Positions 1 through 64,000 of a stretch of 64,000 bases of DNA are shown one piece after another. The notes under the pieces were generated by a model. It was not told the origin of the DNA, did no database searches, and worked only from the letters and a program-made list of their open reading frames with translations. The position numbers and the translations under genes are program-made. Position 1 is the stretch's first letter. Every line of letters begins with the position of its first letter. This stretch comes from Cephalotus follicularis (taxonomy: Eukaryota > Streptophyta > Magnoliopsida > Oxalidales > Cephalotaceae), in NCBI GenBank assembly GCA_001972305.1, contig BDDD01002902.1, positions 62,001-126,000 on the forward strand, read 5' to 3'.

Positions 1-789
1 ATCCGTATTTTACTATCATGACTATCAACAAGCCTTTCCCGAAACCCTAGGTTCTAGCTCACCATAACCTGGCTAGGTATTTCAAAGTCCGCAATGAATA
101 CAGATACTATAGAGCCAATCACCCTCACATCAATTGTGATGATTCCTTGTTACGCACTCACTTACATTCACATAAATCCTGCAAGACCCAAAAGCTGCCT
201 ATTTGCCAATCCCGCGAAAGAACTGGGTGGGGCAGAAATAAGAGTCAGACACTCTCTATGCAATGTGAAGTCGATGCTTAGGTCTAAGGATCAGACAAGT
301 CCATCAATAACTTGCTAGACTCGTAGAGTCTATACACTACTGTCTCATATGGGAAACTCTACTGACATGGGATATGTGACCATGAAAATAGAATTCCAAT
401 GGTGGGTCAAGTTTAGTGTACATGCTCCCAGCACGCACGCCGCATTAGCTTTAGGGTTCAACCCAAGTGGCAATGAGATACTCCACCCTCCCATTCGTGA
501 GAGCAAGCGCAATGCGACAAGTCTGTCCGGTTCTCGAATGCCCAAAATAAGTTAACCTATGACTTGGAACAATTTGGTTCGCTCAACTACCGACCCTTTG
601 ATGTGACAGGGCACCATATATGTAAGCAGTGTCATGCTTCGATTATGTGATAAAACATATACGGTTATGCCATTAATTAAAAGACAATTTGCACAATGTA
701 ACATGAATAAAACAAGATTGTATATAATATGAGCAGAGTACAAGTACATCAAACCACCTGGTGGCTTGACGGGTCACACACTCTCTAAC
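1..789 (-). mobile_element. Copia-type LTR (family K, subfamily b), cut by window edge
   Basis: Read on the minus strand, this LTR starts TGTTAGAGAGTG at 789 and runs off the left edge. It shares phrases such as CCAAGTCATAGGTT with the K LTRs at 6153-8640, 11167-15752, 26.6-30.5 kb and 62968-63896. Its first 60 bases resemble the starts near 27897 and 30502 more than the subfamily-a starts near 8640 and 15752. Short reading frames here are chance. No target duplication can be checked because the other end is outside the window. Confidence 0.7.
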
Positions 790-1752
790 AGTCCCAAGTC
801 TACCAGCACGCATAAGAAATTCAAAAAATATAATCGCAATATATTTAATTAATAAACATATGACAATTTTAATATTTAATGATTTGCTATTAATCTATCA
901 GCCTAAACAAAATGTGACTCCCATTAGATAACATACAATCTAGTGTCCCTTAATATAGTCTCTCACTATATTTAACCATTTGGGTCCACCGTTGGATCCA
1001 TTAGAGAGAGAAATAATGCAATAAAAATGTTAATAAAAACTAATATTAATATTCCACTTGAATATATTGTATTAATGAAAGAACTATATGCATAAGTGAA
1101 TTTAATCTGTGTCTGAACACCCTGGTACGCACATATCCAGTCCATAAAATATTCGTTCTAGTAAATGTGCGAAGAATGCATAGAAACTGCGAAGAAAAGC
1201 TCGCCGGAAAGTTTTTGGCAACCAGCAGCAATCGTGCGGGAAAATGTCGGTAGAAGTGCAGAAAATTGTCAGAATCTTAGCAAGGATTGCTAGAAACTGT
1301 CCAGAATAATCCTGCACTCAGACTGTCACTAACAAGTGCAATTATCTGCTTTGGGCAATTTCCAAAAAATCTACACTTCACTAGTGCAAAAAATCCATGC
1401 AAAAATCCCGTAAGTAACCAACTTTCGAACTAAAGTTCTCGACACTGTTAAACACTCATTTAATGACTTATTTAAGGTTCGTTTGAAATCCTAAATCATA
1501 CACAAGGATGTTTGAATTACCCATGCATCATCAATACCTAATTTATTAATCTTTGGTTCATCAAACTATCCATTTAATTGATCATTTACTCTAGTTCTAT
1601 CAATTGGAAAAATCACTTACAATAGAACATTCCAAAGGACCTAAAATTTCCAATTTAACTCTTAGGGTTGGAGTGCAACTTTTGGCCAACTACTGGAGAC
1701 TTTGTGGCAAGCCACCAAACACTAAAACAAGGTCCAATTGAGCCTAATTAGG
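790..1752. other. Non-coding stretch between K LTRs
   Basis: About 960 bases, AT-rich, with no convincing reading frame. On the minus strand it lies between the PBS-bearing leader of the K LTR at 6153-8640 (interrupted by the insertion at 1753) and the start of the LTR ending at 789. It may be the internal region of a deleted or non-autonomous copia, or older sequence that both elements hit. The minus-strand junction with the LTR at 789 reads ACTTGGGAC then TGTTAG, a weak polypurine-like context. Confidence 0.4.
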
Positions 1753-3443
1753 TGTTATATTAGGGGTGTCCCAACATACCAAGTGGTGTGGTGCTTGTAT
1801 TTATACACTCTTGATTTATACAGTTTTATATTCCATTTATGTTATATGTGCAAATTTATTTATATTGGCATGATTATATGGCTCATCCCAACCAATCAAA
1901 AGGAACATAATAATTAATTTTAATTAAATTTATGCCATATATAACCCTGTCACATCAAAGGGTTAGATCTCTTGCAAGGGAGGCCATGAGAATAAGATCC
2001 TTATTCCCTATGACTAAACTGCTCCAAGTCAAAGGTTCACTTTCATTGGGCCATTGTTGAACCGGGGTAAAGACTTGCCACATTATGCTTGCTCCCTGGG
2101 ACGGAGGATGGATCTTCTCATGGACCATTCGGTATTATCCTAAAGCTAATGTGGGGTGCGTGCGCGGATGCGTGATGCCGAACTGACCCAGCAATAGGAT
2201 CCTTATTTGGATAGTCAATACCCATGTCAATAGGGATTCCTATGGTCTCGGTAGTGTATAGTCTATGGTGACTAGTAGGTCTAAGCCTGTGTTGTCTCCT
2301 TTGACCTAAGCGGCTAGCATGCATTGTGTGGTGACTGCTTCACTTTGATTTATGCCTTCCCCATCACCATCCACGTGCTAGCAAAAGGGTTGTCTTTGCG
2401 TCTTGTGGAAGCTGCATTGAGATGTATGAGCGAGTGCGCAACAAGGGATTGTCACACCAGGGCTGAGGGTGACCAGCTCTATTTATCTACGTACGTTGCC
2501 GACATAAAAACCTGGTCGGGTTATAGACAGACCAGAGACGGGGTAGTTTCATGGGAGGTCTGTCATAGTCTCAATACGATTATAGATATTTAGCATCACG
2601 GCTAAATCTAGGGGTGACATTCATCTAAACCCTAGACCTTTGATCGGAGCTAAGTATGACGAGGGAAACATGACACATATGCCGATGACTGGATAAAGCG
2701 ACTGGCTATTCGGTCCCTGATTGATAGACGTGGTAATACACGAATCCGGGGGGTGAATGGGGATCACACCAGGGCTATTCTAATAGTCGGTGACTATTGA
2801 AATAGTCGTACCAGGAAAATGGGATAATCTAGGAATTTATCATCATACTGGAGATCCACAGGCTTTCGGGTCCTACCTGACTTTGAACTGGTTGACGTGT
2901 AGAGAAACATGTCATTTAGTAAAAGGTTGATATCAAGGAGATGTTACTTTGCTAGTGAATACTTTATTTGTCTGATTTGGGTCCATGCAGTACCACGATA
3001 AAATATTCGAAGCAAAGGGTTGATATGAATTTACATTAAGTGCTTTAGGAACATATTGTAATGAGAGAGCTTTGGGATAGCCTTGCTCTAGGGATTTAAT
3101 CCCATGTCTTGGCCAAATATTGGACCAAAGAGTGGACCTTATTGGCTTGTCATTTGGGCTCAATATTGTCAAATGTTGGCACACCCAAATGATGCCCAAA
3201 ATAGTAACCTTCTATGTTTACTTGGTCAACTCTTTTTCTTCATTCTTGCATCTCAAGGCATTGCACAAGTCAGGGCATTGTATGGCAGGCCATGTGGCAT
3301 GAAATTGATAGGTTTATATGAAGAAAATATGTGTGAGAAATTTGTGGTGGGGGATTGATGAGTCATGGTTGCATTTAATGCTAAAAGACAAAACCAATAA
3401 GTAAGGCTTAACTTACTTATCAAGTTTTGTTTTTCTCTTTTGT

Positions 3444-3450
3444 TATATAA
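3444..3450 (+). promoter_or_regulatory. TATA box candidate of the K LTR
   Basis: TATATAA lies about 1.7 kb into the LTR and is followed by pyrimidine-rich leader-like sequence. A related K copy has GATATAAAATT on the minus strand near 14.15 kb at an equivalent place. Position and composition are all that support it. Confidence 0.35.
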
Positions 3451-3938
3451 TGACTCATGGCCATTTTGACTCTCTAATGCAGTCTCTCCTTCTCACATAT
3501 TGCTCTCTCTCCAATATCTCTCTTGTGTGGCCGTGCCTTGCTTTTTCCAAAGAGATCTCATGCCACTTTGTCTTCGACAAAGAGAGATTACATATCAACC
3601 AATTCCTTTACACATCCTTAGTCAATTTAGGTGGAGATTTCTCTGTGTATTACATTGGATCTTTACTTAGATTGATTTAGTCTAGGTTAAGCACAAACTC
3701 TCTCCTTTTTGTCCTCATTTCTGTGGTAAAAGGAAGGTCTTGGAGCTTTTGGTTTTGGATTAAAGAGTAGAGGGAGCTTGACTTGAATGAAGGAGTTATT
3801 CACTTTGGTAACACTTTCTTCTCCTTATTTTGTCTTTATGAATTCAAGTTACATGATGCTTGGTGATGGTTTTGGATTTGATTGTTTGTTTAATTAGTGA
3901 TCTTGGACATTATTTGGACCTCTTTGATAATAGGTTTT

Positions 3939-6011
3939 TGTAGCGCCCCCAATCCGAGTCCGCTGAATGCTCAAAGTGAATCTCAAGGAGTCGGTGCGCT
4001 ACGTGGGTTGAACCGTTACATCCTTGAACATTCTTATCTAATGCTAACATAAATCATTAAGTTCTCATAAATTTTCAACATTTTCTATATCTTGGAATTC
4101 AAACTTCAAACATCATCATCTTATCACATGAGCTCATAAACCATAATGTTCATATACATTTACATAGCATCATTTATCATAAAAATTGTACAGCGGAAAA
4201 CATCATTATCCTATTACATTCCGAAATTCGTTTATGAAACACTATTGCATAGTACGTATTCTTTTCAAACATCTTCTTATGAGCCTCCCTTAAAGCTCGC
4301 ATTCTTCGTTCAATCCTTTCCCGAAAACATTTATTTTGAAAATAAATCATTGCAAGGAATGATCTTTAAATAGCCGAGTAAGGTTTTCAAAACATAGTAA
4401 ACCTATTTTATCACATTCCATTTTATGGTCATAACACATAACCAAAACATTTCATAACATTTAGAAGTTATAAAAACTCCTTTCACTTCGCTTCACCAGG
4501 GCATTGTGCACTCCCTGATTACTATCCTTACATCACATGCATGTCCGTGAGCATCTCGCTCCATAACATTAATCCATCTCAAATTCATTCCCCTTGAATT
4601 GCAATCCAAGGGTGGTTCATTCTCATAAATTCATTTCATAAATCATTTCCTAATACTTGAGTGATCAGCTCAAAGCATTCATAAACAACATCGTATATAT
4701 TTCTTTCACAATTCATAAACACTTTTCTTCATTTGAGTAATTAACTCAATTGCATTCATAGAACAGCTTTGCATAACATTTCTAAAATTGACATTTCATA
4801 TAGAAGTAATCATTTTCTACAAAAGCATAAAACAACATTGTCCAACATTTCTAAAACTTATTTCTCGTATATACATAGCCATTTCCAGAGAAAAATTAAA
4901 ACATAAAATTTAAAGTAGACATTTCAACGATTCCATAAAGGTAAGGTTCATAATTTTTGGCGAAGAAATGAAGTTACTACGAATTTTTGAAGCCACTGAT
5001 CCCATACGGAAAATAGCACAGGAGCAGTAGAATAAAACTTGGATTCCTGTCAAGAAATCGACAGAATTGGGGAATGTACAAAACATAACAGTTAAATAGG
5101 ACATTCTAAAGTTTCCAAAACATTCAATCGTTCAAAATTTCATAAAGAAACGAATAAGTTACGAATAAAATAATTACCTGCATAATTCCAGAATTAAAAC
5201 ATAAGAAAATAGTACCCGAGTAGTAATTTAAAACATTGATTCTCGTCAAGAAATAGATATAATTAGGGAATGTACAGAACATAAAAGTTAAATAGGACAT
5301 CATAAAGATTCTAAAACATTCAACCATTAAATATTTCATCAAGAAACGAATAAGTTATGAATAAAAGAAGTTGCTGCATAATTTTAGAATTAAAATAGAG
5401 CATTTATGTTTTAGGAAGAAAGGGTAGAAATCCTTACTTTAATGCGATTTCGTTTATTTCTTTTCTTCACCGAATTCCCCTCTCCAAAACTAGTAGAAAA
5501 CAAAACATTTCTCAACTAAAACTACACCCATTTATTCAAACAGAGAGAGACTTGGAGGGCAAAGTTTCATGGTGAGTCACCATGCCACCTTGCAATGTGA
5601 GTTGCCCATGTGCTTAATTTCAACCTACAAATTTGTGACACTTGTCCCTGCTCATAACTCCATTCATGAAACTTGTATAAAACATATGGTATCCTCACTC
5701 CCTAGGCCAACATGTGTCCATCATCCAAAATAATTATCTCACAGGAAGACAAAAAACTTGATTTGGCAATTCATCTACAGTTTAAAGCTTCGGCGCTTAG
5801 GTGAATTTCTCAAGGAATTTGACATTTTCTTATTATGTGGCTATTCATGGGTTAAAGAAGTACAATTTCCGGTCCAAAACAAATAGGCAATTTTTATTTT
5901 CTTCCGAGGGTGATGCCTCCGAGCCCGTGGCCGCTGTCCAGGCAGCCAATCTCAGCAATAGAGATCATATTTCTGTAAATAATATCTCTAATGAAAATTA
6001 TGATCATTATA
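3939..6011 (-). mobile_element. Gypsy-type B solo LTR, copy B1
   Basis: A 2073-bp insertion flanked by GTTTT at 3934-3938 and 6012-6016, which fixes both ends. It begins TGTAGCGCCCCCAATCC on the + strand and ends GATCATTATA. It is homologous to B2 (11458-13605) and B3 (33618-36124). The sense direction is inferred as minus because the CT/GA-rich leader and weak TATA-like region (near 5535) fit that direction. There is no coding region, so it is a solo LTR. It is the most diverged of the three copies and nearly lacks the GTCGAC arrays. Confidence 0.75.
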
Positions 6012-6137
6012 GTTTTAGGGTTTTCCCATTGTTTGGGAAATAACTATTCTGTTGGGATTAAAGTTAAACACCATAATGCTGAAAATTAAAATTGAGTGCT
6101 TCCACTGCCCTATGAGCCATAGGTTCCCAAAAAGAGG

Positions 6138-6151
6138 CACTCTGATACAAC
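6138..6151 (-). other. tRNA-iMet primer-binding site of a K copia
   Basis: On the minus strand TTGTATCAGAGTGC lies directly beside the LTR end at 6153. It differs from TGGTATCAGAGC by one base in the core. This marks 6153-8640 as a 5' LTR rather than a solo LTR. Confidence 0.65.
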
Positions 6152-6152
6152 A

Positions 6153-8640
6153 TGTTGAAATGGCTCCAAAAAGGGTTGGAAGATTTCCAGAATTAGGGTT
6201 TAAGGTACGTTTCAAAAACATTTTAATTCCAATCAAATGGATACCCTAAATCCCAACTCCAAAATTGTTCCAACAGGCCCTAGGATCTCTAATTAGGGTA
6301 TCAATCGATCCTTGACATCATCGCCAAGAATGAAGGGTGGTGGGTTGGAGCTAGGGTTACACAAACCGTAGCAATGGTAACTCCTAAATACATTAGGGTA
6401 ACACACCATAACCCTAACACTTGTGGTCCACAAACCAGAACTCTAACCCTGGGAAACCCTTAGGGTTTTCTAGAATACAAAACCTACAAGAAAAGGGCAT
6501 GGCTGGGACGATAATCCCAGTCCTTAAACACATCCCAAAACAATCACAAAGAACACAGTATAACATTGACAAGAATTAGAATCATTACCTAATTCTTTGC
6601 CCGCAAATTTGGTGTTCCTCCAAGCTTTGAATAAAGACTTCATACTTCATAAAAGATGCTACAACAAGGACGGCAATAAGGCTTTGGGAAGGCACTTTGA
6701 GTTTACAGCTAAACTAAACTTCTCATAAGTAAAGATGTTATCCTTTGAAGGAAGATATCTCCACCTATTTGAACTTGGGATGGTGAGAAGAAGATGTTTG
6801 TGATCTTTTCTTTCAAAGAACTTCAAAGCATTACCAAGTTCATCAATGGAGAACCATTCTCACAGTGATGGAGAGGAGAAAAGAGAAGAGAGAGTGCTCG
6901 GGTTGAAAGTGTTTGGAGAGAAAAGTGAAGCGTGTTAAGTAAGATAAGCAAAAATATCTTAAGTCATTACTCACATTTAAGACTAGTAAAATGATGACTC
7001 ACTAAAGCTTGTCTCATAATCCTTTGTGACTCACAAATTCTCTCCATTTCAACACACATTGGCTGACCATATTCATAAAAAAAAAAAAATAATTGTCGGC
7101 CGGGTGATGCCCAAAAGAAGGCAAAATGCAAGAGTTGTAACGTCAACAATTGTAGGCTAAGCATTTCATTTGGGCGAACTATTTCTCTTGCAAATGTTTA
7201 AGGCCCGATTAAGGCATCACAAAACCTAAAATTTGTCCCACATAGGGAGGCAATTCCAAAGATCAAAAAATGCTACAAAGCCCACTTGCTCTCTCTTTAA
7301 TTAAATGCCCAATGCACTTAAAGTTTACACAAACAATCCTTTGCACGTAACATTCTATTATGGCGATGAATGAACTCACTTCTAAAGCAATGATATGATC
7401 AACAAATAAAATTTTCACTATCAAAGTAACATCACACCTAGATGCTAATCTCTCACTAAATAACATATGTCACTCACACGTGAACCTGTTCCAAAATCAG
7501 GCGGGACCCTAAAGTTAGGTTGGATTCCAATGCATTGATATATTTCCTAGAACATCCCAAAGTTCTGGTACGACCATCCTAATAATATTTCAACTATCTA
7601 AATAGCCTAGGGCGATCTCCAATCACCCCCGATCCGTGGACCAAGCTACCACATCTATATTACGTTAGCCGGATAACCTGTACTTTCTTCATTGTCTTTT
7701 GGTTATGTGTTATGTATCCCTTATCATCTCGGATCTTACTGCGGACAAGGATTTGGATTAATGTCAACCCTTGGTATTGCCGCGATAACTATAACTCTAT
7801 GACCGCACTGATATTGTCAGAAGACATCCCAGGAAACCACTTGTTTCCTATCACCCAAGTTCCTGGCCAGGACTTTAAGTCTACAATGGTCATAGATCTT
7901 ATAGAGCCTATAACCCTCAAGATGGGTGTGATGATCTCATCCTGCGTACTCGCCCATACATCTCAATGCAGCTCCCACAAGCCCCCAAGAAAACCCTTTT
8001 TCTAGAATGTGGCTAGTGTTGGGGAAGCTGGAAATCAAAGCCAAGCAGTTACTACACAACGCATGCCAGCCGCTCAGGTGTAAGGACACAATGTAGGTCA
8101 CGTATGCTCTACTAACCACCTCTGGCTATACATTACCGAGACAATAGGAACTATATTGAAAGAGGTGTTGAGTGTCAAAATAGATAACCTATGGTGGGTC
8201 GATTTAGTGTCATGCCTCTGGCACGCACCCCACATCAGCTTTAGGGTAAACCCAAATGGTAATGAGATAATCCAACCCCCATACACAAGAGGACAAGCAT
8301 AATACGAAAAGTCTTTGCAGTTCATCAATTGCCCTAAGAAAGTGAACCTATGACTTGGAATGTTCTGTCAGAAGTGAGTACGGATCTCATTCTCATAACC
8401 TCTTAGGCACGAGATTCAACCCCTCGAACGACAGGGCGCTATATGTGTATTCAATTAACATGATGATTAACTTATTTGTATCAACAGTTTGGGATAACAC
8501 ATAAAGAAAATGCCAATGTTTCCTGAATATGCACTATAGAACATGAATGGAACTAAGATTGTATGGACAAAGAGTGTATCATATGTAAAACACATATGGA
8601 TGCAGCCACCTCTTGGATTTCTCAGACACCCCTATCAAAT
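6153..8640 (-). mobile_element. K copia 5' LTR (subfamily a)
   Basis: About 2.49 kb, from a mutated start near 8640 (minus strand, GATAGGGGTGTC) to TTTCAACA at 6153, followed by the PBS. Its length matches the other K LTRs once nested insertions are removed. The distal part is rich in AACCCTAA and TTAGGGTTTT telobox-like words (about 6340-6480). It cuts gypsy integrase at 8641, so it inserted into, or was joined to, that element. Apparent frames such as 7712-8005 are not conserved as protein. Confidence 0.7.
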
Positions 8641-9749
8641 AAGCAAATCAAGGCAGAACACCAAAGACAAACTAGATTGCTTCAACCGTTGTCTATGGCA
8701 CAATGAAAATGCGAACACATCCCCATGAATTTTTTGATAGGGTTGCCAAGAACAAGGACTAACCATGATGCCATATCGGTTATCGTTGATTTCTTTAACA
8801 AATCTGCTCAATCGCTACTTATTCTATTGAATGGTTATAAGCCTTGTATGTTGGAGAGATGGTTAGGTTCCATGGAGTACCAGTCAGCGTGGTGTCCGAC
8901 AAGGTCCCCCAGTTTACATCGCTGTTTTGGAAGAAACTGCAGACAACTTTTAATACTCAGTTGAGTTTTAGCACAACTTTTCATCCCCAGACTGATAGTC
9001 AGTCTGAGCAGACTATTCAGACTCTTGAGGACATGCTTTGGGCATGTGTGATGGATTGGGGTGGCTGTTGGGATGAGTCCCTACTATTATTGCAGTTCTC
9101 GTACAATAACATTTATCATTATAGCATCGAAATGGCACCATTTGAGGCTCTCTATGGTCGAAAATGTAGAACCCCATTTTGTTGGTTTGAAGTTGGTGAG
9201 CAGAGTCTATTAGGGCCAAAGCTTGTGCAAGAGACAACGGGGAAGGGTAAGGTTATCAGGGAGAGGCTTCTAATAGCCCAGAGTTGAGAAAAGAATTATG
9301 TAGATCATCGTAGGGGAGAGTAGGAATTCTCAATGGGAGATCATGTGTTCCTCAAAGTCTAACCGACCAAATGAATCATGAGGTTCGGCAAGAAGGGGAA
9401 GTTAGCCCCTGAGTTTATAGGAGATTTCAAGATCCTCGAGAGGGTAGGTGCAGTCACCTACAGACTTGCCTTACCGTCCAGTTTATCAGAGGTGCATAAT
9501 GTCTTCCATGTCTCAATACTAAGAAAGTACCATCCAGATCTTTGTCACGTGCTGCAGTGGGAGCCATTGGAGTTGAGGACGGACATGAGCTTTGAAGAAA
9601 TACCTTTTTAGATCCTTGATCACCGAATCAAACAGTTGAGAAGCAAGACCATTCCATTGTTGAAGGTATTGTGGCAGTACCATGTACTTGAAGAAGCTGC
9701 ATGGGAACGTGAGGAAGATATGAGAGCATTGTATCCTCACTTCTTTTGA
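8641..9749 (+). pseudogene. Gypsy integrase C-terminal part with degenerate chromodomain (family C)
   Basis: The end of a Ty3/gypsy polyprotein. Visible in order: a damaged start of the integrase core (NFLIGLPRTRTNHDAI), [32 protein letters not shown], the GRKCRTPFCW block, KGKLAPEFIGDFKILERVG and HNVFHVSILRKYHPD. A Tekay-type chromodomain-like tail follows (TIPLLKVLWQYH, then EAAWERE) with a stop at 9747. It is broken by an early TGA, frameshifts near 8840 and 9290-9380, and a stop near 9609. The left side is lost at the K LTR. A polypurine tract and LTR follow, so this is the genuine 3' end of an element. It is non-functional. Confidence 0.9.
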
Positions 9750-9779
9750 CCTGAAGGAATCTCGGGACGAGATTTCTCT

Positions 9780-9792
9780 AAGGAGGGGAGGA
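9780..9792 (+). other. Polypurine tract of gypsy C
   Basis: AAGGAGGGGAGGA lies immediately before the LTR start TGTGAGCCCC, about 30 bases after the pol stop. This is the usual site for plus-strand priming in gypsy elements. Confidence 0.8.
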
Positions 9793-9986
9793 TGTGAGCC
9801 CCAAGTTTTATAAGTATCTATTGTAATATATGATATTGTATGGCATTACAAAGCCCCAATTGTTGACTAAGTCAATAATAATTTCTTCTCTTTTATGAGA
9901 CGTAACTTGTCTCACATTTGCAAAAGCGGGGTTGACCATTGTCAGGTCACGGTCAAGTTCTAGATTCTTCTGCCCAAGAAAGTCCA

Positions 9987-9994
9987 TATATAAA
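9987..9994 (+). promoter_or_regulatory. TATA box of the gypsy C LTR
   Basis: TATATAAA in the context GTCCATATATAAACAG, 195 bases into the LTR. Transcription would start about 30 bases downstream, near 10020. A purine-rich leader (GAGAGAGTGAG) follows. Confidence 0.55.
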
Positions 9995-10663
9995 CAGTTC
10001 AGCTTTATTCTTATGGACACATTCATTCAGTGCCAAATGCTCTAGAGAGAGTGAGTTAAAAATAGAAAGAGAGGAAGAGAGACGTGCGATGTTCCACTAC
10101 CAACATCGACTCCAACGCCGTTCTTCAAGGGTGAACAAAGATTGTGAGAGATAGAACTTGGATTGGAGCAAAGAAGGAGTCATTGGACTCATAGCGGTGT
10201 ATAGAGCCTGAAAAAAGGATTAAATCAAGATTCCAACAGCAGATTCTACTAGATCTACAAGTGGTTTTAGTAGCAAGTTCTTCCAGAGTTGCAACTTGAC
10301 ATCTATCGAGGTAGGCTTTACTTATATGCTTGAACTCTTGTGTATAACCGCCTTGAATGATGTGTGCTATTATGAACTGATGAATTATGCTGTTATGAAC
10401 TGTTAGATCAGGACTAGATGAATGGATTGAGGATTTCCTTAAGCTGTTTCTATGTTGGAATCGACCACTAGGGCTTATGGCTCCCTTGGATCGAGTGTTA
10501 GATTTCCTGTTTTGGACTTGAGTTGTTGTTAAGCTGATTAACAGCCAAATGTTGGCGTTCTGCTAAGTTATTAGATTGTAAACACCTTCAATCAGAGCAT
10601 TGGTGTTTTGTTTAAGAGATAACAGACAATGCCTAAGTCGATTGTCGTCTGCAGAATGTAGAA

Positions 10664-10750
10664 GGCAGACCTCGTACTAGAGGTAGACCTCGTACTAGAA
10701 GGCAGACCTCGTATTAGAGGCAAACCTCATACTAGAAGGCAGACCTCAGA
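10664..10750 (+). repeat. Five-copy 18-19 bp tandem repeat
   Basis: Units begin GGCAGACCTCGTACTAGA at about 10664, 10682, 10701, 10719 and 10738, with small substitutions. It lies inside the C LTR and has no coding meaning. Confidence 0.8.
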
Positions 10751-11754
10751 GGTAGAGTTCAGAGCTCCAAAGCACGTCGTCTAACATACAGGCTTAGGAA
10801 AGCTCTAAGGCATTATAGCCTAGGTGAATCTTCTCTTATACATCTAGGTTTATAGTTATCACCCATAGGGTCTCAAACCTTACTCAAAATTGTTGATCTC
10901 TTATGAGATAATCACTCTGATTCTCTGCTATGTCAAGAAGGAATAGAAAGGTGGCCCCTTAGTCAGATAGATGTACAGCCCTAGGAACTCACTTTCAGAG
11001 ATGACCTACAAGGGTCACTGACCGAGATGACCGATAAGGGTCACCGATTATGATTGAACCTATGGTACACTGTCTTAAATGAGACTAATATTCTCAGAGA
11101 AATGACCTATGGGATCCCACTTTAGAGATGAACCATAAGGGTCATTGACTGAGTTCAACCATAAAGTGTTGGAAAAGCTCTATGCGGAAGAGAACATTTA
11201 TGGACATTAGGGTTCTATGTGACATTTTAAAATTTTCATTTTCTAAAGTCTCCAAGCAATGAGACTACCTAAACACATATGCCCATAATTGTCACATTAG
11301 GTCTTAGGATAACTAATTTAGCATTCAAATGAACCATACTAACATTCCAAGCAAGGCTAGGGTTCGGGTGGAGGAATGGGAATTCACTAACCCATTACTT
11401 TCAACGATTACATGGACTAGGGTTACACACAAAAACTCTAGCACCGTAACCTCCTTTTGTAATGACTGGAAAATTTTGATAGAAATATGATTTCCATTAT
11501 TAAGATTGGAAATTATATTATGGGGCCCGTAATATAACCCTAACGCTTGGGGGGCTCGGGGGTTCCGTTCCCCGGTGAGCGGACGGGGGGTCCCGCTGCC
11601 CAGAGAGCGGGCAGGGGCTTGGGGGCAGCGCCCCCAGAAGAAAATTGAATTTGGCTACTTGTTTTGGACTGGAAATTATGTTGAAGTCATTATTATACGG
11701 TTGTTCTATGGCTTGTAATGTGTGTGCGAAAATGTTTGGCGCATGTTTTGCGAC

Positions 11755-12030
11755 GTTGAAAGCGTCGACTGCCAAGAATAAGCGTCGACGGTTTATAAAG
11801 CGTCGACTGTCTATTTTAGAGCGTCGACAGTTTGCCTTGGTTATGCGGTGATATTCCTTAAGTGTCGACTACCTAAAAACGTCGACGCTTTTAAACGTTT
11901 TTGTCGATAGTTAAAGCCCATTTTCTTTGTTAATGCGTCTAACCGGCGATGCTTCGTAGTCTAAGCGGCAGCGCTTTAGGCTAAAGTGGCGACACTTACC
12001 GCTTAAGGTCCGACGCTTTAGGAATATTCC
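11755..12030 (+). repeat. GTCGAC palindrome array in the B2 LTR
   Basis: GCGTCGAC units start at 11762, 11782, 11800 and 11821, then continue in weaker form (GTGTCGACT, AACGTCGACGC, CGGCGATGC, GGCGACAC). Spacing is 18-21 bp. The array lies upstream of the TATA box, in the U3 position. Confidence 0.75.
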
Positions 12031-12199
12031 TCAAAAATGCCAGCATCTTTTGTCGTTTATCGCGTTAATAGTGTTAAAAACGGACGCGTGGCAAGCAACG
12101 GGTGGAAGGCGGTAAAAATTTTAACCGCCTTCAGTAAAAATTGCCACATGTCATTTTTTTAACGGAGAAGAATCACGTTAGGCAGCTGAAGACTCTCCC

Positions 12200-12207
12200 T
12201 ATAAATA
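12200..12207 (+). promoter_or_regulatory. TATA box of B2, in a palindrome
   Basis: TATAAATA is embedded in the near-palindrome CTCCCTATAAATAGGGAG (12195-12212). B3 has the same arrangement on its sense (minus) strand near 35340, as CTCCTATATATATGGGAG. Confidence 0.55.
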
Positions 12208-12239
12208 GGGAGATAACTTCGACAGATTTACAGCAAGAA

Positions 12240-12345
12240 GAGCATGAGAGAAAGAGAGAAAGAGGAGAGAAAGAGAAGAGAAAGAGAGAAAGAGGAGAGA
12301 AAGAGAAGAGAAAGAGAGAAAGAGGAGAAAAGAGAGAGGAAGTTC
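12240..12345 (+). repeat. GA-rich tandem tract in the B leader
   Basis: Repeats of a roughly 30-base unit built from GAGAAAGAGGAGA and AAGAGAAGAGA. It gives a Lys/Glu/Arg-only open frame that is not a protein gene. The matching CT-rich tract in B3 is at 35120-35290. Confidence 0.8.
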
Positions 12346-15300
12346 TGTTAAAATTACTTCAGTGTAGAAAAGAAGGGAAGGAAATTAAAGCTAGGTAAGG
12401 ATTCCTATTTTCTTAGTAAGGAAAAATCTTGTTTTTGTCAAAGTATTTTATTTAAATATTGTATTTTCTGATATTTTGTTATTGTTTTAATTACCAGTTG
12501 AAATTTATGAATTCGTTAAAATATTTACGTTAACTTTATTTACGAGTTTTAGCTTTCTAAATTCGTTGAGATATTTACTTTAAATGTTAATACGTTAATT
12601 TTTATCATGCTTTATGTATTCCGAAGTTCTGCCCATTTTTATATAATTATATTATACTATTATGGAAGTTATGGTTTTATCATTTCAAGTTATTGAGCTT
12701 GTTTTTTTTACGTTCTTTATTTTTCGTCATGAAAGTTATGATTTTATGATTTTACTGTTTTTCGTTGTTATATGTAAATTTAGTTTTACAAATGTTGTAC
12801 GAATTTATTTTATGAATGCTTTGAGCTGATCACTCAAATTATTGAAGAAAATGATTTATGAAAGGTGAAAATTAATGAACAGAGATGAACAACTACTGGA
12901 TTGTGATCCATGGAGGATTAATCTAGTAAAAGATTAATGTTATGAGTAGAGAGTGATCGCAGACATGCATGTGATGTAAGTTGGTGATCGGGGATGTGCA
13001 CCCTGCCCCGGTGACTGGTTCAATTGGGTTATTTAAATTTATACAACCCCTCAGTTATTTATGAAAAGTTTTGATTCAAGAAATCTGAAAGAAAATGAAT
13101 GTGATGATGTGTTTTATGAAGATGCTGGTTTTATAAATATTACCAAAAAAATATGTTTGAACAATATTTTATTACGAATATACTTACTGAGCTATTTGGA
13201 GCTCACTCTTTTCAATGTTTTTGTAAAATTTTAGGGGATGCCTGACCGTGCAAAAGTTTCAAGATTTAAAGGAACTTAATAAAGGAGTTTTAGAAGGAAT
13301 CTGTATTATAATATAATGTGTTGTATAAATTGATTTTGTTACATTAATGTTTTTCCGCTGTAAATTGTAATATAACCGCTTGCGTTTAAGCGTGACGATG
13401 TTAAGAAATGATTTCCTGTGACATATGGTAATATCAAATGTAAGTTAAAATTTAAAAATGTATGTATATTTTGGATTATGTAGCTTCAAATATGACATAG
13501 CTTAGAAATGATTGAATGATTTAATAGTCACACCCCCACGTAACGCACCTCGATTCCTTGAGCCTCCCTTTGAGCATATAGTGAACTCGGATTTGGGACG
13601 TTACACCTTTAACCTTAACCCTAACACCAAAAACCCTTAGGGTTTTCTAGGGTTTACACATGGAAAATCCCTGGTTTTGTTAGGGTTGCAATCCCTAGCC
13701 CAATACAAGAAATTTTCAACCCACACAATCAAAGAAGATTAAAGTAGAGAATTAGAAACATTTACCTAATTCTTTGCCCTCCTCCTTGGTATGCTCCCTC
13801 CACACTTTGATCCAAGCTTTATGTCTTCACAAAAGACCTTCCTCTACTCCATGGTAGCAACTTTAATGATGGCATGAAGTCTACAAGGTGTTTACCTAAA
13901 CTGATCTTCAAGATAAGTACAGATAGGTTCCATGGTGAAAGCAATCTCCACCTATAATTAATTTGGAGGGTAAAAGAAAGTTGTTTTGCTCTTTCCTCTT
14001 CAAGAGCATGAAGCCCAATCCATCTCCTCCCATGGAAGACATAGACACGACAAGAAGATGAATAAAGAAAAGAGAGAGCTCTACGGGTGAAAGAAAAAAT
14101 TTTAGAGAGAAAAACAAAGTCCATGTGTGTAAAGTAAGTCAAGCAGAATTTTATATCCTTTTCTTTTTCTCCAAGTCTTCTACTTACAAAAAATTTTTCT
14201 CTCTTCAATTTCACCTCATGGCCGGCCAAGTATAAGGCTAAATGAAGCCATAAAAATTCAGCCCAAAGTGTTTCAAAAACACACCTTTGAAAAGTCCACA
14301 AAATTGGGATAAGCATATTTACAATTGGGCTATTATGAAAAAACTTTGGACCAACCATGAAATAAGCCATATTAAGGCATAAATTCAGCCTAAATGGGAT
14401 GGTGAATCCCTAGCCCAATATTCTATAAGACCATAAGCTCTCTCCCCAAATAAATGCCCAAGTGCATTTGTTAGTGGTAACAAACTACTCTTTGCATGGA
14501 ACATTTCATTATGGTGATGCTTGAACTCATTTCAATGAAACGATATGTTCAGCAAATAAAAAGTTCACTAACAAAGTAACATCTTCCTTAGATGTTATCC
14601 TTTCACTAAATGACATGTCACTCGGCATATCAACCTATTCAAAAATAAGTCAGGACCCGAAAGCCCGGTTGGTTTCCAGTACAACGATATCTGGTACAAC
14701 CATCCTGATTGTCCTATCCTATAGCCCCGATGTGATCTCCAAATCACCCCCGGATCCATGTACACCACATCTATTAGTCATTAGCCAGATCAACCAGTGC
14801 TTTATTCTCATCATCGGCATATGTCTCATGTATCTCTCATCATCTCGACTCCGACCGCTGACTAGGGTTTGGATTAATGTCACCCCCATGTAAAACCATG
14901 ATAACTATAATTCTATGAACGCATTGAGACTATCGGAAGACATCCTAGGAAATCTCGTTTCCAATCTCCCAAGTGCTATACCGAGACTTCAAGTATTCAA
15001 CAGTCACATATGTTATATAGCCTATAACCTTCAACACAGGTGTGATGATCCCATCTTGCACACTCGCCCATACATCTCAATGTAGCTCCCACAAGGCCCA
15101 AAGACATCTCTTTTGCCAGCACGTGGCTAGTGCTGGGGAAGGCGAATATCAAAGCCAAGCGATTACTACACAATGCATGCCAGTCGCTCAGGTCTAATGA
15201 TACAATGCAAGCTACGACCTACTAGTCACCATAGACTTTACACTACCGAAACAAATAGGATTCCTATTGACAAAAGGTGTTGACTTTCCAAATAGGGTTC

Positions 15301-16059
15301 CTATGGTAGGTCAATTTCGTGTCATGCTCTCAGTATGCACCCTTATTAGCTTTAGGGTAAACCAAATGGCAATGAGATGATCCATCCCCCAAACACATGA
15401 GGGCAAGCAAAATACGGCAAGTCTTTGCGGTTCATCAATTGCCCTAAGAAAGCGAACCCATGACTCAGAACATTTGTCAGAAGGGAGTAAGGATCTCATT
15501 CTCATACCCTCCCAGGCACAAGATCTAACCCCGCAGTTGAAAGGGCACTATATGTGTATTCAGTTAACTTGGTGATTAACTTATCCAAATGAATGGTTTG
15601 GGATTATACATAAAGCATAAATGCCAATTGTTACTGAATATGCATAACTGAACATGAACGGAACAAAGAATGTATTGATAAAGAGTGTATCATATATTAA
15701 TAACATATGTCTGCAGCCATATCTTGGCTTGCAAGGACACCCCTATCTAACATAAGGGTCACCTATTGTGATTGGATCCATAAGGTCACTATCTTAATAG
15801 ACTAACATTACCGGAGGATATATCGTAGGACCCCCTTTAGTAGGTGAACAAAGGGCGAATTCCGCATTGTGTAAGGCCGTGAGGACCCTGTGTAACTCCG
15901 AATAATCCTGACTACCTATGCTTTATCCTAAAGAGAGTAGCATTAAGTGGAAGGATTGACCAGGCCAGCGTTATCTCGGCCCTATTCTCTACATCACAAG
16001 CAGTGCATAGACGATGGTGATGCTCAACTGTAGTAGAGTAGTGCAAAGATGATAGTGAC

Positions 16060-16264
16060 GCTACCTTGAGCTGAGGAGGCCGAGGAGCACCTATAGTGAT
16101 GCAACCTTGAGCTGAGGAGGCTGACGAGAACCTATAGTGATGCTACCTTGAGTCGAGGAGGCTGACAAGCACCTATAGTGATGCTACCTTGAGCCGAGAA
16201 GGCCGAGGAATGCTTATGATGACGCTACCTTGAGCCGAAGAGGCTGAGGAGGACGTATACTTGT
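16060..16264 (+). repeat. Five-copy 41-bp tandem repeat in the C LTR
   Basis: Units start GCTACCTTGAG at 16060, 16101, 16142, 16183 and 16224, with an exact 41-bp period and a few substitutions per unit. Confidence 0.85.
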
Positions 16265-16967
16265 TGAATCCTCTGCCTCTGACATCGAGAGTGCATAGAA
16301 GGATGAATATCCTCTTTCAGTAGTGTGTAGGCCAACAGAGTAGTGTGTAGACATACAAAGTAGTGCATAGAAGGATGGAAGTCCTCTGCCTACTCATTCT
16401 TTATGGATGTATGTATCACTAGGCGACTCTAGAATGGTTTGTGTACTGCCTGTAGGCTTAAGAGGTATGAATGAAGACTTTTATGTGATGAGCTATTGCT
16501 ATAAATTGGCATTCATGTATCTCACGCCATGCACACATCTGCTATAACTGTACACTTCATTGCTATGGTACTGCCTACACAACCAAGGGTTGTTGACCTA
16601 TTCTCTGAATGGGGCAGGTACATGTGACATGTCAAAGTGATCAAGTGGGTCGGATGGCAGAGCAAGGATTCTAGTAGCAATGCAGCTTCTTCTACCTACC
16701 TTATTGTATAAGAGACTTGATGTATAAGAATAATTATATTTCACTTAAATTTGACCTTCCGGTTTGTGATAGTGCATTTGATATGAGATGTTAACATTTT
16801 TTTTGGGTCTATCCATGGAAGATATTTGAATGGTTATTTTTCCGCATGCATGACTTTGATTGAAGTTTTAAATTTATAGCATTTTTTGGATGATGATATA
16901 ATTGAAGTGTACGGACGACATGTCGTGTGTCAGGTCTTGGGGTCCTCCCATGATTTGGGGCATGACA

Positions 16968-17787
16968 TCACCATTGAGGGTTATGTCTGAAGCTCAATGC
17001 ACCGCTCGGTCCCATGACGTCAGCACCTAAAGATCGAGCCAACCACCACGAAGACGCACTAGAAAAGAAACTACAAGAAAGGACACAAATAGAAATAATC
17101 AAGGGATCCTCAAACAACCCAGAGGGACCAAGCCGAACCAAACCCGAAGATAACTCCCACAAAACAAAGCTAGAGATACAACTCTACAACTGTGGTGGCT
17201 ATGAGGAAAGAGACAGAGCCCTCACTCAAGTAGTGAAGATCCACTAGAAGAGATCCATAGCTTCAGCTTTCAAACATAAGAAAAATCACAATGGATCCAA
17301 TCGCTTAAGAGAGACAAAACGAACGCCCCTTCTTCCATAACTGGAGATGGCCATGAAAGGATATTCGAATACGGGACAAAAGAAATATCCGCTTTGGAAC
17401 CCGCGGCTACATTAATGGAAGACCATGAAGAAAAAACCCTATGCTAGTCAACTAAAGAAGACTGAGAGTAACTTCAAGAGATGACTAGAACTCACAACAA
17501 GCCTGCGATTCCTAAGATGATGTAATATAACTAAGTAATGCAACTTAACAAGACACAGAACCGTTTGAAGTTAGAAGAGACTTGTTAAAGGCATTAACAA
17601 CGTGTAGCAGCCGTGCTCATGGTAGAAACCATGAACACTGCTGAAACTAAATTCTAGAAGGAAGAACCCTAGAGAGAAGGAAGAGCTTCTCTCTCTTATC
17701 CCTTCATCCAACCCTAAGACATGTATTCAATGGTAGTGATAATGAAACTGTTTCTCACCTCCAATATTAGTTAAGTTTTGAATTGGA
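16968..17787. other. Region between gypsy C LTR and hairpin, no gene seen
   Basis: Follows the C LTR end. GGTTATGTCTGAAGCTC at about 16980-16996 could be a badly decayed primer-binding site, but this is weak. On the minus strand the region lies downstream of a PBS-like TGGTATCAAAGA (17801-17812) and could be a copia leader. The + strand frame at 17014-17247 is unsupported. Confidence 0.3.
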
Positions 17788-17974
17788 GAAAAGAAGCCTC
17801 TCTTTGATACCAAATTTGTAAAAATCCTCAAAATAAATAAAGAACTGATATTTATTAATGATATGATCCAATATTACTTAAGTTTGAAATTGGATCATAT
17901 CATTAATAAATATTAGTTCTCTATTTATTTTGAGGGTTTTTACAAATTTTGTGTCAAAGAGAGGCTTCTTTTCT
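17788..17974. repeat. Large inverted repeat containing primer-binding-site-like words
   Basis: Left arm 17788-17872 and right arm 17889-17974 are reverse complements with about five mismatches in 86 bases and a 16-base loop. The left arm read on the minus strand carries TTTTTACA then TTTGGTATCAAAGAG, which looks like an LTR end plus iMet PBS. The right arm carries the same in + orientation, with the PBS changed. A head-to-head duplication of an LTR end would explain this. RNA from either strand would fold into a long hairpin. Confidence 0.75.
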
Positions 17975-18119
17975 TTATAAAACCTACGTAGGTTGACTAG
18001 TGAATTATAGGTAGAAATTGGGTTGGAGTCCGTTCCATTGACATTTTGTTTCAATTTACCTTTTCAATATATAAATTTTTTTTGCGTATGTTTTATCAAG
18101 TTTGTGTGTTCTTTTGTTT

Positions 18120-19162
18120 CGTACATTTCTGGTAGGACTATCCGTCCTGGAAGGCCAGCGAGAGATGCTACTAGGGATGCTGAGCCAACTGTTGCGCAGG
18201 AGAATATGAAGAATAATACAACCATGGAAGAGTTGATCAATAAGGTAGTGGCGTGGGTAATACCATAGGTGGTAGCCCATGTGATTCAAGCTATGCGGCA
18301 ACAGAATCAGGGTAACAATAATGAGTAGCAAGAGAATGTGAAACGGAAAATTGTCTTTGTAGATGAGCAAGTTGGTGATCATCCAGACGCCCTTGTATAT
18401 CTTTGTCTTAAGAGGTTTAAGAAGCAGATAAGGAAAACATTCAGTTCAGAATCTACACCCTATTGATGCTAAGAATTGGATTGCTCATATGGAGAAATTT
18501 TTGGAAGTGTCAGGGTGTGATGATAGTCAAAAAGTGAGTTTAGTAGCCTATAAGCTCGAGGGAGATGCTTAGAGGTGGTGGAAGGATAAGAGGGTTGCTA
18601 AGAGTAAGGAGTTTGTAGAGGTTGTAGTACTTTCCCACTGTTGATAAAGAGGCTTATGTAGGGTGTTTGTTACCATCGAACAGAAGGATGATGAGACGAT
18701 TATCGGGTTCTTGACGAGGTTTACAAGGTTGGCTGGTTTTGCGGGTTTGCATCTAGGACTGCAATTTAGCAGGTAGAGAAGTTCAAATGGTGGCTAAACT
18801 ACAAGTACCATGGGAAATTGATTAATGAGAAGTTTGCTGACATATCTGCGGTACAATAGGGCTAAAAATATTGAGATGGAGCGGTTTGACTTTCAAGCGA
18901 TCAAACAAGACGAGGGCAAGAAAAGGACCAGGGATGACTATCAAGGACAGAGCACATGTCAATAGGGTAGTAATCAAGGAGGCAGTGGAATAAGATCTGC
19001 GTTGAACAGCAAAAGAAGCACGACAACAATTAGAATCGGGGTAGTGGTCAACAGCAGCATAAGGGTCATCACCAAGGCCCTAATCAGAGGTGTGATCCAA
19101 GATAGGCAAGAGGGGATAACCCAACCTTATTCCCATTGGCCACTATGATACCTGTGGAGGAA
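18120..19162 (+). pseudogene. Gypsy gag fragment (family F)
   Basis: A decayed Ty3/gypsy capsid gene. Near the start are GRPARDATRDAEPTVAQEN and MEELINKVVAWVIP. Further on, in shifting frames, are a NWIAHMEKFLEVSGCDD-like block, VAYKLEGDA, WWKDKR and FADISAVQ. The last part is Gln/His-rich, like the linker before the zinc knuckle. Stops and frameshifts are frequent. It breaks at 19162 after PVEEI. The matching zinc knuckle and pol resume at 30503 beyond the K cluster, where GAAAT and AAAAT flank the inserted block. I infer one element split by later insertions. Confidence 0.8.
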
Positions 19163-19773
19163 ATTGTTGGGTGCGTATACGAAAGCAACTAAGTATGTCG
19201 GAAATGGACATAACACCTAAAATTGCACTATGGAATATGCAATAATGTTAAGGTGTGTAATTTTGAAAGATGTTAACGCAGCAGAAATAAAACCCCTTAA
19301 CATCTAAGCTACGCTAAATAAAAATCCAACACAATATCAATCCAAGGATCACTACACCAATCCATAACCAAATTATCACATATACATGGTTATGTGACAT
19401 ACAAAATACAATGAGATAGTGTTAGAGCTATACAAAATATGAAGGCTCCTTCTGTTTGCCGGTGGTTCCTTGGGAAGCTGCCTTTGAATGACTCCAAGTC
19501 ACCATTCCGCCAAGATTCCAAATCCCTTGCTTGCTACCCAAATAACTTGCAAATTCCTTAAGCTTTTCTCCAAGAAATTTTAGCCAGTCCCTTGAATAAG
19601 AAACCCTAGGTTTCTAACTTCTAATATAAGCTTCAATTTATGCCAAGTAAGCTCCCAAGACAAAGATTGTCTCAAAAGAATGCTTGTTGCATAAAGATCT
19701 TGCACCCTAACAAATAAGACAAAATGGTCAATCAAAACCGACAAGCATTTATCAATTCCAATCCACCCTAATT
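19163..19773 (-). mobile_element. K-type copia LTR end, left edge of the K cluster
   Basis: Read on the minus strand, a TGTTAGGGTGCAAG start lies at about 19716 and the end CGCACCCAACA at 19163. The block around 19650-19770 (ACAAAGATTGTCTCAAA) is repeated at 26536-26640. It rejoins 25999 once the D insertion is removed. The left flank GAAAT matches AAAAT after 30502 at four of five positions, so 19163-30502 behaves as one inserted cluster. Confidence 0.6.
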
Positions 19774-20075
19774 AGCTATGTCACACCCTGTTCATGAAAA
19801 CGCGACATTAAAGCGGTAAAGGCAATTAACATAAAATACAGCTCATGTAAAAACCATAAAATTAAAACTTTTAAACAAACTGTCAGTTGCGGAAGCATAA
19901 CAAGTTCGTAAGCTGGAACTCGTAACGTGCTGTAACGCCCGGGATTTTCGTTAAGGTGTAATATTGCATTTTTAAATGTAATTTTATATGTGGAATTAAT
20001 GAGAATTGTGTTTTCCCCTTTGGTGTGGTAAAAGTTGCAAGAAAAAGTGTGTTAGAGTGCTTTTGGTGCAGGGGG

Positions 20076-20207
20076 CAGCCGACTGCCACAGGGAGGCAGC
20101 CGACTGGACTCCCTTGGTGAAGGTGGCAGCCGGCTATTGTGAGGAAACAGCCGATTGTTTTGAGTGTCGGAAGAAACAGTCGACTGCCAAGTGAAGGCAG
20201 CCGACTG
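20076..20207 (+). repeat. CAGCCGACTG array, first block of the E LTR
   Basis: Six units start at 20076, 20097, 20127, 20148, 20177 and 20198. Intervals are 21 or 29-30 bp. Variants include CAGCCGGCTA and CAGTCGACTG. Confidence 0.85.
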
Positions 20208-20700
20208 CCAGGCGCCAGACGCCCACGTGTTTTCAGCCTTAAAATGTTAAAGTGAGAGTGTTTTGGCATTTGTGGCTTTTGGCAGAGAGAAGGGGGCCGA
20301 GTCTCCTTGATAAAAACGCAATTTCCTCTCCTCAATCTCCATCTCCTTTGTGATTCAAGTTTGTTCGAAGGTGAGTTTGAGAGTGAAAGTGTGTGTGTTG
20401 TGGAGATACGGAGCTTCGTGTCGAACCGTGGAAGGCTGCTGGACGCGTTTGGAGGTGCAAGGACCTCGGATCTAGGACTTAAAGAGGTGGATTGCAACTC
20501 CTAACTTGGAGTTCTAAGGTAGGGGAAAGCTATATTTGTGATTCAAGTCATTAATAATGATGTTATGGGTGAAATGCATATGTGATTTTGTGATAGAAGC
20601 CAGAATATGTGATGTGGTGATAGTGTTTTATGGTTGGATTGGTTTAAATATGGATTGAAGTGTGTGTTTTGCTGCTATTTTTGGGCACTGCCCGTAGGGG

Positions 20701-21170
20701 CAGTCGACTGTCAAAGGAGGACAGCCGACTGTCCAAGGCTAACAGTCAACTGTCCAGGGAGGACAGCCGACTGTCCAAGGAAAACAGCCGACTGGGCATT
20801 GGAACCAGTCGACTGGTTGTGCCTGGAATTGCAGGTTTCTTCCTATTGTTTGTGCAGCCGACTGCCAAGGAAGGCAGCCGACTGTGTGGTGGTCTAGCCG
20901 ACCGTTTTGGGTAACAGCCGACTGTCCACGTGTCACCCTACCAGGCCTGCTGGGACAGGTGGCAACAAGGAATGTGCTTTGGATTGGACCAGCCGACTGC
21001 CAAGGAGGGCAGCCGACTGCTATGTGAGGGACAGTCGACTGCCAAGGAGGGCAGCCGACTATTGGTATGGGACAGCCGACCGCCAAGGAGGGCAGCCGAC
21101 TGGTGGTCATGGGCAGCCAACTGCCAAGTGTGGGAAAACCGACTGTTGAAGGAGAACAGCCGACTGTCAG
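20701..21170 (+). repeat. CAGCCGACTG array, second block of the E LTR
   Basis: About 20 units. Starts at 20701, 20722, 20743, 20764, 20785 and 20806 are exactly 21 bp apart. Starts at 20855, 20875, 20895 and 20915 are exactly 20 bp apart. More follow from 20990 at 20-22 bp intervals. The linker is often CCAAGGAGGG. Most units contain GCCGAC, the core of the plant DRE/CRT element; some are GTCGAC or GTCAAC. Confidence 0.9.
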
Positions 21171-21372
21171 TGAGAAACGACTGACTGTTTGAGACCGCTT
21201 TGCATTGTGAGCATATGTGTGCATATTGTACCGTGTTAAAATGTATTTTGAGTTGGTAATTGAGGATTGTGAAACGTTTTACCCCTTTTTGGAAGTGCCA
21301 ATGTGATTTGCATAAATCATTACTTTATGTGAAATGTACGTTTTGAGATATATATATTCTCGAAAGATTGTG

Positions 21373-21606
21373 AAAATGGCTTCCAAAATATTGTGAAAAT
21401 GTGTTTGACTAATGGTTTACTAAAATCATTAGTGTTTAGAAAATGGTTTCCAAAATATTGTGAAAATGTGTTTGATTAATGGTTTATTAAAATCATTAGT
21501 GTTTGGAAAATGGTTTCCAAAAGGATTGTGAAAATGTGTTTGATTAATGGTTTATTAAAATCATTAGTGTTTGGAAAATGGTTTCCAAAAGGATTGTGAA
21601 AATGGC
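21373..21606 (+). repeat. 67-bp tandem repeat in the E LTR
   Basis: Units begin AAAATGGTTTCCAAAA at 21373, 21440, 21507 and 21575, at 67, 67 and 68 bp intervals. There are three full units and a partial one, nearly identical, so the duplication is recent. Confidence 0.85.
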
Positions 21607-22993
21607 TTTTGAGGGTTTGCGAAACTGTTATACAAAATATCTATTTTGCGGTATTTGAATGTAGTTCAAATAACCGGGTTTTACTGAAAGTGTATTCTTA
21701 CAAGTATTTGATACTTGAGTTTGAGAAAATGATCGTTATATATATATATTTTGACAAATATATATGTTGCAAGTATTTATATCTATAAATTACTTGAAAT
21801 GTTTAAGGAAAAATGTATTGTTGCAAGTATTTTATGAATCATAACTTACTTGGGAAATGAAGTGTTATATATATGTTTTGACAAATATATATATGTCGAA
21901 AGTATTTATCCTTTAACCGTTTTGGGAACGAGATGTTTTGATGAAGTTTTTATTTTATAAACTACTTGAGTGCATTTATGGGTGCTGTGTTTGCACCGTG
22001 ATTGTGACTGTGTTGAGTGTTGGTACTTAGCCGCCGTGCTAGTATCGTTATCGTGTACTGATTGATTGATTGTTGTTACTTAGCCGTCGTGCTAGTAACA
22101 TGGATGTTATTGTATTGATTGTGATTGAGTGTTGCCGCTAGCGGGGTAATGTTGGTACTTAGCCGTCGTGCTATTATCGTGAGTGTTGCCGTTAGCGGGG
22201 AAGTGTTGGTACTCGCCGCCGTGCTTGTATCGTAGTGAGTTCCGAGTGTTGTCCACGCCGTCGTGCCTGTGACGGGAACAATTGTTTGCTATTGAGTGAT
22301 TGATTGTCTGCCTTGACATGCCTGATTGTTGTCCTTTGGGACGTGGCTATTCGTTATTGTGTAGTGATGGGTCCTTAGAGGTCTGAGATGTGTTGGCCAT
22401 TGTGCCATTGTGATATTGTGAACCGTGTATAGTACGGATGTCCTGTGACATTGTGGCCTGTGACCGTGTGGTCGTGGCATATATATATATGTATATATAT
22501 GCATCGAGATATAGTATGTACTGCATCATTGTGCATTCATGTCATGACATGTTTTATCCTTGACCCTGGATCGCTTTTATGGTTTTGCCGAGTGAGGAAA
22601 AAGGCTAACCCCCTACAACTTCAGTGTGTTTCAGGTTGATGCAGCCGTGGGTTGATGCTGGGCTCCAAGGAGCAATATGGAGTTTATGTTGTTTACTTTT
22701 GAGGAAATGTTATGGAATATTGTATTAATTAATGGCTGTAATAAATGAATCGAGGTACTGATGGTTACTGTTCACGCTCCGTTTGAGGGCAGTTATCTGT
22801 TATGATGATATTTCCTGTTGTAGCATGTAGTATGGGATGCATGCTATGTTATGATTCAGCTTATTTTATATGCTTCCGCAGGTTGATAATGGATCTGGAA
22901 AGTTTTAATTTTATGGTGTTTTTGCATAAGTCGGATCTATATGTTAATTGCCACCACTTTATATGTTGTTTGTGAAACGGGGTGTGACAACAG

Positions 22994-23005
22994 TGGTATC
23001 CGAGC
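22994..23005 (+). other. Primer-binding site of gypsy E
   Basis: TGGTATCCGAGC, four bases after the LTR end. It differs from the iMet complement TGGTATCAGAGC at one position. Confidence 0.8.
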
Positions 23006-23208
23006 TTATATTCCTTTTATAAGCTATCGCTGGGATACTATCCTTGGCAATCAAATGATTGATACTACAATAGTGGTAATCAAGCATATTCCATATATGC
23101 TTGAATTGAATAAGGAACTTATCTGAGCTAATATTTTCCTTGGCAATTAACGAATTTGTTTCCTTGAGATGACTACTAATGACATCTTTTCCATATAGGA
23201 ACAAGATG

Positions 23209-24417
23209 GATGGTCGGAGAAGATGCGGAAGGCGTGGGTTTGTTAACGAGAATGTTCCCGAGGGAATGAATGTTGGAGGAGATCCTATGGATGATGTTCC
23301 ACAAGGAGATGCGAATGTGAATGTGCCGGGGGCAGCACCCGGGGTGAGAGATCCGTTGGATCGCATCGCTGATTTCTTTCAGCAGCAGATGGCTGCTTAT
23401 CAGCAACAGATGGTTGTTAATGCAGCAAATATGGAGGAGATGCGACGATTGTACGCCCAAGCTCAGCCTCAATACATGGCTCCAACTCAGGGTGCATATG
23501 ATGACGGTAATCAGTTTGGGAGGGACCTTGAAAGGTTCATGAGGCAGAGTCCACCGAGCTTCAGAGGGGAGTTGGATGCTACCATTGTTGAGAGGTGGTT
23601 GCAGGATCTTGAAAAGATCTTTGATGTGATGAACTGTACAGATAACCAGAAACTGAAAGTTACTGTGTACCGTCTATGGGGTGAGGCCATCCACTGGTGG
23701 GGGATGGTCAAGGCAAAGTGGGAGTCGACTGGACTCTGTTGTACTTGGGAGGGGTTCCGGAAGGAGTTCCTCGATGCTTATGTGCCCCGTCTTGAGCAAG
23801 AACGAAGGGAGACAGAGCTCCTGGAGCTACGTCAAGGAGAAATGACTGTGGCTGAGTATACAGCAAGGTTTATGGAGCTAGCCAGACATTCCCCTTATCT
23901 GGTAGCTGATGATGGTAAAAAGATACGGAGGTTTTTGAAAGGTCTGCGACCGGATCTTCGGTCAAGGATCAGGGCTATGGAACTGGGGACTTTTGTGGAA
24001 GTCGCTCAGAAGGCGAGGTTGTTAGAGAGTATCTCAAATGAGGACCGTGCTGAAAGGGCTCGTAGGCAGGAGAGCAAACAAGGCCCTACTCAGTTCAGGC
24101 CAGCCCCATCACAATGGCAAGGCAGGGATTCTCCACCCAGATTGTCTGAGAACCAGTCTCAGCAGACTGCCACCCAAGGAACTCCTAGTCAGGGGAGTAA
24201 TGTAAGGCCTGGAGTTTGTTTCCACTGTGGTCGAACCGGTCATCAAGTGAAGGATTGTCGGGTAAAGAAAGGGTTGTGTATGAAGTGTGGAGCATCTGGT
24301 CACTTGGTGAGGGATTGTCCAGAGATTTCTATGGCAGTAGCCGCAGGACCTACTGGCGGTAGTGGCGCTACAGCCGGGTCATCGCAGCGAAGGGACACCG
24401 GCAAGGGCATCATGTGA
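23209..24417 (+). CDS. Gag polyprotein of gypsy E (402 aa), intact
   Basis: Capsid/nucleocapsid protein of a Ty3/gypsy element, which would form virus-like particles and bind element RNA. I chose ATG 23209 (MDGRRRCGRRGF) over 23179 because the A families start MDL in the same place, just after CCATATAG/GAA. Domains: basic start; Gln-rich helix (FFQQQMAAYQQQM); retrotransposon gag core (FGRDLERFMRQSPPSF, KLKVTVYRLWGEAIHWW, FRKEFLDAYVP, ELLELRQGEMTVAEY, FLKGLRPDLRSRI); Pro/Gln linker; two zinc knuckles, CFHCGRTGHQVKDC and CMKCGASGHLVRDC. It ends at GKGIM then TGA, where A1 and A2 run on into protease. No stop or frameshift interrupts it. No pol follows before the gap, so E is gag-only or its pol is missing from the assembly. 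Confidence 0.9.
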   Translation, partial: DGRRRCGRRGFVNENVPEGMNVGGDPMDDVPQGDANVNVPGAAPGVRDPLDRIADFFQQQMAAYQQQMVVNAANMEEMRRLYAQAQPQYMAPTQGAYDDGNQFGRDLERFMRQSPPSFRGELDATIVERWLQDLEKIFDVMNCTDNQKLKVTVYRLWGEAIHWWGMVKAKWESTGLCCTWEGFRKEFLDAYVPRLEQERRETELLELRQGEMTVAEYTARFMELARHSPYLVADDGKKIRRFLKGLRPDLRSRIRAMELGTFVEVAQKARLLESISNEDRAERARRQESKQGPTQFRPAPSQWQGRDSPPRLSENQSQQTATQGTPSQGSNVRPGVCFHCGRTGHQVKDCRVKKGLCMKCGASGHLVRDCPEISMAVAAGPTGGSGATAGSSQRRDTGKGIM

Positions 24418-24853
24418 GGTAACAGTCCTTACTTTTGTTTTAAGCATGAGTTCGTTTTCTTTTGCTTTTGTAAGTGACTTGTTGTTACCAATAAGAGTTG
24501 TTCTGGGTTTACGGACCGTCTGGGCTGTAAGTAAACTGTTGGGAGGACCAACTCCTTGTAAGGGTTGTAAGTGAAAGTGAACCATACGCGGCTGTGACCG
24601 TGGATCGTGTGATTGTGTGAAAAAGAACGTTGAAAATGGTGTGGTTTCCCCTTTTTGTGTTAAGAGTAATTAAGGTGCATATTTTAATGTAATTTTTACG
24701 TTATAATGTGGAATTGCTTTTAGGGCCCGCAATGTAGGTGGGGAGGAAGTTCCTTAAAGCAGGAGCTTTAATTTTGTTGTGGTTCCGTTTTCTCTTGTTG
24801 CGAGAGCGTAAAAGAGAAAGTGCTAGGGAGCAGACAGGTGCCGGTGTCGGCGT
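24418..24853 (+). other. Non-coding sequence after E gag
   Basis: No protease, RT or integrase motif in any frame. CATGTGAGGTAACAGT directly at the gag stop contains a possible splice donor. From about 24665 the sequence (AAGGTGCATATTTTAATG, then GGGCCCGCAATG) recalls the beginnings of the E and B LTRs, so an LTR fragment may start here. It ends at the gap. Confidence 0.4.
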
Positions 24854-24878
24854 NNNNNNNNNNNNNNNNNNNNNNNNN
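24854..24878. other. Assembly gap (25 N)
   Basis: Twenty-five undefined bases, a length that suggests a placeholder. Left of it is + strand E-side sequence. Right of it is minus-strand D LTR. The right boundary and 3' LTR of E must lie here. Confidence 0.95.
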
Positions 24879-25644
24879 ACTAAAGGCATCGATGTCTTTT
24901 CAAACAGTAGTCGTCTTCTACCTCACGACTCATCAAACAGTGGCCTCAATAACCCATAATCATGCATAATAACAGGTTTTCATGGCAAGAAACCAACATG
25001 CAGATACTCCAAACATATCTAGCATATCATGGCATCAAACCAGTAACAATATCATTCCAAGAATCATGCGTTTTTATACATTCAAAATCATAAACCGTGT
25101 ATAGATATCAAACTCGAATTTACAGTATGGCTTTCCCCTACCTCTGGCCTCAAGTTAGAAGCCAAAATTCCACCTCTTTTAGTATTCCATGAAGTCACTT
25201 GAGTCCCCAGGTACGGCTTGGAAGCTCCCTGGTTCGTCCTAGCAGTTGGTGTGCAAGCTCCAAGCTTCCTTGCTCAAAAATGGTGGCTCACACACTCACT
25301 GTTCCCTTTCTTTCCTTTCCTCTGGTGTTTTAAAACGAGAGAGATAAGTGGGGAGGGTTATTCTTATGCAGTTGGCTATCCCCCAACGTTCTTCTCCTGG
25401 CATTTAACAGGCCCCCTCGTGTTCTCTCCCACTTTCCAGGTTTCTGCATCTTTCTTTTGTATTCTTTAACCATTCTTTCTTTTGCAGGTTGCATGTGAGG
25501 ATCCCTTTGCATGTTCCATGTGAGGGCATGTTCTGAGCTTTCCTGGAAACATACCGACATGCTCAACACGTCACAAGGCACTTGAAAAGGCGTATGGTAA
25601 AGCCCCCAAGATCCCCTTGCATGTTACTTCTGCCAGCGAAAAAG

Positions 25645-25830
25645 CACGACAGGTGTTCTTTAAAAAGGCATCGACGTCTTTTATTTAGACGTCGATGTCT
25701 TTTTTCCTTTTGGGTAAGAAGGTGTCGATGCCTTCTCCCAAAGTCGACGTGCATGCCCACGCATTCACGTGTATTTCAATCCTCAAAGGCGTCGACGTCT
25801 TTACAAAGACGTCGATGTCTTTATCCCAAA
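25645..25830 (-). repeat. GTCGAC/GACGTC array in the D LTR
   Basis: Units such as GGCATCGACGTC, AGACGTCGATGTC, GGTGTCGATGCC, AAGTCGACGTG, GGCGTCGACGTC and AGACGTCGATG occupy the U3 position of D. Neighbouring units are about 20 bp apart. Confidence 0.75.
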
Positions 25831-25993
25831 ACAACGTCGTTTCAAGCTTTAACATACTCATTCCATTCCCAAGTCCATAATTAAGGTTTGCAAGCATCTC
25901 TTGAGTTCAAAAACTCAACATTCTCATAAAATCAAGTTTAAGATTACATCATAAATCGAAATGTTACATTCAGGGAAAATACCGGGCGTTACA

Positions 25994-26600
25994 AGCTACT
26001 AGGTCTTGGGGAAGAAAATAAATGAAGGGAAGATGCGAAAATTCAAGCACCACGCTTGAGAAAAAATGAGAAGATGAAGCAAACCCTAGGAAGCTTTCTT
26101 TTCAGCCTTTTTCCTCTCAATTTCGGCTGGTCTAGCTCATATGAGAGAGTTCTCTTGTATTCTCTTAGTTTCTAAACAATCTTCCCTTAATATATAAGTT
26201 ATGTAAGATTATGTGAGGTTGTGACACGTGTCAACCATCCAATGGTGACATATCTCACATAATTCATTAACCCATATATGATTTTATAAATTATCACAAA
26301 TATATAAATGTCCAACATTTATCAAGATACCATTCTCATGTAGGGACCGTAAAGTCTCCGTTATTATCGGCAGTGTTGATAAATTATCGAAACACCTCCA
26401 AGATTCAGTTTAGCCATTATAAATAGTCCCATACTTATTTAAATGCTCCACGACTAATGTCCAATATTATTCATATGATAAATTAATCTCATTAATTCCT
26501 TCATTGATTATCACACATTGTCGTAACATGTGGCTTTCCCAAGACAAAGATTGTCTCAAAGGAATGCTTGTTTCATAAAGAGCTTGCACCCTAACCCATA
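25994..26600 (-). mobile_element. K-type copia LTR in the tandem cluster
   Basis: On the minus strand it starts GTTAGGGTGCAAGC near 26600 and ends CCAAGACCTAGTAG near 25999. The block 25999-26470 is repeated at 27905-28300 plus 29505-29640 (CTCATATGAGAGAGTTCTC and TCACATAATTCA in both). No coding region. Confidence 0.55.
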
Positions 26601-27897
26601 TGCCAAAAAGGGTCAATCAAAACTGATAAGAATTTATCAATTCGAATCCACCCTAAGTAACTGATGGAATCGAATATACCGATTCCAATGTCAAAAATGG
26701 ACTTAGGTGTGTAGGGTGTAGAATAAAACTTAAACATACAATCATGGCAGTGGAATAACACCCTATATAACAAAACCAAGTCCATAATGACACGTCCACA
26801 TATCACATGGATCACCACAACATCTACTGAATTGAATTGGTGTCACCATTGCAAACAATGGTGACATACAAACATGGCATAAAGAAGGACCAAGAATTAT
26901 ACCAGTTGGTGTTGGCTCCTTCGTTCTTTGCCGCTACAAGCTTGAGTAGATTCCCTTTGATCTTCTCCAAGCCTCAGGAACAGATTTTCTAAGTCGTCGG
27001 TTCACGTGTACTATAATACCTTGTCATGCTTAGCCCCGATTGAGGACTAGGGTAAGGATATGTGTCAACCCTAGATAGTACCTCAATGGCTAAAATATCT
27101 GATCATTACTAGGACCTTTGGTAAACTCTCCGTAAATCTAATTTCCAGTCTACCTCAACCTTGGCCAAGGATTTCATAAGTCCAAAGTATAATCAGACAA
27201 TAATAGGGCCGATCACCTTCGCTCAGGTGTGACAATCTCTTATTGCGTACTCACTGATATTCGTATAGATTCGATCATACCCAAAGACCACCCAATTGCC
27301 AGCCCTGCGCAAGGACTGGGTAAGGTGGAGATCAAAGCATAACCGTCTCCATACAATATAGAGTAGTCGCTCAGGTCTAAGAATCAGACGAGTTTAAGAA
27401 CTCGCTAAGTGATCATCACTTATACACAACCGCAACTAGTAGGAGTCACTATTGACACGAGAATAGCGACTATCCGAACAGTGTCTCCTACATGGGTCCT
27501 GTTCAGTGTACACGCTCCCAGTGCGCAACCCGTATTTTCCCTAGTGTCCAACACAGATGGTAGTGAGAGAATCCATCCTCCAATTCCATGAGCAGGCAAC
27601 ATACGCGCAAGTCTATCCGGTTTACTAATGCCCACAAAGTGAACCTATGACTTGGAACTAATTTGACATAAGGAATAAGGTAACCAATCCCACATCCTCC
27701 ATGTTAGGCATCCAACCTTATGTCAGGGCATCACAAGTGTAAGCAGGTAAATTCTAAACTACTTCAATTAAGTGATAAAACACAAGTGATATACCCATAA
27801 CAAAATTAGCACGCATCATATATTTATACAAGAATAAGATTGTTCCATACATGGTAAGATATAATATGACAACCCATCTAATGGCTTGTCGGGTCAC
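26601..27897 (-). mobile_element. K subfamily b LTR
   Basis: On the minus strand it starts GTTAGATATAGTGACCCG at 27897 and seems to end TTCCATCA near 26650, with a short leader-like stretch to 26601. The part 27000-27897 is homologous to 29660-30502. A conserved GCGGCAAAG then GGAGCC block with a splice-donor-like CTGGTATAATTC lies near 26900. The same block is in the LTR at 52.4 kb. Confidence 0.6.
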
Positions 27898-28305
27898 TAT
27901 ATCTAACGGTAACTACTAGGTCTTGGTGATGAAAATCAATCGAAGGAAGATGGGAAAATTGAAGCTCCAAGCTTGAGAAAAATGGAGAAGATGATGCAAA
28001 CCCTATGAAGCTTTCTTTCCACCCTTTCTCTCTCAATTTTTGATGTTCTAGCTCATATGAGAGAGTTCTCTTGGATTCTCATAGTTTCTAAAACAATCTT
28101 CCCTTAATATATAAGTTATGTAAGATTATGTGAGGTTGTGACATGTGTCAACCATCCAATGGTGACATATCTCACATAATTCACTAATCCAAATATGATT
28201 TTATAAATTATCATCGATATATAAATGTCCAATATTTATTGAGATACCATTCTCTGGTTGGGACCCTAAAGTCTCAGTTATTATCGGTGGTGTTGATAAA
28301 TTATC

Positions 28306-28616
28306 TGTTGAATTGTCAACCATTCCACACTTGGTAGCACACCTACATTGATCACCATATTCAAATGTGGCAACCCATGTGAAAGGTGTGATGATTTTAA
28401 ATACAATAAATTCAATGCATTCAAACCATGTGAGGTTTTGGATGCCATGAAGGTTGAATGTAGTCAACATAGAATTCCATTTGGAATTCTATTGCTCTTA
28501 TTTTAATGTTTTACTTGTACTATAAATATGTGCTCTTTGTAAGGAAATAGATAAGGAAGTAAGAGTTTTTTCTCCATTAACATTTTTTCATCCCTCCAAT
28601 TCTCTTATTCTTTTTC
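28306..28616 (+). mobile_element. 5' LTR, truncated, of a young copia
   Basis: Starts TGTTGAATTGTCAACC after TTATC (28301-28305). All 311 bases appear identical to 29082-29392. The last ~107 bases of the LTR, the PBS, gag and most of pol are missing. At 28616/28617 the LTR passes directly into RNase H. Confidence 0.9.
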
Positions 28617-29087
28617 GATAGTGATTGGGCTGGATCATTGGATGACATGAAAAGTACATCCGGTTACACTTTTTCATTTGGAAATGGTGTGTTCTCATGG
28701 CTATCACAAAAACAAGCAACAGTGGCTCAATCCACCGCTGAAGCAGAGTAAATTGAAGCCTGTGCAGCGGCAAATCAAGCAATTTGGCTAAGAAGAATTC
28801 TTGCTGAAATAGGTGAAATTCAGCAAAAGTCAACTATGCTGTATTGCGATAGTAAGTCGGCAATAGCGATTGCCAAAAATCCAGTCCAACACCGTAAAAC
28901 AAAACACATCCAGATAAAATATCATTTTCTCAGGGAAGCTGAAAGCAATGGTGAAATCAGCTTAATCCACTGCGGCACTGACGAACAAATTGCAGACATT
29001 TTTACTAAAGCACTTCCAAAGGCTAAGTTTGAATTTCTGCGGGACAAACTTGGAGTTCGTGGAATGAGTGTCAAGGAGGAGTGTTGA
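28617..29087 (+). pseudogene. Copia RNase H fragment
   Basis: The C-terminal RNase H of a Ty1/copia polyprotein: DSDWAGSLDDMKSTSGY, FSWLSQKQATVAQSTAEAE, a stop where Tyr is expected (TAA near 28749), IEACAAANQAIWL, LYCDSKSAIAIAKNPVQHRK, then ADIFTKALPKAKFEFLRDKL. It ends KEEC with TGA 29085-29087, just inside the LTR. Apart from the one stop the frame is intact. It resembles Tork/TNT1-like elements, but the lineage is an inference from this short piece. Confidence 0.9.
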
Positions 29088-29499
29088 ATTGTCAACCATT
29101 CCACACTTGGTAGCACACCTACATTGATCACCATATTCAAATGTGGCAACCCATGTGAAAGGTGTGATGATTTTAAATACAATAAATTCAATGCATTCAA
29201 ACCATGTGAGGTTTTGGATGCCATGAAGGTTGAATGTAGTCAACATAGAATTCCATTTGGAATTCTATTGCTCTTATTTTAATGTTTTACTTGTACTATA
29301 AATATGTGCTCTTTGTAAGGAAATAGATAAGGAAGTAAGAGTTTTTTCTCCATTAACATTTTTTCATCCCTCCAATTCTCTTATTCTTTTTCTCAAATTA
29401 TTTCTTCTATGCAATTTTCTAATTCCTTTTCCTCTCTTAAATTTCTTTCCGCATGAAATACTAAATTAGCTTTACGCTAATGCACCAATATATCCAACA
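29082..29499 (+). mobile_element. 3' LTR (418 bp) of the young copia
   Basis: Runs TGTTGAATT to TATCCAACA, preceded by the purine tract AAGGAGGAG and followed by TTATC (29500-29504), which matches the left flank. It has a TATA-like CTATAAATATG around 29297. Identity with the 5' LTR over the shared 311 bases points to recent insertion. Confidence 0.95.
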
Positions 29500-30502
29500 T
29501 TATCGAAACGCCCCAAGGTTAGATTTAGCCATTCTAAATAGTCTCAGACTTATTTAAATGATCCTGGCCTAATACCCAATATTATTCATATGAAAAATTA
29601 ATCTAATTAATTTCTTCATTGATTATCACACATTACCGTAACACGTGACTTTTTCATGTCATCAGTTAACGTGTACTATAATCCCTTGTCATACTTGTCC
29701 CCGACTAAGGTCTAGGGTAAGGATACGCGTCAACCCTCGTTTCACCTCAGTAACTAAAATATCTGATCATTACTAGGACTTTCAATAGACCTACCTAGAA
29801 ATCCAATTTCCATTTCACCTAAACCTTGGCCCAGAATTTCAACAGTCCACAGTACAATCAGAGCAATTAGGGCCGATCACCCTTGCTCTGGTGTGACGAT
29901 CACATGTTGAACACTCTTTTATATTCTTACAAATTCTATGAAGCCCAACCCGTGAAATAGCTGAGTAAGGTGGAGATCAAAGCAAGACAATCGGTATACA
30001 ATATAGAGCAGTCACTCAAGTCTAAGGATCAGACGAGTCCTCCACGAACTCTCTAAGTGTCCAACACTTATACAAAACCATAACATGTAGGGATCACCAT
30101 CGACACAAGAATAGCGACTATCCAAATAGTGTCTCCTAAGCGGGTCCTATTCAGTGTACATGCTCCAAGCGCGTACCCCATACTTTCCCTAGTGTTCCCC
30201 ATATATAGTAGTGAGATTCTCCATCTTCCCCTCCAAGGGAGCAGGCAACATGCACACAAGTATATCCGGTTCACAAATGCCCAGTAAGTAAACCTATGAC
30301 TTGGAACTAATTCGATATAAGGAATAAGGTAGCCAATCCCATTGTTTTCATGCTTGGCATCCAACCTTATTGCTAGGGAATCACATGTGTAAGTACATAA
30401 ATTAATAATAGCACATGTCATATAAATGGAATAAGAATTATACATAGACAGGTCCAAATACATCAACAAGCCAATGGCTTGTCGGGTCATCATATCTAAC
30501 AA

Positions 30503-32410
30503 AAATCATCCTGGGAGGTCATGCTACAAAGCTATAGGAGCTTGTTTCTTATGTGGCCTGGTGGGTCATTTTTCTGAGGATTGCACATCACCTTGTTCTA
30601 ATGCTAATGGAGGAAATGGTGGCAATGGCAGTCAGTAGAGCACCGATGGAAGAGTTTTTGCTATGACAGCTCATCGGGAAGTAGATGCTCCAAATACTGT
30701 TTCGGGTACTCTTTTTGTTGGTAACCATAAAACATCTATACTTTTTTATACTAGGTCTGCTCATTCTATGGTGTCTAAGTATTTTTTTTGTCATTTTGGG
30801 TTCCCTCTCAGACTCTTGACCTTGTTATATCAATTTAAACCCCGATGGGTGCATTTGTTATTGTTTCTGAGTTCTTTTGTGATTGTCCTGTGAGATTTGA
30901 TGATAAAATTCATGTTGTGATTTTTAGAATTGACTGGCTGAGTAGGCATTATGTTACTATTGATTGTTAGTCTATGGAGGTTATTTTTGGGGATGTGCAC
31001 TCTCCTCAGTTTTTATATTAGGGTTAACAACCAAGAAAGGTGGTAAAATTTATTACAGTGTTGAAAGCAAGCAAGTTGGGGTCCAAAGGTTAAAGTGGTT
31101 CTTGGCTTTCGTGAAGGATACTTCTAAGGATGAGCCTCATTTTGAGGATTATCCTGTTGTACATGTGTTCCCTGATGTGTTTCCAGATGAATTACTAGGG
31201 TTGCCATGACAACGGGAAGTTGAGTTTACCGTTGAACTCATTCCTAGTACGGAACCTATATAGAAGGCACCGTAGAGGATGGCACTAGTGGAGTTATAAT
31301 AGTTGAAGGAACTACAATACCTACAAGATTGTCGTGTTATTTGGTCTAGTGTTTCACCATTGGGTGTTCCAGTTCTGTGTGTGAACAAGAAAGATGGGTC
31401 TATGAGATATTGCATTGATTACAAGGAGTTGAACCAGATCACAATCAGAAGTCGATATCCTTTGCCTCAGATTGATGACCTGTTTGATCAACTTGAAGGA
31501 GCAAATTATTTCTCTAAGATAGATTTGAGGTCTTGCTATCATCAGTTGGGATTGAGGGCGGAGAATATCCCTAAAACTTCCTTTCGCACTTGGTATGGGC
31601 ATTCGAACTACTTAATGCGTTGACTGTATTTATGGATTTGATGAATCATTGCTTTAAAGAGTATTTGGATTGATTTGTCATTGTGTTCATACATGGCATT
31701 CTGGTGTACTCCATGTCTATACAATAGCATGAGGAACAGCTTCTCATAGTGTTCGAAACTTTGAGAAAGAGTCAGTTATATGCAAAGTTTTCAAAATGCA
31801 AAATCTGGTTGGATCATGTGGCATTTCTGGGCCATGTGGTGTTAGCTGAAGGCATTAAGGTGCATCCCGCGAAGGATAAAGCTATCACAAAATGGCCAAG
31901 ACTTAACATGGTGATGGAGGTTAGGAGTTTTCTGGGGTTGGCAGGTTACTATAGACGATTCCTTGAAGTCTTTTCTTTATTACCCTTACCACTAACCCAA
32001 TTGATGAGAAAGGGTGTAAATTTTACATTGAATGAGGAGGTTGAAAAGAGTTTTGAAGAGTTGAATTAGATGCTTGTGCCTGCTCTGGTACTTACTTTTC
32101 CATATGGATGGGTGAATATCAGATATGTAGCGATGCTTCTAAGAAGGGCTTCAGTTGTGTGTGGATGCAGCATGGTCATGTCATTACTATGCGTCTAGAT
32201 AGTTTAAACTATACGAGATGAATTATCCCACGCATGATTTGAATTTGGTAGTAGTGGTATTTGCCTTGAAGATTTGGAGGAATTATCTGTTTGGGGAAAC
32301 ATGTGATATCTTGATTGATCATAAGAGTCTAAAATACAATTTTACTCAAAAGCAGTGGAATATGAGGCAGAGGAGGTGTTGGAGCTTCTTAAGGATTCTT
32401 TTGACATTTA
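30503..32410 (+). pseudogene. Gypsy zinc knuckle, protease, RT and RNase H (family F)
   Basis: Decayed gypsy pol. A zinc knuckle, CFLCGLVGHFSEDC, comes first (about 30550). Protease remnant: VSGTLFVGNHKTSILFYTRS, where the catalytic D[ST]G is lost. [55 protein letters not shown] and FKEYLDxFVIVFIHGILVYS, where the F(I/L)DD site reads FIHG. Then [21 protein letters not shown] and [19 protein letters not shown]. RNase H is in pieces, ending [10 protein letters not shown]. Stops occur near 31207, 31264, 31297 and 31621. The SIRE-like LTR cuts it at 32411. It is probably the same element as gag 18120-19162. Confidence 0.9.
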
Positions 32411-32785
32411 TGTCTCAATCCTAGTTTTGATGACAACATATTTGTATTTAACAAAGTTTCTTTTTGTGCAAGTAAAGATAGAATGTTGCAACAACAAACC
32501 AGAAAATATCAGATACAGGTTAAAGCGTCAGCGCTTTAGAAGTAAGCGTCAGCGCTTTGTGAAACTGTCGAAGCCTGGGTGCAAAGCGCCAATAGTTGGA
32601 GCATTTTAAGCCAAGGAGACATTGTCCAAACCGTCGACGCTCTGAGGAAAGTTTCAGCGCTTTGAGCCTAGGCGCCAGCGGTTAAGAGACCTATATCAGC
32701 GATTAAAAATAGGGACTTTTGGGCAAATCAAAATTGCCCAAACTGGTGACGCTCAACACATACCGTCAGTGCTTTGAGGGAAACC
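32411..32785 (+). mobile_element. SIRE-like copia 5' LTR, first part
   Basis: Starts TGTCTCAATCCTAG then TTTTGATGACAAC, a start typical of SIRE/Maximus LTRs. It continues at 45146 after the A1 insertion, with AAACC at 32781-32785 and 45141-45145. Palindrome units AAAGCGTCAGCGCTTT lie at 32523 and 32544, followed by weaker ones to 32780. Confidence 0.8.
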
Positions 32786-33617
32786 TGTCACACCCCGTTA
32801 TTCCGTTCCATTAGAGACAAGCATATATGTTGATATCAGAAATAAATATAATCCAGCATTCTCATTCAACAATTCAAATAATATAAGCGGAAGCATTCAT
32901 ATCTGGATTATAAAATAAAAGTCATCCACACGCAGCCCATACTACGTGCATGTACAATCCGACAATAATCCTTTTACATAAGGATAGTACAACAATAACA
33001 CGGAGTGTGAACCATTCAATAAAAATATAGTACATCATCATAAAATAACAACCTTAAGAAGAATAGAAGCTCTCCAAGCTTCTACAGCACTCTCCGAACG
33101 TCCTTGCTTAATCTGAAATTGTTGGGGGTTAGCCGTTGTCCTCACTTGTCTAAGTAGGAAGATATTACATGTTAAGGAATATATAAATGCAACATATATG
33201 GCATTTTATATTAAAATAACATTTAAGTATTCCAATATATAAGCAACCATGCCAAGTGGCCATAGACAATACAATGCAAGAATACCGCACAAGGGTACAA
33301 TCAATTCATACTATGGTTTGGGTGTCACATGTCGCTAACTCCTAGCACCAACTGTGCACCACCTAACTATCACCCTACACTCCGAAGATGATAGATAAGG
33401 TAACATTTACTACCGGCATTAGCAGGCAGTTTAACAAATAAGATCTGCAAAGCAGATAAGTTGGGTGGATACTCTGGCCAACTCCTGGCACACAGGACCA
33501 CCTCCGTAGTCAGTGACCTCTGCCATCACTCGACTAACGGCATTAAGCATAGACAATCAATTCATTCAGTTCAATAATAATATTACATATATATATAATA
33601 TGCAATATAGTATTTGT

Positions 33618-36124
33618 ATTCATAGTCAACATCTTACATCTGCACAGGATCTATCATAAAGCATTACACAGCGGAAAACATTAATTGATAATGTCATAAA
33701 CTGTTTATACAAAAAGAATGTTATTTCATCACATAATTTCTCTTCGAAAAATCACATATGAACTCCTGCTAAAGCTCGACTTTCCTCGTTCAATCTCTTC
33801 CTGGAAAATTTTAGTTGAAAACAAAACATTGAAATGAGTGAGAACCAAAATAGCTCAGTAAGAATCATAGTCATAAAAGTTATCGAAATCCATTATTTTT
33901 GATAATCTTTATCAAAGCATTTCCAGATCATACATTTCATAACAACATTGAAAGGCGTCTTTTAGTTTTATAAAACTAGAACATTTCATTTCGAAATCCA
34001 TTTCTCTGATAATTTTCATAACATCAAAACATTTATAAAATGATACATTTTATGGTATATATAGTCCAGCCATACTTGAAAACATAACTTCCTTGAAAAC
34101 CATTGTCTTGTATTATTTTATAAAGCCAAAACATTTCACATTCATTTCCTTTTCTGCTCATATCTCATGAAACAGAACATTTTATTTCTTTTTCTGACCC
34201 TATCTCATGAATCAGAATATTTCATAAATACAGAGGGGTTGTAAAAACGTAAATAACCCTGTTGAACCTTCGCTCTACCGGGACATTGTGCACTCCCCGA
34301 TTACTATCATTACTAAGCATGCATTCCCGAGAGCACTCTCCGCTCCTTAACATTAATCTTTTACTAGATTAATCCACCCTGGATCGCAATCCAGTCATTG
34401 TTCATCTCAGTTTGTTGCATGTTTCTCATTTGTAGAAATAATCATTTCTTGATACGTTGAGTGATCAGCTCAAAGCATCCATAAATAACTTTGCACAACA
34501 TTTTCTAGAATTTATATTTCAAACGGAAATATTTTAAAATAATAATATAGAATTTCGTTAAGAAATTGGCAATAATTCAACAAGAATTTAAGAATTTACA
34601 TAAATTTAATATAGACATTTACCACGAATATTGGCAGAACTTTAAAATACAGGAACGTAACAATTATAAAAGATATATAAAAATAAGTTATTTAAATGTC
34701 GAGCATAAAATTACTTAATTGAAATATTAAATTAAAATTAACTTCCTCCACTCTGGCAGACGGAGATACTGATCATGTCGATGGGAAAGTTAAATTAAAC
34801 TGAGTTGATAAAATAAACGGTTGCAACGAGCATAAAATTACATAATTGAAATAATAATTGAAAAATAAACTTCCTCCACTCTGTCAGACGGATATACCGA
34901 TCATGTCGATGGGAAAGTTAAATTAAATTGAGTTGTAAAATATCAACATAAAATATTTTAGGAAGGTAGGTAAAATACTTTTGAATGAAAGAATAGAGTG
35001 TCCTTACAACATAAAATACTTTTTAGAAAAAGAATAGGAATCCTTACTTTGCTTTATTCTCCTTCCTTCTTTCTCTACGTCGAAGAAATTTCTACACCGA
35101 AATCTCCACAAAATTTTCCTTCCTTTCTCCTCTCTCTTTCTCTTTCTCTCCTTCTCTCCTTCTCCTTTCTCTCTTCTTCTTTCTCTCCCTTTCTTCTTTC
35201 TCTCTTTCTCTCCCTCTCTTCTTCTTGCTCTCCCTTTCTTTTTTCTCTCTTTCTCTCCCTCTCTTCTTCTTTCTTTCCCTTTCTTCCTCTCCAAGCTCAG
35301 CAGAATAGAAACTCATTTCTCAGCTGAGAATTCTCCCATATATATAGGAGAGGCAAACTTTGGAGGTCAAGCTTGCATGGTGTCATCCATGACTTCACCC
35401 ATGTGAGCTTGCCTCCATGTGATTGAATTCAATCAATTCAGCTGATGCCACCTGCCCTATCTTAGCAAAATATCGCAATTCTTCCATCCCTTGCTTGACA
35501 CGTGCCCTACAATTCATTTAAATCCTCTGAAATGGGATAAAAAGCTAGGATTATGCACCTGACACAGGGCAAAGCATCGACTCTTTACCCCTAAGCGTCG
35601 ACGGTCACGGCCTTGACCTGAGTTTTTCAGGTCTACCCTGACTAAAGCGTTGACGCCGCTATAAGTCTCCTCCGGGTCAATCCTTAATACTTGATCTCGA
35701 AGCGTCAAATTTTACATTTAGAGCGTCGACCGTTGACCAAAGCGTCGACTCTTTACCTCTAAGCATCGACGGTTTGAGGGCTTTGTCCAATTTTCCCTTG
35801 CGCTGGTTTAAAGCGCTGATAGAAGGGCTCTAAGCGACGACCGTTACTACCAAAGCGTTGACGCTTTAAGTGGAACTGTCGGCGCTTTAGACAGTTTTCC
35901 TTCTCATCACTTAGCCAATTTAAAATTTTCTTCCGGGGGCGCTGCCCCCGGAACCCCCGCCCGTTCTCCGAGCAGCAGGACCCGTCGTCCGCTCACCGGG
36001 GAGCAGAACCCCCGTACTGCCCGAGCGTAGGGTCATACTACGGGTCCCTTGAAATATTTTGCAACTACACAAAAGCAATCATTTTCCATAAATAATATCT
36101 TTAATGAAAATTGGGGTCATTACA
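33618..36124 (-). mobile_element. Gypsy-type B LTR, copy B3, one end deleted
   Basis: On the minus strand it starts TGTAATGACCCC at 36124. It carries a GC-rich block (35935-36010), a GTCGAC array (35570-35890), a TATA palindrome near 35340 and a CT-rich tract (35120-35290), and ends without the expected terminal ~200 bases (the part equal to 3939-4146 of B1). There is no target duplication. Loss of the LTR end together with adjoining A1 sequence points to one deletion across the junction after insertion. Confidence 0.8.
35570..35890 (-). repeat. GTCGAC array in the B3 LTR
   Basis: Units such as AAGCGTCGACGG, AGCATCGAC, AGAGCGTCGACCG, AAAGCGTCGACTC and AAAGCGTTGACGC, with CpG-to-TpG or CpA variants. 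They lie upstream of the B3 TATA in its sense direction. Confidence 0.75.
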
Positions 36125-36367
36125 AATTAACAGTAGCATATACAGCAACAATAGTAAAAGACAGTAGCAATTCAAGGATTCAACAAGGTAATTAGCATAC
36201 CATAGTCATTCATGTGTAACTCACATAAGGAGTGCATACGTTGTTTAATTCTTGAATGTAATTATATGAGGCCAGGATTTATTGTTCTAATCATCCCTAG
36301 GGAGGCCAGGTTAATTACATTCAAATTGAGGCCTAAAATAGGACCTATATCAGAAATTATCCCAGGA

Positions 36368-36490
36368 TAGTCGACTGCTCTAAAGAACAGCCGGCTGTTT
36401 GGATAGAGTAGTCGACTGTTTTCTCTTAACAGTTTGCTGGATAGATTGAGTAGTCGACTGCCATGAAGAACAGTCGACTGCTTTGCCCAG
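36368..36490 (-). repeat. AGTCGACTG array, leader side of the A1 3' LTR
   Basis: Units at about 36368, 36388 and 36409 (20-21 bp apart), then further ones to 36482. Forms are TAGTCGACTG, CAGCCGGCTG and CAGTCGACTG. The 5' LTR has the matching array at 43787-43862, with one segment fewer. Confidence 0.8.
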
Positions 36491-37513
36491 AAAATGCAGG
36501 TAGCAGCAGGTTATGTATTTCAATGTCCAATTACTAACTTAAACAACACATGCCATCAAACAGAAATTAACCATACATGATATGCATAATATATCTTCCA
36601 AAAACATGTCATTACCCCTACCTTAAACGCTATCCCGAGATCAATTGGGATTGATCTCTCTCTTTGAGTTTCCAAGGCCTTTTCACCAACCAATCTTCCA
36701 ATCTCGGCAGAATTTAATCTATAACATGTATGTTTACGGACACATGCATTAATACCAGTAAGTATCAATAATCCTCTCATTACAATTACAAGTTCCAACA
36801 GTAATTCTTAATAATCCATTAAGTCTCCATTTTTACATTAACAATATCTCTCCACTAATCAACTCCAATCCAGCAATTACTCAGTTGCATGCCACATAAG
36901 GTATGTATAGAGGTGATTAGAATACATATTCTGATTGATAACCATAACAGCAACTATAATCCAAATTAGAGGCTTATAATCTCCACTTTTCTTGAACCAT
37001 CTACCAATTCCATTTCAATTCTAGAAATTGCTAACCTTAATCATGTTAACAGAAGATATCTAACATCCTCTTAGCTACATTATCAACATCAGCAGGGAGT
37101 TTGGATTGAGGACTTATCAGGGAGATCCAAAACTTTCAAGTCTCTTTGAACACCCAAATCCTCCAAGTGCCACTCCTACAATCCTCTAGCAAGCTCCCAT
37201 CTATCCTCAATGTTTTCTAACACTCACACTCTAATCAAACAGCTGATATAAAGGCTTAGAAGCCTTAGAATTCGCTAGATTCCCATTAACTCAGCCTTCT
37301 CTTTTCTCTCTCTCACATGTTCACTCCTCTATCATTCTTTCTATCTTTTTCTCACTACTCTAGTGTTATTGCAGGTTGCAGGTCTGCAGAGTACATGCAA
37401 GGCACTCCTTTTGCATGTGATGGCAGCTGCTGGCTTCGCATAACACCTGTCCATCATGCCTTGCCTCTGCCCTGTCTCATATGCATGCACAGACACCTGT
37501 TCTGTACCATTCC

Positions 37514-37600
37514 AGTCGACTGTCTTTAACAGGCAGTCAGCTGTCACCCCACGCATCAGGCAGTCGACTGTTACCCTGTGACAGTCGGCTGTTTGAGCTG
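37514..37600 (-). repeat. AGTCGACTG array, U3 side of the A1 3' LTR
   Basis: CAGTCGACTG, CAGTCAGCTG, CAGTCGACTG and CAGTCGGCTG at about 20-30 bp intervals, upstream of the promoter in the sense direction. The same array is in the 5' LTR at 44890-44975. Confidence 0.8.
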
Positions 37601-37762
37601 ATTTTTGGGTTCCTTATATTTGTTTTACCAATTTGTAATTCAGCCAACCCAAGCCTTGACTAATCACAATTACTATGATAATTGGACATATAATATCAAT
37701 TAAAATTTATACCTTACTTAAAATTGGAGCAATATACATTGATTGAAATTGCAGTTATTACA

Positions 37763-37778
37763 TTCCCCCCTCCTTAAA
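37763..37778 (-). other. Polypurine tract of A1
   Basis: On the minus strand CTTTAAGGAGGGGGGAA directly precedes LTR start TGTAATAAC. A2 has the identical tract at 60487-60502. Confidence 0.85.
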
Positions 37779-37803
37779 GAAAAATCGTCCTCAAATTTAG
37801 CCC

Positions 37804-40800
37804 TTACATTCCGAACAAGTGGGGAAATGTCTCCATCATTTCGTCCTCATGCTCCCACGTAGCTTCCTCCGCTCCGTTAAAACACCACAGTACTTTTACC
37901 ATAGGAATGGTATTTTTCCTTAGTACCTTTTCCATTCGATCCACTATCGTTGTTGGTCTTTCTTCATAAGACAGTCTAGGACTGATGAATCCAGGGTCGT
38001 AGCTCAATATGTGAGATGGGTCAGGCACATATTTTCGTAGCATGGAAACATGAAATACGTTATGCACATCCGACATGCTAGGCGATAGTGCAATCTGATA
38101 TGCTACATCCTGCACTCTTTCCAGTATTTCATACCACCCAATATACCTCGGTGCCAACTTCCCTTTGAGGCCAAAACGGTGTATCCCTTTCGAAGTCGAG
38201 ATCTTCAAGAAAACATGATCCCCCTTCTCGAATTCTAGCTTTCTTCTCTTACTATCGGCGTAACTCTTCTGTCGACTTTGTGCAGCTAGTAGCATCTTCT
38301 TGATTATTTCCACTTTATCGGTGGTCTCTTGTACCAAGTCTGGTCTCAGCACTTGTCTCTCACCTACAAAGCTTCATAGGGAGCCATTCCAATACTGGTG
38401 TGAAAACTGTTGTTGTAGGAGAACTCAATCAGTTCCAGATGATCCTCTCAACTCCCAGCAAAATCAATCATGCAAGCCCGTAACATATCCTCCAGAGTCT
38501 GAATAGTACGCTCGGATTGTCCGTCAGTCTGTGGGTAGAATGCAGTGCTAAAGTTCAAGGTTGTTCCCATCGCTGTTTGGAACTTCTTCCAGAACGTTGA
38601 AGTAAATCTACCATCTCGGTCACAGACAATACTGACCTGCACCCCATGCAATCTCACTATCTCCCGGATATACAATCGAGCAAGCGTCTCGATAGAATAC
38701 GTCATGTTCATCGGAAGGAAGTGAGCAGACTTAGTAAGTCTGTCCACTACTACCCACACTGCCTCATGCTGATTCCGTGATCTCGGTAATCCTGACACGA
38801 AGTCCATGGTCACATGCTCCCATTTCCATTCAACCACTGGTAACGATTGTAGCAGTCCCGCAGGTTTCTGATTTTTAGCCTTCACTCTCTGGCAGGTCAA
38901 ACATCTTGCTACATATTCAGCAATCTCCCTTTTCATACCACTCCACCAATAGTTCTTTTTCAGGTCGTGCCACATTTTGGAACTTCCAGGTGAACACTGT
39001 ATTTTGACTTGTGAGCTTGTTGCAGTAGCTCATTCTTGATGCTCTCGTCCTTCGGAACACATATCCTTCATCGGAACCTCAAGACGCCATTAGTATGAAT
39101 GGAGAAGTCAGAATCAGGGTCTAGGTTCTCACGAATACCCCATAACTCGGAATCACTATATTGAGCAGTCAGAATACGCTCCAGAAGTTTCGGTTGTGCT
39201 CTCAGACTTGCCACAATAACTCCTCGGGAAACCATGAACGGATTCGATCTCTGAAATTCCTCCAATAGCTTCCACTGTGAAACCATTGCTCCAGCAATCA
39301 TTGCCTTGCGACTCAGCGCATCAGCCACTACATACGCCTTCCCCGGGTGGTATTGAATGTTGCAGTTGTAGTCATTAAAGAATTCACCCATCGCCTCTGT
39401 CTCATGTTGAGCTCCTTCTGGGAGAACAAATACTTCAAACTCTTATGGTCAGTAAAGATCTCAAACTGAGCACCATAGAGGTAGTGCCTCCATTTCTGCA
39501 AAGCAAACACTATGGCTGCCAACTCAAGATCGTGTACGGGATAATTTTCCTCGTATGGCTTTAACTTCGTTGATGCGTATGCAATCACTCTACCATGTTG
39601 CATAAGAACGCATCCCACTCCCTTCCCATAAGCATCAGTATAGATGGTGAAACCCTCATTGCCCTCCGGTAATGCCAATACTGGAGCCGAAATCAACCGA
39701 CTCTTCAACTCTTGGAAACTTTCCTCACAAGAATCATCCCACACAAAACATGACTTCTTCTGAGTGAACTGTGTCAAAGGTGCAGCCAGCTTCGAAAACC
39801 CTTTGATGAATCTTCGGTAGTAGCCAGCCAATCCCAAGAAATTACGGACCTCAATAACATTCCTCGGTTGGTGCCAATCAACAATACTCTCTATCTTCGA
39901 AGGATCCACCGACAATCCTTCAGTCAACACAATGTGACCTAGGAAAGTCACATGGTCCAGCCAAAAGTCGCACTTGCTGAATTTGGCATATAGTTGTTCC
40001 TTCCGTAGTGTCTGCAATACAATTCTCAAGTACTACATGTGTTCCTCAATGATCTTCGAATAAATTAGGATGTCATCTAGGAATATAACGACAAACTGGT
40101 CAAGATAAGGTTGGAACACTTTGTTCATTAGACACATAAAGGCTGCAGGAGCATTTGTCAAACCAAACGGCAGTATCAGAAATTCGTAATGCCCGTATCT
40201 GGTTTGAAATGCGGTCTTCTCCACATCACCCTCTCTGATCCTCAACTGATGATAACCTATTCTTAGGTCAAGTTTGGAGAATACAGTTGAGCCTTGCAAT
40301 TGGCCAAACAACTCCTCAATATGTGGTAGAGGATACTTGTTCTTCACCGTTACCTGATTTAACAACCTGTAATAAATGCATAATCGCATTGATCCATCCT
40401 TCTTTTTCAGAAAAACAGGACCGGTTCTTCCCAAGGTGATACACTCAGTCTGATAAAGCCCTTATCAAGGTAATCCTATATTTCAAACTTCAACTCCTTC
40501 AGTTCGGTAGGAGCCATTCGGTACGGTGCTCTAGATATAGGAGCAGTTCCAGGCAACAACTCAATACTGAACTCTATATCCCTCTCCAGTGGCAACAAAG
40601 TGAGTTTATCTGGAAATACATCAGGAAATTCACATACAATAGGCACTTGTTCAATACTGGGCGTACCTTTCGTATGATCAATCACATACACCAAATAGCC
40701 TTCGCATCCTTGCTTGAGATACTTCTGTGCTCGAGTATATGAAATGATCGGAGCAGAAACATTCTTCGCCCCGATAAACTTGCACTCAGTTCCATCATGA

Positions 40801-42353
40801 AGGTAAAATGTCATCATCTTGTTGTAGCAATCAACACAAGCACGATGAGCATACAGCCAGTCCATCCCCACGATTACATCAAAATCCCAGATAGGTAACA
40901 CTATCAAGTAAGCAGATAATTGGATTCCAGCTACCATGATCTCACAATCTTTCATTATGGTTTCAGATAGAAGACAAGTACCCGCAGGAGTACTCACCTC
41001 CAATACATAAGGTAGTCTAGAAGTAATACCATGCAAATTACGAGCAAATTCAGATGCAATAAATGAATGCGTCGCACCAGGGTCAATCAATACATGAGCT
41101 TGTATGCCAGATATATAGATAGTACCTCCCACAACAGTAGTAGATTCTGGCACATCATCTTTAGATAAGGTGTAGACCCTACCTTTCACAATCCCTTTCC
41201 CGGTATCCTTCCGCGGTTGAGAAGCCGCAACACTACCACTAGCACCAGCACTTCCTTGTGGTCTGCGTGCTTGGTTCCTCATCATTGGGAAATTATTCAG
41301 CATGTGATCTTGTGAACCACACCTCAAGCACTTTCCCATCTTCTTCCAGCATTCAGTCTCATCACGATTCTGACGACCGCAAAAAGCACATCCATCTACA
41401 TTCTGTTGACTGTTTCGGCTAGGTGTCCTTGATCGTGAGTTTCTGCGTCGAAAACCTCCTTGACCTCTGTTGTCAAACTTTGTTGACTTAGCAGGATTAT
41501 TACTTCCATGTCCCTATGACTGTGCGGCCCTCGATTGATTAGTATGAGACCGTTCTGCTCTCCTTTCATTCGCATCTGCTTCCAGAATCATCGCACTCTC
41601 AGAAACATCTACAAAGGAGGTTAGCTGCAACATCAACAGTTTAGATATGATGTCAGGTCAAAGGCCTTTTAGAAACCTTCGGATCATCCGTGATTCACCC
41701 TCCACAAGATAAGGTGTATGTCTTGCTAGCTCCACAAATCTGGTCTGGTACTGAGCTACCATCATGTCTCCTTGACGTAACTACATCAGTTCTGTCTCCC
41801 ACCGGTCATGCTCTATCTGTGGCACATAAGCCTCCAGAAACTCAGACTGAAATCTGTCCCAAGTCTTGTCAAGTCCATGAGATTCCCATTTTGCTTCAAT
41901 CATTTCCCACCAGTAAGTAGCCTCGCCCCATAAGCGGTATACAACAAAATTGAGTTTCTGCTCATCGGTACATTCCAGGGCAGCAAATATTTTCTCCAAG
42001 TCCCTAATCTATTGCTCGGCCACAGTAGCATTCAGCTCACCATTGAATGTCGGAGGATTCTGTCTCATGAACCGCTCCAGATCTCGGCCAAATCCACCGG
42101 TATGGCATGTTTCAGGAGCCTGATGATAGGCCCGGTTAGCCTCATACATTTGCCGAATATGTTCCATGTTGGTCGCATTAGCTTGCATCTATTATTGAAA
42201 GAGGTCAGCCATGCGGTCAAAGTTACTCCTCTCATCTTGTACTGGGGGAACATTCACTCCTTCATCCGCTCGAGGATCATTTTCATGCACTGGCGGTGCG
42301 TTGCCTCCTTCGTTGGCTCTACGCCTTCCCCTTCTTCCTCTCCGTAGGTCCAT
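37804..42353 (-). pseudogene. Gag-Pol of gypsy A1 (Tekay/Del-like), disabled
   Basis: A full-length polyprotein order for a gypsy chromovirus. Gag starts MDLRRGRRGRRRR (42353) with core KLNFVVYRLWGEATYWW. Zinc knuckles follow, the second (CLRCGSQDHMLNNFP) having lost its last Cys. Protease has DPGATHSF (about 41077). RT has [16 protein letters not shown] and [12 protein letters not shown] (about 40080). RNase H follows with [16 protein letters not shown] and VADALSRKA. Integrase has HLTC-like [14 protein letters not shown], a [15 protein letters not shown] core and [16 protein letters not shown]. The chromodomain-like end has VKVLWCFNGAEEATWE. Stops at 42189 (two), near 40477 and 40030, plus several frameshifts, make it inactive. 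Most stops come from C-to-T changes in CAA/CAG. Confidence 0.95.
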
Positions 42354-42441
42354 TCAGTTTCCTATATGGAATGACATAATCATTAGGAAACAACTCACTT
42401 AACTTCCGAGAAACTTATCCCAGCTAGCATATATGGAATAT

Positions 42442-42453
42442 GCTCTGATACCA
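42442..42453 (-). other. Primer-binding site of A1
   Basis: On the minus strand TGGTATCAGAGC, an exact match to the plant iMet tRNA 3' complement, four bases from the 5' LTR end. Confidence 0.95.
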
Positions 42454-42457
42454 TGCT

Positions 42458-45140
42458 TGTCACACCCCGTTATTCCGTTCCATTAGAGACAAGCATATAT
42501 GGTGATATCATAAATAAATATAATCCAGCATTCTCATTCAACAATTCAAATAATATAAGCGGAAGCATTCATATCTAGATTATAAAATAAAACTCATCCG
42601 CACGCAGCCCATACTACGTGCATGTACAATCCGACAATAATCCTTTTACATAAGGATAGTACAACAATAACACGGAGTGTGAACCGTTCAATACAAATAA
42701 AGTACATCATCATAAAATAACAACCTTAAGAAGAATAGAAGCTCTCCAAGCTTCTGCAGCACTCTCCGAACGTCCTTACTTAATCTGAAATTGTAGGGGG
42801 TTAGTCGTTGTCCTCACTTGGCTAAGTAGGAAGATAATGCATGTTAAGGAATATATAAACGCAACATGTATGACATTTTATATTAAAATAACATTTAAGT
42901 ATTCCAATATATAAGCAACCATGCCAAGTGGCCATAGACAATACAATGCAAGAATACCGCACAAGGGTGCAATCAATTCATACTATGGTTTGGGTGCCAC
43001 ATGTCGCTAACTCCTAGCACCAACTGTCCACCACCTAACTATAACCCTACACTCCGAAGATGATAGATAAGGTAACATTTACTACCAGCATTAGCGGGCA
43101 GTTTAACTAATAAGATATGCAAAGCAGATTAGTTGGGTGGATACTCTGGCCAACTCCTGGCACACAGGACCACCTCCGTAGTCAGTGACCTCAGCCATCA
43201 CTCGACTAACGGCATTAAGCATAGACAATCAATTCAAGCAGTTCAATAATAATATTAAATATATATATAAAATGCAATATAGTATTTGTTTTCTTTTAGA
43301 AACATATAACAATTCAGTGATCGTACATCTCTTAAGAGGAAAATGGTATCAATACAATAGTGGTTCCCAGTTGGAGAACAGAACAGTAGGTACCTCTCAT
43401 AGGAGGAGTAGTAAATTATTGGCAATAAGTTTTCATTTTGAAACCATTAGTAAAAATTCATATCCATGCTTATAGCAGTTAGTTTGGTTTAATCCGTGAA
43501 GTATGGAAACAATAGGGTTTATGAACACCTACTAGTATATACTAATAAACAGTAGCATATGCAGCAACAATAGTAAAAGACAGTAGCAATTCAAGGATTC
43601 AACAAGGTAATTAGCATACCATAGTCATTGATGTGCAACTCACACACGGAATGCATACGTTGTTTAATTAATGAATGTAATTATATGAGGCCAGGATTGA
43701 TTGTTCTAATCATCCTTAGGGAGGCCAGGTTAATTACATTCAAATTGAGGCCTAAAATAGGACCTATATCAGAAATTATCCCAGGACAGTCGACTGCTCT
43801 AAAGAACAGTCGGCTGTTTGGATTGAGTAGTCGATTGTTTTCTCTTAACAGTCGACTGCTTTGCCCAGAAAATGCAGGCAGTAGCAGGTTATGTATTTCA
43901 ATGTCCAATTACTAACTTAAACAACGCATGCAATCAAACAGAAATTAACCATACATGATATGCATAATATAACTTCCAAAAACATGTCATTACCCCTACC
44001 TTAAACGCTATCCCGAGATCAATTGGGATTGATCTCTCTCTTTGAGTTTCCAAGCCCTTTTCACTAACCAATCTTCCAATCTCAGCAGAATTTAATCTAT
44101 AACATGTATGTTTACGGACACATGCATTAATACCAGTAAGTATCAATAATCCTCTCAATACAATTACAAGTTCCAGCAGTAATTCTTAATAATCCATTAA
44201 GTCTCCATTTTTACATTAACAATATCTCTCCACTAATCAACTCCAATCCAGCAATTACTAAGTTGCTTGCCACAGAAGGTATGTATAGAGGTGATTAGAA
44301 TACATATTCTGATTGACAACCATAACAGCAACAATAATCCAAATTAGAGGCTTATAATCTCCACTTTTCTTGAACCATTTACCAATTCCATTTCAATTCT
44401 AGAAATTGCCAACCTTAATCATGTTAACAGAAGATATCTAACATCCTCCTAGCTACATTATCAACATCAGCAGAGAGTTTATTTTGAGGACTTACCAGGG
44501 AGATCCAAAACTATCAAGTCTCTTTGAACACCCAAATCCTCCAAGTGCCACTCCTACAATCCTCTAGCAAGCTCTCCTCTATCCTCAGTGTTTTCTAACA
44601 CTCACACTCTAACCAAACAGCTGATATAAAGTCTTAGGAGCGTTAGAATTTGCCAGATTCCCATTAACTCAGCCTTCTCTTTTCTCTCTCTCACATGTTC
44701 ACTCCTCTCTCATTCTTTCTATCTTTTTCTCACTACTCTGCTGTGATTGCAGGTTGCGGGTCTCTAGAGTACATGCACGGCACTCTTTTTGCATGTGATG
44801 GCAGCTGCTGGCTTCGCATAACACCTGTCCATCATGCCTTGCCTCTGCCCTGTCTCATACGCATGCACAGACACCTGTTTTGTACCATTCCAGTTGACTG
44901 TCTTTAACAGGCAGTCGACTGTCACCCCACGCATCAGGCAGTTGACTGTTAACCTGTGACAGTCGGCTGTTTGAGTTGATTTTAGGGTTCCTTATGTTTA
45001 TTTTACCAATTTGTATTTCAACCAACACAAGCCTTCACTAATCCCAATTACTATGATAATTAGACATATAATATCAATTAAAATGTATACATTATTTAAA
45101 ATTGGCGCAATATACATTAATTAAAATTGCGGTTATTACA
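42458..45140 (-). mobile_element. Gypsy A1 5' LTR
   Basis: 2683 bp. On the minus strand it starts TGTAATAACCGC at 45140 and ends GGGGTGTGACA at 42458. AAACC follows at 45141-45145, matching 32781-32785. A TTTATATCAGCTG promoter-like word lies near 44625. A splice-donor-like CTGGTAAGTC (about 44500) is shared with A2. Motif arrays are at 44890-44975 and 43787-43862. Confidence 0.92.
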
Positions 45141-45960
45141 AAACCGTCGACCCCAAAACTCAAGACCGCCTTCGCTTAGAGTAGAGATTTCAAATTCAAA
45201 CTTCCAACGGTCACATAAGTGTCGACGCGTTGAAGGACTCCGTTGAAGCTTTGCGCGCTGGAGATAACTACTGGCAGAGTTTTAATGCGCCGTCTTTGAA
45301 GCAACAAGCCCCAAGACATAACCAACGGATCTTTCACCTGAAAAATGGCTATAAACACAACATTTCTGTACATAATAAAGAGAGAAAGAGGATTACACAA
45401 GATCATACAAGAAACCAAAAAGCTACTTCAAGATCAATCAAGCACAAGAGCAAATCGCAAACTTTCATATCAAAACAAAAGCAACTTCAAGATCTATTTG
45501 TTTATTTTTGAGCTACAAATTTTTTGTAATAAAACCTTTGAAAGGTTGTCCAAGAAAACACAAATCATTCTTGTAACCTACACTTGTAAAGGGGAGTGAA
45601 CCCTAAGTGAGTGTGGGGAGTGAACCCAAAAGTGAGATTGGGGAGTGAACCCAAAAGTGAGATTGGGTAGGTAACCCATTGTGATTTAGGTCAATCACTA
45701 AAAGTGTAAGGTGTTATGATTTGCACCCGTAATCCTAAATCAAAGAAGGAAACTAGTGGAATCTCAAGGAGGTCCTTGAGAAAGTGGACGTAGGCACGAA
45801 TTTTGCCGAGCCACTATAAAATTGCGTTTGCATCTCTCTAACTCTCTCTTTACTCGCATTTCTTAAATTAATTAATTTATTTGTTTTTGATTTCATACTC
45901 GATTTGTGTTCATAATCTTAGTTTAATTTTAAAAAGTTCATTGATTTATTATATACTACA
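45141..45960 (+). mobile_element. SIRE-like copia 5' LTR, second part
   Basis: Resumes after A1 with AAACCGTCGACC, adding CGTCGAC words to the S array, then leader sequence with GTGAACCCAAAAGTGAGATTGG repeats (45595-45665). The end is taken at TATACTACA (45960), about 30 bases before the PBS, but it could be nearer 45990. Total S LTR length is then about 1.2 kb. Confidence 0.7.
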
Positions 45961-45991
45961 ATTCACCCTCCCCCCCTATAGTACATTCAAA

Positions 45992-46003
45992 TTGTATCAG
46001 AGC
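45992..46003 (+). other. Primer-binding site of the SIRE-like element, first copy
   Basis: TTGTATCAGAGC, one base from the iMet complement. A second copy, TGGTATCAGAGA, lies at 46471-46482 across the gap. Confidence 0.8.
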
Positions 46004-46088
46004 GATAGGTTTATAAATCTTAATTGCTAGAGTCTTTAACGATCTAGAATAACAATGAACATGAACACCGGAGAGAGCCAAAACATCT

Positions 46089-46430
46089 NNNNNNNNNNNN
46101 NNNNNNNNNNNNNNNNNNNNNNNNNNNNNNNNNNNNNNNNNNNNNNNNNNNNNNNNNNNNNNNNNNNNNNNNNNNNNNNNNNNNNNNNNNNNNNNNNNNN
46201 NNNNNNNNNNNNNNNNNNNNNNNNNNNNNNNNNNNNNNNNNNNNNNNNNNNNNNNNNNNNNNNNNNNNNNNNNNNNNNNNNNNNNNNNNNNNNNNNNNNN
46301 NNNNNNNNNNNNNNNNNNNNNNNNNNNNNNNNNNNNNNNNNNNNNNNNNNNNNNNNNNNNNNNNNNNNNNNNNNNNNNNNNNNNNNNNNNNNNNNNNNNN
46401 NNNNNNNNNNNNNNNNNNNNNNNNNNNNNN
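46089..46430. other. Assembly gap (342 N) with duplicated flanks
   Basis: PBS, leader and the first gag codons (45975-46088) recur almost unchanged at 46454-46567, after 23 consecutive C at 46431-46453. The earlier gag start at 46055 ends in the gap. Unmerged overlapping contigs at a C-homopolymer would produce this. Confidence 0.9.
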
Positions 46431-46533
46431 CCCCCCCCCCCCCCCCCCCCCCCTTTGTAGTATATTCAATTGGTATCAGAGAGGTAGACTTATAAATCTT
46501 AATTGCTAGAGCCTTTAACGATCTAGAATAACA

Positions 46534-48396
46534 ATGAACATGAACACCGGAGAGAGCCAAAACATCTCAAAACCTCCTTACTTTGATGCCAATAACTATA
46601 GCCATTGGAAGGCAAAAATAAACATTTTTATTCAATCTCTTGATTATAATTTGTGGGACCTCATTGTTGACGGTCCAAATCTTACTACTATTAGGAATGA
46701 AAATGGTGATGTTATTCCTAAACCTAGGAGTACCTATAATGATGATGATAGAATAAGAGCTCAAATTAATGCCAAAGCTAAACATATTATTATTTGTGCT
46801 ATAAACTTGAATGACTTTACTATAATTTCGACTTCCATTTCGGCTAAAGAAATGTGGGATAGACTTGAGGTCACCTATGAAGGGACTAATCAAGTCAAAA
46901 AAGCTAAGATTAGCATTCTAGTTCATGACTATGAAATATTCTCCATGAATGAAAATGAAGATATTAAATCTATGTTTTCTAGATTTACAAACATTATTAA
47001 TGCATTGCAAGCTTTGAATAAAACTTACTCTAATAGCGAAAAGGTGAGAAAATTTCTTAGGTACTTGCCAAAGTCGTGGATGCCGATGTTGACGGCAATC
47101 GAAGAAGCAAAGAACCTCAACATCCTTCCTTTGGAGGATCTTTTATGGTCACTAATGACCCACGAGGTTTCGATGCAAAAGAAAGACGATGATGAGGAGA
47201 AGGAGAAAAAGAAGAAAAAGGTGGTTGCTTTGAAGTCATCCACTTTTGAAGACTCCGACGATAATGATGATGATGATGACAATGAAGATCTTGCCCTCAT
47301 CACAACGAAGCTAAAAAGGATCCTAGCAAACAAAAGAAACTTTGGTGGAAAACCAAACAAAAAGTTCCAACAAAAGGGAGAGTCGAGCAAAAGAGAAGAA
47401 ATCATTTGTTTTGAGTGCAACAAGCCGAGGCACTACAAGAGCGATTTTCCCCGACTAAAGAAAAAGGAATTCTTGAAGAAGAAGAAAGCAATGGTCTCTA
47501 CTTGGGATGATAGCGATTAATCAAGCTCGGATGAAGACACAAGTGAACAAGTAGCTCAATTGGCTTTGATGGCCATCGAGGAGGAAGTGGAAGAAGAAAA
47601 CGATGAGGTAACTTACGATGAACTTGTCTTAGTTGTAGAAAAATATAGATCTATAATTTCTTCCTTAAAGAAAAAGTTCAAGACTTTAGCAAATGGAAAT
47701 GAGGAACTAAAATCAATTAATTTGGCTAAGGAAGATAACTCAAATGAAATTGAAGTAGATCTCTTAGAAAATGAAGTAACTTTTTTAGAAAAGGAAAATA
47801 TAAATCTTAAGGAAGAGATAGATGCTTTAAAGAAAACTTTTTCAAAGTTTTCTAATAGTAGTGAAAAGCTTGAAAATCTTCTTGGTATGAAAAGGTGTGC
47901 ATTTGATAAGGCCGGACAAGGATATGAAGAAATGAACAATGTCAAGCTTTATCAAAATTTCTTTGGAAGAAAAGAAAGAATAGAAAAAGGAAAGGTTGAA
48001 AAAACTCATAATAAAAAGAAAATTGTAAAGATTTCTTGTGATTATTGTAGTAAGATTGGACATACATCTTTTTCTTGCTTTCATAAGAGAAATGCCATGT
48101 TTAAGAAAAATGTGAATAATTCTTGTAATTTTTGTGGCAAACATGGACATGTATCTTCCTCATGCTATCATAAGAAAAATGCTATGAACAAGAAAAAGAT
48201 AAATATTTCGTGTGATCATTGTGGTAAAAATGGAGATACATCATCATATTGTTTTCATAAAAGAAACATCATGCATAAAACAAAAATAAATGTGACTAGT
48301 AATAGTTGTGGTAAAAATGGCCATGTTACTACTTCATGCTTTTACAAGAAAAACATTTTCAATGATTCAAACTTTACTAGAATAAAGAAAAGTTAG
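46534..48396 (+). pseudogene. Gag of the SIRE-like copia, with extra zinc knuckles
   Basis: Capsid/nucleocapsid protein. Starts MNMNTGESQNISKPPYFDA, then the UBN2/gag core (YSHWKAKINIFI, AKEMWDRLEVTYEGTNQVK, SMFSRFTNIINALQ, KFLRYLPKSWMPMLTAIEEAK). A Lys/Asp-rich linker and a damaged knuckle CFECNKPRHYKSDFP follow. TAA at 47518 interrupts it, but the same frame goes on: an acidic stretch, a long coiled coil (about 47620-47880), then four knuckle-like repeats, CDYCSKIGHTSFSC, CNFCGKHGHVSSSC, CDHCGKNGDTSSYC and a last one that has lost its first Cys. They are spaced about 29 residues. The frame ends at 48396. One stop in about 1.86 kb makes it the best-kept part of this element. Confidence 0.92.
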
Positions 48397-49070
48397 GTTC
48401 CTAAAGGAACCATTGTGACTAACCCCAAGGGACCCAAAATTAGTTGGGTACCTCAAACAAAAACTTGAATTTATTTTTGTAGGTGTGCTTGAAGGCACTA
48501 TCCAAGAAGAGGCAATGGTACTTGGATAGTGGGTGCTCCAAGCATATGACGGGTGACAAAAGCCTCTTTGTCAACTTCGAATCAATGGAAGGTGGAGATG
48601 TAACCTTTGGACACGATGCAAAAGGAAATATTAAAGTCTTTGACTCCATAGGCAACAATCATACTTCTATTCATAATGTTTTATATGTGGATGGACTCAA
48701 ACACTATCTCTTGAGCATAAGTTAATTATGTGACAAGGATTGTAGAGTCACTTTTGAAAAAGATGTTTGTAAACTAATAGACATCAACAATAATCAAACT
48801 AGATTCATTGGATATAGACATGGGAATGTATATGTGGTAGATATAAATGACTTGCAAAATGTTAAATGTCTAGTATCTATAAATGAAGATAGTTGGCTAT
48901 GGCATAGGAGACTAGGTCATGTAGGTATGTCAGCTATTTCAAACTTTTAAAGCATGAACTAGTTAAGGGCCTTCCGAAACTTAACTTCGAAAAGAATAAA
49001 ATTTGTGGCGCGTGTTAATGTGGAAAACAAACTAGGGCATCTTTTAAGAGCAAAGACATAGTTTCTACAG
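48397..49070 (+). pseudogene. Copia protease and gag-pre-integrase remnant
   Basis: After a frame change, WYLDSGCSKHMTGD (about 48522-48560) is the copia aspartic protease active site with an intact DSG. NVLYVDGLKHYLLSIS then a stop (48723), and later WLWHRRLGHVGMSAIS and CGKQTRASFKSKDIVST, give the zinc-binding pre-integrase part. At 49070 it runs straight into RT, so the whole catalytic integrase core is missing. Confidence 0.9.
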
Positions 49071-50472
49071 CTAGGTACTAAATGGATTTTTCGAAATAAA
49101 GTATATGATCAAGGAATAATAATTAGGAACAAAGCTAGGCTGGTTGCTAGGGATATTCCTAAGAAGTGGAAATTGACTTTGATGAATCATATGCTCCCGT
49201 AGCTAGACTAGAATCTATACGTATGTTACTTGCATATGCATATTTTAAGGATTTCACTCTTTTTCAAATGGATGTTAAAAGTGCATTCTTAAATGGTGTA
49301 ATAAAGGAGGAAGTTTACGTTGAACAACCTCCCGGTTTTATAGATCCACATTTTCAAAATCACGTTTTTGAACTTTCTAAAGCTTTGTATGGTATGAAAA
49401 AAGCTCCTAGAGCTTGGTATGAAAAATTAAGTGGTTATTTACTTGAAAATGGTTTTAAAAGAGGAACAATCGATATTACTCTCTTTACAAAAACTTTTAA
49501 TAAAGGAATTTTTATTGTCCAAATTTATGTTGATGATATCATTTTCGGATCTACTAATGAAAAGTTGGGCAAGAATTTTGCTAACATTATGCAGGATAAG
49601 TTTGAAATGAGCATGATGGGAGAGCTCAACTATTTCCTAGGACTTCAAGTTAAGTAAAGGAAGGATGGGATTTTGATAAACCAATCCAAGTACGTCAAGG
49701 ACCTACTAAAGAGGTTTGGATTGGAAAGCGCTAAAAAGAGTAAGACTCCGATGAGCACAACTACTAAACTAGATAAAGACGAGGAAGGTAAGCCTATCGA
49801 CCAAAACTTATATAGAAGTATGATAGGATCTTTGCTTTATTTAATGGCTAGTAGGCCGGATATCGTGTTTAGTATGTATTTATGTGCTAGATTTCAAGCA
49901 TGCCCTAAGGAATCTCACTTGCATGCAATAAAACGAATATTTAAAAATCTAGCGTATACAACTTCCCTAGGACTTTGGTATCCTAGGAACTCATCTTTCG
50001 ACTTGCACACATACTCCAATGCTGACTTCAGAGGTTATAAAGCCGATAGAAAAAGCACTAGTGGCACATGCCAATTCTTAGGTAATATGCTCATGTCTTG
50101 GTTTAGCAAGAAGCAAAACTCAGTAGCACTTTCTACTACCGAAGCTGAGTATATTGCCGCTGGAAGTTGTTGTGCACAAATAATGTGGATGAAACAAAAA
50201 CTTCTTGATTATGGATTTAAATTTGAAAAAGTGCCAATTATGTGTGACAACACTAGCACAATCCGTTTAGGGAAAAAATCTCGTACACCATTCTAGGACC
50301 AAACATATTGATATTAGGTATCATTTTATAAAAGACCATATTGAGAAATGTGATGTTGAATTATTTTTCGTACCGACTCAAGAACAAGTCACGAACATTT
50401 TCACAAAACCATTAGACGAACAAACCTTCTCAAAATTTAGATTGGAATTAGGTTTATGTGAAATTGAATGAT
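49071..50472 (+). pseudogene. Copia reverse transcriptase and RNase H (SIRE-like)
   Basis: RT begins GTKWIFRNKVYDQG (49074). After a frameshift near 49165 it continues [40 protein letters not shown] and [14 protein letters not shown]. The catalytic site is [11 protein letters not shown] (about 49527), intact. A stop at 49655 follows GLQVK. RNase H: RSMIGSLLYLMASRPDI, DRKSTSGTCQFLG, SWFSKKQNSVALSTTEAEY and CDNTSTIRLGK. After a frameshift at 50290 come RTKHIDIRYHFIKDH and TNIFTKPLDEQTFSKF, ending LCEIE at 50472. It is non-functional because of three breaks and the missing integrase. Confidence 0.93.
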
Positions 50473-50902
50473 TTATATGTTTACATGCTTGTATGTTTTT
50501 TTCTTGAAATGACTATATGTTGATTGTTGCATCATGTGCATTCATGCATTCGCGTTATCGATAAATCGGCAGAAAAATAGGGCAAAGCGCCGATGCTAGG
50601 AAAGAAAGAGTCAGCGCTTAAAACTGCATTTAGGAATAGAGTTTTGCAAAATATGCAAAGCGTTGACGCCTGAATTAAAAGCGTCAGCACTTTAACACTA
50701 AAATTAGGGCTTGAAATAGACTTTTCAAACAAAGCGACGCCGCTTTGAGTAAAAGTGTCGATGCTTTAGTGGGATTATAAAATAGATTCCCTCATCTATT
50801 AGCGCAAAATTTACAACCCGAACTTACAAAAACTTCTTCTATGGCGATTTCATCATAAATTACTGCCGAATATCGTTTCCAAACCAGAACCAATCATAAA
50901 AA
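50473..50902 (+). other. Spacer between pol and the extra ORF, with palindrome array
   Basis: No coding. From 50585 to 50770 it carries AAAGCGCCGATGC, GTCAGCGCTTA, AAAGCGTTGACGC, AAGCGTCAGCAC, AAAGCGACGCCGCTTT and AGTGTCGATGCTTT. These match the array type of the S LTR and are unusual in an internal region. AATTACTGCCGAA then the ATG of the next ORF follow. Confidence 0.6.
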
Positions 50903-52157
50903 ATGCCTACAAGTAAGCAAACCGAGGTGGGGGAAGGCTCAAGAACAAAAAAATAAGCATCTTGTGGAAAAGAAGAAGAGAAGAATTGCTTGACCCACCA
51001 TCACCACATGAGATTCCACTAGTAGTAAGGTACCATGAGGCTTATTTTAACAGAAAAATACTAGTGGGAAAGACTTTGGATTTTGATTTTTGCAATAGAG
51101 AAGGTTTCCCCATTATAGGATGACTAGAAACTCAAGGTTTAACCCCTTTATTTAGCATAAATCTGCCCTATTATCCTGAGCTTATCAAAGAGTTTTATGT
51201 TAGGATCCTACCTAGCTCTAGAGTAGATTTAAACAAAACTGTTAAAGATATGGAGATAGGATTTAGCTGCTCAACTCTAGCCATTATATTAAAAATTCCA
51301 AATGAAGGTGCTAGAGGTTGGAACCAAAGAAACTGGATTATTAATAATGATTTTGACAAAGAAGACTGTGTGAGGATGTTATTTGGTGATAATGCAAACT
51401 ATATGCAAAGGATGTACACTAGGAATCTCAATTTTCATCATAGGTTCCTACACTGAGCCATTGCCACACACGTACTACCTAAGGCCGGTGGATTTGATGA
51501 GGTAACCCACATGGAGGCATACACCATGTACCATCTAATCACGAGAAAAAGAATCAATGTGCCCAACCCAATTATCCACCATATGCTAGCTATACAAGGT
51601 AGAGAAAATTCTAGGCTAGCTTATAGTAACATAATAACCAAAATCCTTATGCATTTTGGAGTTGACTTGAGTGGAGAGCTGCATCACTCACTCCAAAGTG
51701 CAGATAAGTTAGCAAGGGGACTCTAGGTAGAATGGGATTTAAGAAGCATAAGAGGCTAGTCACTTGGATCCCTAGAGAAGAGGATTCAAATAGAATGATT
51801 GAAGACGAGGAAGGTGAGGAAATGGGAGAAGAATCTCAAGGAGAAGCTGTAAATGAGCCTCAAGTCTATCCCACACAAAATATCAATCGGCCGAGAACCC
51901 AAATTAAAGAACTCTTGGAAGCGAACAAAGGAATACAGCAAGAGGTCAAAGTCATAAAGCTCGATGTTCAAACCATCAAGAGAAGGCAAAAGAGAATGGC
52001 AAAACAGTTTGCGGAGAAAGGATTGGCTGGCGACGATAGACTTATCACATCATCCTCGAGTGAAGAAAACTGTGGCAACCCAAGAGAAGATGCTGCTACC
52101 GATGATTTGGAGGGAGATTTGGATGGAGATAACAAAGATACTCCCATGGATGATTGA
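50903..52157 (+). pseudogene. Extra ORF after pol, putative plant transposon protein-like (env position)
   Basis: Begins MPTSKQTEVGEGSR and is soon broken. Through shifting frames it reads YHEAYFNRKILVGKTLDFDF, PYYPELIKEFYVRILPSSRV, IGFSCSTLAIILKIPN, THVLPKAGGFDEVTHMEAY, VPNPIIHHMLAIQGR and ITKILMHFGVDLSGE. This pattern (an xLVKEFY-like motif, a small-molecule-like middle, then a helical end) matches what I know of the Transposase_32 / putative plant transposon protein family. The last frame (51732-52157) is acidic with a coiled coil (IKELLEANKGIQQEVKVIK). SIRE elements often carry an env-like ORF in this place, but no signal peptide or membrane segment is evident. Its function is unknown. 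Confidence 0.7.
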
Positions 52158-52212
52158 GCATATGTTGGAAACCTGGCAAGGGTTACCAGTCGATTTGGTC
52201 CTAGGGCTCAAG

Positions 52213-53794
52213 TGTGTATAATTTTAATTTTTCAAAAACACAAAGACTGAAAGTCATGGTCCACACTTACATCTTAGTACCAAATTGAAAAGCCTAGGAT
52301 CTCCGTTTAACTAACAATCGAACTAAAATCAAGAAAAAGAATGCACAAAAAGATAAACCGAACATACTTCAGTAACAATAAAAAGTAAGAGCGAAGCAAT
52401 CATACCAACATTGGAGGCTCCACCACTTTGCCGCTACACGCTTGCTGTAGCAACTGTCGGTCACCGGTACCGCTTCCAGATTTCGGACAGTCCGCATTAG
52501 GACCGATCTTGACACCACCAAACTAAAAAAAACCAATCTATCCATTTCTGGCAAAGACACATCGGGAAGCACCCCAGAAGATGGCAAATAGCTACAGCGA
52601 CTCACTGAGTTCAGACTCAGTGAGTCTCGGTCAACACGCCATTCACCGGGCTTGATATATGTGGACGCCAACACCCTGACGAACACGTCGGAGGCCGAGA
52701 CACGGCGAGACTCGACCTGGAATGTAGAGAATGGCCGACGGCGAGTCACGGGGTTGACTCGCCGTTCGTCATGAGCGGCCGTCAAGCCATTAAACGGCTA
52801 AGAGACACCAGCCCGACGCACCCCAACCTAAGACTCGCCGTGACTCAGCGCGGAACGCCAAGTCAGAGCAGCCTAACCCGTCAACTCGCCCAGTTGACTC
52901 ACCAAACGTAAAACGGCCGGAAAATGATCAGGAAATGCAAAAGAAGGATCGATTTGGATAGAGCCATCAATTTGGCTCCACCCACACTGATAAACGGTGG
53001 TGGAAGAGACATCGGGAGCAACAGGCGGCAGAAAACGTGATCTGCCGCCAGGGAGAAAAGGGAGGAGAAAACGGGAGAGAAGAGGGAGGAGACATACCGG
53101 GGAAGGACGCTCGACTCCACCCGGAAACCGGCGCGAAGCACCGTCACCATCTCTGGAAAAAACATGCGCCTCATGTGCACTGCGCACAAAGCGCAATCTC
53201 TCTCTCGACAAAACGCACGAATCCTAGAGAGAATATGAGGGAGAGAGTGTGAGAGAGATTAAGAGAGTGTTTTTTTTAAAATTTATTTTAAAATTCATTT
53301 TTGACATAATAAATAAGTCTCTCTTTTTCTCTCTTATTTCTCTTTTCTCATTCTCTATAATTTTAAAGACTTTTTAAAAAATAAAATGTTTCTCCCATTT
53401 GAAAATCAAAGACTCTATCTTCAATTTTGATTTAATAAAATTAAATCATGCTCCGACTTTAAATCTCTTATATATCAAGATGACTATCAGTGGAACGAAA
53501 AACAAACCACAAATGTCAAAATAATATATACTAGTTAAAAACTAGATTTACCACCCAGCGAGCATGTGTGCAGCATGCGTCACTTTTCCAATATTCGGGC
53601 TGGACCCGAAAGCACGGTGGATTTCTGGTACGATGATAAATTTCTCAGAGCAACCCGAAATTCTGGTACGACTGTCCAGCTAATAGTCCTGGTATGATCT
53701 ATAATCACCCCCAGATCCGCGGACCAAAAAGTACCACATCTATCATTCGTTAACCGGTTCCCCAGTACTTTATCACTATCATTGGTTTGCGTGC
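52213..53794 (-). mobile_element. K copia 3' LTR, distal part
   Basis: Continues, on the minus strand, the LTR that starts at 63896 and is interrupted by A2. The last five bases, CGTGC (53790-53794), recur at 62963-62967. It contains the GCGGCAAAG-GGAGCC block with a splice-donor-like TTGGTATGATTG (about 52400), GC-rich leader sequence (52430-53220) and an AT-rich tail ending near 52213. It cuts the SIRE-like element just after the extra ORF. Frames at 52369-52785 and 52873-53211 have no protein likeness. Joined LTR length is about 2.5 kb. Confidence 0.75.
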
Positions 53795-53929
53795 AGTTGT
53801 AACCGCAATTTCAATTCCTGTATTTTGTACCCAACGATGAATAAAATATACTTTTTGAGATGTTATGTTGGTTACGTTTTTTAATAGATCGAAGTTGGAA
53901 TAAATTCTTAGATGGAAAACTAAAGAAAC

Positions 53930-54050
53930 CGACGCCTAACACCTTACCGTCGACGGTTTGAGCCCTGAAACGTGTACAAATGCGCAGTTGAAGGCCGAGT
54001 TATGATGCACAAATCACCGACGTCAGAGAGAAAACCGTCGAAGCTTTGCG
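53930..54050 (+). repeat. GTCGAC array, U3 side of the A2 5' LTR
   Basis: ACCGACGCCTAA, ACCGTCGACGGTTT, ACCGACGTCAGAG and ACCGTCGAAGCTTT. In the 3' LTR the same sites at 60640-60760 read CCGCCGACACC, CCGTCGACGCTTT, CCGCCGATGC and CCGTCGACGCTTT, which are closer to the palindrome. Confidence 0.7.
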
Positions 54051-54969
54051 TATTGTCAGGAATGTGATACACGCCTATTAGAACAGAGCAGTGGCACTGA
54101 ATGGATTCCATGCGAGCTAAGTGTCCTATAAACGTGTCAATACACACCAGAAGCCTTCACCAGCTGGGTAACATGAAAGGATAGAACCTTGCATGTGATC
54201 TGAACCTGCAACCTGTAAAACACAGCAGAAAAAGGTAAGAGAAAATAAAGAGAGAATGTATGCATGAGGGAGAGAGAAATGTACATTAAAAGTTAAACAA
54301 ACTGACGAAATTAAGACACCAGTTGATCCTTATATCAACTGTGTCAGATTGAATGTGAGTGTTAGAAAACACTGAGGGTAGAGGAGAACTTGCTGAAGAA
54401 TTGTTGGAGCTTGCATTGAGGATTTGCAGTGTTCAAGAGATTTGGAAGCTTTGATCTTTTTCCTGGTAAGTACCTAATCCGAATCCGTTGTCATGGTTAT
54501 TAGGATGATAATTAAGTTACTGAATGTAGGTATAATAACCACTATCAACCAGGTTTAAGAGTTAACATGTTGAATTAAGGTAGGAAGGATAAATGGTTCT
54601 ATGAATTGATACTAAGAACTAATAATGATAAGCTATGGTTCAAGTTATAGGTTGTTACCATGATTAGACAATAGAATAAACTTACTGACATCAATATCTA
54701 AACCTATAACATGCACTTGTTCAGGCTAATTTCTGCTGAGATTGAGAGTTTGAGTTGTTGAAGAGCATTGGGCTTTAAAGAGAGAGGTCAATCCAATTTG
54801 ACTTCGGGATAGCAATTGAGGTAGGGGTTTTGACATGTTTTTGAACATATAACATGTATAATGTGTAGTGATGGTTAATACTTGATTGCATGTTGAAATG
54901 GACTGAGATTGAGTTGAATTTATGCAACCCTAGTTTTGATATTGCTCCTAGAATTCGTAAGAACGCCAG

Positions 54970-55110
54970 AAGCGTCGACGCTTAAGTTAAGACCGTCGAT
55001 GCTTTAGTGTGGAAAACGCCTGTTAAGGCTTATAATGTTGACGCTTAAGCTTTGATCTTGCGTGTAGTGTCAACGCTTAGACAACAACCGTCGACGCTTA
55101 CAAAGAAACT
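54970..55110 (+). repeat. GTCGAC array, leader side of the A2 5' LTR
   Basis: AAGCGTCGACGCTT, ACCGTCGATGCTTT (21 bp later), AATGTTGACGCTT, AGTGTCAACGCTT, ACCGTCGACGCTT and ACTGTCAGTGCTTT. It recurs at 61679-61835. A1 has CAGTCGACTG-type units at the equivalent place. Confidence 0.8.
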
Positions 55111-55775
55111 GTCAGTGCTTTAGAACAGTAAGTGTAGAAATGTGTTAATCGATTGATTGAATGGATTGTAATTGTAATTATCCTTGAACTGCTATATTGT
55201 AGCTGTCATTACAGTTATTTAATGAAATTACAACTGTTACATATATATCCAAGGATTTTACCAACTTAATGCTTCGAGCATAAATAATGATTTTTAACAA
55301 CGGATTTCATACAGGAAAGCTTATTGTATACAATTGATGTCATTTCATTTAAACTGTCATGCATATTTACGTTTATAGATTCAATTATCATGCATTACCT
55401 TCCTACTTAGCCAAGTGAGGACAACGGCTAACCCCCAACAATTTTAGATTAAGCAAGGGCGTTCGGAAGGTGCTGCTGAAGCTTTTGGAGAGCTTCTTTT
55501 CTGCTTAAGGTTGTTACCTTTATGTCGTTTTGTTTTGTAATGAACGGTTCGTACTCCGCGTTGTTGTTTTACTTTCCTTATGTAAAAGGACAATTGTTGG
55601 ATTTTACATGCACGTAGTATGAGCTGCGTGCGGATGACTTTTATTTTATAATTTGGCTTATGGAATGCTTCCGCTTATATAAATGAAATGTTGAATGGAA
55701 TGTTGGATTATTATTAATTTCTGATATCACCACATATTTTGTCTAAATGTATTGGAATAATGGGGTGTGACAGCA

Positions 55776-55787
55776 TGGTATCAGAGC
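55776..55787 (+). other. Primer-binding site of A2
   Basis: TGGTATCAGAGC, exact iMet match, four bases after the LTR end. Confidence 0.95.
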
Positions 55788-55875
55788 ATATTCCATATAT
55801 GCTAGTTGGGATAAGTTTCTCAGAAATTAAGTGAAATGTTTCCTAATGATTATGTCATTCCATATAGGAAACCGA

Positions 55876-58800
55876 ATGGACCTACATAGAGGTTGAAGAG
55901 GAAGGCGTAGAGCCGACAAAGGAGTCAATGCACCGCTAGTGCACGAACATGATCTGCCAGTGAATGAAGGAGTGAATGTTCCTCCAGTGCATGACGAGAG
56001 GACTAACTTTGACCGCATGGCTGACCTCTTCCAGCAGTAGATGCAAGCTAATGCAATGAACATGGAACATATTTGGCAAATATGTGAGGCTAACTGGGCC
56101 TATCATCAGGCTGCTGAAGCTCGTCATACTGGTGGATTTGGCCGAGATTTGGAGCGATTCATGGGACATAATCCTTCGACATTCAATGATGAACTGAATG
56201 CTACTGTGGCCGAGCAATGGATTAAAGACCTAGAGAAAATATTTGCTACCTTGGAGTGTACTGATGAACAGAAACTCAACTTTTCTGTATACCGCTTATG
56301 GGGAGAGGCTACCTATTGGTGGGAAAGGACTGAAGCAAAGTGGGAATCTCGTGGACTTGACAGGACTTGGGACAGATTTCAGTCTGAGTTCCTTGAAACT
56401 TATGTGCCACGGATAGAATGTGACTGGAGGGAGACCGAACTGATGGAGTTACGTAAAGGGGATATGACGGTAGCTCAGTACTAGTCTATATTTGTTGAGC
56501 TAGCAAGACATACACCTTATCTTGTAGAGGGTGAATCACGGATGATCCGAAGGTTTCTAAAAGGCCTTCAACCTGACATCAGATCTAAACTGTTAAGGTT
56601 GCAACTAACCTCTTTTGTAGATATTGCTGAGAGGGCGATGATTCTTGAAGCCCATGCTAATGAAAGGAGAGCGGAACGCTCTTGTACTAATCAATCGAGG
56701 GCCGCACAATCATAGGGGCAGGGGAGTAATAATCCTTCCAAGTCAGCAAAGTCTGACAACAAAGGTCAAGGAGGTTCTCGACGTAAAAATTCACAATCAA
56801 GGACTCCTAACCGAAGCGGTCAATAGAATTCAGGTGGATGTACTTTTTGTGGTCGCCGGAACCATGATGAGACTGAGTGCTGGAAAAATATGGGGAAATG
56901 CTTGAGGTGTGGTTCACAAGAACATATGCTGAACAGTTGTCCTATGATGAGGGATCAGCCACGCGGCCAACAAGGAAGTGCTGGTGCAAGTGGTAGTGTT
57001 ACGGCTGCTGAACCACGGAAGGATACCGGGAAAGGGATTGTGAAAGGTAGGGTCTACACCTTATCTAAAGATGATGTGCCAGAATCTACTCCTGTTGTTG
57101 GAGGTACAATTCTTATATCTGGCATTCTAGCTCATGTATTGATTGACCCTGGAGCGACACATTCATTCATTGCATATGAGTTTGCTCGCAATTTGCATGG
57201 TATTACTTGTAGATTACCTTATGTATTGGAGGTGAGTACTCCTGTGGGTACTTGTCTTCTATATGACACCACAATGAAAGATTGTGAGATCATGGTAGCT
57301 GGGATTCAGTTATCTGCCAACTTGATAGTATTAACTATCCGGGATTTTGATGTAATCTTGGGGATGGACTAGCTATATACTCATCATGCTTGTGTTGATT
57401 GCTACAATAACATGATGAGTTTTTACTTTCAAGATGGGACTGAGTGCGAGTTTATCGGGGAGAAGAATGTTTCTGCTCTGATCATTTCGTATGCCCGAGC
57501 ACATAAGTATATCAAGAAAGGATGTGAAGGCTATTTGGCATATGTGACTTATCATACGAAAGGTACACCTAGTATGGAACAAGTGCCTGTTGTATGTGAA
57601 TTTCCTAATGTATTTCCAGCTGAACTCACTTCGTTGCCATCGGAGAGAGATATAGAGTTCAGCATCGGACTATTGCTTGGGACTGCTCCTATATCTAAAG
57701 CTCCGTACTGAATGGATCCTACCGAACTGAATGAGTTGAAGATTCAATTACAGGATTACCTTGACAAGGGATTTATCAGACCGAGTCTATCACCTTGGGG
57801 AGCACCGGTTCTGTTTGTGAAAAAGAAGGATGGATCAATGCGACTATGCATCGATTACAGGCTGCTAAATCAGGTAACGGTGAAGAACAAGTATGCTCTG
57901 CCACATATTGAGGAGTTGTTCGACCAATTTCAACGCTCTACTGTATTCTCCAAACTTTTCCTGAGAACAGGTTATCATCAGGTGAGGATCAGAGAAGGTG
58001 ACGTGGAGAAGACCGCATTTCGGAACAGATATGGGCAATACGAATTTCTGATACTGCCGTTTGGTTTGACAAATGCTCCTGCAGCCTTTATGTGTCTGAT
58101 GAACAAATTGTTCCAACCCTATCTTGACCAGTTTGTCGTTATATTCCTGGACGACATCCTCATTTATTCAAAGAGCATTGACAAACACATGCAGCACTTG
58201 AGGATTGTATTGCAGACTTTACTGAAGGAACAATTATACGCCAAATTCAGAAAGTGCGAGTTTTGGCTGGATCATGTGACATTCCTAGGTCACATTGTCT
58301 CGAGTGAAGGATTGTCAGTGGATCCTTCGAAGATAGAGAGTATTGTTTATTGGACCCAATCGAGAAACGTTATTGAGGTTCGAAGCTTCTTGGGATTGGC
58401 TGGTTACTACCGAAGGTTCATCAAAGGGTTGTCGAAGCTTGCCACACCGTTGACACTGTTGACTCAGAAGAAGTCAAGTTTTGTATGAGATGATTCTTGT
58501 GAGGCAAGTTTCCAAGAGTTAAAGAGTCGGTTGGTTTCGGCTCCAGTGTTGGCATCACCGGAAGGCAATGAGGGTTTCATTGTCTATACTGATGCCTCTG
58601 GGAAAGGATTGGGATGCGTTCTTATGCAACGTGGCAGGGTTATTGCATACTCATTGAGGAAGTTAAAACCATACGAAGAAAACTATCCCGTACACGATCT
58701 TGAGTTGGCAGCCATAGTGTTCGCTTTGTAGAAATGGAGGCACTACCTCTATGGTGCTCAATTTGAGATCTTCACTGACCACAAAAGTTTAAAGTATTTA

Positions 58801-60461
58801 TTTCCCAGAAGGAGCTCAACATGAGAAAGACGAGATGGATGGAATTCTTTAATGATTACAGCTGCAACATTCAATACCACCCAGGGAAGGCGAATGTAGT
58901 GGCGGATGCGCTGAGTCGCAAGGCCATGATTGCTGGAGCAATGGTTTCACAGTGGAAGCTATTGGAGGAATTTCAGAGATGGAATCTATTCATGGTTTCC
59001 TGTGGAGCTATTGTGGCAAATCTGAGAGCACAACCAGAACTTCTGGAGCATATTCTGACTGCTCAGTACAGTGATTCTGAGTTATGGAGTATTCATGAGA
59101 ACCTAGACACTGATTCTGAGTTCTCCATTCATACTGATGACATACTGAGGTTCCGAGGAAGGATACGTGTTCCGAATGACGAGGGCATCAGAAATGAACT
59201 ACTACAACAAGGTCACAAGTCAAAATACAGTGTTCACCCGGGAAGTTCCAAGATCTTGCATGACCTGAAAATGAACTACTGGTGGAGTGGTATGAAAAGA
59301 GAGATTGTTGAATATGAAGCAAGATGTTTGACCTGTCAGAGAGTGAAGGCTGAACATCAGAAACCTGCGGGACTGCTACAATCGCTACCAGTGGTTGAAT
59401 GGAAATGGGAGCATGTGACCATGGACTTCATTGTCAGGACTACTGAGGTCAAGAAATCAACATGAAGCAGTGTGGGTAGTAGTGGACAGACTCACTAAGT
59501 CTGCTCACTTTCTTCCAATGAACATGACGTATTCTATCGAAAAGCTCGATTGTATATCCGAGAAATAGTGAGATTGCATGGGGTGCCGGTCAATATTGTA
59601 TGTGACCGAGATGCTATATTTACTTCAAGGTTCTGGAAGAAGTTCCAAGCAGCAATGGGAACAACTTTGAACTTCAGCACTACATTCCACCCACAGACCG
59701 ACGGACAGTCCGAGCGTACCATTCAGACTCTGGAGGATATGCTACGGGCATGCATGATTGATTTTGCTTGGAGTTGGGAGGATCATCTGGCACTGATTGA
59801 GTTCTCCTACGACAACAGTTTTCACACCAGCATTGGAATGGCTCCCTATGAAGCCTTGTATGGAAGAAAGTGCATATCGCCTATCTGCTGGGATGAAGTA
59901 TGTGGGAGACAAGTGCTAGGACCGGACTTGGTACAAGAGACGACTGATAAAGTGGAAATAATCAAGAAGAGACTGCTAGCTGCACAAAGTCGGCAGAAGA
60001 GTTACGCCGATAGCAAGAGGACAAAGCTAGAATTCGAGAAGGGGGATCATGTTTTCCTGAAGATCTCTCCTTTGAAAGAGATACAGCATTTTGGCCTCAA
60101 GGGGAAGTTGGCTCCAAGGTATATTGGACCTTATGAAATACTGAAAAGAGTGGGGGATATGGCATATCAGATTCCACTACCGCCTAGTTTGTCGGATGTT
60201 CATAATGTATTTCATGTCTCCATGTTACGGAAATATGTGCCCGACCCATCTCGTATATTGAGCTACGACCCTGGATTCATCAGTCCTACATTGTCTTATG
60301 AAGAGAGGCCAACAAGGATAGTGGATCGAATGGAGAAGGTGCTGAGGAACAAGACTATTCCTATTGTAAAAGTGTTGTGGCATTTTCACGGAGTAGATGA
60401 AGCTACGTGGGAGCGTGAGGACGAAATGATGGAGACATTTCCCCACTTGTTCGGAATGTAA
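55876..60461 (+). pseudogene. Gag-Pol of gypsy A2 (Tekay/Del-like), disabled
   Basis: The same family as A1, in the opposite orientation. Gag starts MDLHRG. Its core is FGRDLERFMGHNPSTF and KLNFSVYRLWGEATYWW. Knuckles CTFCGRRNHDETEC and CLRCGSQEHMLNSC are both intact. Protease DPGATHSF is near 57150. RT has [19 protein letters not shown] and [12 protein letters not shown] (about 58140). RNase H has [16 protein letters not shown] and VADALSRKA. Integrase has [30 protein letters not shown] and [20 protein letters not shown]. The chromodomain-like end has IVKVLWHFHGVDEATWE. Stops lie at about 55894, 56038, 56482, 56712, 56823, 57370, 57709, 58486 and 58729, with frameshifts near 56640, 58800 and 59445-59545. 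It is near full length but cannot make its enzymes unaided. Confidence 0.95.
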
Positions 60462-60486
60462 GGGCTAAATTCGAGGACGAATTTTC

Positions 60487-60502
60487 TTTAAGGAGGGGGG
60501 AA
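60487..60502 (+). other. Polypurine tract of A2
   Basis: TTTAAGGAGGGGGGAA directly before LTR start TGTAATAACC, 26 bases after the pol stop. Confidence 0.9.
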
Positions 60503-62962
60503 TGTAATAACCAAATTTCAATTCATGTGAATAAAATATACTTTTTGAGATTTTATGTTGGTTACCTTTTTTAATAGAACGAAGTTGGAATAAATTCTTA
60601 GATGGAAAACTAAAGAAATAATTTCTGGTGCCAAACCGCCGACACCTAACTCCTTACCGTCGACGCTTTGAGCCCTGACACGTGTACAAACGCGCAGTTG
60701 AAGGCTGAGTTATGACGCACAAACCGCCGATGCTAGAGAGAAAACCGTCGACGCTTTGCACAGTGTCAGGAATGTGATACACGCCTGTTAGAACAGAGCA
60801 GTGACGCCAAATGGATTCCATGTGAGCTAAGTATCCTGTAAATGTGTCAATACACACCAAAAGCCTTCACCAGCTGGGTAACATGCAAGGATAGAACCTT
60901 ACATGTGATCTGAACCTGCAACCTGCGAAACACAGCAGAAAAAGGTAAGAGAAAATAAAGAGAGAATACATGCATGAGGGAGAGAGAAATGTACATTAAA
61001 AGTTAAACAAATTAACAAAATTAAGACACTAGATGAGCCTTATATCAATTGTGTGAGATTGAATGGTCGTGTTAGAAATCATTGAGGGTAGAGGAGAACT
61101 TGCTCAAGAATTGTTGGAGCTTGCATTGAGGATTTGGAGTGTTCAAGAGTTTTGGAAGCTTTGATCTTTTTCCTGGTAAGTACCTAATCCGAATCCGTTG
61201 TCATGGTTATTAGGATGATAATTAAGTTACTGAATCTAGGTATAATAACCACTGTCAACCAGGTTTAAGAGTTAACATGTTGAATTGAGATAGGAATGAT
61301 AAATGGTTCTATGAATTGAAACTAAGAACTAATAGTGATAAGCTATGGTTCAAGTTATAGGTTGTTACCATGATTCGACAACAGAATAAACTTACTGACA
61401 TCAATATATAAACCTATAACATGCAATTGTTCAGGCTAATTTCTGCTGAGATTGAGAGTTTGAGTTGTTGAAGAGCATTGGGCTTTAAAGAGAGAGGTCA
61501 ATCCAATTTGACTTCGGGATAGCAATTGAGGTAGGGGTTTTGAAATGTTTTTGAACATATAACATGTATAATGTGTAGTGATGGTTAATACTTGATTGCA
61601 TGTTGAAATGGACTGAGATTGAGTTGAATTTATGCATCCCCTGTTTTGCTATTGCTCCTTGAATTTGTAAGAACGCCAGAAGCGTCGACGCTTAAGTTAA
61701 GACCGTCGATGATTTAGTGTGGAAAACGCCTGTTAAGGCTTATAATGTCGACGCGTAAGCTTTGATCTTGCGTGTAGTGTCAACGCTTAGACAACAACCG
61801 TCGACGCTTACAAAGAAACTGTCAGTGCTTTAGAACAGTAAGTGTAGAAATGTGTTAATCGATTGATTGAATGGATTGTTCTTGTAATTATCCTTGAACT
61901 GCTATATTGTAGCTGTCATTACTGTTATTTAATGAAATTACAACTGTTACATATATATCCAAGGATTTTACCAACTTAATGCTTCGAGCATAAATAATGA
62001 TTTTTAACAACGGATTTCATACAGGAAAGCTTATTGTATACAATTGATATATTCCTCTACAAGAGGTACTGTATTGTTCTGTTCTCCAAGAGAACCACTG
62101 ACTGAACTGTTATGTTTTCTACGAATCAAAGCTACCGTTTTATTGCATATTATAGATATATGTAATATTTCCACTGAATTGATTGAATTGATTGTCTATG
62201 CTATTGCCATTAGTCGAGTGATAGGAGACATCACTGGCTACGGAGGTGGTCCTATGTGCCAGGAGTTGGCTAGAGTATCCACCTAAACTGTCTGCAATGC
62301 AGATCTTGATTGTTAAACTGCCCGCTAATGCAGGTAGTAACTGACCTGATCTATCATCTTCGGAGTGAAGGGTTATAGATAGGTGGTGCACAGTTGGTGC
62401 TAGGAGTTAGCGACATGAAACACCCAGTGAGTGTTGAATTGATTGTACCCTTGTGCGGTATTCTTGCATATGGATTGTCTATGGCCACTTGGCATGATTG
62501 CGTATATATTGGAATACTATGTATATATGTCATTTCATTTAAATTGTCATGCATATTTACATTTATAGATTCAATTATCATGCATTACCTTCCTACTTAG
62601 CCAAGTGGGGACAACGGCTAACCCCCTACAATTTCAAATTAAGCAAGGGCGTTCGGAAGGTTCTGCTGAAGCTTTTGGAGAGCTTCTTCTCTGCTTAAGG
62701 TTGTTACCTTTATGTCGTTTTGTTTTGTAATGAACGGTTCCCACTCCGTGTTGTTGTTTTACTTTCCTTATGTGAAAGGACAATTGTTTGATTGTACATG
62801 CACGTATCATGGGCTGCGTGAGGATGACTTTTATTTTATAATCCGGCTTATGGAATGCTTCCGCTTATACAAATGAAATGTTGAATGGAATGCTGGATTA
62901 TTATTAATTTTTGATATCACCACATATGTTGTCTAAATGTAATGGAATAACGGGGTGTGACA
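60503..62962 (+). mobile_element. Gypsy A2 3' LTR
   Basis: 2460 bp from TGTAATAACC to ACGGGGTGTGACA, then CGTGC (62963-62967), matching 53790-53794. It includes the ~480 bases absent from the 5' LTR. These are homologous to 43000-43300 of A1. Arrays are at 60640-60760 and 61679-61835. Confidence 0.92.
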
Positions 62963-63896
62963 CGTGCCACGCATCCTTCATCATCTCAGCTCCAACAGCG
63001 GACTAGGGTTTGGATAAATGTCACCCCTAGGTAAAACCGCGATAACTATAATTCTATGAACGCACTGAGACTATGGGAGATATCCCCGGAAACCTCTTGT
63101 TCCCAACCTCCCAGTACTCGGCCAGGATTTTAATTCTTCAACGGTCATAGATGTTATAGAGCCTATAACCCTCAACACGTGTGTGACGATCCCATCTTAC
63201 GAACTCGCCCATACATCTCAATGCAGCTCCCACAAGGCCCAAAGACAACCCTTTTGCCAGCACGTGGCTAGTGCTGGGGAATGCGGAAATCAAAGCCACG
63301 CAGTTACTACACAATGCATGCCAGCCGCTTAGGTCTAACGATACAACGTAAATCACATGTGATCTACTAGTCACCTTTGACTAAGCACTATCGCGACAAT
63401 AGGAACTCTATTGACAGAGGTGTTGGCACTCCAAATAGATAACCTATGCTGGGTCAGTTCAGTGTCATGCCTCTGCACGCACCCAGCATCAGCTTTAGGG
63501 TAAAACCCAAATGGCAATGAGATAATCCATCCTCCTTTACCATTGGGAGCAAGCAAAATACGGCAAGTCTTTGCGGTTCATCAATTGCCCTAAGAAAGTG
63601 AACCTATGACTTGGAACTTTTGTCACAAGGGAGTAAGGATCTCATTCTCATAACCTCTCAGGCACGAGATCCAACCCTTTACCGACAGGGCGTATTATGT
63701 GTATTCTGTTGACATGGTGATCAACTGATCCGTTGAGACGGTTTAGTATATTACATATAGCCAGATGCCAATCTTTGCTGAATATGCACAATAGAAGGTG
63801 AATGGAACTAAGAATGTACGATTCAAGAGTGTGTCATATGTCAACAATATATGTCTACAGCCTTCTCGTGGCTTGCAGGGACTCCCTAATCTAACA
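62963..63896 (-). mobile_element. K copia 3' LTR, proximal part
   Basis: On the minus strand it starts TGTTAGATTAGGGAG at 63896, after the purine tract AAGTGGGAGAT, and runs to the A2 insertion, continuing at 53794. It is closely similar to 7.7-8.6 kb and 14.8-15.75 kb (GCGGTTTTAC, CCAAGTCATAGGTTC). Confidence 0.85.
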
Positions 63897-63934
63897 ATCT
63901 CCCACTTGGCCCTCCAGCCACGAAGACCTCCAAC

Positions 63935-64000
63935 CTAAGCATATCGCACTCTAGCACTGCTCATGGCCTTGGTCAGTGGGTCTGCTAAGTTCACTTCTCA
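63935..64000 (-). pseudogene. C-terminal end of K copia pol, cut by window edge
   Basis: The last residues read EVNLADPLTKAMSSARVRYA then stop (63935-63937), on the minus strand. The ADPLTK motif is the conserved tail of copia RNase H. It is followed by a purine tract and the LTR, so it identifies family K as Ty1/copia. Whether the full gene is intact cannot be judged. Confidence 0.85.

Follow-up and report, generated by a model that had tools for sequence, protein, structure and literature searches.

A 64-kb stretch of DNA from the carnivorous pitcher plant Cephalotus follicularis, 64,000 nucleotides analysed as one window, holds LTRs of Ty3/gypsy and Ty1/copia elements in which short palindromes with the core GTCGAC recur in arrays. 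The locus raises the question of whether these arrays exceed what base composition would give and, if they do, why elements of two superfamilies that parted long ago carry the same ones.

Exact GTCGAC occurs 37 times in the window, against 4.0-4.9 copies expected from order-1 and order-2 Markov models and 14.0 from an order-3 model, and none of the other 63 palindromic 6-mers is as over-represented (8.8-fold, 37 vs 4.2). Neighbouring copies no more than 100 bp apart form 16 pairs (0.02-0.27 expected). The arrays proposed in a sequence-only reading of the window are real: 35 of the 37 copies fall within the ranges it listed, at a density far over expectation, and the other two (23724 and 38271) are in gag and integrase-region reading frames. 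Individual LTRs contain 2-6 exact words (0.07-0.22 in dinucleotide shuffles), and the real count was matched by none of 300 shuffles for eight of the nine LTR copies and by 1 of 300 for D. GTCGAC ranks first among palindromic 6-mers in seven of the nine, comes behind GACGTC in D and takes third place in E; nine control stretches have 0 or 1 exact copy each, without enrichment. The density is thus not compositional, and the array is not confined to a single recombinant repeat. At least three kinds of flank (dialects) surround the common core, namely dialect 1, GGCAGYCGACTGCC, dialect 2, AAAGCGTCGACGCTTT, and dialect D, AAAGACRTCGACGYCTTT. In 20 arbitrary 10-kb stretches of the genome GTCGAC is again first-ranked, and AAAGCGTCGACGCTTT has 3,552 sites vs 5 for the reversed word. 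Words with one mismatch also cluster outside the arrays, at 10601-10801, 41301-41551 and 52551-52901.

The gypsy elements and their arrays are as follows.

11458..13950, plus strand: B1, LTR-like stretch with the start TGTAATGAC, matched by B2 at 74-78% in several pieces, far end unmapped; TATA box CTCCCTATAAATAG at LTR position 742
11755..12030, minus strand: B1 array, dialect 2 words GTCGACGCTTT, mostly inverted relative to the LTR
19931..22989, plus strand: E LTR, TGTAACGCCCGG ... GGGGTGTGACA
20076..20212, plus strand: E array 1, dialect 1, CAGCCGACTG / CAGTCGACTG
20701..21170, plus strand: E array 2, dialect 1, 13 of 16 steps being 20-22 bp
23173-24417, plus strand: gypsy gag ORF after the E LTR (Pfam PF03732, 2.7e-19)
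24879..25993, minus strand: D LTR fragment, sense start at 25993, homologous to the E start and cut by the N run 24854-24878
24885..24903, minus strand: lone D word, scored weakly by the word model (D position 1101)
25645..25830, minus strand: D array, dialect D
32786..45140, minus strand: A1 element, inserted in the array of the copia element S
45140-42458, minus strand: A1 5' LTR
44890..44978, minus strand: A1 5' LTR array 1, dialect 1
43787..43862, minus strand: A1 5' LTR array 2, dialect 1, 20-21 bp steps
37762-36125 and 33632-32786, minus strand: A1 3' LTR, split by B2
37514..37600, minus strand: A1 3' LTR array 1
36368..36490, minus strand: A1 3' LTR array 2, exceeding its 5' LTR copy by about two units (41 bp)
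33633..36124, minus strand: B2, LTR-like insertion in the A1 3' LTR, start TGTAATGACC, far end approximate
35570..35890, minus strand: B2 array, dialect 2; TATA at LTR position 778
53796..55772, plus strand: A2 5' LTR, internally shortened, dialect 2 arrays at 53930-54050 and 54970-55110
60503..62962, plus strand: A2 3' LTR, dialect 2 arrays at 60640-60760 and 61679-61835

All of these LTRs are classed by sequence as Ty3/gypsy-type with partly related ends. The coding domains of A1/A2 are RVP_2, RVT_1 (A2), H2C2 integrase and SH3_Tf2-1; E was assigned from its gag, B via a B-type copy with gypsy gag-pol (L018), and D by LTR similarity only. The description of the families as unrelated stands for copia against gypsy but is too strong within gypsy, where the A1 and A2 internal regions are 87.6% identical, the D and E LTR starts match at 73% over 86 bp (BLAST), and pairs among A1, A2, B, D and E have LTR start or end sequence in common. 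Array 1 is close to the LTR start in each of these five. Array 2 of A1, A2 and E is located well within the LTR, perhaps downstream of the transcription start, and no canonical TATA was found between arrays 1 and 2 of the three; the proposed position upstream of a TATA box is seen in B1, B2, S and the linker of S. The arrays of E are mostly GCCGAC (16 vs 4 GTCGAC on the sense strand). The D word near 24885 had been missed; it may belong to the margin of a further D array that the N run cuts.

The copia element S is arranged around the A1 insertion.

32484..32785, plus strand: S 5' LTR, first part, with array of dialect 2
45146..45995 (end approximate), plus strand: S 5' LTR, second part, with the remaining array; TATA box CTATAAAC at LTR position ~504 and PBS-like TGGTATCAGAG further on
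46519..50471, plus strand: copia gag-pol with Retrotran_gag_2, a second gag ORF, RVT_2 and an RNase H part (the CCHC-like repeats of the second gag ORF and the RNase H part identified by eye)
50580..50770, plus strand: linker array between pol and ORF3, three dialect 2 word pairs, 21 bp within a pair
50774..50784, plus strand: TATA-like box of the linker, 3' of its array, GATTATAAAATAG
51124..52157, plus strand: ORF3, broken, PF20167 Transposase_32

The matches to PF14223 and PF07727 (Pfam) and the extra ORF after pol identify S as Ty1/copia with an extra ORF; the two PF20167 matches of ORF3 (2.7e-6 and 1e-8) are both under the Pfam curated cut-off, and the third piece of this ORF has no Pfam match. 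A1 entered the S array with a target duplication AAACC, and what had been taken for two copia arrays (32523-32780 and 45145-45260) are halves of one. Its words, several of them imperfect palindromes, occupy positions 44-378 of an LTR of ~1152 bp, in the upper half and before the TATA at 504. The CpG observed/expected ratio of the array is 1.13 vs 0.51 in the remaining LTR and its GC content 48% vs 36% (ratios, not published island criteria). Neither AGGGGGAG polypurine tracts nor a 3' LTR of S were found in the window. A further range, 50585-50770, had been read as a SIRE-like LTR array; it lies between pol and the extra ORF, outside the LTR. Exact GTCGAC is absent from it, its two words with one mismatch are no significant excess, and GTCGAC ranks 48th of 64 there. 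The one line of support for an array there is a 24-bp word model whose training set was gypsy B and A2 only (consensus around the core CCGTCGACGC), with 6 hits before ORF3 vs 0.48 expected (0/200 shuffles). In an independent S-like copy (L017; RT 79%, ORF3 60-67% identical to S), two 21-bp word pairs are present between pol and ORF3 at 3887-3982 (5 hits vs 0.75 expected; 1/100 random), with a TATA ~60 bp past them.

What the sequence shows is the words, their core, spacing and positions, and dialects common to both superfamilies. Applied to the S LTR, the same gypsy-trained model gives 11 hits vs 0.93 expected (0/200 shuffles). When the flanks alone were scored, ignoring the core, four of the seven one-mismatch cores of S and its linker ranked 0-1 against 101 control cores, two ranked 5-6 and the last one, which is not in the array, ranked 80. 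Two of the three dialects are present in copia and in gypsy, as the S-like LTR of L016 (and probably that of L014) carries dialect D, like gypsy D. The arrays are near-pure in dialect (91 of 94 words). The arrays of A1 and A2 are bounded by common LTR anchors, yet their array windows are 40-46% identical (all columns) vs 79-85% in the last LTR third. The flanks of E and of most of A1 are unlike dialect 2 and those of D are intermediate, hence a single common protein is not demanded. Steps of about 20 bp, as proposed, are well supported: 47 of 73 neighbour steps measure 20-22 bp vs 7.5 expected (word positions hand-picked, with a few overlapping or isolated hits dropped), 37 of 64 measure 19-22 bp without hand-picking (both A1 LTRs counted), and in 20 genome stretches taken without selection, where strong dialect 2 hits give 29 steps of <=60 bp, 17 of these measure 19-21 bp.

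We favour, with moderate confidence, the reading of the arrays as promoter-associated, two-turn-phased sites for host DNA-binding proteins; protein binding, the host factor and the effect on transcription are what we infer from the sequence pattern. Palindromic sites of 14-18 bp would follow one another every 21 bp or so, roughly two turns of the helix, a spacing that would place bound dimers on one face of the DNA. Host nuclear proteins are the probable readers, a CBF/DREB-type AP2 factor being one candidate only, and once bound they may drive transcription of the element or shield it from silencing; in Sirevirus-like copia, transcription of the extra ORF may be served likewise. Copia and gypsy would retain a common core since both make use of one set of proteins, each dialect may suit a different paralogue, and multiplication of units by tandem duplication would produce near-pure arrays. 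A broader version is speculative: a genome-wide cis-code across superfamilies, in which a few diversified trans-acting proteins each read one dialect of 21-bp phased arrays with a GTCGAC core, and copia and gypsy families change dialect, and with it reader, regardless of ancestry. Such switching would resemble an arms race, or a competition for niches, around a single activating or anti-silencing system that may be retrotransposon-encoded.

It is unlikely that the palindromes act instead as hairpins of RNA or single-stranded DNA, with folded transcripts that are processed into small RNAs or target the element for silencing. Small RNAs at maize Sirevirus palindromes offer a precedent (PMC5311732, PMC10760457), and many arrays fold better as RNA than their shuffles do: the minimum-energy z-scores of 13 array pieces, from 40 shuffles, run from 0.0 to -7.8 and are mostly lower than elsewhere in the LTR concerned, where one to three pieces were compared. 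However, the two A2 arrays (z 0.0 and -1.3) fold no better than the rest of the A2 LTR, arrays before a TATA are absent from the 5' part of the transcript, and neither a 21-bp step nor a dialect common to both superfamilies is needed for hairpins.

Somewhat less probable is a model in which recombination or template switching carries arrays from family to family, copia to gypsy included, with no selection for a common factor involved. Sister LTRs A1 (dialect 1) and A2 (dialect 2) differ in dialect, which fits such movement. Short copia-gypsy alignments extend over spacers (S vs B2, 81.6% over 38 bp; L016 vs D, 92% over 39 bp), but the matches seen are at most 50 bp (~two units) and end within the array, and words that occupy 14-18 of every 21 bp could yield them by word constraint alone. 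No BLAST match between copia and gypsy LTRs was seen beyond the array words, in agreement with the earlier statement that they have no common ancestry there. Within a single LTR, two arrays separated by 1 kb are of one dialect, which would require two transfers.

The factor might also be encoded by a retrotransposon, as a VANC-like anti-silencing or activator protein such as ORF3, with other families evolving the same sites as parasites. An array directly before ORF3 in two S-like elements and the precedent of VANC proteins, which act on dense motif arrays (PMC5735166), are consistent with this, but a DNA-binding role of PF20167 finds no support here and none of the 24 ORF pieces scanned with Pfam is an extra ORF of a gypsy element; we consider this improbable. 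Descent of all arrays, as eroded copies, from one ancestral LTR fits the common starts and ends of gypsy LTR pairs and array 1 near the start, but it is hard to square with copia S and L016 and with A1/A2 dialects that differ though other LTR parts align at 79-85%, and is very improbable, copia-gypsy sharing by this route being itself unlikely.

The sharing of arrays across copia and gypsy suggests common DNA-binding factors for different elements, the reading preferred above. Regulatory regions of LTRs are usually viewed as private to a family, whereas here, in one genome, copia and gypsy agree in their long words and in the spacing of these, and sister LTRs differ in theirs; a common factor, if it reads them, would explain how unrelated elements could be activated jointly. 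Repeated LTR cis elements used by host transcription factors include the Tnt1 BII boxes and the Tto1 13-bp repeats; these and the cis elements of ONSEN are, to our knowledge, each family-bound, with no core common to superfamilies. The heat-shock elements of ONSEN are LTR cis elements for host transcription factors, and stress-activated plant TEs carry DREB/CBF motifs (PMC11656987). RYCGAC, listed as the barley CBF site CBFHV (PMC4482647, PMC7570135), is present in all nine LTR copies (3-21 words on the sense strand, raw counts), and the S linker has a single one, antisense.

VANDAL elements are DNA transposons. In Arabidopsis, their VANC proteins act on arrays spread by tandem duplication that, like the present ones, consist of dense short motifs in non-coding transposon DNA with motif types by subfamily; the VANC motif YAGTATTAY, as described, is non-palindromic, its reader is known and element-encoded, and its dense arrays are family-restricted (PMC5735166). 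Unit gain or loss as in VANC arrays is seen in the A1 3' LTR, where array 2 has about two extra units. Maize Sirevirus palindromes, whose regions attract small RNAs, likewise form clusters in regulatory LTR sequence and evolve fast, with a word, CACCGGACNNNGTCCGGTG, other than the GTCGAC words here (Bousios 2016, as cited in PMC5311732 and PMC10760457).

The closest system is the palindromic repeated-motif (RM) arrays described in 2010 in Sirevirus LTRs and in the region before the ENV gene (Bousios 2010, PMC2829016), so that the earlier remark that no named system of this kind exists does not hold for copia. RM boxes, whose clusters form CpG islands, are like the S LTR array CpG-rich palindromes in many copies in the upper LTR half before the TATA, and S reaches the at least 8 dyad-symmetric copies per element that define them (11 LTR and 6 pre-ORF3 word-model hits). 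Copies before the ENV-like gene have a counterpart before ORF3 in S and L017, if ORF3 is assumed to be ENV-like. The grape Sirevirus consensus, CGGTCGACCG, is GTCGAC-centred; the core in S is GTCGAC, whereas RM boxes have a CGG-CCG signature, which Tnd-1 likewise lacks in the part of PMC2829016 used here, and that part gives no step length to set beside the regular 21-bp step. Among the Ty1/copia elements compared there, RM boxes were reported to be confined to Sireviruses. Their hosts are Sireviruses (Ty1/copia), whereas A, B, D and E are gypsy, and three dialects occur in one genome. Arrays of the Sirevirus type were already known in copia; the same arrays in gypsy LTRs are new here, so that a feature described as peculiar to Sireviruses now includes Ty3/gypsy.

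The window probably comes from Cephalotus follicularis: this species supplies all 14 of the proteins listed for the extra ORF at 51457–51723 and 11 of 13 (E 1e-20 or better) for the gag at 23191–24414. The elements of the window were mapped by self-comparison and from LTR ends. A1 (minus strand) and A2 (plus strand) are gypsy elements with internal regions 87.6% identical and with LTRs that start with TGTAATAACC, end with CGGGGTGTGACA and measure ~2.5–2.7 kb in the fuller copies. Both would be chromovirus-like, and are called so here, because of a weak chromodomain match in A1 (E 0.009, under the Pfam cut-off). The E LTR (3,059 bp) is followed by a gypsy gag, and D, an LTR fragment on the minus strand, has a start that shows homology to E. 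B2, a relative of the B1 LTR, is an LTR-like insertion within the A1 3' LTR; a B-type element found in another stretch of the genome (L018) carries gypsy gag-pol. A1 itself is inserted in the 5' LTR of the copia element S (target duplication AAACC), so the first two S arrays of the sequence-only reading, which had listed 32523–32780 separately, are the halves of one array. S codes for copia gag and RT; its pol is followed by a further array, then by a TATA box and an ORF that is broken. That array (50585–50770) had also been placed among the LTR arrays; its location between pol and ORF3 rules this out. Features of S beyond pol, and other repeats of the window, are as follows.

50580–50770, S linker: array in the pol–ORF3 interval of S
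51124–52157, ORF3: broken ORF after pol in S, with PF20167
45966–46567, two copies (123–125 bp, 90% identical) of a segment with the primer-binding region and start of gag of S, separated by an N run of 342 bases and adjoining a run of C; faulty assembly is the probable cause
28306–28616 and 29082–29392, 311-bp duplication at 100% identity, either recent or an assembly error, adjoining an ORF without a Pfam match that, by eye, resembles the RNase H end of a copia element
16052–16259, tandem repeats of 41-bp units
21372–21604, tandem repeats of 67-bp units within the E LTR
17787–17974, inverted repeat with 90.5% identity across 190 columns, which may be a small palindromic element
1803–2975, 7288–8639, 14437–15752 and 62973–63897, a four-copy repeat (70–81% identity) with zero exact GTCGAC

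The array words (core plus flanks) were aligned on the core and then grouped by flanks, which gave three types, or dialects. Dialect 1 (A1, E) consists of GGCAGYCGACTGCC-like words, dialect 2 (A2, B1, B2, S) of AAAGCGTCGACGCTTT-like words with GTCGACGCTTT as the best-conserved half, and dialect D of AAAGACRTCGACGYCTTT-like words. Neighboring words are 20–22 bp apart in 47 of 73 steps, against 7.5 for random placement with equal span and number, a count from which some overlapping or isolated matches (e.g. E 994, B2 388 and 489) were left out beforehand. The units of the E arrays are also tandem repeats, hence their steps are not independent; without the two E arrays the same table gives 31/52, and an unpicked scan gives 37/64 steps at 19–22 bp. 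The B1 array is mostly inverted within its LTR compared with that of B2. The spacers in the S and B2 arrays are only 3–7 bp long, too short to gauge the closeness of S to B2. One LTR of A1 (36340–36490) has an array about two units, or 41 bp, longer than the other (43760–43880), which indicates gain or loss of units inside a single element.

GTCGAC is the top over-represented palindromic 6-mer of the window, with 37 copies where ~4 are expected or, by an order-3 model, 14; 35 of the 37 exact copies lie inside the named arrays. All nine LTR copies show enrichment of GTCGAC with respect to their own dinucleotide shuffles, and nine control stretches of the window show no enrichment of the exact hexamer. 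In the E and D LTRs GTCGAC is not the top-ranked palindrome, and the S linker failed the plain GTCGAC test, its support coming from the extended word. Among the controls, 1–11400 has 11 dialect 2 matches (6.2 expected, reached by 8/200 shuffles), 1–11400 and 26000–32400 hold one high-scoring dialect 2 word apiece (2/200 shuffles), and 1–11400 and 52200–53790 contain one-mismatch clusters that are rare in shuffles (3/60 and 1/60, respectively). Across the assembly that contains the window at C2902:62001–126000 (1,577,397,061 bases, 9,746 contigs) AAAGCGTCGACGCTTT has 3,552 sites and the reversed pattern 5. Chance or composition as the source of the arrays is ruled out by the shuffles, the control stretches and this reversed-pattern control, and the density of GTCGAC in the LTRs is well over the expectation from composition. 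Restriction of the arrays to one recombinant repeat is likewise rejected, since they are found in several LTR families of the window and in more across the genome.

The copia and gypsy arrays have an extended word in common. A 24-bp dialect 2 model was built from 21 gypsy words (B1, B2, A2) and compared with 200 shuffles. Its match counts for the S LTR (11 vs 0.93 expected), the S linker (6 vs 0.48) and D (6 vs 0.70) are reached by none of the shuffles; the matches in A1 (4 vs 1.48 expected, 13/200 shuffles) and E (5 vs 1.97, 7/200) are closer to expectation. A dialect 1 model made from A1 words gives 26 matches in E (1.29 expected, 0/200 shuffles), a single match in D and another in the S LTR, and 0 in B2 and the S linker. 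The two dialects overlap in part, because the dialect 1 model also matches A2 (4 vs 1.27 expected, 5/200 shuffles) and B1 (4 vs 1.02, 1/200). When the core was ignored and the dialect 2 flanks alone were scored, 4 of the 7 one-mismatch cores of S and its linker ranked 0–1 against 101 control cores. Only 3/10 A1 cores and 2/25 E cores reached the top 6 of 101; D was intermediate.

Closely related LTRs may carry different words. Those of A1 and A2 are 79–85% identical across most of their last third and 40–46% identical around the arrays (all columns counted); the arrays lie between the same LTR anchors on both sides and belong to different dialects. D and E, at lower similarity, share the LTR start and the array location and differ in words.

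For an unselected sample, contigs were chosen at even intervals and a 10-kb stretch was cut from each at the same fixed position, which gave 20 stretches with 188,253 bases other than N. Among the 64 palindromes GTCGAC ranks first (64 vs 17.5 expected) and GACGTC second (56 vs 17.9 expected). The sample contains 20 arrays in 9 of the 20 stretches, or 10 arrays in 6 stretches by a second, different array criterion. The arrays are nearly pure, with 91/94 words matching the majority dialect of their own array (shuffled mean 61, maximum 72 in 5,000 shuffles). The wider comparison set comprises 37 distinct arrays (39 counted, L009 and L010 overlapping), of which those of L002–L011 and L032–L037 were selected for the dialect 2 word, and their dialect is uninformative on frequency. 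An independent S-like element (L017) has word pairs at 21 bp ahead of ORF3, with a TATA box after the pairs. The minus strand of L016 has an LTR-like stretch that aligns to the LTR of S (186 bp at 70% and 48 bp at 87.5%) and contains dialect D words in runs with 20–22 bp steps, and L014 combines copia markers with dialect D. Dialects 2 and D are thus each found next to LTR sequence of both the copia and the gypsy type. Dialect 1 was seen in gypsy alone (A1 and E in the window, L012 and L028), and a number of dialect 2 arrays were not assignable to any family. Two stretches (L005 118–1506, L009 1506–2839) are unplaced and show two dialect 2 arrays ~1.2 kb apart, in an A1/A2-like layout. A spurious ORF through the E array had no match in the protein sets of other plants. 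The single match of a pattern scan of viral contigs lies on a contig that looks bacterial or phage-like by eye, and was taken as chance.

The array words look like cooperative protein-binding sites, to judge from the 14–18 bp palindromes, the steps of two helical turns, the frequent position ahead of a promoter, the occurrence of blocks in either orientation, and the conserved core with family-wise flanks. As elements of two superfamilies use the words, a host protein would be the simpler choice of reader. RYCGAC, which covers the GTCGAC, GCCGAC and ATCGAC cores, is listed as a barley CBF site in passages of PMC4482647 and PMC7570135; a 6-bp match does not identify the factor. RNA structure is raised in many arrays and not in those of A2, hence RNA hairpins at the arrays may be a by-product.

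The open-licence literature searched yielded no description of gypsy arrays, common dialects or dialect switching between sisters; the arrays in gypsy elements, the dialects common to both superfamilies and their switching between sister LTRs thus appear to be new here. For the copia side there is a known counterpart. In the parts of PMC2829016 considered, Bousios and others describe 13 Sireviruses with palindromic repeated motifs that cluster in the LTR, in its upper half and ahead of a TATA box, and, in ENV-bearing members, also ahead of ENV; the grape motif, CGGTCGACCG, is GTCGAC-centred, and the motif is reported absent from classic Ty1/copia, a comparison made there within Ty1/copia. The S arrays resemble this type, and look like a further member of the Sirevirus repeated motifs.
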